This document shows, piece by piece, positions 1-64,000 of a stretch of 64,000 nucleotides of DNA. The position numbers and the translations under genes were made by a program. Within the stretch, counting starts at the first letter, position 1. Each line of letters opens with the position of its first letter. The stretch covers positions 4,278,001-4,342,000 of the forward strand of contig JAPYXD010000686.1 of the NCBI GenBank assembly GCA_030998225.1, in the 5' to 3' direction. Source of the DNA: Diplolepis rosae. Lineage: Eukaryota > Arthropoda > Insecta > Hymenoptera > Diplolepididae. Under the pieces are notes generated by a model. It was not told the DNA's origin. It saw only the letters and a program-made list of their open reading frames with translations, and ran no database searches.

Positions 1-1153
1 TGATAATTTTTTATTTAATTGAATTAATGCAAACCCATTATCGAACGGTTAGCATTAAATTCAGTATAATTGAATAAAGAAATATTGATATGATAATGTT
101 TTATTTAATTGAATTAATGCAAACCCATTATCGAACGGTTACCATTAAATGCAGTATAATTCAATAAATAAAAATTGATATGATAATGTTTTATTTAATT
201 GAATTAATGCAAACCCATTATCGAACGGTTACCATTAAATGCAGTATAATTGAATAAAGAAAAATTGATATGATAATGTTTTATTTAATTGAATTAATGC
301 AAACCTATTATTGAACGGTTAGCACTAAATTCATTATAATTGAAAAAAGAAATATTGATTTGAAAATGTTTTATTAAATTGAATTAGAGCAACCCATTAT
401 CGAACGGTTAGCATTAAATTCAGTATAATTGAATAAAGGAATATTGATATGAAAATGTTTTATTTTAATTGAATTAGGGCAAACCCATTATTGAACGGTT
501 AGAACTAAATTCAGTATAACTGAATAAAGATATATTGATATGAAAATGTTTTATTAAATTGAATTAGTGCAACCCATTATTCAACTGTTAGCACTGAATT
601 CAGTATAATTGAATAAAGAAATATTGAAATTAAAATGTTTTATTTTAATTGAATTAGTGCAAACCCATTATTGAAGGGTTAGCACTGAATTCATTATAAT
701 TGAATGAACAAACATTGATATTAAAATGTTTTATTTTAATTGAATTAGTGCAAACCCGTTATTGAACGGTTAGCACTGAATTCATTTTAATTGAATAAAG
801 AAATATCGATATGAGAATGTTTTTCTTTATTTGAATTGGTGCAAACCCCTTATTTTACGGTTAGCATTAAATTCAGTATAATTGATTAAAGAAAAATTGA
901 TATGAAAATGTTTTATTTAATTGAATTAATGCAAACCCATTATTCAACTGTTAGCACTGAATTCAGTATAATTGATTAAAGAAATATTGGTATAAAAATG
1001 TATTATTAAATTGAATTAGTGCAACCCATTATTGAACGGTTAGCATTAATCTCAGTATAATTGATTAAAGAAAAATTGATATAATAATGTTTTATTTAAT
1101 TGAATTAAGGCAAACCCATTATCGAACGGTTACCATTAAATGCAGTATAATTG
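1..1153. repeat. ~90-bp satellite array, left segment
   Basis: Tandem A+T-rich monomers; the landmark gaattaatgc ends at 30, 120, 210 and 300, giving a 90-bp period. About 13 monomers with substitutions and 1-2 bp indels. The array stops mid-monomer at 1153, where the LTR element begins, and resumes in register at 18797, so both segments were one array before the insertion. No gene seen. Confidence 0.97.
1150..1153. other. Target-site duplication, left copy (ATTG)
   Basis: ATTG immediately before the left LTR, repeated at 18797-18800 after the right LTR. A 4-bp duplication is usual for Ty3/gypsy integrases. Removing the element and one copy gives a normal satellite sequence. Confidence 0.9.
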
Positions 1154-1915
1154 TGTTACGTCACAAGTACGTAAATACTTACTTTGATCGAAGATTCCTC
1201 GTTTTACGTTAGGATCGAATGATCCTCTCTTAGGGATGAGGATAAGTCAATGAAAAGTACACAATGATTAGTAAAGTAATACAAATTGAATTTATTTAAA
1301 TTAACACTGATATAAACAAGGTTAAAATTTTACAATGATTCAAACAATGGCACAGGGAATAGGTAAAGAATAGAGAGAATTTTCGGTACCTTTGTTGAGT
1401 TGTGAATAGTCCCTTTTTTATGAATGATCCTCACAGGTGTGAGGGAGAGAGAAAGATTATTCCACTGGTGCGACGAAGACAGCAATAGGTATCCCACTGG
1501 TGTGAGGAAGACAGAAACAAATATCCCACTGGTGTGAGGAGGACAAGAATAGTTATTTCACTCTACACTGACTCTAAGATCCTTTCAAAGATTGAAAGTA
1601 CAATCAGAGAATTTACGACACGTTTCTTCGGAAAACTGAACTAAACACGTATCTCACGCTGTGAATCCTTTTAAGATTTTAGAAATTTCCCGCACTTAAT
1701 TTTGCTCACAAGACTAGTTTTCCCTTGGCGGCGTGTCCTTTTTATATTATATTTTTTGGTGACGTCACGCGTTGCGCAGTCTCCCGCTGCGTGTGACGTA
1801 GTTATACCTCTCTTTTCAATAGGTGGTTTTCTCTCTCTTTTAGTAATTTCCCCAGATTTCTCTCTAGACCTAGCCTATGCCTATAGTACATTCTAATGCG
1901 TCGCGGGACGTGACA
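1154..1915 (-). repeat. 3' LTR (left copy)
   Basis: 762 bp, 760 identical to 18035-18796. Because the genes are on the minus strand, this is the 3' LTR; the polypurine tract abuts it at 1916. On the minus strand it begins TGTCACG and ends GTAACA. It carries a TATA-like TATAAAAAGG, a TGACGTCA palindrome (1760-1767), AATAAA (complement of 1291-1296) as a possible poly(A) signal, and a 32-bp tandem repeat. The short open frame 1702-1896 on the plus strand is antisense and present in both LTRs; it is not called as a gene. Confidence 0.95.
1430..1557. repeat. 32-bp tandem repeat inside the LTR
   Basis: The motif ccactggtgtgaggaagac recurs with a 32-bp period (starts near 1462, 1494, 1526), with a more diverged fourth copy near 1430. 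The same array is in the other LTR at about 18311-18438. Repeated elements in an LTR often bind transcription factors; no factor is recognised here. Confidence 0.8.
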
Positions 1916-1925
1916 CCTCCCCCCC
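1916..1925 (-). other. Polypurine tract (plus-strand primer)
   Basis: On the minus strand this reads GGGGGGGAGG and directly abuts the first base (TGT) of the 3' LTR. That is the position and composition of the RNase H-resistant purine primer used for second-strand DNA synthesis. It confirms the minus-strand orientation. Confidence 0.85.
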
Positions 1926-2344
1926 TAGTTCGAGCGCGGGGGTGAAGCATCCGCGATCGAATCTTCGGAAGAAGAATACATTCGTTAATGTTTTTGAAGA
2001 TACATTGAATTTCTATTTCTGACGTAATAACCGACATTCATTTCGGGGTCTCTTTTACAATTTGTATTTTTTGCATTTGACTATTTGATTCCAATATCGA
2101 TTTTTTTTTTTTTTTTTTTTTTTTTTGATGTCATAAAAATTTATATTATCTAAATATTATAATTTTTTTTGTTATAAATAATTACATAGCTTTTTGAAAT
2201 AGTATGAACTTAACATAAGGTTACATATGATTTTTTCTTATATAACTAAATACATCAATAATTATTATTTCATATTCGTAAATTATAAATATCATGTAAT
2301 ATAATAATATATAAAACTGTAACGTAATTTCATAATGTAGATTT
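1926..2344 (-). other. Non-coding 3' region with internal A26 run
   Basis: No open frame of note. Reading the minus strand from the end of the dsRBD gene: about 218 bp of very A+T-rich sequence, a variant poly(A) hexamer AATATA about 21 nt before an uninterrupted A26 (2101-2126), then about 175 bp up to the polypurine tract. Confidence 0.7.
2101..2126 (-). repeat. Internal poly(A) tract (A26 on the coding strand)
   Basis: 26 consecutive T on the plus strand, lying downstream of the dsRBD ORF and upstream of the polypurine tract. It could be a simple homopolymer or the scar of a captured polyadenylated mRNA. Confidence 0.9.
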
Positions 2345-2791
2345 TTAAGAATTATTTTTATATTTTCTATTACGTAAAGGATTGCGGCAGTTATGAGCTA
2401 AATGCCCTCTTTGAAAACACCTTTCACAAGAGTTGGTCCATTTTTGTAAGGTTTCTTTACTGATTTCATCAGTTATTTTGAAAATTCTCGTTTCTGGGAT
2501 TAAGCTTTTTTCTTTCATTTCTTCTAAAAATACATATCTTGTGGAAAGCATTTCCAAGAGTTTAGATGCTGCATTTTGCTTTGCAGACTTTTTTTGGGCT
2601 GGTTCCCCAATACAAGAGAAAGTTATTTTATTTTTAAAGATTTCGCAAGTTGCTTGGAATGGTGGCAGTTCTTGGTGTTTTCCAAGCGATTTTACAATAT
2701 ATGAAGGTTCGGAGAAATCATACTCAATGCTTATCTCGTTTAAAACTTGTACAGCAGTGCCTTTCGATAGGTCTCTTGTCTGCAAGGCCAT
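2345..2791 (-). CDS. dsRNA-binding domain plus CCHC zinc knuckle protein (148 aa)
   Basis: Residues about 13-82 fit a double-stranded-RNA-binding domain: an N-terminal helix, EPSYIVKSLGKHQ, a three-strand region and the C-terminal helix GEPAQKKSAKQNAASKLLEM, which has the KKxAK phosphate-contact pattern. Residues 122-135 are a CCHC knuckle (C122-x2-C125-x4-H130-x4-C135), followed by a short basic tail. By family knowledge such a protein would bind dsRNA or siRNA without sequence preference. In a retroelement the inferred role is shielding dsRNA from Dicer, or RNA packaging. The ATG is 10 nt after a good 3' splice site (TTCTTTTGCAG), suggesting a spliced mRNA. It shares its architecture with the 194-aa ORF at 6313-6897. 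dsRBD assignment confident; function inferred. Confidence 0.85.
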   Translation of the reverse strand: MALQTRDLSKGTAVQVLNEISIEYDFSEPSYIVKSLGKHQELPPFQATCEIFKNKITFSCIGEPAQKKSAKQNAASKLLEMLSTRYVFLEEMKEKSLIPETRIFKITDEISKETLQKWTNSCERCFQRGHLAHNCRNPLRNRKYKNNS

Positions 2792-3154
2792 TGTTTTTGA
2801 TCTGCAAAAGAATTACCTGTTTGAGTTGATGATTGAATTTATTGAAATTCTAAAGTTAGTTAGTTTTTTTTTTGTAATAATTTTGTGTTTGTTGATATAT
2901 TCACTTTCCGCGTTTCCTAACTCAAAGAGATATTTCATGCAGAGAAAACAGTGGTCCGTTTTTTAGAATATTTCAATTTATTAAGGTTTGTCGTTACATT
3001 ATAGCGGTTAAGGAAGAAGTAGTGGTGTATATGAAATATGATTTTAAACAACGAATAAAAATTAAAAGGGAAAATTTTTTAACAAAAGTTACTAATAGAT
3101 ATTGTTTATATTTAGAAAAAAGAATAATAAAAAATATGTTTTGATTTATTATTT
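2792..3154 (-). other. Non-coding spacer with 3' splice site
   Basis: A+T-rich spacer between the second CxxC gene and the terminal dsRBD gene. The only recognised signal is the minus-strand acceptor TTCTTTTGCAG ending at 2802, just ahead of the dsRBD start codon. A plus-strand open frame across this stretch is antisense to the dsRBD gene and is not supported. Confidence 0.6.
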
Positions 3155-3499
3155 TTATTCGTCGTTGTTATAAATAATAGTCGATGCTTCGGAATCGACG
3201 TCGTTATACAGTGCTTCTTGTTGGTATAAATGAATTACACGTTCGGCACAAGTTACACATAAATCTGCTCTTTGCCGCATGTAAAAAATTTGTATATTGC
3301 AAATGGAGCAGTCGAGGCTAGATAGTTTTAATGTACAATATAAGTCTTTAGTAACTATGTGGTCTATTCGGACGGGTAATGTTACTTCGGTTTCGAAAAA
3401 GCTGAGTTCTGTCATCCAACAATCCTCGCAAACAAGTTTTTTTCGAGAACATTCATGTAAAAATTCTCGACCAGGGTTGTGCAGCAGTATTCTGACCAT
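3155..3499 (-). CDS. Small cysteine-rich zinc-binding-like protein (114 aa), copy 2
   Basis: No family recognised by name. Three CxxC pairs are visible: C24-C27 (CEDC), C64-C67 (CSIC) and C81-C84 (CVTC), plus C17 and C55. The spacing CxxC-x13-CxxC of the last two pairs is identical in the 135-aa ORF at 3725-4132, and the segments around the pairs align, so the two are paralogues. Paired CxxC suggests a treble-clef or RING-like zinc fold; no transmembrane or signal segment is seen. The C-terminus is acidic. The ATG lies 20 nt after a possible acceptor (GTTCAG ending at 3520). Location among accessory genes suggests a regulatory or host-interaction role, which is inference only. Confidence 0.65.
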   Translation of the reverse strand: MVRILLHNPGREFLHECSRKKLVCEDCWMTELSFFETEVTLPVRIDHIVTKDLYCTLKLSSLDCSICNIQIFYMRQRADLCVTCAERVIHLYQQEALYNDVDSEASTIIYNNDE

Positions 3500-3724
3500 A
3501 ATTGATTTTCAAAATACGGCTGAACATCCTGCTCGCTTGCTCGAACTTCTTCTGCTTCGATTGTTTCGATTTCTTGGGGCAGCATTTTTCTGTTGGGGAA
3601 ATTTACAATATTTAAGGAATTTGAAATATTTGTAAAATTTACAATTTTTTAGTATTAAGGATTTTATTAAATTTAACAAAATTTTTCATGCGTGATTACA
3701 TGCGTGGAAGGTAGATATATATAA

Positions 3725-4132
3725 TCATGCAGGGGTATTTTCTACTAGAACTTCGTTTCCTTGACTAATTTCGAATTTATAATTTAAATATTGTTCGATA
3801 CATTCTCTACAATCAGCTGCTCTTTTTCGCGGAGTAATTAATAGTTCTTGACAACCGTAACAATTCATATATATGCATTCCAATTTACAAATGGAATGCC
3901 ATGATGTAAAAAATTCACAGTTATTTTGAGTTTCCTGATCTAATTTCTCGAAACAGAATTGGCAATATCTTTTTGTGGTTTGGTGATTATAATATAAAAA
4001 CAATGTTGAGGGTTCTAATTCGAAGCAATAACTCTGTAATAAGTGCGCGTATGCTATCGGATAGTCTTGCGGACATACACCGTCTACTGGTCCAAGATGG
4101 TTAACAATAGGTTCACTTGGAGTTGGTATCAT
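3725..4132 (-). CDS. Small cysteine-rich zinc-binding-like protein (135 aa), copy 1
   Basis: Paralogue of the 114-aa ORF just downstream. CxxC pairs at C57-C60 (CQFC), C91-C94 (CYGC) and C108-C111 (CREC); the last two are separated by 13 residues exactly as in the paralogue. Extra cysteines at 72, 82 and 86. The N-terminal 50 residues have no counterpart in the shorter copy. No signal peptide or membrane helix. ATG is 3 nt after AACAATTTGTAG, a plausible 3' splice site. Likely a zinc-stabilised small protein arising by duplication inside the element. The family is unknown to me; E3-like or RNA-binding activity are only possibilities. Confidence 0.65.
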   Translation of the reverse strand: MIPTPSEPIVNHLGPVDGVCPQDYPIAYAHLLQSYCFELEPSTLFLYYNHQTTKRYCQFCFEKLDQETQNNCEFFTSWHSICKLECIYMNCYGCQELLITPRKRAADCRECIEQYLNYKFEISQGNEVLVENTPA

Positions 4133-4470
4133 TTTCTACAAATTGTTAGAATAGATTTATTTTATTAAGGTCTGATAAGGAGAATGAAAAATAACTTTTT
4201 GAATATATTTTCTAATCATGCAAGGTAAAAAGATTTTGCTAAAGGTATTTTACTTTCCGTCAGAAAAACAACTTTTATATTACAGTTTGTTTTTTCCTTT
4301 AGTAAGAAACATTAAAGACGTGGGTACAAAAACTGTCCTTCTGACGGTATAGGACGTTCATGCACGTGGTTTTGAGAAAGGTAAGGACGGAATGTACCTG
4401 TATCTGAAAATTTTGTGAATTGACTTTAAGTCTATTAAAGAAAAGGGTGAAAGATGGAATAAAGGAAAGG
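4133..4470 (-). other. 338-bp non-coding spacer downstream of F-type envelope
   Basis: No open frame of note on either strand. It contains a 9-bp inverted repeat, CCGTCAGAA at 4257-4265 and TTCTGACGG at 4339-4347, separated by 73 nt, and the acceptor before the 135-aa ORF. A structured RNA element is possible but not shown. Confidence 0.5.
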
Positions 4471-6135
4471 TCAAAAGTTAAACGTCAAGTCGGTCAGTAA
4501 AGGTTTTGTCACTGAGCTTAAAGGAGTTTTTTGTATAAGTTCTATACGTGTTGGCGTTTTGTTTATTTTTTTAGATATTTTTTGAATTTTCAATAGTAAT
4601 AATCCTAAAATTGTAATCATAAGTAAAGTGATAAAGATTAGTGCTAATGTTAATTTATGTGCACTAGAAATAAAAATTGATGGAATGATTTTTTGAATGT
4701 TTGCATATTTTGTAAGGATAAAGACATGGTTTTCGAAGATTGATAATGGCATGTCTTCTTTTTGCTGAAGAAGAAGTAATACCTTTTTTAGTAAGTGAGG
4801 CTCTTGAATGGAAATATTATATAAAAATGGTGAAATTATAGCAAGGGAAGTAGTTGATTTGCTGACTGGAATTGAATTATCCATTATATTCAAATGGTTT
4901 TGAAGATGGTAATATGGAGTTGATGAATCTAGATTGCAACCTGATTTTGTTTGCAAAATTCCTATTCCTTGGAGTGTGATTATGGTCTTAGAGTTTTTTC
5001 GACATGATAAGAAAATTTGTCGGGGGAAAATTGTTGAGTATAGCCATCCATGATGAAATTGCAATGGTGTTAGAAAGGGATATTCGCTAAAACTGATGAA
5101 TATTTTACACTTGTATGGTTGATAATTTAGAAACATTGATGTTTCACAAATAGGATTGTTATCGATGTTAGATATAGATCTTGGTGGGTGACAAAATGTT
5201 TGGAATCCATTTTGATAACATGCATTGAGGAAATTTTCATTTGTTATAAAGTATGATTGGTTATTTGAAGAAATAGCGAGATAAGAATTTTGAGGTTTTA
5301 TGTAAATAGAGGAAATTACGTCAGTATTAAAATCGAGATGTATTGGAATTGGATGTGGTTTAAATAATTGAAATTCTTCAGCAGATGGGATTGGTATAGT
5401 CATAATAAAAATCAAGTACTTATCGAATAAGAAGTATTGTATTTTAGAAAATGGAAGGACCATAGAAAAAAGGGATGTTGAAAGGTGTGGGTCTTCTTTG
5501 TTGGATTTGAAGTCTAAGAAGGTATCAGGAAGTAGCATAGGGTGCCATAAATTAGTTGCGGCATGAGTAATAGCTTCTGTAAGTTGGTCAAGGAGTAAAA
5601 GAAAAGATTGAGAAATTTCATGCAGGTCTTTAAGCCAATTTGCTGCTAATATTCGATATAGGTGAATATTTGGATCTTTTTGAGAATTATGCCATTTTTT
5701 GTAGGTCATAATGTTGTCAAGTTTTGAAGAAAGATTTGTAACTTTTTGGAAAAATGGATTAGGAAGTAGAAATAAATTTTCTTTGGGCCAGTAAAGGGAG
5801 GTTTCATTTCTCATTCTTAATTCTAAAAGTACTTTTTGTATCTGTTGCAAGAATGGATCATTAGTGTTAGAAATATTCGTGATATTACGAGCTTGTCTAG
5901 ATATAAATGATATTTCTTCAAGAAAATAGTTGATGCGTTGTTCTATAAAATCAAGTTGTGTCTGATGATCGTATAAATTACAATTATTGGCAATATTTGA
6001 GAGTATGCAATATTCATATAATTTATGTGAGAAATCTATTATTTTGTATTTAAGTACGTCTGGCTGAAAGATATCGATATAAGATATAAAATGATATTTT
6101 TCAGAAAAAAGACGAACTTTTTGAAATTGGTTCAA
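4471..6135 (-). CDS. env: F-type (errantivirus/baculovirus F-like) envelope glycoprotein, main frame (554 aa)
   Basis: Pattern of the insect retrovirus Env / baculovirus F fusion family (class I-like): an N-terminal helical ectodomain with many Asn glycosylation sites, then a cysteine-bearing core with SYLAISSNNQSYFIT near residue 285 and cysteines at about 306, 315, 330, 343, 378 and 400. A single transmembrane helix (about 495-516) and a 38-residue cytoplasmic tail follow. Predicted role: type I membrane protein for budding and fusion. The frame starts at a TTG without a signal peptide. An ATG with a good signal peptide lies upstream at 6253 in another frame (see 6101-6253), and the two frames meet near an A5 run, so the N-terminus is broken here or mis-sequenced. 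It is the second envelope in the element. Confidence 0.8.
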   Translation of the reverse strand: MNQFQKVRLFSEKYHFISYIDIFQPDVLKYKIIDFSHKLYEYCILSNIANNCNLYDHQTQLDFIEQRINYFLEEISFISRQARNITNISNTNDPFLQQIQKVLLELRMRNETSLYWPKENLFLLPNPFFQKVTNLSSKLDNIMTYKKWHNSQKDPNIHLYRILAANWLKDLHEISQSFLLLLDQLTEAITHAATNLWHPMLLPDTFLDFKSNKEDPHLSTSLFSMVLPFSKIQYFLFDKYLIFIMTIPIPSAEEFQLFKPHPIPIHLDFNTDVISSIYIKPQNSYLAISSNNQSYFITNENFLNACYQNGFQTFCHPPRSISNIDNNPICETSMFLNYQPYKCKIFISFSEYPFLTPLQFHHGWLYSTIFPRQIFLSCRKNSKTIITLQGIGILQTKSGCNLDSSTPYYHLQNHLNIMDNSIPVSKSTTSLAIISPFLYNISIQEPHLLKKVLLLLQQKEDMPLSIFENHVFILTKYANIQKIIPSIFISSAHKLTLALIFITLLMITILGLLLLKIQKISKKINKTPTRIELIQKTPLSSVTKPLLTDLTFNF

Positions 6136-6253
6136 AATAAATCCCTGAAGAATGAGAAAATTGTGAGTCTATGAAGTATTTTTCTGCTTTGGAGAAAAGG
6201 AGTGGAATTAAAATTAAATACACTCTGGATGCTAGTTGATTAAGGAAATTCAT
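6101..6253 (-). CDS. Signal-peptide frame of the F-type envelope (50 aa), frame-shifted from the body
   Basis: The ATG at 6253 opens a 50-codon frame beginning MNFLNQLASR with the hydrophobic core VYLILIPLLF, a typical signal peptide. It then runs in a different register across the start of the 554-aa envelope frame and stops at 6101. The ATG is 16 nt downstream of the strongest 3' splice site in the region, CTTTTCTTTTTCAG ending at 6270. It is the natural N-terminal exon of the F-type envelope. The switch between frames falls around A5 and T6 runs at about 6106-6127. Confidence 0.65.
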   Translation of the reverse strand: MNFLNQLASRVYLILIPLLFSKAEKYFIDSQFSHSSGIYFEPISKSSSFF

Positions 6254-6312
6254 TAGGCTTCTCGGAAGGCTGAAAAAGAAAAGTAGGATTAATATTGGAT
6301 AAAATAGGATGT

Positions 6313-6897
6313 TTACATATGGTTGGATTTAGGTCTAGAAGTTTTTTGGAGAAAAGGGGAAAAAAGTCTACTAAATGTTGAGGAGTTTCTTGGTGGAACT
6401 GGAGGGGGAAATTGGGTTGATTTGTCTACTTTAAAAATATTTCGTCTACGGCACTCTTTTGTAGCATGCATTTGAGTGTTACAAAATCTACAGGAATTTT
6501 CCCAAGGTATTAATTTTGGTCTTGGATCGGTTTGAATACTTTGATTTTTGGTTTTTTGCCTTTTTTTATCATCATTATTATAAAATTTTTCGTCGCAGAG
6601 ATCGTATGATCTTATTAGTAGCAATAATAATTTTAAAGCTGCTCTATTTTCTGCTAATTCACTAGTAGGGCCGGCTTGTATAACGAAATGTTCATTTATA
6701 TTAATTTGTGCGAGAAAAAATGAGTTTGTTTTCGAATTCGGATCAGGATAGACTGTATATTGCGGTAACGGCAGTCCATATTTTATCGTGAAGTTTCTTA
6801 AAATTTCTACATGATTTAAAAATCCCATGGAGTCTGTTCTGTATTTCTTTTTTGGGTAACTTGGTACGTGTGTAGGCTCGTCGTAGTAATGCTCCAT
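6313..6897 (-). CDS. dsRNA-binding domain plus CCHC zinc knuckle protein (194 aa)
   Basis: Residues about 27-94 match a dsRBD fold: helix NHVEILRNFTIKYGLPLPQY, three strands, then a helix AENRAALKLLLLL. The usual KKxAK triad before the last helix is weakened (SELAENRAA), so RNA affinity may be lower than in the 148-aa protein. A CCHC knuckle follows at C136-x2-C139-x4-H144-x4-C149, then a proline-rich FPPPVPPR stretch resembling an SH3 or late-domain-like ligand. Same order of domains as the ORF at 2345-2791. The ATG is 13 nt after CGATTCAG, a possible acceptor, and 37 nt after the stop of the tandem-dsRBD ORF. Inferred role: dsRNA sequestration or RNA chaperone/packaging. Confidence 0.8.
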   Translation of the reverse strand: MEHYYDEPTHVPSYPKKKYRTDSMGFLNHVEILRNFTIKYGLPLPQYTVYPDPNSKTNSFFLAQININEHFVIQAGPTSELAENRAALKLLLLLIRSYDLCDEKFYNNDDKKRQKTKNQSIQTDPRPKLIPWENSCRFCNTQMHATKECRRRNIFKVDKSTQFPPPVPPRNSSTFSRLFSPFLQKTSRPKSNHM

Positions 6898-6934
6898 TGC
6901 AGTTGATTTCCTGAATCGGTATGGAATGTTTATA

Positions 6935-7672
6935 TTAGAATTTATTGTACTGGTTGGGAGGTCTATATCCGCATTTAAAACATTTTTTAAAGCTTTTCGT
7001 AGAGAAAGATGATGCAGTATGATTATTATTTGTTTTCATTTTATATGAATTTGTATTTTTATCACGATTGTTATTTGAAGTAATAGGTTTTGTTATTTGG
7101 CTACTCGTTGAAGGTTTTGGATCGTTTATAGATGATTCTTGAATTGTTACATGCAAATGTTCTAGTGAGTTTATCAAACGTAGTTCACATTTCTCGTCTT
7201 TATGCGAAAGAGAATTAATAACTTTTATGGCAGCAAAATCCTTAGCTGTTTTTATTGAGTTTGCTATTCCTATTTGTTTAATGTTATTAATGAAACAAAT
7301 TGCTATGTATGTTGAGTCTTTTGATGAGGTTTTTATTCGTAATACTGTATATTTTGGATACTCAAATTTATTTTCAGTGCAAATTTCGTTTAATTTTATG
7401 CAATTTTTACTAATAGAGTTTGGTTGGACGTTTTGATTTGTTTCCTTTGATTCATTAATTAAGGCATTATATAAATTTTGTGCTACCTTTTGCTTTACAT
7501 TTTCTTTATCTTTGCCACTATTCATTATTATATAATTTTTATATTGTAAATTAACGTGAAATAGACATTCATTATTATTGGTTTGTTCAATGAGTATCTC
7601 ATAAATCAGGGGTGGATCTCCTCTTTGTTGAATAATTTTGTTTAGTAAGGTTGTAAAAGGAACATGCGACAT
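6935..7672 (-). CDS. Tandem dsRNA-binding domain protein (245 aa)
   Basis: Two dsRBD-like modules. The first (about 5-72) has helix FTTLLNKIIQQRG, Y24EILIEQ strand and a C-terminal helix VKQKVAQNLYNAL. The second (about 91-156) has KLNEICTENKFEYPKYTV and a C-terminal helix TAKDFAAIKVINSL. A Ser/Asn-rich linker leads to a C-terminal CxxC (C231-C234) that looks like the first half of a zinc knuckle; His and the third Cys are absent. Tandem dsRBDs are the layout of siRNA-binding cofactors such as the R2D2/Loquacious/TRBP group and of several viral silencing suppressors, so an RNAi-interfering role is a reasonable inference. ATG is 1 nt after CATCTTCAG, which abuts the stop of the upstream glycoprotein. 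Confidence 0.8.
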   Translation of the reverse strand: MSHVPFTTLLNKIIQQRGDPPLIYEILIEQTNNNECLFHVNLQYKNYIIMNSGKDKENVKQKVAQNLYNALINESKETNQNVQPNSISKNCIKLNEICTENKFEYPKYTVLRIKTSSKDSTYIAICFINNIKQIGIANSIKTAKDFAAIKVINSLSHKDEKCELRLINSLEHLHVTIQESSINDPKPSTSSQITKPITSNNNRDKNTNSYKMKTNNNHTASSFSTKSFKKCFKCGYRPPNQYNKF

Positions 7673-7682
7673 TCTGAAGATG

Positions 7683-9782
7683 TTAGATTTGGAAAGAGTA
7701 GTGGGTTCTACTAAGTTCTTCTTTTAATTCAGAGTGAGGATAAAGAGTTGTGTTTGTATTATTGTGATCTTTACCTGAAGTAGTGTTTGCGTAATACGAT
7801 GGACTTTTAGGTGCCTCTTTCGAGCTTTGTGGTGCTGAAGCTGTTAGCAGTTCTTGATGACTCTCAGCAGGAGGTCCAGAAGGTCGATGGGTACCTAAGT
7901 GTAATAAGAGGTTAGTGACCGAATCCCAGAAGGCGCCTAGTAGATGGAGAGACCATCCAAATAATCTGTGTAGCGCATATCCATGAATAATGGTATCAGC
8001 TATCAATTTAATCCCTCTAATTATTATTATTAATCCAATTAGGCCTGCACTAGTAGTTCCAAAACTTGTAAAAATTGTCCAAAATCTACCCCATGCGGAT
8101 TCAGCAATTTTATCAATTACATCTTCATTAAATAAATTCGTTAATGATATTCCTTGATTAATAGTTGGATGTCCTGTTATTTCTCTAGCTAAAGAATTTA
8201 GAATCATTGGTTTTTCTGCTGGAAACATAATATGATCTCGCAGTTTATCAAGATCAGATTGAGAATAAATGCCACTTGTTGCTAAGGATGAAGGATTTGT
8301 GTATTTCCAGGTTGCTTTTGTGAGAGGTTTAACTATAGTTGGTGCTATGGATTCGACAGGATTTGGCAGTAATTTGTACCAGGTTTCTCCAAAAAGGTAC
8401 ATTGGTGGAAGGAAAGAATTGCAATTTGTTTGGATACCTGATTTTGTTAATATATGAGTTTGTGGAGAAAGGAAAAAGGATTGATTTCCTCTAAATATTG
8501 GTAGTTGTAGATAACATTCTTCAGTTTTGCGATATTTTACTTCAACCGGTATACATTTTACGATATGTACTACTTCTCCTGCAATTACTGACATATATCC
8601 TGGGCCTTTCATTAAATGATATGCAAATTCGTCTGGTGATTGGGTTGCTAAGGTTAATGTATTTCTAAAAACTTGCTGTTCAAGTATGCATCGTTGAGTA
8701 AGAACATCGTGATAAAGTCTATTTACTTCAGTGCGTATGTGTCGTTCTACATATATAAATTTAGAATTGACGTATGTGAAAATGTCCATATTTTGAACTT
8801 CTAAATGTTTATTTTCTAAAAATGAATTCCCAGGTCTGGTTTCAAAAATTAATAATTTTGGATGTTCGGTTTGTATTAAAACGTAACTGCAAACTGGTTT
8901 TCTTGTTTTTTCAGCTAGTACGAAAGTTATATCCTCAGTCGTTAAAGAATAAAAGGTTTCAGAATTGTCTGTCGTGTTGTCATAGGTCTTATTTGCTGGT
9001 CCTTCATAAATAATTTCATATTTGTTAAAATTACATACGTCATTAGGTAATGTATCCCAGAATGTTTGTCCATATTCTACGTCAGTACAGAATGTGTCTG
9101 AAAGTGTGCATATTATTCCAGATCCTAATTGAATTTTATTTGAATTTAAATGAATAGTCGCGTAATGTTCTTGTAAAGTTATTTTGAATATTGCTTGGAC
9201 TACGACATTATTCCATGTTCCGTATGGGTCAGAAAATTGTGTACCAGTACAGTCTCCATTAGGTGTTACAGAACCTTCTAAAGTAACACTGTGGAATGAA
9301 GTTTCATTTACTTTTAACTTTGATATCTGAAGAGTAGGGGTTACTAAAAATGTTCCTATTGTGTGCATTTGATTACATTGATCTCGTGTAACATCATGTA
9401 TATATTCACTGTGGCCATTTGCTACTATGGAACTGTGAGAATGCATACCACAATGAGAGATGGCGCGTCGAATTTCTATTTTGCATTGTATTACTTTTGT
9501 ATTTGAAAATCCAGTTAATTGTAAAAGTTGTATATAAGTTCTTTCAACATGTACTTGAGATCGAGGTAGATCACATTCTCCTACCTCTAGTAAAGATAAT
9601 GTCGTAATATTTGATTGATTTGAACCGCAATCGAATCCTATGATGGCGTAGACTGTTGTTATATAGTTGAAGTTGCAAGTGAGCAGTGCCAAAAAGGAAG
9701 CCTCGTAATCCCATCTCTGGAAAAAGGAGGTTCCAATTAGCAGCTTGCTTTGTAATATAAGAATAGGAAAATGTTTTATCAT
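7683..9782 (-). CDS. Chuvirus-like envelope glycoprotein G (699 aa)
   Basis: Large type I glycoprotein unlike gypsy Env. Features I recognise from chuvirus-type G (mononegavirus-like, class III fusion group): a mature N-terminus with IIGFDCG (47-53), C70, the CGMHSHSS motif (111-118), multiple conserved cysteines, then a C-terminal hydrophobic block (about 577-600 and 608-628) with IIHGYALHRLFGWSLHLLG, and a Ser/Pro-rich tail. Signal segment SFLALLTCNFNYITTVYA is at 29-46. Start is uncertain: ATG at 9782 opens the frame, but a strong acceptor (CCTCCTTTTTCCAG ending at 9717) sits 2 nt before another ATG at 9714 in a different register, with a T5 run between. Chuvirus glycoprotein capture is known for BEL/Pao elements of mosquitoes. 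Here it sits in a Ty3/gypsy element alongside a second envelope. Confidence 0.75.
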   Translation of the reverse strand: MIKHFPILILQSKLLIGTSFFQRWDYEASFLALLTCNFNYITTVYAIIGFDCGSNQSNITTLSLLEVGECDLPRSQVHVERTYIQLLQLTGFSNTKVIQCKIEIRRAISHCGMHSHSSIVANGHSEYIHDVTRDQCNQMHTIGTFLVTPTLQISKLKVNETSFHSVTLEGSVTPNGDCTGTQFSDPYGTWNNVVVQAIFKITLQEHYATIHLNSNKIQLGSGIICTLSDTFCTDVEYGQTFWDTLPNDVCNFNKYEIIYEGPANKTYDNTTDNSETFYSLTTEDITFVLAEKTRKPVCSYVLIQTEHPKLLIFETRPGNSFLENKHLEVQNMDIFTYVNSKFIYVERHIRTEVNRLYHDVLTQRCILEQQVFRNTLTLATQSPDEFAYHLMKGPGYMSVIAGEVVHIVKCIPVEVKYRKTEECYLQLPIFRGNQSFFLSPQTHILTKSGIQTNCNSFLPPMYLFGETWYKLLPNPVESIAPTIVKPLTKATWKYTNPSSLATSGIYSQSDLDKLRDHIMFPAEKPMILNSLAREITGHPTINQGISLTNLFNEDVIDKIAESAWGRFWTIFTSFGTTSAGLIGLIIIIRGIKLIADTIIHGYALHRLFGWSLHLLGAFWDSVTNLLLHLGTHRPSGPPAESHQELLTASAPQSSKEAPKSPSYYANTTSGKDHNNTNTTLYPHSELKEELSRTHYSFQI

Positions 9783-9834
9783 TAAATATGTATATTTTTT
9801 GAAGTTATTGATTTACTTTTTGTATTTTGCGTTC

Positions 9835-10116
9835 CTAGTTCATTATATCCAACATGTCGGCTATGACAATGTGATTTGATAGCCGTAAACTGAGAATTAA
9901 ATTTTTGTATGCGTCCGGTCCTCTTGTTTTGATTGTTGAAAAAATGTCTTTTATTATTTCTGGATTGTTTAGATTTCTGTTCCATGTGGGGATATTGCAG
10001 TCGTCTTTCTTAAAAATTCCAGTTTGAATTAAGTATGGCCAGAGAGCTACCATGTCGATAAAACAGGGAACTATTTCAATGAGATCATCTATGCGTTTGC
10101 GATGAATTTGTTCCAT
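9835..10116 (-). CDS. CARD-only protein resembling an insect initiator-caspase prodomain (93 aa)
   Basis: Essentially one death-fold domain. Helix-rich order: HRKRIDDLIEIVPCFIDMV, then LWPYL (25-29), GIFKKDDCNIP, NPEIIKDIFSTIKTRGPDAY (51-70) and LILSLRLSNH (73-82). The LWPYL, IKTRGP and SLR.SNH positions are the pattern I know from CARDs of Dronc/caspase-9-like proteins. There is no caspase catalytic domain (no QACRG- or SHG-type motif) in any frame next to it. By analogy with CARD-only decoys and iridovirus vCARD proteins, it would bind apoptosome or caspase CARDs and damp apoptosis; activation is the alternative. The ATG is 5 nt after ATTATTCCAG, a possible splice acceptor. Lies between integrase and the G gene. 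Confidence 0.78.
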   Translation of the reverse strand: MEQIHRKRIDDLIEIVPCFIDMVALWPYLIQTGIFKKDDCNIPTWNRNLNNPEIIKDIFSTIKTRGPDAYKNLILSLRLSNHIVIADMLDIMN

Positions 10117-10365
10117 TATATCTGGAATAATGTGTTATGTCTGAAAATTCATTTTTATTTTGTTTTATATATATTTTTATTTTATATATAAAACATATAT
10201 TTTCATAACCAAAAAAAAAAATTTTATTTTTTATACTTTTACTATTTATCGACAAAATAAAATTTCTATATCTTATTTAAGTTGTATATGTATATATATA
10301 AATATATATATATATATTTTTTTTTATAATTAAGGTACAGATATTTTGTTTCTATTTTTATTTAT
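10117..10365 (-). other. A+T-rich spacer between integrase and CARD gene
   Basis: 249 bp of A/T runs with a (TA)n stretch near 10286-10317. It contains possible 3' splice sites (minus-strand CAG ending at 10122 and at 10141) that could serve the CARD gene. No gene seen. Confidence 0.6.
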
Positions 10366-11940
10366 TTACTTTTGTACTTGCACATGTGAGCGTTTTAGTC
10401 TATTAATGTGGACAACAGTAGGTTTGCCTTTATAGCTTATTTTGACATTCCCTTTTCCTAACACTTCCAATATTTCATAAGGCCCTGTATAATGGCTGTC
10501 AAGTTTTTTAATTTTTCCTCCTTTTAATAAAAACACGTAATCTCCAATTTTTACTTCTAAAGGACTTATTTTTTTGTCATAATATAATTTCGATTTTTCT
10601 TTTGCTGAAATAAGATTTTCTCTTGCTTGTGTTCGCATTTCATGTAGTTGTGTTACGAAATTAATTAAATAATCGTCATATGTTTGTAATTTTTCTTGTT
10701 GTGATAAAGGTTCACTGGAAGGTTCACGAGCTAGTTTACCAAAAACCAATTCATAGGGTGTGCATTTTGTGCCTTCATGTACACTAGTATTATATGAGAA
10801 CATTGCTAGTTCAAGCCAATCATCCCATTCTGAATTTTTTGCAACAAATTGTTTGAGATATTCTCCTAAAACATGATGTGAACGTTCTAATGACCCGTTT
10901 GATTGAGGGTGAAATGCTGTGGTACGAAATTGTTTAATTCTAAAACGTTTTGCCAATCTTTTTAATAAATTACTTAAAAAATCTCTGCCTTGGTCAGTAA
11001 GTACTCCTTTCGGTGATCCAAATATGCAAATAAATTTTTTCACGAAAGCATCTGCTATCGTACTAGCTTGGTGATTAGGAAGAGGTATTGCTAAAGAATA
11101 TTTGGTAAAATTGTCTTGTATCGTTAGAATATATAAGTTACCAGATTTTGTTTCAGGTAGTGGACCAACAATGTCCATTGATATTTTTTCAAAAGCAGTA
11201 GTGGGTGTGTCAGTGATTACCATAGGGTTTTTTGTTTTGACTCTGATTAATTTTTTCAGTTGACATTGTAAACAGCCTTGAATATATTTTTGAATGTCTA
11301 CTTTCATATTTTCCCAAAAAAATTTTTGGCGAATTCGGCTATAAGTTTTTGTAACGCCTTTATGGCCTCCTAATGCTGAGGAGTGAGCTTCTTCAATTAA
11401 ATGAGTTCGTTGTTCCTTTGTTGGATATTGCGTTATTCCATTGCAAACTATAATTTTTGTAGTTGAATTTGAAAAAATTGAATCGAAAATTGATTTCACT
11501 TCTTCCCAAGGTATATGATTAATTCTGGAAGTTTTTGATATACTAATAGATCGTAATTTAAATTTTTGAGATAATTCATGTAATGAATGAATTGATAATT
11601 TTATATTATTTAAAGTTTCAGATAAATTATCTTTAGTTTCTTCTTCAATTGGAAGTGCAAAATGGTAGTAGTTTCCTTTTTTAATCTCTTTTGCTATCCC
11701 CTTTTGTAAATTTTTAAATTTTGGTAAAGTTTCACGTTTTTCTAAAATTTTTGATCCGTTGTCGCGAGGAGTTCCATTTGTTGTAACAAAATATGCATAA
11801 TTATCTTTTCGCATAGTTAATTGATCGCGACATTCAACTAAATTTTTCTTTGTTATAATTTTTTCTGTTTGAGAGTTTATAGGAGGAGGTTCTGGGGGTG
11901 GACGATTATAATTATCATGATCTTTATCGATTTTTTTCAC
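10366..11940 (-). CDS. pol: Integrase portion of Pol (524 aa frame)
   Basis: Zinc-binding HHCC: H186, H193, C223, C226. Catalytic DDE core: D256 (SMDIVGP), D316 (LTDQGRD), E352 (SLERSH), giving the expected 35-residue D-to-E spacing. The C-terminal region has KIGDYVFLLKGG and GPYEILEVLGKGN, the GPY/F module of Ty3/gypsy integrases. The N-terminal 180 residues are linker, with NRPPPEPPP near 12-20. The frame opens at a GTG after a TAA and has no proper start, so it must be made as part of Pol. The register differs from the protease-RT frame, with the break at an A7 run at 11931-11937. Function: cDNA integration. All catalytic residues are intact. Confidence 0.93.
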   Translation of the reverse strand: MKKIDKDHDNYNRPPPEPPPINSQTEKIITKKNLVECRDQLTMRKDNYAYFVTTNGTPRDNGSKILEKRETLPKFKNLQKGIAKEIKKGNYYHFALPIEEETKDNLSETLNNIKLSIHSLHELSQKFKLRSISISKTSRINHIPWEEVKSIFDSIFSNSTTKIIVCNGITQYPTKEQRTHLIEEAHSSALGGHKGVTKTYSRIRQKFFWENMKVDIQKYIQGCLQCQLKKLIRVKTKNPMVITDTPTTAFEKISMDIVGPLPETKSGNLYILTIQDNFTKYSLAIPLPNHQASTIADAFVKKFICIFGSPKGVLTDQGRDFLSNLLKRLAKRFRIKQFRTTAFHPQSNGSLERSHHVLGEYLKQFVAKNSEWDDWLELAMFSYNTSVHEGTKCTPYELVFGKLAREPSSEPLSQQEKLQTYDDYLINFVTQLHEMRTQARENLISAKEKSKLYYDKKISPLEVKIGDYVFLLKGGKIKKLDSHYTGPYEILEVLGKGNVKISYKGKPTVVHINRLKRSHVQVQK

Positions 11941-12409
11941 AATTTATTTGAGATCTTCGGTTTAATCTCAAATTTTCTTCAAAATAAGGCTCTTCAAATT
12001 CTTCTTCCAATTTTTCTTCTTGGTTTTCTTCAAACTTCTCATCAAAATTTTCCTCAAGATTGTCTTCAAAATTTTCTTCAAAATTCTGTTCGAAATTCTT
12101 TTCAAAATCGTCTTCAAGATCATCTTCAAAATTCTCTTCCCAATTTTCTTCATAATTTTCTCCATCATTTCCTTCGTGTGAGGTTTCAATGTCGTTGATT
12201 TCATCTTCTGAGGTTGAAAAATAATTCTCACTTTCTTCACTTTCAAATTCATTAATATTTTTTGGCTTCTTGGCATTCTTCTTCTTTTTATTTTTGGCTT
12301 GAGTTTGTTTCAAATAATCTAAATAATCAGGATCAGAGTCGGAATCTGATTCTACTTTTGTTCGGCTTCCCTTTTGCACATTTATTTCTGGTAATTCGTT
12401 TTCAAACAT
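11924..12409 (-). CDS. Acidic repeat segment of the Pol linker (161 aa frame)
   Basis: Lies between RNase H and integrase. The first 75 residues are mixed, with SDSDSDPDYLDYL and a lysine-rich NKKKKNAKKPKN patch. The rest is a highly acidic repeat of short units such as ENFED, DLEDD and EQNFE, encoded by imperfect 15-bp DNA repeats (tcttcaaaattctcttc type). The first ATG is at 12409, but upstream context suggests this is an internal piece of Pol whose register differs from its neighbours. Acidic, probably disordered; it could be a tether or spacer. It is not a recognised domain, and its low complexity makes homology searches unreliable. Confidence 0.6.
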   Translation of the reverse strand: MFENELPEINVQKGSRTKVESDSDSDPDYLDYLKQTQAKNKKKKNAKKPKNINEFESEESENYFSTSEDEINDIETSHEGNDGENYEENWEENFEDDLEDDFEKNFEQNFEENFEDNLEENFDEKFEENQEEKLEEEFEEPYFEENLRLNRRSQINCEKNR

Positions 12410-12902
12410 TTGTTTTTGTTGGCCTACCTCTCTTTCTTTTTGTTTGAGAGGGAATATTTTTCAAATTTGTAAGTAGATTTTTTCTTGGCCTACCTCGTGG
12501 TTTTTTTCATAAGAGGTTTAGAAGAAAAATTGTCGTCTAATTTTTCTTGAGTTTCGTTTCGATTCAAATTTTTTGCTTTTTCTTGCTCTATTCTCTTTTG
12601 AGCTCTCGTAGTAATAGTTTTCCATGATAAATTTTCGTATTTTTTGGAAAACACTGGACTTAATAAAAATATTGTCATAAAACTAAGTCTTGAAGCCATA
12701 TTTTTTGAATAAATTTGTGTAGTTTAAAATATTCTTACCAATCTCACTAAATAATTCTTCACTAAGAAATTCCTGGAAATATTCTGGGATTTTTGAGTCG
12801 ATATTTAATATTTGGGCTTCCGAAATTTCGCTAAAACGATCTACGTCGTCTGGTACGATTTCTGGATTCAAGTTTCTTCGTTTTGAAGGTCTTACCTCAT
12901 TT
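12410..12902 (-). pseudogene. Broken Pol linker with AT-hook motifs, three registers
   Basis: Reading the minus strand, coding potential passes through successive frames: one covering 12871-12683 (PEIVPDDVDRFSEISEAQ), one covering 12699-12490 (basic, KRIEQEKAKNLNRNETQ) and one returning to the protease-RT register near 12500-12415. The last encodes two AT-hook-like GRP cores, RGRPRK (12497-12480) and RGRPTK (about 12431-12414). The changes fall at or near an A8 (about 12913-12920), an A6 (about 12705) and an A7 (12501-12507). Either this copy has decayed only here or the run lengths are mis-assembled. No separate gene is implied. Confidence 0.6.
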
Positions 12903-15140
12903 TTAGAGTTTTCTTGTTTTTTTTCTTGTAAAAGTTTTCTTTGAAAACATTTTTTCTTGGGAAGTCATAAAAGTATCATTGGCGTCAACTTGTAAATATC
13001 TTGATTTCTCTTTGTTATCATCAATAGGGTTTCTTGAGAGAGCGTCTGCATTTACATTCATTTTTCCTGCTTTGTAAATTACATCAAAATCATATTCTGC
13101 GAGTTTCAGTCTCCAACGTGAAACTCGTGAACAAGGGTCTTTAGAATTTTGAAACCAAACTAGAGGTTTGTGATCAGTCACTAAAGTAAATTTTCTCCCA
13201 TACAAATAAGGACGAAAATGAGTTACACAAAATATTATAGCAAGAGCTTCTTTCTCATATGTATCATATTTTTTCTCAGTATCACTTAGACTACGTGAAG
13301 CATATGCTATTGGCTTATCTTTACCTATTTTACCTTGTGATAAAATACCTCCTATTGCAAATCCTGAGGCATCTGTTGTGAGTATAAAAGGTTGAGAAAA
13401 ATCAGGTCGTTGTAAAAGTGGTTCTTCACATAATTTTGCTTTTAAAATTTCGAAAGCTGCTTGTTGTTTTTCTGTCCAATTAAAAGGTGTATCTTTTTTC
13501 AGAAGTTGATTTAAAGGACTTGCAATTTTTGAAAATCCATCAATAAATCGTCTATAATATCCTGCTAAGCCTAAAAATTGTTTAACATTTTTCTGTGTTT
13601 TTGGGACTGGAAAGTTTTTTACAGCTATTATCTTTTTTGGATCTGGACGTACTCCATTTTTATCAATTATATGACCTAAATATCCTACTTCAGGTCGTAA
13701 AAATTCGCATTTGTCTGGTTGTAAGTGAAGATTTGCTTTTCTAAGTCTTTCTGCTAAATTGTTAAATTTAATTTCGTGCTCTTCTAGAGTATTTGCATAT
13801 ATAACTATGTCATCGAGATATACAAAAAGTTCCGTTCCTATTAATCCAGTTAATGTTAAATCCATTAATCTTTGAAATGTGGCAGGTGCAGTTTTTAAAC
13901 CGAAAGGCATTCTATCGAATTCGTAATGACCGTGAGGTGTAGAAAACGCGGTTTTATGCGAGTCTTTTGGATCCATTTTTATATGGTGAAAACCGGTAGC
14001 TAAATCAAACACTGAAAAATATTTTGCTGATCCTAGAGAATCAAGTATATCGTTTATATTAGGTAAAGGATACGAATCGCCAATTGTTTTTTCATTTAAT
14101 TTACGAAAATCAAGAACCATTCTCCATTTTATTTTTCCTTGAGAATCAGGTTTTTTAGGAACTATCCACACTGGAGTGTTATATGGTGATTGTGAGGGCT
14201 TGATTATTTTATTTTTTAATAATTCATCGACTTGTCTTGTAATTTCTTCCTTGTGAACTGGGGGAAATCTATATTGTCTTGAAAAATTAGGAGCGTCATC
14301 TACAGTTGGAATTGAATGTTGTAATACATTAGTAGCTTCAAGTGGTTCTCCTGGGATTTGAAATCTGTCTGCATTATTTTTAATTAATTTTTCTACATGT
14401 TCATATTCATCTTGATTTAAATGGTCTAATCGAAGAAGTTTTTTAATACATTCTACTCTGTCTTCGTCTGTTACATTATAAAATTTGCATGAGTTAATTA
14501 GAGAATTGTCAGTTTTTAAAAAGTTATTTAATATTTTACTTGATAAATCTTCGTTATTTGTTTGTTTGAAATTAATTAAATTTTCAATTTGTTTATAGCA
14601 TTCTTGTTCTTCAAAGTCTTCTAAATTAACTAATGGGACGGATAATGTAATTGGGATTTCATTTGTGTTTGCAAATTTTAAATAAGCTTTTCCTCTGTGA
14701 TTTTTTACAACTGCGTCACCTACGTAGACGCCATCTTGGATATGTAATCGAGGTACATACCCTTCACTCTTTTCTGTATTTTTTATATTAACATAAAATG
14801 TTGTAACTGTTCGAGCTGGAATAGTAAATGTATTGGTAGATTTAAAAGGGTAACAGTGGTTCTCAATTTCTAAGCATTTTGAAGTATAGTTTATATTCAC
14901 TCTATTATCTTGAAAAAATTCTGATCCCAATACTCCATCTTCTTCTACTGGGACTTCATTCGGAATAATGTTAAATATTGTTGGGTAACCAAAAATGTTT
15001 ATTTTTACTTGTCCTAATGTGTAAAGTGGTAAATCATTAATTCCTGTAAGTTTTAATACGTTTTGGCTATTTATTGGTACTTCAGGGTTGAGAACCTTTT
15101 GTTTAATTAAATTTCGAGCAGCACCAGTATCAATCATCAT
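12903..15140 (-). CDS. pol: Pol: protease, reverse transcriptase, RNase H (745 aa from first ATG)
   Basis: Aspartic protease motif IDTGA at the start (D4-T5-G6) with GVLGSEFF near 69-76. RT fingers and palm span about 300-500, with catalytic D379 (FDLATGFH) and YLDD at 441-444. RNase H catalytic residues D590 (TTDASG), E631 (YEKEALAI), D656 (VTDHKP) and D699 (NADALSR) are all present. This is a normal Ty3/gypsy order. The frame is open upstream to 15329, overlapping gag by 70 nt in the -1 register, so the product is probably a Gag-Pol fusion and the ATG at 15140 is internal to the protease. It stops at 12903 after an A8 run, before the linker and integrase. Confidence 0.95.
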   Translation of the reverse strand: MMIDTGAARNLIKQKVLNPEVPINSQNVLKLTGINDLPLYTLGQVKINIFGYPTIFNIIPNEVPVEEDGVLGSEFFQDNRVNINYTSKCLEIENHCYPFKSTNTFTIPARTVTTFYVNIKNTEKSEGYVPRLHIQDGVYVGDAVVKNHRGKAYLKFANTNEIPITLSVPLVNLEDFEEQECYKQIENLINFKQTNNEDLSSKILNNFLKTDNSLINSCKFYNVTDEDRVECIKKLLRLDHLNQDEYEHVEKLIKNNADRFQIPGEPLEATNVLQHSIPTVDDAPNFSRQYRFPPVHKEEITRQVDELLKNKIIKPSQSPYNTPVWIVPKKPDSQGKIKWRMVLDFRKLNEKTIGDSYPLPNINDILDSLGSAKYFSVFDLATGFHHIKMDPKDSHKTAFSTPHGHYEFDRMPFGLKTAPATFQRLMDLTLTGLIGTELFVYLDDIVIYANTLEEHEIKFNNLAERLRKANLHLQPDKCEFLRPEVGYLGHIIDKNGVRPDPKKIIAVKNFPVPKTQKNVKQFLGLAGYYRRFIDGFSKIASPLNQLLKKDTPFNWTEKQQAAFEILKAKLCEEPLLQRPDFSQPFILTTDASGFAIGGILSQGKIGKDKPIAYASRSLSDTEKKYDTYEKEALAIIFCVTHFRPYLYGRKFTLVTDHKPLVWFQNSKDPCSRVSRWRLKLAEYDFDVIYKAGKMNVNADALSRNPIDDNKEKSRYLQVDANDTFMTSQEKMFSKKTFTRKKTRKL

Positions 15141-15259
15141 GTGTGTTGGGTTTTTTAAACCTTCCGTTGATATTATAATTGATGGAATTGAAGTGGACTT
15201 TGAAATATTTATTGTTGTTGTTGTATGATCGTTAGAATTGGATGCCAGTGGTTCTCGAT

Positions 15260-15329
15260 TTATGCTTTCCTCAGTGCACCCGTGCTGGGGAGAGCTTTGG
15301 AGTTTTCCTGATGAGCTGTTTGTGATTGG
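15260..15329 (-). other. gag-pol overlap, -1 frameshift region
   Basis: The -1 (pol) frame opens after a TAG at 15330-15332 and gag ends at 15260. Within the overlap G-GAA-AAC (15308-15302) is in the right phase for -1 slippage, with an A-site AAC that re-pairs to AAA; the P-site re-pairing is weaker. Errantiviruses commonly make Pol by -1 frameshift. The exact site is inferred. Confidence 0.6.
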
Positions 15330-16441
15330 CTATTTGGTCGTATCTTGCAGTCTCGTACTAAATGACCGGGTTTTTTACAATAATTGCAAACTACTTCAGT
15401 ATAATTTGAATTTTGTTGATTATTATTATTTTGTAAAAACCTATATTCATATGGTTTATTTCGATTTTGAGACTGTCCTAAGTTAAAGTTTTGATACTGT
15501 CCTGGATTCCATTGTCTATTATTATTATTAACATTATTGTTATTATTGTAAAAATTTCTAGGAAAATTGTTATTATTGTTGTGTCTTTGTTGTAAAACAT
15601 TATTATTATTGTTTTTATAATTATTATTTCTATTTTGCAAATTATTATTGTTATTGTTATTAAAATTATGATTTTTATTTCTTAAAAAATTGTTATTCGA
15701 AAAATTATTGTAATTGTTTCTTGCAAAATTATTATTATTATTACTTCTTTGACCATTGAAATTACTATATCCTTGTTGGTTAGGACGCAACAAAAAATTT
15801 TTTTGTTTATTATTAAAAACTGCATCTTGAGCTTTACTTAAATGAAAACATTTTTCAGTTTGTCGACCTGGTTTTTTACAAATTAAACAAATAGTTTTGT
15901 TTTCAAGTGCTACGTTAAATCGGGTTGTTTTGTTATTTTTATTATTAGATGATTCGTCACTTTTTGAATAATCCATATTTTTATTTCTTCGTAGTGCGGA
16001 ATTTGCAGCTAATCTTCGTTCTATATCAATACTGTCGCTAATAACTTCTTTAAAAGTATCCTTTTCTTCAACACGAATTTCTAACTCAGGACGCAAACCG
16101 CGTATAAAACATTGAATTACGTCTTTTTCAAGGTTTACTTTAAAATTATTATCTACCTGACCATTATTATTGAGCCTGTGAGCATCTTCGATTTTGTCGG
16201 CAATTTCTTTTATCCTAGCAGCATAGGAAAGTACATTTTCTCTTTCCCACATAAATGTATTACCTAATTCTCCCTGTAACTGGTACACGCTTTTCGCAGG
16301 GGCATATACTCTTTTCAATTTTTCTATCAATTCTTCTATTGTTGTATAAGTAGAACCAAAAATGCATTTTCTGGCTTCTCCAGTTAATTTACCTCTTAAT
16401 AGCCTTGCGAGGTTTTCTTGAGCTGCAGGTGTCGGTAGCAT
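15260..16441 (-). CDS. gag: Gag, C-terminal part: capsid and nucleocapsid (393 aa)
   Basis: Residues 1-150 fit the Ty3/gypsy retrotransposon gag (capsid) family, with LARLLRGKLTGEARK and VIQCFIRGLRPELE. Two zinc knuckles follow: the first is C185-x2-C188-x4-R193-x4-C198 with Arg where His is expected; the second is canonical, C352-x2-C355-x4-H360-x4-C365. Between them is a strikingly asparagine-rich stretch (about 225-345), encoded largely by AAT/AAC. It is in the same frame as the upstream Gag piece, separated by the UAG at 16451-16453 and three further codons, so the ATG at 16441 is probably not a natural start. Role: particle assembly and RNA packaging. Pol overlaps its 3' end. Confidence 0.9.
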   Translation of the reverse strand: MLPTPAAQENLARLLRGKLTGEARKCIFGSTYTTIEELIEKLKRVYAPAKSVYQLQGELGNTFMWERENVLSYAARIKEIADKIEDAHRLNNNGQVDNNFKVNLEKDVIQCFIRGLRPELEIRVEEKDTFKEVISDSIDIERRLAANSALRRNKNMDYSKSDESSNNKNNKTTRFNVALENKTICLICKKPGRQTEKCFHLSKAQDAVFNNKQKNFLLRPNQQGYSNFNGQRSNNNNNFARNNYNNFSNNNFLRNKNHNFNNNNNNNLQNRNNNYKNNNNNVLQQRHNNNNNFPRNFYNNNNNVNNNNRQWNPGQYQNFNLGQSQNRNKPYEYRFLQNNNNQQNSNYTEVVCNYCKKPGHLVRDCKIRPNSQSQTAHQENSKALPSTGALRKA

Positions 16442-16450
16442 TGCCTTTGC

Positions 16451-17125
16451 CTACATGCAACCCTCAATAAAATGTGACAATGGGAGGTTACTTCCGTCAA
16501 ACAATGGGACCACCTCTAGCGCGTCGCGTAAGGATACCTGCTGGCTGTTGGGTATGACCACGGCCATCTCTTCGTTATTTACTCTTACGGGATTATCCTG
16601 ATTTATGGCTTCTGTGTCGCTTTTGTCGTCGTCGCTATCGTTGTTACTAATTATAGATTCGCGTGCCAATGAGGTTTCCAATCTTTCTTTCAAAGTTTTA
16701 TTATCTACTGTTATTACTGTTGAGCTTAGCAAATTGAATTCGTCAAAATAAGATAATTCATTCGTTAGAGTTTGATCTTGATTACTGGATCCTGTTACAA
16801 TGCTTAAATCTGGACAGAAACTTGAATGAAACCCGCTAGTTTTTTCTGAATTTTCACGTGATATATTTTGATTATTAATTAGAGTCTTGTCTAAACTTGA
16901 ATCATCTAACTTAAGAGTGTTATCTAATTCTTGTTCTGTAGGGATTGGATCAGGGATATTTTGGCATTTATTATCAGTTGAATATTCTCTATTTCTAATT
17001 GGTTTTATTTTTAAATTACCCTTTTGATTCAAATCTACTATTTTTGCAAGCTGACTATCGTGTTTAGCTTGACTACGTGTTATAACTTTCGGGGTAGATT
17101 CTAAAGGGATATTTGGTTTTGACAT
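16451..17125 (-). CDS. gag: Gag, N-terminal part ending at an in-frame UAG (224 aa)
   Basis: Starts ATG at 17125 after the long leader; first gene of the element. Mostly polar, Ser/Asn/Asp-rich and probably disordered (matrix-like). It ends in SLRDALEVVPLFDGSNLPLSHFIEGC, where VPLFDG.N.PLS.F is the usual entry to the Ty3/gypsy capsid domain. A TAG (16453-16451) then interrupts the capsid fold itself. The following codons are in the same frame and continue as the 393-aa Gag part. Most simply this is a nonsense substitution in this copy. Leaky UAG readthrough is possible but would be an odd place, inside a folded domain. Confidence 0.88.
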   Translation of the reverse strand: MSKPNIPLESTPKVITRSQAKHDSQLAKIVDLNQKGNLKIKPIRNREYSTDNKCQNIPDPIPTEQELDNTLKLDDSSLDKTLINNQNISRENSEKTSGFHSSFCPDLSIVTGSSNQDQTLTNELSYFDEFNLLSSTVITVDNKTLKERLETSLARESIISNNDSDDDKSDTEAINQDNPVRVNNEEMAVVIPNSQQVSLRDALEVVPLFDGSNLPLSHFIEGCM

Positions 17126-17452
17126 TGAGTCATTATAAATTTACAATATTTTGTATTGAGCGTTGATTGTTTATTGTTATTTTAAATTTGTTTATAACAA
17201 TAAGAAAAAACTATATATAAAATTTGTTTTTTAAGAAAAATAAAATGAGATTAGTAAAATTTATTTGTAATTTGTTTATTTATTTTTAATAACAATATAA
17301 TTTGAAATGAAATTTGTATTTCGTCATTTGAAAATAAAATAATGATATAAAAATATAATTATTTCAAATATTCAAATTAAATAAATAATCGCTCAATTGT
17401 TTGTAAATTTATAATTTTTAATAATAAATTTCTTAAAATAATAAAATATTTT

Positions 17453-17462
17453 TCTTTACCAA
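17453..17462 (-). promoter_or_regulatory. Candidate 5' splice site in the leader
   Basis: Minus strand GCAGTTG|GTAAAG with the intron starting at 17459. Fair match to the U1 consensus (G at -1, GTAA) but lacks G at +5. It could supply the common leader for spliced downstream messages. Confidence 0.35.
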
Positions 17463-17731
17463 CTGCATGTGCCCTTTATGTAAAATTAAAATAATTTATT
17501 TTATTTATTTATAAATTGTTTATAACAATTAAACAAATTTGTTTATAATAATGATCATTCGAAATATTCATAAATTATTTTTATTATATTGGAAAAGTTA
17601 ACTTAAGTGCAAATCTTTGGACAAAAATTTTTTTTTGCAAATAAAAATATTCTGTTTTTTATGTTTGTTTTAACTTAAATCAAAACTTGGTTAACAAATT
17701 AGAATATCTTTTTAAATAAGATAAGTTACTT

Positions 17732-17771
17732 AATCACTTAGGTTAGCCTCAAGGTCAGATCCCTGCGTGAT
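17732..17771. repeat. Leader direct repeat, copy A (contains TCAAGGTCA)
   Basis: 40 bp, 35 identical to 17843-17882. The core TCAAGGTCA (17749-17757) is the extended half-site bound by monomeric nuclear receptors of the FTZ-F1 and ERR classes. The invariant block ggttagcctcaaggtca is shared by both copies. Confidence 0.8.
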
Positions 17772-17842
17772 TTTTCAAACTTATTTTATTTTTAAACAAT
17801 TTATATAAATTATAAAATTTCAAAGAAATGATCTGATTATTA

Positions 17843-17882
17843 AATCATTAAGGTTAGCCTCAAGGTCAAATCCCTTTGTGAT
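17843..17882. repeat. Leader direct repeat, copy B (contains TCAAGGTCA)
   Basis: Second copy, 111 bp from copy A; TCAAGGTCA at 17860-17868. Same orientation and same core. Confidence 0.8.
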
Positions 17883-18002
17883 CTAACAAATCTATTTTAT
17901 TGAAATTTTAAGTTTTAAAGTTGAAATAATATTTCATAATCATTTATTTATTTATTTATTTATTATTAAGAACCAATGTGTTCAATTTCAATTGACTTGT
18001 GT

Positions 18003-18020
18003 TTCCCGGCCGATGCACCA
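18003..18020 (-). other. Primer-binding site for tRNA-Gly(GCC)
   Basis: On the minus strand TGGTGCATCGGCCGGGAA is an 18-nt perfect complement to the 3' end (with CCA) of the standard insect tRNA-Gly(GCC). It lies 14 nt from the end of the 5' LTR, a wider gap than the 0-5 nt of many Ty3/gypsy elements. It fixes the direction of the element. Confidence 0.9.
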
Positions 18021-18034
18021 GAAAAAAGGAAGTA

Positions 18035-18796
18035 TGTTACGTCACAAGTACGTAAATACTTACTTTGATCGAAGATTCCTCGTTTTAAGTTAGGATCGAA
18101 TGATCCTCTCTTAGGGATGAGGATAAGTCAATGAAAAGTACACAATGATTAGTAAAGTAATACAAATTGAATTTATTTAAATTAACACTGATATAAACAA
18201 GGTTAAAATTTTACAATGATTCAAACAATGGCACAGGGAATAGGTAAAGAATAGAGAGAATTTTCGGTACCTTTGTTGAGTTGTGAATAGTCCCTTTTTT
18301 ATGAATGATCCTCACAGGTGTGAGGGAGAGAGAAAGATTCTTCCACTGGTGCGACGAAGACAGCAATAGGTATCCCACTGGTGTGAGGAAGACAGAAACA
18401 AATATCCCACTGGTGTGAGGAGGACAAGAATAGTTATTTCACTCTACACTGACTCTAAGATCCTTTCAAAGATTGAAAGTACAATCAGAGAATTTACGAC
18501 ACGTTTCTTCGGAAAACTGAACTAAACACGTATCTCACGCTGTGAATCCTTTTAAGATTTTAGAAATTTCCCGCACTTAATTTTGCTCACAAGACTAGTT
18601 TTCCCTTGGCGGCGTGTCCTTTTTATATTATATTTTTTGGTGACGTCACGCGTTGCGCAGTCTCCCGCTGCGTGTGACGTAGTTATACCTCTCTTTTCAA
18701 TAGGTGGTTTTCTCTCTCTTTTAGTAATTTCCCCAGATTTCTCTCTAGACCTAGCCTATGCCTATAGTACATTCTAATGCGTCGCGGGACGTGACA
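18035..18796 (-). repeat. 5' LTR (right copy), promoter-bearing
   Basis: 762 bp, the transcription-driving LTR because the element is on the minus strand. Differs from the left LTR at 18088 and 18340 only. Same internal features: TATA-like box, TGACGTCA, 32-bp repeats (about 18311-18438) and AATAAA. Confidence 0.95.
18618..18648 (-). promoter_or_regulatory. U3 core promoter: TATA box and CRE palindrome
   Basis: Minus strand TATAAAAAGG (18627-18618) lies about 14 bp downstream of the perfect palindrome TGACGTCA (18641-18648), the binding site of CREB/ATF-type bZIP factors. Further TGACGT/ACGTCA half-sites occur nearby (about 18674) and at the LTR end. Confidence 0.6.
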
Positions 18797-18800
18797 ATTG
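18797..18800. other. Target-site duplication, right copy (ATTG)
   Basis: ATTG directly after the right LTR, matching 1150-1153. Confidence 0.9.
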
Positions 18801-21049
18801 AATAAAGAAAAATTGTTATGATAATGTTTTATTTAATTGAATTAATGCAAACCTATTATTGAACGGTTAGCACTAAATTCATTATAATTGAAAAAAGAAA
18901 TATTGATTTGAAAATGTTTTATTAAATTGAATTAGTGCAACCCATTATCGAACGGTTAGCATTAAATTCAGTATAATTGAATAAAGAAATATTGATATGA
19001 AAATGTTTATTTTAATTGAATTAGGGCAAATCCATTATTGAACGGTTAGCACTAAATTCAGTATAACTGAATAAAGATATATTGATATGAAAATGTTTTA
19101 TTTTAATTGAATTAGGGCAAACCCATTGTAGGACGGTTAGCACTAAGTTCAGTATAACTGAATAAAGATATATTGATATGAAAATGTTTTATTAAATTGA
19201 ATTAGTGCAACCCATTATTCAACTGTTAGCACTGAATTCAGTATAATTGAATAAAGAAATATTGAAATTAAAATGTTTTATTTTAATTGAATTAGTGCAA
19301 ACCCATTATTGAAGGGTTAGCACTGAATTCATTATAATTGAATGTACAAATATTGATTTTAAAATGTTTTATTTTAATTGAATTAGTGCAAACCCGTTAT
19401 TGAACGGTTAGCACTGAATTCAGTATTATTGAATAAAGAAATATTGATATAAAAATGTATTATTAAATTGAATTAGTGCAACCCATTATTGAACTGTTAG
19501 CACTGAATTCAGTATAATTGAATAAAGAAATATTTATATGAAAATGTTTTATTTCATTGAATTAGTGCAAACCCATTATCGAACGGTTAGCATTAAATTC
19601 AGTGTAATTGAATAAAGAAATATTGATATTAAAATGTTTCATTTTAATTGAATTAGTGCAAACCCATTATTGAACGGTTAGCACTAAATTCAGTATAACT
19701 GAATAAAGATATATTGATATGAAAATGTTTTATTTTAAATGAATTAGTGCAAACCCAGTATTGAACGGTTAGCACTAAATTCAGTACCATTGAATAAAGA
19801 AATATTAATATGAAAATGTTTTATTTAGTTGAATTAGTGCAAACCCATTATTGAAGGGTTAGCACTGAATTCATTATAATTGAATGAACAAATATTGATA
19901 ATAAAATGTTTTATTTTAATTGAATTAGTGCAAACCCATAATTGAACGGTTAGCACTAAATTCAGTATAATTGAATAAAGATATATTGATATGAAAATGT
20001 TTTATTTAATTGAATTATTGCAAACCCATTGTCGAACTGTTAGCATTAAATTCAGTATAATTGAATAAAGAAAAATTGATATGATAATGTTTTATTTAAT
20101 CTAATTAATGCAAACCCATTATTGAACGGTTAGCACCAAATTCATTATAATTGAATAAAGAAATATTCATTTGAAAATGTTTTATTAAATTGAGTTACTG
20201 CAATCCATTATTAAACGGTTAGCACTGAATTCAGTATAATTGAATAAAGAAATATTGATATGAAAATGTTTTATTAAATTGAATTAGTGCAACCCATTAC
20301 TGAACGGTTAGCACTGAATTCAGTATAGTTGAATAAAGAAATATTGATATGAAAATATTTTATTTAATTGAATTAATGCAATTCCATTATTGAACGGTTA
20401 GCATTAAACTCAGTATAATTGAAAAAAGAAAAATTGATATGATAATGTTTTATTTAATTGAATTAATGCAAACCCATTATCGAACGGTTACCATTAAATG
20501 CAGTATAATTGAATAAAGAAAAATTGATATGATAATGTTTTATTTAATTGAATTAATGCAAACCTATTATTGAACGATTAGCACTAAATTCATTATAATT
20601 GAAAAAAGAAATATTGATTTGAATATGTTTTATTAAATTGAATTAGTGCAACCCATTATCGAACGGTTAGCATTAAATTCAGTATAATTGAATAAAGAAA
20701 TATTGATATGAGAATGTTTATTTTAATTGAATTAGGGCAAATCCATTATTGAACGGTTAGCACTAAATTCAGTATAACTGAATAAAGATATATTGATATG
20801 AAAATGTTTTATTTTAATTGAATTAGGGCAAACCCATTATTGGACGGTTAGCACTGAATTCATTATAATTGAATAAAGAAATATCGATATGAGAATGTTT
20901 TTATTTATTTGAATTGGTGCAAACCCCTTATTTTACGGTTAGCATTAAATTCAGTATAATTGAATAAAGAAAAATTGATATGATAAAGTTTTATTTAATC
21001 TAATTAATGCAAACCCATTATTAAACGGTTAGCACTAAATTCAGTATAA

Positions 21050-24000
21050 TTGAATAAAGAAATATTGATATGAAAATATTTTATTTAATTGAATTAATGC
21101 AATTCCATTATTGAACGGTTAGCATTAAACTCAGTATTATTGAATAAAGAAATATTAATATGGAAATGTTTTATTTAGTTGAATTAGTGCAAACCCATTA
21201 TTGAACGGTTAGCACTAAATTCAGTATTATTGAATAAAGAAATATTAATATGGAAATGTTTTATTTAGTTGAAGTAGTGCAAACCCATTATTGAAGGGTT
21301 AGCACTGAATTCATTACAATTGAATGAACAAACATTGATATTAAAATGTTTTATTTTAATTGAATTAGTGCAAACCCGTTATTGAACGGTTAGCACTGAA
21401 TTCATTATAATTGAATAAAGAAATATCGATATGAGAATGTTTTTATTTATTTGAATTGGTGCAAACCCCTTATTTTACGGTTAGCATTAAATTCAGTATA
21501 ATTGAATAAAGAAAAATTGATATGATAAAGTTTTATTTAATCTAATTAATGCAAACCCATTATTAAACGGTTAGCACTAAATTCAGTATAATTGAATAAA
21601 GAAATATTGATATGAAAATATTTTATTTAATTGAATTAATGCAATTCCATTATTGAACGGTTAGCATTAAACTCAGTATAATTGATTAAAGAAAAATTGA
21701 TATAATAATGTTTTATTTAATTGAATTAATGCAAACCCATTATCGAACGGTTACCATTAAATGTAGTATAATTGAATAAAGAAAAATTGTTATGATAATG
21801 TTTTATTTAATTGAATTAATGCAAACCTATTATTGAACGATTAGCACTAAATTCATTATAATTGAAAAAAGAAATATTGATTTGAATATGTTTTATTAAA
21901 TTGAATTAGTGCAACCCATTATCGAACGGTTAGCATTAAATTCAGTATAATTGAATAAAGAAATATTGATATGAAAATGTTTATTTTAATTGAATTAGGG
22001 CAAATCCATTATTGAACGGTTAGCACTAAATTCAGTATAACTGAATAAAGATATATTGATATGAAAATGTTTTATTTTAATTGAATTAGGGCAAACCCAT
22101 TATTGGACGGTTAGCACTAAATTCAGAATAACTGAATAAAGATATATTGATATGAAAATGTTTTATTAAATTGAATTAGTGCAACCCATTATTCAACTGT
22201 TAGCACTGAATTCAGTATAATTGAATAAAGAAATATTGAAATTAAAATGTTTTATTTTAATTGAATTAGTGCAAACCCATTATTGAAGGGTTAGCACTGA
22301 ATTCATTATAATTGAATGGACAAATATTGATTTTAAAATGTTTTATTTTAATTGAATTAGTGCAAACCCGTTATTGAACGGTTAGCACTGAATTCAGTAT
22401 TATTGAATAAAGAAATATTGATATAAAAATGTATTATTAAATTGAATTAGTGCAACCCATTATTGAACTGTTAGCACTGAATTCTGTATAATTGAATAAA
22501 GAAATATTGATATATAAATGTTTTATTTAGTTGAATTAGTGCAAACCCATTATTGAACGGTTAGCACTAAATTCATTATAATTGAAAAAAGAAATATTGA
22601 TTTGAAAATGTTTTATTTTAATTGAATTAGTGCAAACCCAGTATTGAACGGTTAGCACTAAATTCAGTATTATTGAATAAAGAAATATTAATATGGAAAT
22701 GTTTTATTTAGTTGAATTAGTGCAAACCCATTATTGAAGGGTTAGCATTAAACTCAGTATAATTGATTAAAGAAAAATTGATATAATAATGTTTTATTTA
22801 ATTGAATTAATGCAAACCCATTATCGAACGGTTACTATTAAATGTAGTATAATTGAATAAAGAAATATTGATATGAAAATATTTTATTTAATTGAATTAA
22901 TGCAATTCCATTATTGAACGGTTAGCATTAAACTCAGTATTATTGAATAAAGAAATATTAATATGGAAATGTTTTATTTAGTTGAATTAGTGCAAACCCA
23001 TTATTGAACGGTTAGCACTAAATTCAGTATTATTGAATAAAGAAATATTAATATGGAAATGTTTTATTTAGTTGAATTAGTGCAAACCCATTATTGAAGG
23101 GTTAGCACTGAATTCATTACAATTGAATGAACAAACATTGATATTAAAATGTTTTATTTTAATTGAATTAGTGCAAACCCGTTATTGAACGGTTAGCACT
23201 GAATTCATTATAATTGAATAAAGAAATATCGATATGAGAATGTTTTTATTTATTTGAATTGGTGCAAACCCCTTATTTTACGGTTAGCATTAAATTCAGT
23301 ATAATTGAATAAAGAAAAATTGATATGATAAAGTTTTATTTAATCTAATTAATGCAAACCCATTATTAAACGGTTAGCACTAAATTCAGTATAATTGAAT
23401 AAAGAAATATTGATATGAAAATATTTTATTTAATTGAATTAATGCAATTCCATTATTGAACGGTTAGCATTAAACTCAGTATAATTGATTAAAGAAAAAT
23501 TGATATAATAATGTTTTATTTAATTGAATTAATGCAAACCCATTATCGAACGGTTACCATTAAATGTAGTATAATTGAATAAAGAAAAATTGTTATGATA
23601 ATGTTTTATTTAATTGAATTAATGCAAACCTATTATTGAACGATTAGCACTAAATTCATTATAATTGAAAAAAGAAATATTGATTTGAATATGTTTTATT
23701 AAATTGAATTAGTGCAACCCATTATCGAACGGTTAGCATTAAATTCAGTATAATTGAATAAAGAAATATTGATATGAAAATGTTTATTTTAATTGAATTA
23801 GGGCAAATCCATTATTGAACGGTTAGCACTAAATTCAGTATAACTGAATAAAGATATATTGATATGAAAATGTTTTATTTTAATTGAATTAGGGCAAACC
23901 CATTATTGGACGGTTAGCACTAAATTCAGAATAACTGAATAAAGATATATTGATATGAAAATGTTTTATTAAATTGAATTAGTGCAACCCATTATTCAAC

Positions 24001-24508
24001 TGTTAGCACTGAATTCAGTATAATTGAATAAAGAAATATTGAAATTAAAATGTTTTATTTTAATTGAATTAGTGCAAACCCATTATTGAAGGGTTAGCAC
24101 TGAATTCATTATAATTGAATGGACAAATATTGATTTTAAAATGTTTTATTTTAATTGAATTAGTGCAAACCCGTTATTGAACGGTTAGCACTGAATTCAG
24201 TATTATTGAATAAAGAAATATTGATATAAAAATGTATTATTAAATTGAATTAGTGCAACCCATTATTGAACTGTTAGCACTGAATTCTGTATAATTGAAT
24301 AAAGAAATATTGATATATAAATGTTTTATTTAGTTGAATTAGTGCAAACCCATTATTGAACGGTTAGCACTAAATTCATTATAATTGAAAAAAGAAATAT
24401 TGATTTGAAAATGTTTTATTTTAATTGAATTAGTGCAAACCCAGTATTGAACGGTTAGCACTAAATTCAGTATTATTGAATAAAGAAATATTAATATGGA
24501 AATGTTTT
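21050..24508. repeat. Higher-order duplication, 1803-bp step
   Basis: About 21050-22705 recurs at about 22853-24508; for example aaatatcgatatgagaatg at 21421 and 23224, and agcattaaactcagtatta at 21121 and 22924. Step 1803 bp, about 20 monomers. Part of it (from 23464) recurs again 1081 bp further on (from 24545 to about 25511). Confidence 0.85.
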
Positions 24509-27500
24509 ATTTAATTGAATTAATGCAATTCCATTATTGAACGGTTAGCATTAAACTCAGTATAATTGATTAAAGAAAAATTGATATAATAATGTTTTAT
24601 TTAATTCAATTAATGCAAACCCATTATCGAACGGTTACTATTAAATGTAGTATAATTGAATAAAGAAAAATTGTTATGATAATGTTTTATTTAATTGAAT
24701 TAATGCAAACCTATTATTGAACGATTAGCACTAAATTCATTATAATTGAAAAAAGAAATATTGATTTGAATATGTTTTATTAAATTGAATTAGTGCAACC
24801 CATTATCGAACGGTTAGCATTAAATTCAGTATAATTGAATAAAGAAATATTGATATGAAAATGTTTATTTTAATTGAATTAGGGCAAATCCATTATTGAA
24901 CGGTTAGCACTAAATTCAGTATAACTGAATAAAGATATATTGATATGAAAATGTTTTATTTTAATTGAATTAGGGCAAACCCATTATTGGACGGTTAGCA
25001 CTAAATTCAGAATAACTGAATAAAGATATATTGATATGAAAATGTTTTATTAAATTGAATTAGTGCAACCCATTATTCAACTGTTAGCACTGAATTCAGT
25101 ATAATTGAATAAAGAAATATTGAAATTAAAATGTTTTATTTTAATTGAATTAGTGCAAACCCATTATTGAAGGGTTAGCACTGAATTCATTATAATTGAA
25201 TGGACAAATATTGATTTTAAAATGTTTTATTTTAATGGAATTAGTGCAAACCCGTTATTGAACGGTTAGCACTGAATTCAGTATTATTGAATAAAGAAAT
25301 ATTGATATAAAAATGTATTATTAAATTGAATTAGTGCAACCCATTATTGAACTGTTAGCACTGAATTCTGTATAATTGAATAAAGAAATATTGATATATA
25401 AATGTTTTATTTAGTTGAATTAGTGCAAACCCATTATTGAACGGTTAGCACTAAATTCATTATAATTGAAAAAAGAAATATTGATTTGAAAATGTTTTAT
25501 TTTAATTGAATTAGAGCAAACCCATTATCGAACAGTTAGCATTAAATTCAGTATAATTGAATAAAGAAATATTGATATGAAAATATTTTATTTAATTGAA
25601 TTAATGCAAACCCATTATCGAACGGTTACCATTAAATGCAGTATAATTCAATAAAGAAAAATTGTTATGATAATGTTTTATTTAATTGAATTAATGCAAA
25701 CCTATTATCGAACGGTTACCATTAAATTCAGTATAATTGAATAAAGAAAAATTGATATGATAATGTTTTATTTAATTGAATTAATGCAAACCTATTATTG
25801 AACGGTTAGCACAGAATTCAGTATAATTGAATAAAGAAATATTGATATGAAAATGTTTTATTTAGTTGAATTAGTTCAAACCCATTATTGAACGGTTAGC
25901 ACTAAATTCATTATAATTGAATGAACAAACATTGATATTAAAATGTTTTATTTTAATTGAATTAGTGCAAACCCGTTATTGAACGGTTAGCACTGAATTC
26001 AGTATTATTGAATAAAGAAATATTGATATAAAAATGTATTATTAAATTGAATTAGTGCAACCCATTATTGAACTGTTAGCACTGAATTCAGTATAATTGA
26101 ATAAAGAAATATTGATATATAAATGTTTTATTTAGTTGAATTAGTTCAAACCCATTATTGAACGGTTAGCACTAAATTCATTATAATTGAAAAAATAAAT
26201 ATTGATTTGAAAATGTTTTATTTTAATTGAATTAGGGCAAACCCATTATCGAACAGTTAGCATTAAATTCAGTATACTTGAATAAAGAAATATTTATATG
26301 AAAATGTTTTATTTCATTGAATTAGTGCAAACCCATTATCGAACGGTTAGCATTAAATTCAGTGTAATTGAATAAAGAAATATTGATATTAAAATGTTTT
26401 ATTTTAATTGAATTCGTGCAAACCCATTATTGAAGGGTTGGCACTGAATTCATTATAATTGAATGAACAAATATTGATGTTAAAATGTTTTATTTTAATT
26501 GGATTAGTGCAAACCCGTTATTGAACGATTAGCACTGAATTCAGTATATTTGAATAAAGAAATATTGATATGAAAATGTTTTAATAAATTGAATTAGTGC
26601 AACCCATTATTGAACTGTTAGCACAGAATTCAGTATAATTGAATAAAGAAATATTGATATGAAAATGTTTTATTTAGTTGAATTAGTGCAAACCCATCAT
26701 CGAACGGTTAGCACTAAATTCAGTATAATTGAATAAAGAAATATTGATATGAAAATATTTTATTTAATTGAATTAATGCAAACCCATTATCGAACGGTTA
26801 CCATTAAATGCAGTATAATTCAATAAAGAAAAATTGATATGATAATGTTTTATTTAATTGAATTAATGCAAACCCATTATCGAACGGTTACCATTAAATG
26901 CAGTATAATTGAATAAAGAAAAATTGATATGATAATGTTTTATTTAATTGAATTAATGCAAACCTATTATTGAACGGTTAGCACTAAATTCATTATAATT
27001 GAAAAAAGAAATATTGATTTGAAAATGTTTTATTAAATTGAATTAGAGCAACCCATTATCGAACCGTTAGCATTAAATTCAGTATAATTGAATAAAGAAA
27101 TATTGATATGAAAATGTTTTATTTTAATTGAATTAGGGCAAACCCATTATTGAACGGTTAGCACTAAATTCAGTATAACTGAATAAAGATATATTGATAT
27201 GAAAATGTTTTATTTTAATTGAATTAGGGCAAACCCATTATTGGACGGTTAGCACTAAATTCAGTATAACTGAATAAAGATATATTGATATGAAAATGTT
27301 TTATTAAATTGAATTAGTGCAACCCATTATTGAAGGGTTAGCAGTGAATTCATTATAATTGAATAAAGAAATATTGATATGAAAATGTTTTATTTAGTTG
27401 AATTAGTGCAAACCCATAATTGAAAGATTAGCACTGAATTCAGTATAATTGAATAAAGAAATATTGATATGAAAATGTTTTAATAAATTGAATTAGTGCA

Positions 27501-29880
27501 ACCCATTATTGAACTGTTAGCACTGAATTCAGTATAATTGAATAAAGAAATATTGATATGAAAATGTTTTATTTAGTTGAATTAGTGCAAACCCATGATC
27601 GAACGGTTAGCACTAAATTCAGTATAATTGAATAAAGAAAAATTGATATGAAAATGTTTTCTTTAATTGAATTAGTGCAACCCATTATTGAACTGTTAGC
27701 ACAGAATTCAGTATAATTGAATAAAGAAATATTGAAATTAAAATGTTTTATTTTAATTTAATTAGTGCAAACCCATTATTGGACGGTTAGCACTAAATTC
27801 AGTATAACTGAATAAAGATATATTGATATGAAAATGTTTTATTAAATTGAATTAGTGCAACCCATTATTGAAGGGTTAGCACTGAATTCATAATAATTGA
27901 ATTAACAAATATTGATTTTAAAATGTTTTATTTTAATTGAATTAGTGCAAACCCGTTATTGAACGGTTAGCTCTGAATTCAGTATTATTGAATAAAGAAA
28001 TATTGATATAAAAATGTATTATTAAATTGAATTAGTGCAACCCGTTATTGAACGGTTAGATCTGAATTCAGTATTATTGAATAAAGAAATATTGATATGA
28101 AAATGTTTTATTTAGTTGAATTAGTGCAACCCATTATTGAAGTGTTAGCACTGAATTCAGTATAATTGAATAAAGATATATTGTAATGAAAATGTATTAT
28201 TAAATTGAATTAGTGCAACCCGTTATTGAACGGTTAGATCTGAATTCAGTATTATTGAATAAAGAAATATTGATATGAAAATGTTTTATTTAGTTGAATT
28301 AGTGCAAACCCATATTTGAACGGCTAGCACTAAATTCAGTATAATTGAATAAAGAAATATTGATATGAAAATATTTTATTTTATTGAATTAATGCAATTC
28401 CATTATCGAACGGTTAGCATTAAACTCAGTATAATTGAATAAAGAAATATTGATATTAAAATATTTTATTTTATTGACGTAGTGCAACCCATTATTGAAC
28501 TGTTAGCACAGAATTCAATATAATTGAATAAAGAAATATTGAAATTAAAATGTTTTATTTTAATTTAATTAGCGCAAACCCATTATTGAACGGTAAGCAC
28601 TAAATTCAGTATAATTAAATAAAGAAATATCGATATGAGAATGTAGTTTTATTTATTTGATTCGTGCAAACCCCTTATTGAACGGTTAGCACTAAATTCA
28701 GTATAATTGAATAAAGAAATATTGATATGAAAATGTTTTATTTAGTTGAATTAGTGCAAACCTATTATTGAACGGTTACCATTAAATGCAGTATAATTCA
28801 ATAAATAAAAATTGATATGATAATGTTTTATTTAATTGAATTAGTGCAACCCATTATTGAACTGTTAGCACAGAATTCAGTATAATTGAATAAAAAATAT
28901 TGAAATTAAAATGTTTTATTTTAATTTAATTAGTGCAAACCCATTATTGAACGGTTAGCATTAAATTCAGTATAATTGAATAAAGAAATATTGATATTAA
29001 AATGTTTTATTTTAATTGAATTAGTGCAAACCCGTTATTGAACAATTAGCAGTAAATTCATTATAATTGAATAAAGAAAAATTGATATGAAAACGTTTTA
29101 TTTAATTGAATTAATGCAATTCCATTATTGAACGGTTAGCATTAAACTCAGTATAATTGAATAAAGAAAAATTGATATGAATTTATTTTATTTAATTGAA
29201 TTAATGCAATTCCATTATTGAACGGTTAGCATTAAACTCAGTATTATTGAATAAAGAAATATTGATATAAAAATGTATTATTAAATTGAATTAGTGCAAC
29301 CCATTATTGAACTGTTAGCACTGAATTCAGTATAATTGAATAAAGAAATATTGATATATAAATGTTTTATTTAGTTGAATTAGTGCAAACCCATTATTGA
29401 ACGGTTAGCATTAAACTCAGTATTATTGAATAAAGAAATATTGATATAAAAATGTATTATTAAATTGAATTAGTGCAACCCATTATCGAACGGTTAGCAT
29501 TAAATTCAGTGTAATTGAATAAAGAAATATTGATATTAAAATGTATCATTTTAATTGAATTAGTGCAAACCCATTATTGAACGTTTAGCACTAAATTCAG
29601 TATAGCTGAATAAAGATATATTGATATGAAAATGTTTTATTTTAATTGAATTACTGCAAACCCATTATTGAACGGTTAGCACCAAATTCAGTATAATTGA
29701 ATAAAGAAATAATGATATGAAAATGTTTTATTTAATTGAATTATTGCAAACCCATTATCGAACTGTTAGCATTAAATTCAGTATAATTGAATAAAGAAAA
29801 ATTGATATGATAATGTTTTATTTAATCTAGTTAATGCAAACCCATTATTGAACGGTTAGCACCAAATTCAGTATAATTGA

Positions 29881-31260
29881 ATAAAGAAATAATGATATGA
29901 AAATGTTTTATTAAATTGAATTAGTGCAACCCATTACTGAACGGTTAGCACTGAATTCAGTATAGTTGAATAACGAAATATTGATATGAAAATATTTTAT
30001 TTAATTGAATTAATGCAATTCCATTATTGAACGGTTAGCATTAAACTCAGTATAATTGAATAAGGAAAAATTGATATGATAATGTTTTATATAATTGAAT
30101 TAATGCAAACCCATTATCGAACGGTTACCATTAAATGTAGTATAATTGAATAAAGAAAAATTGATATGATAATGTTTTATTTAATTGAATTAATGCAAAC
30201 CTATTATTGAACGGTTATCACTAAATTCATTATAATTGAAAAAGGAAATATTGATTTGAAAATGTTTTATTAAATTGAATTAGTGCAAACTATTATTGAA
30301 CTGTTAGCACTGAATTCAGTATAATTGAATAAAGATATATTGATATGAAAATGTTTTATTTAATTGAATTAGTGCAACCCATTATTGAACTGTTAGCACA
30401 GAATTCAGTATAATTGAATAAAGAAATATTGATATGAAAATGTTTTATTTAGTTGAATTAGTGCAAACCCATAATTGAACGGCTAGCACTAAATTCAGTA
30501 TAATTGAATAAAGAAATATTGATATGAAAATATTTTATTTTATTGAATTAATGCAATTCCATTATCGAACGGTTAGCATTAAACTCAGTATAATTGAATA
30601 AAGAAATATTGATATTAAAATATTTTATTTTATTGACCTAGTGCAACCCATTATTGAACTGTTAGCACAGAATTCAATATAATTGAATAAAGAAATATTG
30701 AAATTAAAATGTTTTATTTTAATTTAATTAGCGCAAACCCATTATTGAACGGTAAGCACTAAATTCAGTATAATTGAATAAAGAAATATCGATATGAGAA
30801 TGTTTTTATTTATTTGATTCGTGCAAACCCCTTATTGAACGGTTAGCACTAAATTCAGTATAATTGAATAAAGAAATATTGATATGAAAATGTTTTATTT
30901 AGTTGAATTAGTGCAAACCCGTTATTGAACGATTAGCACTGAATTCAGTATAATTGAATAAAGAAATATTGATATGAAAATGTTTTAATAAATTGAATTA
31001 GTGCAACCCATTATTGAACTGTTAGCACAGAATTCAGTATAATTGAATAAAAAATATTGAAATTAAAATGTTTTATTTTAATGTAATTAGTGCAAACCCA
31101 TTATTGAACGGTTAGCATTAAATTCAGTATAATTGAATAAAGAAATATTGATATTAAAATGTTTCATTTTAATTGAATTAGTGCAAACCCGTTATTGAAC
31201 AATTAGCAGTAAATTCATTATAATTGAATAAAGAAAAATTGATATGAAAATGTTTTATTT
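29881..31260. repeat. Segmental duplication, partner at 36626-38005
   Basis: Variant order matches a block 6745 bp away, for example aaaggaaatattgatttg at 30241 and 36986. About 75 monomers lie between the copies. The match ends near 31260, where the following monomer types differ. Confidence 0.8.
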
Positions 31261-34200
31261 TAATTGAATTAGGGCAAACCCATTATTGGACGGTTACCAC
31301 TAAATTCAGAATAACTGAATAAAGATATATTGATATGAAAATGGTTTATTAAATTGAATTAGTGCAACCCATTATTCAACTGTTAGCACTGAATTCAGTA
31401 TAATTGAATAAAGAAATATTGAAATTAAAATGTTTTATTTTAATTGAATTATTGCAAACCCATTATTGAAGGGTTAGCACTGAATTCATTATAATTGAAT
31501 GGACAAATATTGATTTTAAAATGTTTTATTTTAATTGAATTAGTGCAAACCCGTTATTGAACGGTTAGCACTGAATTCAGTATTATTGAATAAAGAAATA
31601 TTGATATAAAAATGTATTATTAAATTGAATTAGTGCAACCCATTATTGAACTGTTAGCACTGAATTCTGTATAATTGAATAATGAAATATTGATATATAA
31701 ATGTTTTATTTAGTTGAATTAGTGCAAACCCATTATTGAACGGTTAGCACTAAATTCATTATAATTGAAAAAAGAAATATTGATTTGAAAATGTTTTATT
31801 TTAATTGAATTAGGGCAAACCCATTATCGAACAGTTAGCATTAAATTCAGTATAATTGAATAAAGAAATATTGATATGAAAATGTTTTATTTCATTGAAT
31901 TAGTGCAAACCCATTATCGAACGGTTAGCATTAAATTCAGTGTAATTGAATAAAGAAATATTGATATTAAAATGTTTCATTTTAATTGAATTAGTGCAAA
32001 CCCATTATTGAACGGTTAGCACTAAATTCAGTATAACTGAATAAAGATATATTGATATGAAAATGTTTTATTTTAAATGAATTAGGGCAAACCCAGTATT
32101 GAGCGGTTAGAACTAAATTCAGTACCATTGAATAAAGAAATATTAATATGAAAATGTTTTATTTAGTTGAATTAATGCAAACCCATTATCGAACGGTTAC
32201 CATTAAATGCACTATAATTGAATAAAGAAAAATTGATATGATAATGTTTTATTTAATTGAATCAATGCAAACCTATTATTGAACGGTTAGCACTAAATTC
32301 ATTATAATTGAAAAAAGAAATATTGATTTGAAAATGTTTTATTAAATTGAATTAGTGCAACCTATTATCGAACGGTTAGCATTAAATTCAGTATAATTGA
32401 ATAAAGAAATATTGATATGAAAATGTTTTATTTTAATTGAATTAGGGCAAACCCATTATTGAACGGTTAGCACTAAATTCAGTATAACTGAATAAAGATA
32501 TATTGATATGAAAATGTTTTATTTTAATTGAATTAGGGCAAACCCATTATTGGACGGTTAGCACTAAATTCAGTATAACTGAATAAAGATATATTGATAT
32601 GAAAATGTTTTATTAAATTGAATTAGTGCAACCCATTATTCAACTGTTAGCACTGAATTCAGTATAATTGATTAAAGAAATATTGAAATTAAAATGTTTT
32701 ATTTTAATTGAATTCGTGCAAACCCATTATTGAAGGGTTGGCACTGAATTCATTATAATTGAATGAACAAATATTGATGTTAAAATGTTTTATTTTAATT
32801 GGATTAGTGCAAACCCGTTATTGAACGATTAGCACTGAATTCAGTATAATTGAATAAAGAAATATTGATATGAAAATGTTTTAATAAATTGAATTAGTGC
32901 AACCCATTATTGAACTGTTAGCACAGAATTCAGTATAATTGAATAAAGAAATATTGATATGAAAATGTTTTATTTAGTTGAATTAGTGCAAACCCATGAT
33001 CGAACGGTTAGCACTAAATTCAGTATAATTGAATAAAGAAATATTGATATGAAAATATTTTATTTAATTGAATTAATGCAATTCCATTATTGAACGGTTA
33101 GCATTAAACTCAGTATAATTGAATAAAGTAAAATTGATATGATAATGTTTTATTTAATTGAATTAATGCAAACCCATTATCGAACGGTTACCATTAAATG
33201 CAGTATAATTCAATAAAGAAAAATTGATATGATAATGTTTTATTTAATTGAATTAATGCAAACCCATTATCGAACGGTTACCATTAAATGCAGTATAATT
33301 GAATAAAGAAAAATTGATATGATAATGTTTTATTTAATTGAATTAATGCAAACCTATTATTGAACGATTAGCACTGAATTCAGTATAATTGAATAAAGAA
33401 ATATTGATATGAAAATGTTTTAATAAATTGAATTAGTGCAACCCATTATTGAACTGTTAGCACAGAATTCAGTATAATTGAATAAAGAAATATTGATATG
33501 AAAATGTTTTATTTAGTTGAATTAGTGCAAACCCATGATCGAACCGTTAGCACTAAATTCAGTATAACTGAATAAAGATATATTGATATGAAAATGTTTT
33601 ATTTTAATTGAATTAGGGCAAACCCATTATTGAACGGTTAGCACTAAATTCAGTATAACTGAATAAAGATATATTGATATGAAAATGTTTTATTTTAATT
33701 GAATTAGGGCAAACCCATTATTGGACGGTTAGCACTAAATTCAGTATAACTGAATAAAGATATATTGATATGAAAATGTTTTATTAAATTGAATTAGTGC
33801 AACCCATTATTGAAGGGTTAGCACTGAATTCATTATAATTGAATGAACAAATATTGATTTTAAAATGTTTTATTTTAATTGAATTAGTGCAAACCCGTTA
33901 TTGAACGGTTAGCTCTGAATTCAGTATTATTGAATAAAGAAATATTGATATAAAAATGTATTATTAAATTGAATTAGTGCAACCCATTATTGAACTGTTA
34001 GCACTGAATTCAGTATAATTGAATAAAGAAATATTGATATGAAAATGTTTTATTTAGTTGAATTAGTGCAAACCCATGATCGAACGGTTAGCACTAAATT
34101 CAGTATAATTGAATAAAGATATATTGATATGAAAATGTTTTATTTAATTGAATTAGTGCAACCCATTATTGAACTGTTAGCACAGAATTCAGTATAATTG

Positions 34201-37200
34201 AATAAAGAAATATTGAAATTAAAATGTTTTATTTTAATTTTATTAGTGCAAACCCATTATTGGACGGTTAGCACTAAATTCAGTATAACTGAATAAAGAT
34301 ATATTAATATGAAAATGTTTTATTAAATTGAATTAGTGCAACCCATTATTGAAGGGTTAGCACTGAATTCATTATAATTGAATGAACAAATATTGATTTT
34401 AAAATGTTTTATTTTAATTGAATTAGTGCAAACCCGTTATTGAACGGTTAGCTCTGAATTCAGTATTATTGAATAAAGAAATATTGATATAAAAATGTAT
34501 TATTAAATTGAATTAGTGCAACCCGTTATTGAACGGTTAGATCTGAATTCAGTATTATTGAATAAAGAAATATTGCTATAAAAATGTATTATTAAATTGA
34601 ATTAGTGCAACCCATTATTGAAGTGTTAGCACTGAATTCAGTATAATTGAATAAAGATATATTGTAATGAAAATGTTTTATTTAATTGAATTAGTGCAAC
34701 CCATTATTGAACGGTTAGCTCTGAATTCAGTATTATTGAATAAAGAAATATTGATATAAAAATGTATTATTAAATTGAATTAGTGCAACCCGTTATTGAA
34801 CGGTTAGATCTGAATTCAGTATTATTGAATAAAGAAATATTGCTATAAAAATGTATTATTAAATTGAATTAGTGCAACCCATTATTGAAGTGTTAGCACT
34901 GAATTCAGTATAATTGAATAAAGATATATTGTAATGAAAATGTTTTATTTAATTGAATTAGTGCAACCCATTATTGAACTGTTAGCACAGAATTCAGTAT
35001 AATTGAATAAAGAAATATTGATATGAAAATGTTTTATTTAGTTGAATTAGTGCAAACCCATAATTGAACGGCTAGCACTAAATTCAGTATAATTGAATAA
35101 AGAAATATTGATATAAAAATATTTTATTTTATTGAATTAATGCAATTCCATTATCGAACGGTTAGCATTAAACTCAGTATAATTGAATAAAGAAATATTG
35201 ATATTAAAATATTTTATTTTATTGACCTAGTGCAACCCATTATTGAACTGTTAGCACAGAATTCAATATAATTGAATAAAGAAATATTGAAATTAAAATG
35301 TTTTATTTTAATTTAATTAGCGCAAACCCATTATTGAACGGTAAGCACTAAATTCAGTATAATTGAATAAAGAAATATCGATATGAGAATGATTTATTTA
35401 TTTGATTCGTGCAAACCCCTTATTGAACGGTTAGCACTAAATTCAGTATAATTGAAAAAAGAAATATTGATATGAAAATGTTTTATTTAGTTGAATTAGT
35501 GCAAACCCGTTATTGAACGATTAGCACTGAATTCAGTATAATTGAATAAAGAAATAGTGATATGAAAATGTTTTAATAAATTGAATTAGTGCAACCCATT
35601 ATTGAACTTTTAGCACAGAATTCAGTATAATTGTATAAAAAATATTGAAATTAAAATGTTTTTTTTTAATTTAATTAGTGCAAACCCATTATTGAAAGGT
35701 TAGCATTAAATTCAGTATAATTGAATAAAGAAATATTGATATTAAAATGTTTTATTTTAATTGAATTAGTGCAAACCCGTTATTGAACAATTAACAGTAA
35801 ATTCATTATAATTGAATAAAGAAAAATTGATATGAAAATGTTTTATTTAATTGAATTAATGCAAACCCATTATTGAACGGTTAGCACTAAATTCATTATA
35901 ATTGAAAAAAGAAATATTGATTTGAAAATGTTTTATTAAATTGAATTAGTGCAAACCCATTATTGAACGGTTAGCACTAAATTCAGTATAACTGAATAAA
36001 GATATATTGATATGAAAATGTTTTATTTTAATTGAATTAGTGCACACCCATAATTGAACGGTTAGCACTAAATTCAGTATAATTGAATAAAGATATATTG
36101 ATATGAAAATGTTTTATTTAATTGAATTATTGCAAACCCATTATCGAACGGTTAGCATTAAACTCAGTATAATTGAATAAAGAAAAATTGATATGAATTT
36201 ATTTTATTTAATTGAATTAATGCAATTCCATTATTGAACGGTTAGCATTAAACTCAGTATTATTGAATAAAGAAATATTGATATAAAAATGTATTATTAA
36301 ATTGAATTAGTGCAACCCATTATTGAACTGTTAGCACTGAATTCAGTATAATTGAATAAAGAAATATTGATATATAAATGTTTTATTTAGTTGAATTACT
36401 GCAAACCCATTATTGAACGGTTAGCACTAAATTCATTATAATTGAAAAAAGAAATATTGATTTGAAAATGTTTTATTAAATTGAATTAGTGCAACCCATT
36501 ATCGAACGGTTAGCATTAAATTCAGTGTAATTGAATAAAGAAATATTGATATTAAAATGTTTCATTTTAATTGAATTAGTGCAAACCCATTATTGAACGG
36601 TTAGCACTAAATTCAGTATAATTGAATAAAGAAATATTGATATGAAAATGTTTTATTAAATTGAATTAGTGCAACCCATTACTGAACGGTTAGCACTGAA
36701 TTCAGTATAGTTGAATAAAGAAATATTGATATGAAAATATTTTATTTAATTGAATTAATGCAATTCCATTATTGAATGGTTAGCATTTAACTCAGTATAA
36801 TTGAATAAAGAAGAATTGATATGATAATGTTTTATTTAATTTAATTAATGCAAACCCATTATCGAACGGTTACCATTAAATGTAGTATAATTGAATAAAG
36901 AAAAATTGATATGATAATGTTTTATTTAATTGAATTAATGCAAACCTATTATTGAACGGTTATCACTAAATTCATTATAATTGAAAAAGGAAATATTGAT
37001 TTGAAAATGTTTTATTAAATTGAATTAGTGCAAACTATTATTGAACTGTTAGCACTGAATTCAGTATAATTGAATAAAGATATATTGATATGAAAATGTT
37101 TTATTTAATTGAATTAGTGCAACCCATTATTGAACTGTTAGCACAGAATTCAGTATAATTGAATAAAGAAATATTGATATGAAAATGTTTTATTTAGTTG

Positions 37201-37980
37201 AATTAGTGCAAACCCATAATTGAACGGCTAGCACTAAATTCAGTATAATTGAATAAAGAAATATTGATATGAAAATATTTTATTTTATTGAATTAATGCA
37301 ATTCCATTATCGAACGGTTAGCATTAAACTCAGTATAATTGAATAAAGAAATATTGATATTAAAATATTTTATTTTATTGACCTAGTGCAACCCATTATT
37401 GAACTGTTAGCACAGAATTCAATATAATTGAATAAAGAAATATTGAAATTAAAATGTTTTATTTTAATTTAATTAGCGCAAACCCATTATTGAACGGTAA
37501 GCACTAAATTCAGTATAATTGAATAAAGAAATATCGATATGAGAATGTTTTTATTTATTTGATTCGTGCAAACCCCTTATTGAACGGTTAGCACTAAATT
37601 CAGTATAATTGAATAAAGAAATATTGATATGAAAATGTTTTATTTAGTTGAATTAGTGCAAACCCGTTATTGAACGATTAGCACTGAATTCAGTATAATT
37701 GAATAAAGAAATATTGATATGAAAATGTTTTAATAAATTGAATTAGTGCAACCCATTATTGAACTGTTAGCACAGAATTCAGTATAATTGAATAAAAAAT
37801 ATTGAAATTAAAATGTTTTATGTTAATTTAATTAGTGCAAACCCATTATTGAACGGTTAGCATTAAATTCAGTATAATTGAATAAAGAAATATTGATATT
37901 AAAATGTTTTATTTTAATTGAATTAGTGCAAACCCGTTATTGAACAATTAGCAGTAAATTCATTATAATTGAATAAAGAA

Positions 37981-38695
37981 AAATTGATATGAAAATGTTT
38001 TATTTAATTTAATTAGTGCAAACCCATTATTGAACGGTTAGCACTAAATTCAGTATTATTGAATAAAGAAATATTGATATGAATTTATTTTATTTAATTG
38101 AATTAATGCAATTCCATTATTCAACGGTTAGCATTAAACTCAGTATAATTGAATAAAGAAAAATTGATATGATAATTTTTTATTTAATTGAATTAATGCA
38201 AACCCATTGTCGAACGGTCACCATTAAATGCAGTATAATTCAATAAATAAAAATTGATATGATAATGTTTTATTTAATTGAATTAGTGCAACCCATTATT
38301 GAACTGTTAGCACAGAATTCAGTATAATTGAATAAAAAATATTGAAATTAAAATGTTTTATTTTAATTTAATTAGTGCAAACCCATTATTGAACGGTTAG
38401 AAATAAATTCAGTATAATTGAATAAAGAAATATTGATATTAAAATGTTTTATTTTAATTGAATTAGTGCAAACCGGTTATTGAACAATTAGCAGTAAATG
38501 CAGTATAATTGAATAAAGAAAAATTGATATGAAAATGTTTTATTTAATTGAATTAATGCAATTCCATTATTGAACGGTTAGCATTAAACTCAGTATAATT
38601 GAATAAAGAAAAATTGATATGAATTTATTTTATTTAATTGAATTAATGCAAACCCATTGTCGAACGGTCACCATTAAATGCAGTATAATTCAATA
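37981..38695. repeat. Segmental duplication, partner at 43111-43825
   Basis: Step 5130 bp (57 monomers). The lines compared are identical, including the rare variants cgaacggtcaccattaaatg and gaacggttagaaataaattc, so the copy is recent. Confidence 0.85.
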
Positions 38696-39600
38696 AATAA
38701 AAATTGATATGATAATGTTTTATTTAATTGAATTAGTGCAACCCATTATTGAACTGTTAGCACAGAATTCAGTATAATTGAATAAAAAATATTGAAATTA
38801 AAATGTATTATTTTAATTTAATTAGTGCAAACCCATTATTGAACGGTTAGCACTAAATTCTGTATAACTGAATAAAGATATATTGATATGAAAATGTTTT
38901 ATTTTAATTGAATTAGTGCAAACCCATAATTGAACGGTTAGCACTAAATTCAGTATAATTGAATAAAGATATATTGATATAAAAATGTATTATTAAATTG
39001 AATTAGTGCAACCCATTATTGAACTGTTAGCACTGAATTCAGTATAATTGAATAAAGAAATATTGATATATAAATGTTTTATTTAGTTGAATTAGTGCAA
39101 ACCCATTATTGAACGGTTAGCACTAAATTCATTATAATTGAAAAAAGAAATATTGATTTGAAAATGTTTTATTAAATTGAATTAGTGCAACCCATTATCG
39201 AACGGTTAGCATTAAATTCAGTGTAATTGAATAAAGAAATATTGATATTAAAATGTTTCATTTTAATTGAATTAGTGCAAACCCATTATTGAACGGTTAG
39301 CACTAAATTCAGTATAACTGAATAAAGATATATTGATATGAAAATGTTTTATTTTAATTGAATTAGTGCAAACCCATAATTGAACGGTTAGCACTAAATT
39401 CAGTATAATTGAATAAAGATATATTGATATGAAAATGTTTTATTTAATTGAATTATTGCAAACCCATTATCGAACTGTTAGCATTAAATTCAGTATAATT
39501 GAATAAAGAAACATTGATATGATAATGTTTTATTTAATCTAGTTAATGCAAACCCATTATTGAACGGTTAGCACCAAATTCAGTATAATTGAATAAAGAA
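38651..39600. repeat. Segmental duplication, partner at 45131-46080
   Basis: Step 6480 bp (72 monomers), nearly identical over about 950 bp. It overlaps the end of the 5130-bp block, so copying events have different breakpoints. Confidence 0.85.
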
Positions 39601-42600
39601 ATATTGATATGAAAATGTTTTATTAAATTGAATTAGTGCAACCCATTATTAAACGGTTAGCACTGAATTCAGTATAATTGATTAAAGAAATATTGATTTG
39701 AAAATGTTTTATTAAATTGAATTAGTGCAAACTATTATCGAACGGTTAGCATTAAATTCAGTATAATTGAATAAAGAAATATTGATATGAAAATGTTTTA
39801 TTATAATTGAATTAGGGCAAACCAATTATTGAACGGTTAGCACTAAATTCAGTATAACTGAATAAAGATATATTGATATGAAAATGTTTTATTTTAATTG
39901 AATTAGGGCAAACCCATTATTGGACGGTTAGCACTAAATTCAGTATAACTGAATAAAGATATATTGATATGAAAATGTTTTATTTAGTTGAATTAGTGCA
40001 AACCCATGATCGAACGGTTAGCACTAAATTCAGTATAATTGAATAAAGATATATTGATATGAAAATGTTTTATTTAATTGAATTAGTGCAAACCCGTTAT
40101 TGAACGATTAGCACTGAATTCAGTATAATTGAATAAAGAAATATTGATATGAAAATATTTTATTTAATTGAATTAGTGCAAACCCATTATTGAACTGTTA
40201 GCACAAAATTCAGTATAACAGAATAAAGAAAAATTGATATGAAAATGTTTTCTTTAATTGAATTAGTGCAAACCCGTTATTGAACGGTTAGCACTAAATT
40301 CAGTATAATTGAATAAAGAAATATTGATATGAAAATGTTTTATTTAGTTGAATTAGTGCAAACCCATGATCGAACGGTTAGCACTAAATTCAGTATAATT
40401 GAATAAATATATATTGATATGAAAATTTTTTATTTAATTAAATTAGTGCAAACCCGTTATTGAACGATTAGCACTGAATTCAGTATAATTGAATAAAGAA
40501 ATATTGATATGAAAATATTTTATTTAATTGAATTAATGCAATTTCATTATTGAACGGTTAGCATTAAACTCAGTATAATTGAATAAAGAAAAATTTATAT
40601 GATAATGTTTTATTTAATTGAATTAATGCAAACCCATTATCTAACGGTTACCATTAAATGCAGTATAATTGAATAAAGAAAAATTGATATGATAATGTTT
40701 TATTTAATTGAATTAATGCAAACCTATTATTGAACGGTTAGCACTAAATTCATTATAATTGAAAAAAGAAATATTGATTTGAAAATATTTTATTAAATTG
40801 AATTAGAGCAACCCATTATCGAACCGTTAGCATTAAATTCAGTATAATTGAATAAAGAAATATTGATATGAAAATGTTTTATTTTAATTGAATTAGGGCA
40901 AACCCATTATTGGACGGTTAGCACTAAATTCAGTATAACTGAATAAAGATATATTGATATGAAAATGTTTTATTAAATTGAATTAGTGCAACCCATTATT
41001 CAACTGTTAGCACTGAATTCAGTATAATTGAATAAAGATATATTGATATGAAAATGTTTTATTTAATTGAATTATTGCAAACCCATTATCGAACTGTTAG
41101 CATTAAATTCAGTATAATTGAATAAAGAAAAATTGATATGATAATGTTTTATTTAATCTAGTTAATGCAAACCCATTATTGAACGGTTAGCACCAAATTC
41201 AGTATAATTGAATAAAGAAATATTGATATGAAAATGTTTTATTAAATTGAATTAGTGCAACCCATTACTGAACGGTTAGCACTGAATTCAGTATATTTGA
41301 ATAAAGAAATATTGATATGAAAATATTTTATTTAATTGAATTAATGCAATTCCATTATTGAACTGTTAGCATTAAACTCAGTATAATTGAATAAAGAAAA
41401 ATTGATATGATAATGTTTTATTTAATTGAATTAATGCAAACCCATTATCGAACGGTTACCATTAAATGTAGTATAATTGAATAAAGAAAAATTGATATGA
41501 TAATGTTTTATTTAATTGAATTAATGCAAACCTATTATTGAACGGTTATCACTAAATTCATTATAATTGAAAAAGGAAATATTGATTTGAAAATGTTTTA
41601 TTAAATTGAATTAGTGCAAACTATTATCGAACGGTTAGCATTAAATTCAGTATAATTGAATAAAGAAATATTGATATGAAAATGTTTTATTTTAATTGAA
41701 TTAGGGCAAACCCATTATTGAACGGTTAGCACTAAATTCAGTATAACTGAATAAAGATATATTGATATGAAAATGTTTTATTTTAATTGAATTAGGGCAA
41801 ACCCATTATTGGACGGTTAGCACTAAATTCAGTATAACTGAATAAAGATATATTGATATGAAAATGTTTTATTAAATTGAATTAGTGCAACCCATTATTC
41901 AACTGTTAGCACTGAATTCAGTATAATTGATTAAAGAAATATTGAAATTAAAATGTTTTATTTTAATTGAATTAGTGCAAACCCATTATTGAAGGGTTAG
42001 CACTGAATTCATTATAATTGAATGAACAAATATTGATGTTAAAATGTTTTATTTTAATTGAATTAGTGCAAACCCGTTATTGAACGATTAGCACTGAATT
42101 CAGTATAATTGAATAAAGAAATATTGATATGAAAATGTTTTATTAAATTGAATTAGTGCAAACCCATTATTGAACTGTTAGCACTAAATTCAGTATAACA
42201 GAATAAAGAAAAATTGATATGAAAATGTTTTCTTTAATTGAATTAGTGCAAACCCGTTATTGAACGGTTAGCACTAAATTCAGTATAATTGAATAAAGAA
42301 ATATTGATATGAAAATGTTTTATTTAGTTGAATTAGTGCAAACCCATGATCGAACGGTTAGCACTAAATTCAGTATAATTGAATAAAGATATATTGATAT
42401 GAAAATGTTTTATTTAATTGAATTAGTGCAAACCCGTTATTGAACGATTAGCACTGAATTCAGTATAATTGAATAAAGAAATATTGATATGAAAATATTT
42501 TATTTAATTGAATTAATGCAATTCCATTATTGAACGGTTAGCATTAAACTCAGTATAATTGAATAAAGAAAAATTTATATGATAATGTTTTATTTAATTG

Positions 42601-45600
42601 AATTAATGCAAACCCATTATCGAACGGTTACCATTAAATGCAGTATAATTGAATAAAGAAAAATTGATATGATAATGTTTTATTTAATTGAATTAATGCA
42701 AACCTATTATTGAACGGTTAGCACTGAATTCAGTATAATTGAATAAAGAAATATTGATATGAAAATGTTTTAATAAATTGAATTAGTGCATCCCATTATT
42801 GAACTGTTAGCACAGAATTCAGTATAATTGAATAAAAAATATTGAAATTAAAATGTTTTATGTTAATTTAATTAGTGCAAACCCATTATTGAACGGTTAG
42901 CATTAAATTCAGTATAATTGAATAAAGAAATATTGATATTAAAATGTTTTATTTTAATTGAATTAGTGCAAACCCATTATTGAACGGTTAGCATTAAACT
43001 CAGTATAATTGAATAAAGAAAAATATATATGTTAATGTTTTATTTAATTGAATTAATGCAAACCCATTATCGAACGGTTAGCATTAAATTCATTATAATT
43101 GAATAAAGAAAAATTGATATGAAAATGTTTTATTTAATTTAATTAGTGCAAACCCATTATTGAACGGTTAGCACTAAATTCAGTATTATTGAATAAAGAA
43201 ATATTGATATGAATTTATTTTATTTAATTGAATTAATGCAATTCCATTATTCAACGGTTAGCATTAAACTCAGTATAATTGAATAAAGAAAAATTGATAT
43301 GATAATTTTTTATTTAATTGAATTAATGCAAACCCATTGTCGAACGGTCACCATTAAATGCAGTATAATTCAATAAATAAAAATTGATATGATAATGTTT
43401 TATTTAATTGAATTAGTGCAACCCATTATTGAACTGTTAGCACAGAATTCAGTATAATTGAATAAAAAATATTGAAATTAAAATGTTTTATTTTAATTTA
43501 ATTAGTGCAAACCCATTATTGAACGGTTAGAAATAAATTCAGTATAATTGAATAAAGAAATATTGATATTAAAATGTTTTATTTTAATTGAATTAGTGCA
43601 AACCGGTTATTGAACAATTAGCAGTAAATGCAGTATAATTGAATAAAGAAAAATTGATATGAAAATGTTTTATTTAATTGAATTAATGCAATTCCATTAT
43701 TGAACGGTTAGCATTAAACTCAGTATAATTGAATAAAGAAAAATTGATATGAATTTATTTTATTTAATTGAATTAATGCAAACCCATTGTCGAACGGTCA
43801 CCATTAAATGCAGTATAATTCAATAAAGAAATATTGATATGAAAATGTTTTATTTAGTTGAATTAGTGCAAACCCATGATCGAACGGTTAGCACTAAATT
43901 CAGTATAATTGAATAAAGATATATTGATATGAAAATGTTTTATTTAATTGAATTAGTGCAAACCCGTTATTGAACGATTAGCACTGAATTCAGTATAATT
44001 GAATAAAGAAATATTGATATGAAAATATTTTATTTAATTGAATTAATGCAATTCCATTATTGAACGGTTAGCATTAAATTCAGTATAATTGAATAAAGAA
44101 AAATTTATATGAAAATGTTTTATTTAGTTGAATTAGTGCAAACCCATGATCGAACGGTTAGCACTAAATTCAGTATAATTGAATAAAGAAAAATTGATAT
44201 GATAATGTTTTATTTAATTGAATTAATGCAAACCTATTATTGAACGGTTAGCACTAAATTCATTATAATTGAAAAAAGAAATATTGATTTGAAAATGTTT
44301 TATTAAATTGAATTAGTGCAACCCATTATTGAACGGTTAGCATTAAATTCAGTGTAATTGAATAAAGAAATATTGATATTAAAATGTTTCATTTTAATTG
44401 AATTAGTGCAAACCCATTATTGAACGGTTAGCACTAAATTCAGTATAACTGAATAAAGATATATTGATATGAAAATGTTTTATTTTAATTGAATTAGTGC
44501 AAACCCATAATTGAACGGTTAGCACTAAATTCAGTATAATTGAATAAAGATATATTGATATGAAAATGTTTTATTTAATTGAATTATTGCAAACCCATTA
44601 TCGAACTGTTAGCATTAAATTCAGTATAATTGAATAAAGAAACATTGATATGATAATGTTTTATTTAATCTAGTTAATGCAAACCCATTATTGAACGGTT
44701 AGCACCAAATTCAGTATAATTGAATAAAGAAATATTGATATGAAAATGTTTTATTAAATTGAATTAGTGCAACCCATTACTGAACGGTTAGCACTGAATT
44801 CAGTATAGTTGAATAAAGAAATATTGATATGAAAATATTTTATTTAATTGAATTAATGCAATTCCATTATTGAACGGTTAGCATTATACTCAGTATAATT
44901 GAATAAAGAAAAATTGATATGATAATGTTTTATTTAATTGAATTAATGCAAACCCATTATCGAACGGTTACCATTAAATGTAGTATAATTGAATAAAGAA
45001 AAATTGATATGATAATGTTTTATTTAATTGAATTAATGCAAACCTATTATTGAACGGTTATCACTAAATTCATTATAATTGAAAAAGGAAATATTGATTT
45101 GAAAATGTTTTATTAAATTGAATTAGTGCAAACCCATTGTCGAACGGTCACCATTAAATGCAGTATAATTCAATAAATAAAAATTGATATGATAATGTTT
45201 TATTTAATTGAATTAGTGCAACCCATTATTGAACTGTTAGCACAGAATTCAGTATAATTGAATAAAAAATATTGAAATTAAAATGTATTATTTTAATTTA
45301 ATTAGTGCAAACCCATTATTGAACGGTTAGCACTAAATTCTGTATAACTGAATAAAGATATATTGATATGAAAATGTTTTATTTTAATTGAATTAGTGCA
45401 AACCCATAATTGAACGGTTAGCACTAAATTCAGTATAATTGAATAAAGATATATTGATATAAAAATGTATTATTAAATTGAATTAGTGCAACCCATTATT
45501 GAACTGTTAGCACTGAATTCAGTATAATTGAATAAAGAAATATTGATATATAAATGTTTTATTTAGTTGAATTAGTGCAAACCCATTATTGAACGGTTAG

Positions 45601-48600
45601 CTCTAAATTCATTATAATTGAAAAAAGAAATATTGATTTGAAAATGTTTTATTAAATTGAATTAGTGCAACCCATTATCGAACGGTTAGCATTAAATTCA
45701 GTGTAATTGAATAAAGAAATATTGATATTAAAATGTTTCATTTTAATTGAATTAGTGCAAACCCATTATTGAACGGTTAGCACTAAATTCAGTATAACTG
45801 AATAAAGATATATTGATATGAAAATGTTTTATTTTAATTGAATTAGTGCAAACCCATAATTGAACGGTTAGCACTAAATTCAGTATAATTGAATAAAGAT
45901 ATATTGATATGAAAATGTTTTATTTAATTGAATTATTGCAAACCCATTATCGAACTGTTAGCATTAAATTCAGTATAATTGAATAAAGAAACATTGATAT
46001 GATAATGTTTTATTTAATCTAGTTAATGCAAACCCATTATTGAACGGTTAGCACCAAATTCAGTATAATTGAATAAAGAAATATTGATATGAAAATGTTT
46101 TATTAAATTGAATTAGTGCAACCCATTACTGAACGGTTAGCACTGAATTCAGTATAGTTGAATAAAGAAATATTGATATGAAAATATTTTATTTAATTGA
46201 ATTAATGCAATTCCATTATTGAACGGTTAGCATTATACTCAGTATAATTGAATAAAGAAAAATTGATATGATAATGTTTTATTTAATTGAATTAATGCAA
46301 ACCCATTATCGAACGGTTACCATTAAATGTAGTATAATTGAATAAAGAAATATTGATATGAAAATGTTTTATTATAATTGAATTAGGGCAAACCCATTAT
46401 TGAACGGTTAGCACTAAATTCAGTATAACTGAATAAAGATATATTGATATGAAAATGTTTTATTTTAATTGAATTAGGGCAAACCCATTATTGGACGGTT
46501 AGCACTAAATTCAGTATAACTGAATAAAGATATATTGATATGAAAATGTTTTATTTAGTTGAATTAGTGCAAACCCATGATCGAACGGTTAGCACTAAAT
46601 TCAGTATAATTGAATAAAGATATATTGATACTAAAATGTTTTATTTAATTGAATTAGTGCAAACCCGTTATTGAACGATTAGCACTGAATTCAGTATAAT
46701 TGAATAAAGAAATATTGATATGAAAATATTTTATTTAATTGAATTAGTGCAAACCCATTATTGAACTGTTAGCACAAAATTCAGTATAACAGAATAAAGA
46801 AAAATTGATATGAAAATGTTTTCTTTAATTGAATTAGTGCAAACCCGTTATTGAACGGTTAGCACTAAATTCAGTATAATTGAATAAAGAAATATTGATA
46901 TGAAAATGTTTTATTTAGTTGAATTAGTGCAAACCCATGATCGAACGGTTAGCACTAAATTCAGTATAATTGAATAAAGAAATATTGATATGAAAATATT
47001 TTATTTAATTGAATTAATGCAATTTCATTATTGAACGGTTAGCATTAAACTCAGTATAATTGAATAAAGAAAAATTTATATGATAATGTTTTATTTAATT
47101 GAATTAATGCAAACCCATTATCTAACGGTTACCATTAAATGCAGTATAATTGAATAAAGAAAAATTGATATGATAATGTTTTATTTAATTGAATTAATGC
47201 AAACCTATTATTGAACGGTTAGCACTAAATTCATTATAATTGAAAAAAGAAATATTGATTTGAAAATATTTTATTAAATTGAATTAGAGCAACCCATTAT
47301 CGAACCGTTAGCATTAAATTCAGTATAATTGAATAAAGAAATATTGATATGAAAATGTTTTATTTTAATTGAATTAGGGCAAACCCATTATTGGACGGTT
47401 AGCACTAAATTCAGTATAACTGAATAAAGATATATTGATATGAAAATGTTTTATTAAATTGAATTAGTGCAACCCATTATTGAAGGGTTAGCACTGAATT
47501 CATTATAATTGAATGAACAAATATTGATTTTAAAATGTTTTATTTTAATTGAATTAGTGCAAACCCGTTATTGAACGGTTAGCTCTGAATTCAGTATTAT
47601 TGAATAAAGAAATATTGATATAAAAATGTATTATTAAATTGAATTAGTGCAACCCATTATTGAACTGTTAGCACTAAATTCATTATAATTGAAAAAAGAA
47701 ATATTGATATTAAAATGTTTCATTTTAATTGAATTAGTGCAAACCCATTATTCAACGGTTAGCACTAAATTCAGTATAACTGAATAAAGATATATTGATA
47801 TGAAAATGTTTTATTAAATTGAATTAGTGCAACCCATTATTCAACTGTTAGCACTGAATTCAGTATAATTGAATAAAGATATATTGATATGAAAATGTTT
47901 TATTTAATTGAATTATTGCAAACCCATTATCGAACTGTTAGCATTAAATTCAGTATAATTGAATAAAGAAAAATTGATATGATAATGTTTTATTTAATCT
48001 AGTTAATGCAAACCCATTATTGAACGGTTAGCACCAAATTCAGTATAATTGAATAAAGAAATATTGATATGAAAATGTTTTATTAAATTGAATTAGTGCA
48101 ACCCATTACTGAACGGTTAGCACTGAATTCAGTATATTTGAATAAAGAAATATTGATATGAAAATATTTTATTTAATTGAATTAATGCAATTCCATTATT
48201 GAACTGTTAGCATTAAACTCAGTATAATTGAATAAAGAAAAATTGATATGATAATGTTTTATTTAATTGAATTAATGCAAACCCATTATCGAACGGTTAC
48301 CATTAAATGTAGTATAATTGAATAAAGAAAAATTGATATGATAATGTTTTATTTTAATTGAATTAGGGCAAACCCATTATTGAACGGTTAGCACTAAATT
48401 CAGTATAACTGAATAAAGATATATTGATATGAAAATGTTTTATTTTAATTGAATTAGGGCAAACCCATTATTAAACGGTTAGCACTAAATTCAGTATAAA
48501 TGAATAAAGATATATTGATATGAAAATGTTTTATTTTAATTGAATTAGTGCAAACCCATTATTGAAGGGTTAGCACTGAATTCATTATAATTGAATGAAC

Positions 48601-50040
48601 AAATATTGATATTAAAATGTTTTATTTTAATTGAATTAGTGCAAACCCGTTATTGAACGATTAGCACTGAATTCAGTATAATTGAATAAAGAAATATTGA
48701 TATGAAAATGTTTTATTAAATTGAATTAGTGCAAACCCATTATTGAACTGTTAGCACTAAATTCAGTATAACAGAATAAAGAAAAATTGATATGAAAATG
48801 TTTTCTTTAATTGAATTAGTGCAAACCCGTTATTGAACGGTTAGCACTAAATTCAGTATAATTGAATAAAGAAATATTGATATGAAAATGTTTTATTTAG
48901 TTGAATTAGTGCAAACCCATGATCGAACGGTTAGCACTAAATTCAGTATAATTGAATAAAGATATATTGATATGAAAATGTTTTATTTAATTGAATTAGT
49001 GCAAACCCGTTATTGAACGATTAGCACTGAATTCAGTATAATTGAATAAAGAAATATTGATATGAAAATATTTTATTTAATTGAATTAATGCAATTCCAT
49101 TATTGAACGGTTAGCATTAAACTCAGTATAATTGAATAAAGAAATATTGATATGAAAATGTTTTATTTAGTTGAATTAGTGCAAACCCATGATCGAACGG
49201 TTAGCACTAAATTCAGTATAATTGAATAAAGAAAAATTGATATGATAATGTTTTATTTAATTGAATTAATGCAAACCTATTATTGAACGGTTAGCACTAA
49301 ATTCATTATAATTGAAAAAAGAAATATTGAGTTGAAAATGTTTTATTAAATTGAATTAGAGCAACCCATTATCGAACCGTTAGCATTAAATTCAGTATAA
49401 TTGAATAAAGAAATATTGATATGAAAATGTTTTATTTTAATTGAATTAGGGCAAACCCATTATTGGACGGTTAGCACTAAATTCAGTATACCTGAATAAA
49501 GATATATTGATATGAAAATGTTTTATTAAATTGAATTAGTGCAACCCATTATTGAAGGGTTAGCACTGAATTCATTATAATTGAATGAACAAATATTGAT
49601 TTTAAAATGTTTTATTTTAATTGAATTAGTGCAAACCCGTTATTGAACGGTTAGCTCTGAATTCAGCATTATTGAATAAAGAAATATTGATATAAAAATG
49701 TATTATTAAATTGAATTAGTGCAACCCATTATTGAACTGTTAGCACTGAATTCAGTATAATTGAATAAAGAAATATTGATATGAAAATGTTTTATTTAGT
49801 TGAATTAGTGCAAACCCATGATCGAACGGTTAGCACTAAATTCAGTATAATTGAATAAAGATATATTGATATGAAAATGTTTTATTTAATTGAATTAGTG
49901 CAAACACGTTATTGAACGATTAGCACTGAATTCAGTATTATTGAATAAAAAAATATTGATATAAAAATGTATTATTAAATTGAATTAGTGCAACCCATTA
50001 TTGAACTGTTAGCACTGAATTCATTATAATTGAATAAAGA

Positions 50041-53000
50041 AATATTGATATGAAAATGTTTTATTTTAATTGAATTAGGGCAAACCCATTATTGAACGGT
50101 TAGCACTAAATTCAGTATAACTGAATAAAGATATATTGATATGAAAATGTTTTATTTTAATTGAATTAGGGCAAACCCATTATTGGACGGTTAGCACTAA
50201 ATTCAGTATAACTGAATAAAGATATATTGATATGAAAATGTTTTATTAAATTGAATTAGTGCAACCCATTATTCAACTGTTAGCACTGAATTCAGTATAA
50301 TTGATTAAAGAAATATTGAAATTAAAATGTTTTATTTTAATTGAATTAGTGCAAACCCATTATTGAAGGGTTAGCACTGAATTCATTATAATTGAATGAA
50401 CAAATATTGATGTTAAAATGTTTTATTTTAATTGAATTAGGGCAAACCCATTATTGGACGGTTAGCACTAAATTCAGTATACCTGAATAAAGATATATTG
50501 ATATGAAAATGTTTTATTAAATTGAATTAGTGCAACCCATTATTGAAGGGTTAGCACTGAATTCATTATAATTGAATGAACAAATATTGATTTTAAAATG
50601 TTTTATTTTAATTGAATTAGTGCAAACCCGTTATTGAACGGTTAGCTCTGAATTCAGCATTATTGAATAAAGAAATATTGATATAAAAATGTATTATTAA
50701 ATTGAATTAGTGCAACCCATTATTGAACTGTTAGCACTGAATTCAGTATAATTGAATAAAGAAATATTGATATGAAAATGTTTTATTTAGTTGAATTAGT
50801 GCAAACCCATGATCGAACGGTTAGCACTAAATTCAGTATAATTGAATAAAGATATATTGATATGAAAATGTTTTATTTAATTGAATTAGTGCAAACACGT
50901 TATTGAACGATTAGCACTGAATTCAGTATTATTGAATAAAAAAATATTGATATAAAAATGTATTATTAAATTGAATTAGTGCAACCCATTATTGAACTGT
51001 TAGCACTAAATTCATTATAATTGAAAAAAGAAATATTGATTTGAAAATGTTTTATTAAATTGAATTAGTGCAACCTATTATCGAACGGTTAGCATTAAAT
51101 TCAGTATAATTGAATAAAGAAATATTGATATGAAAATGTTTTATTTTAATTGAATTAGGGCAAACCCATTATTGAACGGTTAGCACTAAATTCAGTATAA
51201 CTGAATAAAGATATATTGATATGAAAATGTTTTATTTTAATTGAATTAGGGCAAACCCATTATTGGACGGTTAGCACTAAATTCAGTATAACTGAATAAA
51301 GATATATTGATATGAAAATGTTTTATTAAATTGAATTAGTGCAACCCATTATTCAACTGTTAGCACTGAATTCAGTATAATTGATTAAAGAAATATTGAA
51401 ATTAAAATGTTTTATTTTAATTGAATTAGTGCAAACCCATTATTGAAGGGTTAGCACTGAATTCATTATAATTGAATGAACAAATATTGATGTTAAAATG
51501 TTTTATTTTAATTGAATTAGGGCAAACCCATTATTGGACGGTTAGCACTAAATTCAGTATACCTGAATAAAGATATATTGATATGAAAATGTTTTATTTA
51601 ATTGAATTAGTGCAAACCCGTTATTGAACGATTAGCACTGAATTCAGTATAATTGAATAAGGAAATATTGATATGAAAATATTTTATTTAATTGAATTAA
51701 TGCAATTCCATTATTGAACGGTTAGCATTAAACTCAGTATAATTGAATAAAGAAAAATTTATATGATAATGTTTTATTTAATTGAATTAATGCAAACCCA
51801 TGATCGAACGGTTAGCACTAAATTCAGTATAACAGAATAAAGAAAAATTGATATGAAAATGTTTTCTTTAATTGAATTAGTGCAAACCCGTTATTGAACG
51901 GTTAGCACTAAATTCAGTATAATTGAATAAAGAAATATTGATATGAAAATATTTTATTTAATTGAATTAATGCAATTCCATTATTGAACGGTTAGCATTA
52001 AACTCAGTATAATTGAATAAAGAAAAATTGATATGAAAATGTTTTATTTTAATTGAATTAGGGCAAACCCATTATTGGACGGTTAGCACTAAATTCAGTA
52101 TAACTGAATAAAGATATATTGATATGAAAATGTTTTATTAAATTGAATTAGTGCAACCCATTATTGAAGGGTTAGCACTGAATTCATTATAATTGAATGA
52201 ACAAATATTGATTTTAAAATGTTTTATTTTAATTGAATTAGTGCAAACCCGTTATTGAACGGTTAGCTCTGAATTCAGCATTATTGAATAAAGAAATATT
52301 GATATAAAAATGTATTATTAAATTGAATTAGTGCAACCCATTATTGAACTGTTAGCACTGAATTCAGTATAATTGAATAAAGAAATATTGATATGAAAAT
52401 GTTTTATTTAGTTGAATTAGTGCAAACCCATGATCGAACGGTTAGCACTAAATTCAGTATAATTGAATAAAGATATATTGATATGAAAATGTTTTATTTA
52501 ATTGAATTAGTGCAAACACGTTATTGAACGATTAGCACTGAATTCAGTATTATTGAATAAAAAAATATTGATATAAAAATGTATTATTAAATTGAATTAG
52601 TGCAACCCATTATTGAACTGTTAGCACTAAATTCATTATAATTGAAAAAAGAAATATTAATTTGAAAATGTTTTATTAAATTGAATTAGTGCAACCTATT
52701 ATCGAACGGTTAGCATTAAATTCAGTATAATTGAATAAAGAAATATTGATATGAAAATGTTTTATTTTAATTGAATTAGGGCAAACCCATTATTGAACGG
52801 TTAGCACTAAATTCAGTATAACTGAATAAAGATATATTGATATGAAAATGTTTTATTTTAATTGAATTAGGGCAAACCCATTATTGGACGATTAGCACTA
52901 AATTCAGTATAACTGAATAAAGATATATTGATATGAAAATGTTTTATTAAATTGAATTAGTGCAACCCATTATTCAACTGTTAGCACTGAATTCAGTATA

Positions 53001-53200
53001 ATTGATTAAAGAAATATTGAAATTAAAATGTTTTATTTTAATTGAATTAGTGCAAACCCATTATTGAAGGGTTAGCACTGAATTCATTATAATTGAATGA
53101 ACAAATATTGATGTTAAAATGTTTTATTTTAATTGAATTAGGGCAAACCCATTATTGGACGGTTAGCACTAAATTCAGTATACCTGAATAAAGATATATT
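50041..53200. repeat. Higher-order repeats with 1080- and 1621-bp steps
   Basis: The segment around caaatattgatgttaaaatg followed by agggcaaaccc and cagtatacctgaataaag occurs at 50401, 51481 and 53102. Steps are 12 and 18 monomers. Confidence 0.8.
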
Positions 53201-56200
53201 GATATGAAAATGTTTTATTAAATTGAATTAGTGCAACCCATTATTGAAGGGTTAGCACTGAATTCATTATAATTGAATGAACAAATATTGATTTTAAAAT
53301 GTTTTATTTTAATTGAATTAGTGCAAACCCGTTATTGAACGGTTAGCTCTGAATTCAGCATTATTGAATAAAGAAATATTGATATAAAAATGTATTATTA
53401 AATTGAATTAGTGCAACCCATTATTGAACTGTTAGCACTAAATTCAGTATAATTGAATAAAGATATATTGATATGAAAATGTTTTATTTAATTGAATTAG
53501 TGCAAACACGTTATTGAACGATTAGCACTGAATTCAGTTTTATTGAATAAAAAAATATTGATATAAAAATGTATTATTAAATTGAATTAGTGCAACCCAT
53601 TATTGAACTGTTAGCACTAAATTCATTATAATTGAAAAAAGAAATATTGATTTGAAAATGTTTTATTAAATTGAATTAGTGCAACCTATTATCGAACGGT
53701 TAGCATTAAATTCAGTATAATTGAATAAAGAAATATTGATATGAAAATGTTTTATTTTAATTGAATTAGGGCAAACCCATTATTGGACGGTTAGCACTAA
53801 ATTCAGTATACCTGAATAAAGATATATTGATATGAAAATGTTTTATTAAATTGAATTCATGCAATTCCATTATTGAACGGTTAGCATTAAACTCAGTATA
53901 ATTGAATAAAGAAAAATTGATATGAAAATGTTATATTTTAATTGAATTAGGGCAAACCCATTACTGAACGGTTAGCACTGAATTCGGTATAACTGAATAA
54001 AGATATATTGATATGAAAATGTTTTATTTAGTTGAATTAGTGCAATTCCATTATTCAACGGTTAGCATTAAACTCAGTATAATTGAATAAAGAAAAATTG
54101 ATATGAAAATGTTTTAATAAATTGAATTAGTGCAACCCATTATTGAACGGCTAGCACTAAATTTAGTATAATTGAATAAAGAAATATTGATATGAAAATA
54201 TTTTATTTTATTGAATTAATGCAATTCCATTATCGAACGGTTAGCATTAAACTCAGTATAATTGAATAAAGAAATATTGATATTAAAATATTTTATTTTA
54301 TTCACATAGTGCAACCCATTATTGAACTGTTAGCACAGAATTCAATATAATTGAATAACGAAATATTGAAATTAAAATGTTTTATTTTAATTTAATTAGC
54401 GCAAACCCATTATTGAACGGTAAGCACAAAATTCAGTATAATTGAATAAAGAAATATCGATATGAGAATGTTTTTATTTATTTGATTCGTGCAAACCCAT
54501 TATTGAACGGTTAGCATTAAATTCAGTATAATTGAATAAAGAAATATTGATATGAAAATATTTTAATAAATTGACCTAGTGCAACCCATTATTGAACTGT
54601 TCGCACAGAATTCAATATAATTGAATAAAGAAATATTGAAATTAAAATGTTTTATTTTAATTTAATTTGCGCAAACCCATTATTGAACGGTAAGCACTAA
54701 ATTCAGTATAATTGAATAAAGAAATATCGATATGAGAATGTTTTTATTTATTTGATTCGTGCAAACCCCTTATTGAACGGTTAGCACTAAATTCAGTATA
54801 ATTGAATAAAGAAATATTGATATGAAAATGTTTTATTTAGTTGAATTAGTGCAAACCCGTTATTGAACAATTAGCACTGAATTCAGTATTATTGAATAAA
54901 GAAATATTGATATGAATTTATTTTATTTAATTGAATTAATGCAATTCCATTATTCAACGGTTAGCATTAAACTCAGTATAATTGAATAAAGAAAAATTGA
55001 TATGATAATTTTTTATTTAATTGAATTAATGCAAACCCATTATCGAACGGTTACCATTAAATGCAGTATAATTCAATAAATAAAAATTGATATGAAAATG
55101 TTTTATTAAATTGAATTAGTGCAAACCCATTATTGAACTGTTAGCACTAAATTCAGTATAACAGAATAAAGAAAAATTGATATGAAAATGTTTTCTTTAA
55201 TTGAATTAGTGCAAACCCGTTATTGAACGGTTAGCACTAAATTCAGTATAATTGAACAAAGAAATATTGATATGAAAATGTTTTATTTAGTTGAATTAGT
55301 GCAAACCCATGATCGAACGGTTAGCACTAAATTCAGTATAATTGAATAAAGATATATTGATATGAAAATGTTTTATTTAATTGAATTAGTGCAAACCCGT
55401 TATTGAACGATTAGCACTGAATTCAGTATAATTGAATAAAGAAATATTGAAATTAAAACGTTTTATTAAATTGAATTAGTGCAACCTATTATCGAACGGT
55501 TAGCATTAAATTCATTATAATTGAATAAAGAAAAATTGATATGAAAATGTTTTATTTAATTTAATTAGTGCAAACCCATTATTGAACGGTTAGCACTAAA
55601 TTCAGTATTATTGAATAAAGAAATATTGATATGAATTTATTTTATTTAATTGAATTAATGCAATTCCATTATTCAACGGTTAGCATTAAACTCAGTATAA
55701 TTGAATAAAGAAAAATTGATATGATAATTTTTTATTTAATTGAATTAATGCAAACCCATTATCGAACGGTTACCATTAAATGCAGTATAATCCAATAAAT
55801 AAAAATTGATATGATAATGTTTTATTTAATTGAATTAGTGCAATTCCATTATCGAACGGTTAGCATTAAACTCAGTATAATTGAATAAAGAAATATTGAT
55901 ATTAAAATATTTTATTTTATTCACCTAGTGCAACCCATTATTGAACTGTTAGCACAGAATTCAATATAATTGAATAAAGAAATATTGAAATTAAAATGTT
56001 TTATTTTAATTTAATTAGCGCAAACCCATTATTGAACGGTAAGCACTAAATTCAGTATAATTGAATAAAGAAATATCGATATGAGAATGTTTTTATTTAT
56101 TTGATTCGTGCAAACCCCTTATTGAACGGTTAGCACTAAATTCAGTATAATTGAATAAAGAAATATTGATATGAAAATGTTTTATTTAGTTGAATTAGTG

Positions 56201-59200
56201 CAAACCCGTTATTGAACGATTAGCACTGAATTCAGTATAATTGAATAAAGAAATATTGATATGAAAATATTTTATTTTATTGAATTAATGCAATTCCATT
56301 ATCGAAATGTTAGCATTAAACTCAGTATAATTGAATAAAGAAATATTGATATTAAAATATTTTATTTTATTCACCTAGTGCAACCCATTATTGAACTGTT
56401 AGCACAGAATTCAATATAATTGAATAAAGAAATATTGAAATTAAAATGTTTTATTTTAATTTAATTAGTGCAAACCCATTATTGAACGGTAAGCACTAAA
56501 TTCAGTATAATTGAATAAAGAAATATTGATATGAAAATGTTTTATTTAGTTGAATTAGTGCAAACCCATGATCGAACGGTTAGCACTAAATTCAGTATAA
56601 TTGAATAAAGATATATTGATATGAAAATGTTTTATTTAATTGAATTTGTGCAAACCCGTTATTGAACGGTTAGCACTAAATTCAGTATAACAGAATAAAG
56701 AAATATTGATATCAAAATGTTTTATTAAATTGAATTAGTGCAACCTATTATCGAACGGTTAGCATTAAATTCATTATAATTGAATAAAGAAAAATTGATA
56801 TGAAAATGTTTTATTTAATTTAATTAGTGCAAACCCATTATTGAACGGTTAGCACTAAATTCAGTATTATTGAATAAAGAAATATTGATATGAATTTATT
56901 TTATTTAATTGAATTAATGCAATTCCATTATTCAACGGTTAGCATTAAACTCAGTATAATTGAATAAAGAAAAATTGATATGATAATTTTTTATTTAATT
57001 GAATTAATGCAAACCCATTATCGAACGGTTACCATTAAATGCAGTATAATCCAATAAATAAAAATTGATATGATAATGTTTTATTTAATTGAATTAGTGC
57101 AATTCCATTATCGAACGGTTAGCATTAAACTCAGTATAATTGAATAAAGAAATATTGATATTAAAATATTTTATTTTATTCACCTAGTGCAACCCATTAT
57201 TGAACTGTTAGCACAAAATTCAATATAATTGAATAAAGAAATATTGAAATTAAAATGTTTTATTTTAATTTAATTAGCGCAAACCCATTATTGAACGGTA
57301 AGCACTAAATTCAGTATAATTGAATAAAGAAATATCGATATGAGAATGTTTTTATTTATTTGATTCGTGCAAACCCCTTATTGAACGGTTAGCACTAAAT
57401 TCAGTATAATTGAATAAAGAAATATTGATATGAAAATGTTTTATTTTAGTTGAATTAGTGCAAACCCGTTATTGAACGATTAGCACTGAATTCAGTATAA
57501 TTGAATAAAGAAATATTGATATGAAAATATTTTATTTTATTGAATTAATGCAATTCCATTATCGAAATGTTAGCATTAAACTCAGTATAATTGAATAAAG
57601 AAATATTGATATTAAAATATTTTATTTTATTCACCTAGTGCAACCCATTATTGAACTGTTAGCACAGAATTCAATATAATTGAATAAAGAAATATTGAAA
57701 TTAAAATGTTTTATTTTAATTTAATTTGCGCAAACCCATTATTGAACGGTAAGCACTAAATTCAGTATAATTGAATAAAGAAATATCGATATGAGAATGT
57801 TTTTATTTATTTGATTCGTGCAAACCCCTTATTGAACGGTTAGCACAGAATTCAGTATAATTGAATAAAAAATATTGAAATTAAAATGTTTTATTTTAAT
57901 TTAAATAGTGCAAACCCATTATTGAACTGTTAGCATTAAATTCAGTATAATTGAATAAAGAAATATTGATATTAAAATGTTTTATTTTAATTGAATTATT
58001 GCAAACCCGTTATTGAACAATTAGCACTGAATTCAGTATTATTGAATAAAGAAATATTGATATGAATTTATTTTATTTAATTGAATTAATGCAATTCCAT
58101 TATTCAACGGTTAGCATTAAACTCAGTATAATTGAATAAAGAAAAATTGATATGATAATTTTTTATTTAATTGAATTAATGCAAACCCATTATCGAACGG
58201 TTACCATTAAATGCAGTATAATTCAATAAATAAAAATTGATATGATAATGTTTTATTTAATTGAATTAGTGCAACCCATTATTGAACTGTTAGCACAGAA
58301 TTCAGTATAATTGAATAAAAAATATTGAAATTAAAATGTTTTATTTTAATTTAATTAGTGCAAACCCATTATTGAACGGTTAGCATTAAATTCAGTATAA
58401 TTGAATAAAGAAATATTGATATTAAAATGTTTTATTTAGTTGAATTAGTGCAAACCCGTTATTGAACGATTAGCACTGAATTCAGTATAATTGAATAAAG
58501 AAATATTGATATGAAAATGTTTTAATAAATTGAATTAGTGCAACCCATTATTGAACTGGTAGCACAGAATTCAGTATAATTGAATAAAAAATATTGAAAT
58601 TAAAATGTTTTATTAAATTGAATTAGTGCAACCTATTATCGAAAGGTTAGCATTAAATTCATTATAATTGAATAAAGAAAAATTGATATGAAAATGTTTT
58701 ATTTAATTTAATTAGTGCAAACCCATTATTGAACGGTTAGCACTAAATTCAGTATTATTGAATAAAGAAATATTGATATGAATTTATTTTATTTAATTGA
58801 ATTAATGCAATTCCATTATTCAACGGTTAGCATTAAACTCAGTATAATTGAATAAAGAAAAATTGATATGATAATTTTTTATTTAATTGAATTAATGCAA
58901 ACCCATTATCGAACGGTTACCATTAAATGCAGTATAATTCAATAAATAAAAATTGATATGATAATGTTTTATTTAATTGAATTAGTGCAACCCATTATTG
59001 AACTGTTAGCACAGAATTCAGTATAATTGAATAAAAAATATTGAAATTAAAATGTTTTATTTTAATTTAATTAGTGCAAACCCATTATTGAACGGTTAGC
59101 ATTAAATTCAGTATAATTGAATAAAGAAATATTGATATTAAAATGTTTTATTTTAATTGAATTAGTGCAAACCCGTTATTGAACAATTAGCAGTAAATTC

Positions 59201-59989
59201 ATTATAATTGAATAAAGAAAAATTGATATGAAAATGTTTTATTTAATTGAATTAATGCAATTCCATTATTGAACGGTTAGCATTAAACTCAGTATAATTG
59301 AATAAAGAAAAATTGATATGAATTTATTTTATTTAATTGAATTAATGCAATTCCATTATTGAACGGTTAGCATTAAACTCAGTATTATTGAATAAAGAAA
59401 TATTGATATAAAAATGTATGATTAAATTGAATTAGTGCAACCCATTATTGAAATGTTAGCACTGAATTCAGCATTATTGAATAAAGAAATATTGATATAA
59501 AAATGTATTATTAAATTGAATTAGTGCAACCCATTATTGAACTGTTAGCACTGAATTCAGTATAATTGAATAAAGAAATATTGATATGAAAATGTTTTAT
59601 TTAGTTGAAATAGTGCAAACCCATGATCGAACGGTTAGCACTAAATTCAGTATAATTGAATAAAGATATATTGATATGAAAATGTTTTATTTAATTGAAT
59701 TAGTGCAAACACGTTATTGAACGAATAGCACTGAATTCAGTATTATTGAATAAAAAAATATTGATATAAAAATGTATTATTAAATTGAATTAGTGCAACC
59801 CATTATTGAAATGTTAGCACTGAATTCAGCATTATTGAATAAAGAAATATTGATATAAAAATGTATTATTAAATTGAATTAGTGCAACCCATTATTCAAC
59901 TGTTAGCACTGAATTCAGTATAATTGATTAAAGAAATATTGAAATTAAAATGTTTTATTTTAATTGAATTAGTGCAAACCCATTATTGA

Positions 59990-61340
59990 AGGGTTAGCAC
60001 TGAATTCATTATAATTGAATGAACAAATATTGATGTTAAAATGTTTTATTTTAATTGAATTAGTGCAAACCCGTTATTGAACGATTAGCACTGAATTCAG
60101 TATAATTGAATAAAGAAATATTGATATGAAAATGTTTTATTAAATTGAATTAGTGCAAACCCATTATTGAACTGTTAGCACTAAATTCAGTATAACAGAA
60201 TAAAGAAAAATTGATATGAAAATGTTTTCTTTAATTGAATTAGTGCAAACCCGTTATTGAACGGTTAGCACTAAATTCAGTATAATTGAATAAAGAAATA
60301 TTGATATGAAAATGTTTTATTTAGTTGAATTAGTGCAAACCCATGATCGAACGGTTAGCACTAAATTCAGTATAATTGAATAAAGATATATTGATATGAA
60401 AATGTTTTATTTAATTGAATTAGTGCAAACCCGTTATTGAAATGTTAGCACTGAATTCAGCATTATTGAATAAAGAAATATTGATATAAAAATGTATTAT
60501 TAAATTGAATTAGTGCAACCCATTATTCAACTGTTAGCACTGAATTCAGTATAATTGATTAAAGAAATATTGAAATTAAAATGTTTTATTTTAATTGAAT
60601 TAGTGCAAACCCATTATTGAAGGGTTAGCACTGAATTCATTATAATTGAATGAACAAATATTGATGTTAAAATGTTTTATTTTAATTGAATTAGTGCAAA
60701 CCCGGTATTGAACGATTAGCACTGAATTCAGTATAATTGAATAAAGAAATATTGATATGAAAATGTTTTATTAAATTGAATTAGTGCAAACCCATTATTG
60801 AACTGTTAGCACTAAATTCAGTATAACAGAATAAAGAAAAATTGATATGAAAATGTTTTCTTTAATTGAATTAGTGCAAACCCGTTATTGAACGGTTAGC
60901 ACTAAATTCAGTATAATTGAATAAAGAAATATTGATATGAAAATGTTTTATTTAGTTGAATTAGTGCAAACCCATGATCGAACGGTTAGCACTAAATTCA
61001 GTATAATTGAATAAAGATATATTGATATGAAAATGTTTTATTTAATTGAATTAGTGCAACCCATTATTGAAATGTTAGCACTGAATTCAGCATTATTGAA
61101 TAAAGAAATATTGATATAAAAATGTATTATTAAATTGAATTAGTGCAACCCATTATTCAACTGTTAGCACTGAATTCAGTATAATTGATTAAAGAAATAT
61201 TGAAATTAAAATGTTTTATTTTAATTGAATTAGTGCAAACCCATTATTGAAGGGTTAGCACTGAATTCATTATAATTGAATGAACAAATATTGATGTTAA
61301 AATGTTTTATTTTAATTGAATTAGTGCAAACCCGTTATTG
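59990..61340. repeat. 7-monomer higher-order repeat (~630 bp)
   Basis: tgaattcattataattgaat followed by gaacaaatattgatgtta occurs at 60001, 60632 and 61262, steps 631 and 630 bp, with the same monomer types between. It is the most regular higher-order unit in the array. Confidence 0.8.
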
Positions 61341-62997
61341 AACGATTAGCACTGAATTCAGTATAATTGAATAAAGAAATATTGATATGAATTTATTTTA
61401 TTTAATTGAATTAATGCAATTCCATTATTGAACGGTTAGCATTAAACTCAGTATAATTGAATAAAGAAAAATTGATATGATAATTTTTTATTTAATTGAA
61501 TTAATGCAAACCCATTATCGAACGGTTACCATTAAATGCAGTATAATTCAATAAAGAAATATTGATATGAAAATGTTTTATTAAATTGAATTAGTGCAAA
61601 ACCATTATTGAACTGTTAGCACTAAATTCAGTATAACAGAATAAAGAAATTTTGATATGAAAATATTTTATTTAATTGAATTAATGCAATTCCATTATTG
61701 AACGGTTAGCATTAAACTCAGTATAATTGAATAAAGAAAAATTGATATGATAATGTTTTATTTAATTGAATTAATGCAAACCCATAATTGAACGGCTAGC
61801 ACTAAATTCAGTATAATTGAATAAAGAAATATTGATATGAAAATATTTTATTTAATTGAATTAATGCAATTCCTTTATTGAACGGTTAGCATTAAACTCA
61901 GTATAATTGAATAAAGAAAAATTGATATGAAAATGTTTTATTTTAATTGAATTAGGGCAAACCCATTATTGAACGGCTAGCACTAAATTCAGTATAATTG
62001 AATAAAGAAATATTGATATGAAAATATTTTATTTAATTGAATTAATGCAATTCCATTATTGAACGGTTAGCATTAAACTCAGTATAATTGAATAAAAAAA
62101 AATTGATATGATAATGTTTTATTTTAATTGAATTAGTGCAAACCCATTATTGAAGGGTTAGCACTGAATTCATTATAATTGAATGAACAAATATTGATGT
62201 TAAAATGTTTTATTTTAATTGAATTAGGGCAAACCCATTATTGGACGGTTAGCACTAAATTCAGTATAACAGAATAAAGAAAAATTGATATGAAAATGTT
62301 TTCTTTAATTGAATTAGTGCAAACCCGTTATTGAACGGTTAGCACTAAATTCAGTATAATTGAATAAAGAAATATTGATATGAAAATATTTTATTTAATT
62401 GAATTAATGCAATTCCATTATTGAACGGTTAGCATTAAACTCAGTATAATTGAATAAAGAAAAATTGATATGAAAATGTTTTATTTAATTGAATTAATGC
62501 AAACCCATGATCGAACGGTTAGCACTAAATTCAGTATAACAGAATAAAGAAAAATTGATATGAAAATGTTTTCTTTAATTGAATTAGTGCAAACCCGTTA
62601 TTGAACGGTTAGCACTAAATTCAGTATAATTGAATAAAGAAATATTGATATGAAAATATTTTATTTAATTGAATTAATGCAATTCCATTATTGAACGGTT
62701 AGCATTAAACTCAGTATAATTGAATAAAGAAAAATTGATATGAAAATGTTTTATTTTAATTGAATTAGGGCAAACCCATTATTGGACGGTTAGCACTAAA
62801 TTCAGTATAACTGAATAAAGATATATTGATATGAAAATGTTTTATTAAATTGAATTAGTGCAACCCATTATTGAAGGGTTAGCACTGAATTCATTATAAT
62901 TGAATGAACAAATATTGATTTTAAAATGGGTTATTCAATTGAATCAGTGCAAACCCATTATTGAGCGGTTAACACTAAATTCAATATAAATGAAAGA

Positions 62998-63066
62998 CCT
63001 CCCCTCGGACTGGTACCTTGACGAAGTCCTTCTCTTGGCTAGGCCAAAAAAGGACGGGTGGGGAGG
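62998..63066 (+). other. Nested hairpin at the element 5' end
   Basis: CCTCCCC (62998-63004) complements GGGGAGG (63060-63066). Inside, GTCCTT (63026-63031) complements AAGGAC (63050-63055), and inside that TTGGC (63035-63039) complements GCCAA (63043-63047) with a TAG loop. A strong 5' structure placed exactly at the element start. Confidence 0.55.
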
Positions 63067-63136
63067 CTTAGCAGACGGCCCTCGGGTCATGGAGGTTTTA
63101 GTGTCCCGATGAATCGGTGAACAAATGCAGGGGGCT

Positions 63137-63249
63137 CTATAGACGGGCATCTTCCCATTGCGTGAAGGGTGCCCTATAAACGGGTCTATCCCAGGTTGAG
63201 AGTGGGGGACGCTATAAACGCGTCTATCCCCATGCATGGAGAAGGATGT
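63137..63249 (+). repeat. Three tandem 37-38-bp repeats in the 5' UTR
   Basis: Units start ctatagacggg (63137), ctataaacggg (63174) and ctataaacgcg (63212); a related ctatagacggt is at 63368. The first unit can fold: GGGCATCTT pairs with AAGGGTGCCC, including G-T wobbles. Confidence 0.7.
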
Positions 63250-63738
63250 ATGCCCCAGGTAGCGGCGCTGAGAGTGAGTCTGTGAGTGCTTGTGAGGAAT
63301 GAGTGAAGTGAACGAATGTCAGCGCTGCTTGACTGTGATATGTGTCCTTCGAATGTGAGAGGAGAACCTATAGACGGTCTCCCTCTTGAAAGAGGCTAAG
63401 AGCGAATTGGTGTATGGAATCTCCTGGGGGACACTGCAAACCCTCCGCAGTCTGTGACCAAGAACAGTCCAAACGATCGTTTCCGTATGGCATCCCACTG
63501 GGAGTGCTTCGTCTCCGAGTGGTGTCTTCCCCGGCCCACGAGGAGGCGAGGCTGCTGTGAGCCTAGCTCTGCCGAGGTGGTGTGCCATGCGGGATCAGAA
63601 GCCAGCCCCTTCGGGACCTTGATCAGGTAGTGCGTATTGAACACAGGTGTCGGAGCCTGTGTTGCCTCGAGCGAGTCCGGTCTGTCCGTGTATTCCGGGA
63701 CCGGCTAAGCGGAGGTTGGGCCTCAGGGAACTGGGGTA

Positions 63739-63750
63739 GGACTTCGGTCC
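63739..63750 (+). other. GGAC-UUCG-GUCC tetraloop hairpin
   Basis: Perfect 4-bp stem closed by a cUUCGg loop, an exceptionally stable RNA tetraloop, about 70 nt before the ORF start. Confidence 0.6.
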
Positions 63751-63818
63751 GAGGGTACACCCGTTCCCAACTATTCCGACCCGCTCCTCTACGCACGATG
63801 CGCTGGTAAAACGAACAT

Positions 63819-64000
63819 ATGGAAACAAATTTTAAAACGGTGGGGAATACAGATTCGGGTGCTTCTTCGGGAGCTGAGGGATGGAAGGACGTCCTTCAGC
63901 TCCTGAAGGAGCAAAACAATAAAATGGAAAAATTGGCGAGGGCTCTCAGCGTCATCCAGCAGGGTATGCTGAGAAACAACCCTCGCCACGTAACGGATAG
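63819..64000 (+). CDS. Start of probable ORF1 of the non-LTR element (60+ codons, partial)
   Basis: ATG at 63819, open without a stop to the window end. The N-terminus is Ser/Gly-rich (METNFKTVGNTDSGASSGAE). It is followed by a helical, coiled-coil-like stretch, WKDVLQLLKEQNNKMEKLAR and ALSVIQQGMLRNN, with leucines and methionines at heptad-like spacing. Coiled coils near the N-terminus are common in ORF1 (Gag-like RNA-binding) proteins of insect non-LTR elements. No zinc knuckle or other domain is reached within the window, so the family is not assigned. The start was chosen as the first ATG after the GC-rich leader with an uninterrupted frame. Confidence 0.55.
   Translation, partial: METNFKTVGNTDSGASSGAEGWKDVLQLLKEQNNKMEKLARALSVIQQGMLRNNPRHVTD

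Follow-up and report, generated by a model that had tools for sequence, protein, structure and literature searches.

Anatomy of the element

The window, a stretch of 64,000 nucleotides from a Diplolepis rosae contig, contains a complete provirus of the Ty3/gypsy type on the minus strand (1154-18796), bounded by the target-site duplication ATTG at its 5′ flank (18797..18800) and its 3′ flank (1150..1153). The 5′ LTR (18035..18796; 762 bp, TG...CA when read on the minus strand) and the 3′ LTR (1154..1915, minus strand; 762 bp) differ at 2 of 762 positions, 1207 and 1459, which is the divergence given in the initial annotation. A primer binding site on the same strand (18004..18020), which we take to resemble the complement of the tRNA-Gly 3′ end, lies 14 nt from the LTR, and the polypurine tract AGGGGGGGAGG (1916..1926, minus strand) adjoins the 3′ LTR. 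LTRs, a putative primer binding site, polypurine tract and a short target-site duplication are all present, the structure expected of Metaviridae.

The gag and pol genes also lie on the minus strand. In the window copy, gag is interrupted by one in-frame stop, which ends its first part (16451..17125); the second part (15260..16441) continues in the identical frame and contains a CCHC knuckle. Reverse transcriptase and RNase H were assigned by sequence and PDB match at 12903..15140, together with a DTGA motif that is presumably protease-like. An acidic low-complexity stretch of pol (11924..12409) stands in a frame other than that of the reverse transcriptase part, and the integrase, with an H2C2 zinc finger and rve core recognised by Pfam (10366..11940), occupies a third, so that the protease-RT-RNase H and integrase portions of the window copy are in different frames. 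Among 82 scored genomic matches to the integrase, 14 were free of stops and fell inside a single open frame 1646-1652 codons long. The best PDB match of pol was Ty3 Gag-Pol (3.9e-98), and further matches were found to an 'Enzymatic polyprotein' (1.3e-65) and to retroviral Pr125Pol (1.8e-38). The order RT-RNase H-integrase with a Ty3-type reverse transcriptase is that of a Metaviridae (Ty3/gypsy) polymerase.

All eight extra ORFs that had been proposed between the integrase and the 3′ LTR were recovered on the minus strand in the ORF list of the window. Compared with the longer frames of other copies, the 5′ ends of three of them (GP, ENV2 and CX114) are broken in the window copy; with the stop in gag and the split pol, this copy is defective, and it cannot make its full set of proteins.

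Copies, gene order and selection

The initial annotation had called for a search for copies with the same gene order, its stated concern being that other copies might lack these ORFs. At least 150 genomic matches were obtained for the CARD-like ORF and as many for CX135, and a CARD-like ORF lay upstream on the same strand in 98 of the best 150 CX135 matches. All eight genes were found in 12/12 copies, and a second lineage has them in identical order. If the region were a nested or chimeric insertion restricted to the window locus, this could have accounted for the large size of the element, its two unrelated envelopes and its mosaic divergence profile, but the idea is refuted by these other copies and the second lineage, and the outer target duplications at the window locus are intact; we give this alternative practically no credence. 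The mosaic profile is best explained by exchange between lineages. Recent activity, as claimed previously, is borne out by two other LTR pairs with 0/762 differences each, beside the 2/762 of the window copy. The window element is a defective member of a lineage that bears envelopes, is present in many copies and was recently active.

Selection was assessed on 12 copies from high-identity matches and parts of two long-spaced copies, together with pieces taken from the lowest-ranking of the best 150 matches, 20 for CX135 and 14 for CARD. Copies covering less than 70% of a gene were excluded from the variant counts, and L021, which is the same copy as L019, was removed where L019 was present and, in one count, throughout. 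The rows, including the window, numbered 28 for CARD, 22 for GP, 22 for dsR245, 19 for dsR194, 14 for ENV2, 33 for CX135, 28 for CX114 and 26 for dsR148. For variants common to at least three copies, the pooled N/S ratio was 0.19 in the true frame, a sign of constraint, against 1.38 and 2.57 in the wrong frames, and the ratio of these variants was below neutrality in 8/8 genes (binomial P ≤0.047, not corrected for eight tests). Fisher tests of shared versus single variants reached significance in GP, CX135, CX114 and dsR148 and did not in CARD, dsR245, dsR194 and ENV2, for which shared changes are few (11, 10, 9 and 10, respectively); single-copy variants were also below neutral in CARD, GP, dsR245, dsR194 and ENV2 (P <0.05). 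Between the two lineages, dN/dS was 0.15-0.37 with dS up to about 2.4, the highest values being near saturation. The comparison of accessory ORFs among copies, which had been suggested at the outset, gives a purifying signal in all eight genes.

These results bear on the view that the accessory ORFs are mere passengers that owe their open frames to the youth of the copies. Many copies are mutually 99-100% identical, which makes open frames by themselves weak proof, and several frames are broken in the window copy. The ratio near 1 that neutral passengers should show for shared variants was not seen; the confinement of constraint to the true frame and the low dN/dS between lineages likewise count against passengers, and we rejected this very improbable explanation.

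Other copies carry a segment of ~1.72 kb that is absent from the window copy, in which its site is marked by a junction at 4474..4478. The segment contains an antisense gene with three predicted introns, a ninth gene that is present in the second lineage as well, and has a short direct repeat at its ends. A young nested transposon was considered as its origin and is less likely; since the antisense gene occupies the matching site in the second lineage, loss from the window's subfamily fits better. No Pfam family was matched above cut-off by the antisense protein (four L019 pieces and three L057 antisense ORFs), two of its ORFs gave no PADLOC match, and its best PDB E-value was 0.26. The initial annotation had noted neither this antisense gene with its introns nor the kinship of accessory genes with one another, and had likewise overlooked that the window copy is defective and that the history is mosaic.

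Accessory proteins and envelopes

All the accessory genes lie on the minus strand. Three were described as encoding dsRBD proteins, of which two stand on their own: dsR245 (6935..7672), with two dsrm-matching stretches, one of them weak, and dsR148 (2345..2791) exceed the Pfam dsrm cut-off (3.8e-10 and 1.1e-7). The third, dsR194 (6313..6897), falls below it (6.1e-4; score 20.8 against 23) and resembles both others. Both dsR194 and dsR148 also carry a retroviral-type CCHC knuckle like that of Gag. The CxxC proteins are CX135 (3725..4132), with three CxxC pairs, and CX114 (3155..3499), the 5′ part of which is disrupted in the window copy. From E-values computed over a nine-sequence set, the eight extra genes probably derive from five lineages, with the three dsRBD genes related to one another and the two CxxC genes likewise. 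A protein search with dsR245 returned 36 matches, all of source 'ena' and none with a source name, the best at 99%. CX135 had no PDB match and its structure model was unusable (pLDDT 32.7). A PADLOC scan of six window proteins gave no match, and none of GP, dsR245, CX135, ENV2 and the antisense ORF had a relative among viral contigs.

We incline, with a confidence slightly better than even, towards reading the element as an env-bearing endogenous retrovirus of the Ty3/gypsy group (Metaviridae) that uses its accessory genes against the defences of its host, which COI places among the cynipoid wasps. The lineage has retained under purifying selection its CARD-like gene, two envelopes, three dsRBD genes and two CxxC genes. 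The dsRBD proteins may bind dsRNA of the element, including duplexes formed by overlapping sense and antisense transcripts, and may thereby keep Dicer-2 and dsRNA sensors from reaching it. A regulatory role is probable for the CxxC proteins and the antisense product, although this assignment is the weakest of all.

dsRBDs also work in RNA export, packaging or translation, which counts against a role in counter-defence. The dsRBD and CxxC proteins could be replication regulators that export, protect or package a long spliced genomic RNA, in the manner of Rev or of CERV from Cer1; we regard this as possible, though distinctly less probable. It would suit the Gag-like knuckles of two dsRBD proteins, and eight 3′ genes would imply spliced or internal transcripts. 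On the other hand, dsRBDs recognise duplex structure rather than sequence, and three parallel dsRBD genes with a CARD-like gene exceed the needs of an export factor. A precedent is Cer1, an LTR retrotransposon described as having an extra accessory protein, CERV, made from a spliced mRNA and required for genomic RNA export (PMC10309623); by that description it resembles the wasp element in adding an accessory protein to an LTR retrotransposon and differs in having one. The counter-defence reading has its own precedent in 340R of IIV-6, a dsRBD protein of an insect virus for which suppression of RNAi is reported (PMC4231766); that protein comes from a large DNA virus and its suppressor activity was shown, and the wasp dsRBD proteins are candidate suppressors.

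The gene described as a CARD encodes a 93-aa protein (9835..10116) and was upheld in part. Its Pfam CARD match (0.018; 15.5 bits) is below the curated cut-off of 23.9, and it is the predicted structure, with a six-helix death fold, that suggests a CARD. The pLDDT was 51-68 in four of five models and the best Foldseek E-value 0.097; small helical bundles can produce chance structural matches. No CARD was among the PDB sequence matches of its profile, and in a viral structure library the CARD entries with a name scored without significance, the best being those of Lymphocystis disease virus 3 (E 1.4) and Cod iridovirus (E 1.9). The protein might disturb assembly of the Dark-Dronc apoptosome.

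The two unrelated envelopes were confirmed as families, with both 5′ ends disrupted in the window copy. GP (7683..9782) matches the full-length Pfam profile Monjiviricetes_fusion (1.2e-246), a chuvirus-type fusion glycoprotein, and ENV2 (4471..6135) is baculovirus F-like (Baculo_F 3.3e-19 in the window and 5.9e-23 in another copy). A TTG start had suggested that ENV2 was a start-less exon, an idea dropped because in other copies the frame is longer and begins at an ATG. Neither a furin motif (R-x-K/R-R) nor an N-terminal hydrophobic stretch above threshold was found in these extended frames of GP and ENV2 (one copy each). Two envelopes could allow entry into different cells, for example from soma to germline and between individuals. 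Two unrelated fusion proteins nevertheless look redundant, and envelope genes are able to act as receptor-interference factors, so that one might be functional and the other a decoy or a superinfection block. This is unlikely, as both match their fusion-protein families, are hydrophobic over a stretch close to the C terminus and are conserved between lineages (ratios 0.26 for GP and 0.17 for ENV2).

A bolder picture, which we consider doubtful, would be an infectious, bidirectionally coding complex retrovirus lineage of cynipoid wasps, in which a Ty3/gypsy backbone carries one envelope for each of two entry routes, a gene family that shields dsRNA offsets the dsRNA arising from the antisense gene, a CARD-like protein disarms the apoptosome and modules are exchanged by recombination.

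Comparison with known elements

The usual view of endogenous retroviruses in insects is that they consist of gag, pol and env. The wasp element is like errantiviruses and further Ty3/gypsy elements that have an env (gypsy, ZAM, Tirant) in gag-pol order, Ty3-type reverse transcriptase, H2C2 integrase and 4-bp target-site duplication, and the Baculo_F match of ENV2 gives it the envelope type of errantiviruses. In contrast to errantiviruses, in which a single env is normally the sole extra gene, it has eight extra genes under selection, adding a chuvirus-type envelope, a CARD-like protein, three dsRBD genes and two CxxC genes and, in other copies, the antisense gene. Its TG...CA ends and tRNA-Gly-like primer site also differ from the ends and primers typical of errantiviruses, and membership of that group is unproven. 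In the literature covered, no paper joined 'errantivirus' with 'double-stranded RNA binding'; a description may exist in Chary and Hayashi (2025), a study of metazoan elements with env that lay outside this scope. Judged by titles, the gall wasp literature contained no such element.

Complex vertebrate retroviruses, namely lentiviruses, deltaretroviruses and spumaviruses, have several small accessory genes 3′ of pol. The wasp element shares this feature, and its antisense gene, with predicted introns, recalls the spliced antisense HBZ gene of HTLV-1. It differs in its Ty3-type polymerase and two envelopes, and in Pfam scans no accessory gene matched those of complex vertebrate retroviruses. 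We regard it as a rare insect counterpart of these viruses. A metavirus with two unrelated envelopes, a CARD-like gene, a dsRBD set and an intron-bearing antisense gene under purifying selection would mean that retroviral complexity also arose independently outside Retroviridae, and it opens to testing whether retroelements of insects make proteins that act against RNAi, apoptosis and the sensing of dsRNA.

Capture of a chuvirus-type glycoprotein as envelope by an LTR retroelement is described for Anakin, a group of BEL-Pao elements in mosquitoes (PMC7642597; PMC10084718); compared with those descriptions, the wasp element has a Ty3/gypsy backbone, two envelopes and accessory genes. For Hymenoptera, a 2023 study reports many Gypsy fragments beside chuvirus-type glycoproteins and no clear capture by Gypsy (PMC10084718). 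The named relatives of GP are mostly from Hymenoptera, with a 50% match to Hymenopteran chu-related virus OKIAV146, and in a tree of 37 chosen rows GP grouped with the unnamed P0001 and P0002.

Structure and coding content of the provirus

The provirus at 1154-18796 of the window (the window copy, minus strand) is bounded by a 5' LTR at 18035-18796 and a 3' LTR at 1154-1915, both on the minus strand, 762 bp long and of the form TG...CA, and is flanked on both sides by ATTG. The 5' LTR is separated by 14 nt from a primer site, and the 3' LTR has a polypurine tract next to it; the element runs from gag through protease-RT-RNase H to integrase, with Ty3 Gag-Pol as the best PDB match of RT (3.9e-98). 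An acidic low-complexity repeat of pol (window 11924-12409) separates RNase H from integrase. A ~90-bp satellite array hosts the insertion (flanks at window 1-1149 and 18801-21000; 37 copies of the unit in window 1-21000), and no ORF of at least 130 aa was found in the 44-kb stretch at window 20000-64000.

Eight extra genes, including the two envelopes, three dsRBD genes and two CxxC genes reported in the initial annotation, are indeed present between integrase and the 3' LTR, in the order CARD (a CARD-like ORF), GP (envelope 1), dsR245, dsR194 (both dsRBD), ENV2 (envelope 2), CX135, CX114 (both CxxC) and dsR148 (dsRBD). GP is a chuvirus-type fusion glycoprotein (Pfam 1.2e-246) and ENV2 a baculovirus F-like protein (Pfam 3.3e-19). 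In a nine-sequence comparison, the mutual similarity of the three dsRBD proteins, two of which end in a CCHC knuckle, exceeded chance, and CX135 and CX114 aligned weakly along their three CxxC pairs (best E 3e-4). These resemblances suggest that the eight genes probably represent five gene lineages, and we infer that the related genes arose by duplication within the element.

The window copy is defective, with an in-frame stop in gag, pol parts in different frames, and GP, ENV2 and CX114 shorter than in other copies, where the open frames begin further upstream. Among the 13 fetched copies spanning GP, 5 have a GP frame of 774 codons, and for ENV2 a frame of 618 codons is present in 4 of 13; the longer predicted GP frame overlaps that of CARD. 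For 14 of the 82 integrase matches scored in the wasp's own genome, the match is free of stops and lies within one open frame of 1646-1652 codons.

Distribution and constraint of the extra genes

The same genome contains at least 40 LTR matches (two being the window's own), at least 82 integrase matches and at least 150 each for CX135 and CARD. CARD lies upstream on the same strand in 98 of the 150 CX135 matches listed, 84 of these pairs being within 7 kb (short-spaced) and 14 further apart (long-spaced), and all eight genes are present in 12 copies, one of which has an internal deletion. The search for other copies with the same gene order, proposed in the initial annotation, was thus successful, and the gene set is a feature of the family rather than of this locus. 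The recent activity claimed for the lineage also holds, as LTRs differ at 2 of 762 positions in the window copy and at 0 of 762 in each of two further pairs, whose target site duplications are perfect in one case (AAAC/AAAC) and off by one base in the other (CACT/CATT). What looks like a solo LTR was observed in L003, a locus on contig G000:C379 (LTR at 1501-2262), with TTTC on either side; the 10 bases adjoining it contain nothing from the interior of the element.

To compare N/S among copies, changes were counted mainly against the window copy; variants in at least three copies were taken as inherited via the source lineage and single-copy variants as mostly post-insertion. Shared-variant N/S was 0.03 for GP, 0.20 for CX135, 0.10 for CX114 and 0.35 for dsR148, where counts are strong, and 0.15 for CARD, 0.18 for dsR245, 0.22 for dsR194 and 0.28 for ENV2, where counts are small, indicating constraint in all eight; single-copy variants gave 0.40-0.77. 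Pooled N/S was 0.19 in the true frame versus 1.38 and 2.57 in the two wrong frames, and codon positions 1/2/3 held 51/33/130 shared and 308/273/311 single variants. As the shared variants are constrained in the true frame, the eight genes were most likely functional up to insertion.

A second lineage and an antisense gene

A locus on contig G000:C400 has the gene order of the window copy. Between the window copy and the second lineage, of which one copy with broken frames of its own was read, dN/dS is 0.15-0.37 wherever computable. The corresponding dS is lowest for integrase, CARD and GP (0.15-0.18), rises to 0.26 and 0.60 for dsR245 and dsR194, and reaches 0.88-2.35 for ENV2, CX135, CX114 and dsR148, where the top of the range approaches saturation. 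This profile is most simply explained by recombination between lineages, combining a common 5' part with anciently diverged 3' modules.

Some copies carry a ~1.72-kb segment between ENV2 and CX135. Its exons, on the opposite strand, correspond to an antisense gene that the second lineage has at this position; amino-acid identity is 49-59%, and dN/dS is 0.15-0.37 in three of the four pieces, the remaining one having a saturated dS. The three GT-AG introns, which were assigned by eye, have positions common to both lineages; pieces one and two form one ORF in the second lineage and two frames in L019, another copy with the segment. Introns antisense to the genomic RNA escape splicing from it and so persist through retrotransposition. 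Among 53 exon matches hand-picked from 117 listed (mostly at least 74% identity), 26 are accompanied at the expected distance by CX135 or CARD on the opposite strand, and in no case does either gene lie within 9 kb on the strand of the match. The antisense gene is held by 12 of the 14 long-spaced and none of the 84 short-spaced pairs; the window copy lacks it, probably through deletion. Comparisons with Pfam, PADLOC and PDB recognised no family for its protein. In the second-lineage locus L057, a second antisense ORF (3485-4039, minus; 184 aa, acidic-rich) had no Pfam match.

Relatives and previous reports

BEL-Pao elements with chuvirus glycoproteins are already known (PMC7642597), and a 2026 paper describes type III fusion glycoproteins common to gypsy and BEL elements in mosquitoes (PMC13172572). 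A 2023 survey reports Gypsy fragments near chuvirus-type glycoproteins in Hymenoptera and other orders and no clear Gypsy capture of such glycoproteins (PMC10084718). In the literature listings covered, no publication describing an element with such a set of accessory genes was found. GP has 455 relatives (best 62-67%); of the 120 listed, those with names belong to ants, a sawfly, parasitoid wasps and Hymenopteran chu-related virus OKIAV146 (50%). A tree built from 37 selected rows of this set groups GP with its two closest proteins and places OKIAV146 apart, on a long branch whose position the tree does not resolve. The 36 relatives of dsR245 are all of one source type. Among the named records listed, COI of the assembly comes closest to one identified no further than Hymenoptera (83%) and to the cynipoid wasps Parnips, Figites, Trichagalma and Dryocosmus (81-82%); a record outside the named ones matches at 91%. 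Apart from the short contig C428, the contigs G000:C239 and G000:C385 also have near full-length COI matches, probably representing nuclear copies of mitochondrial DNA.
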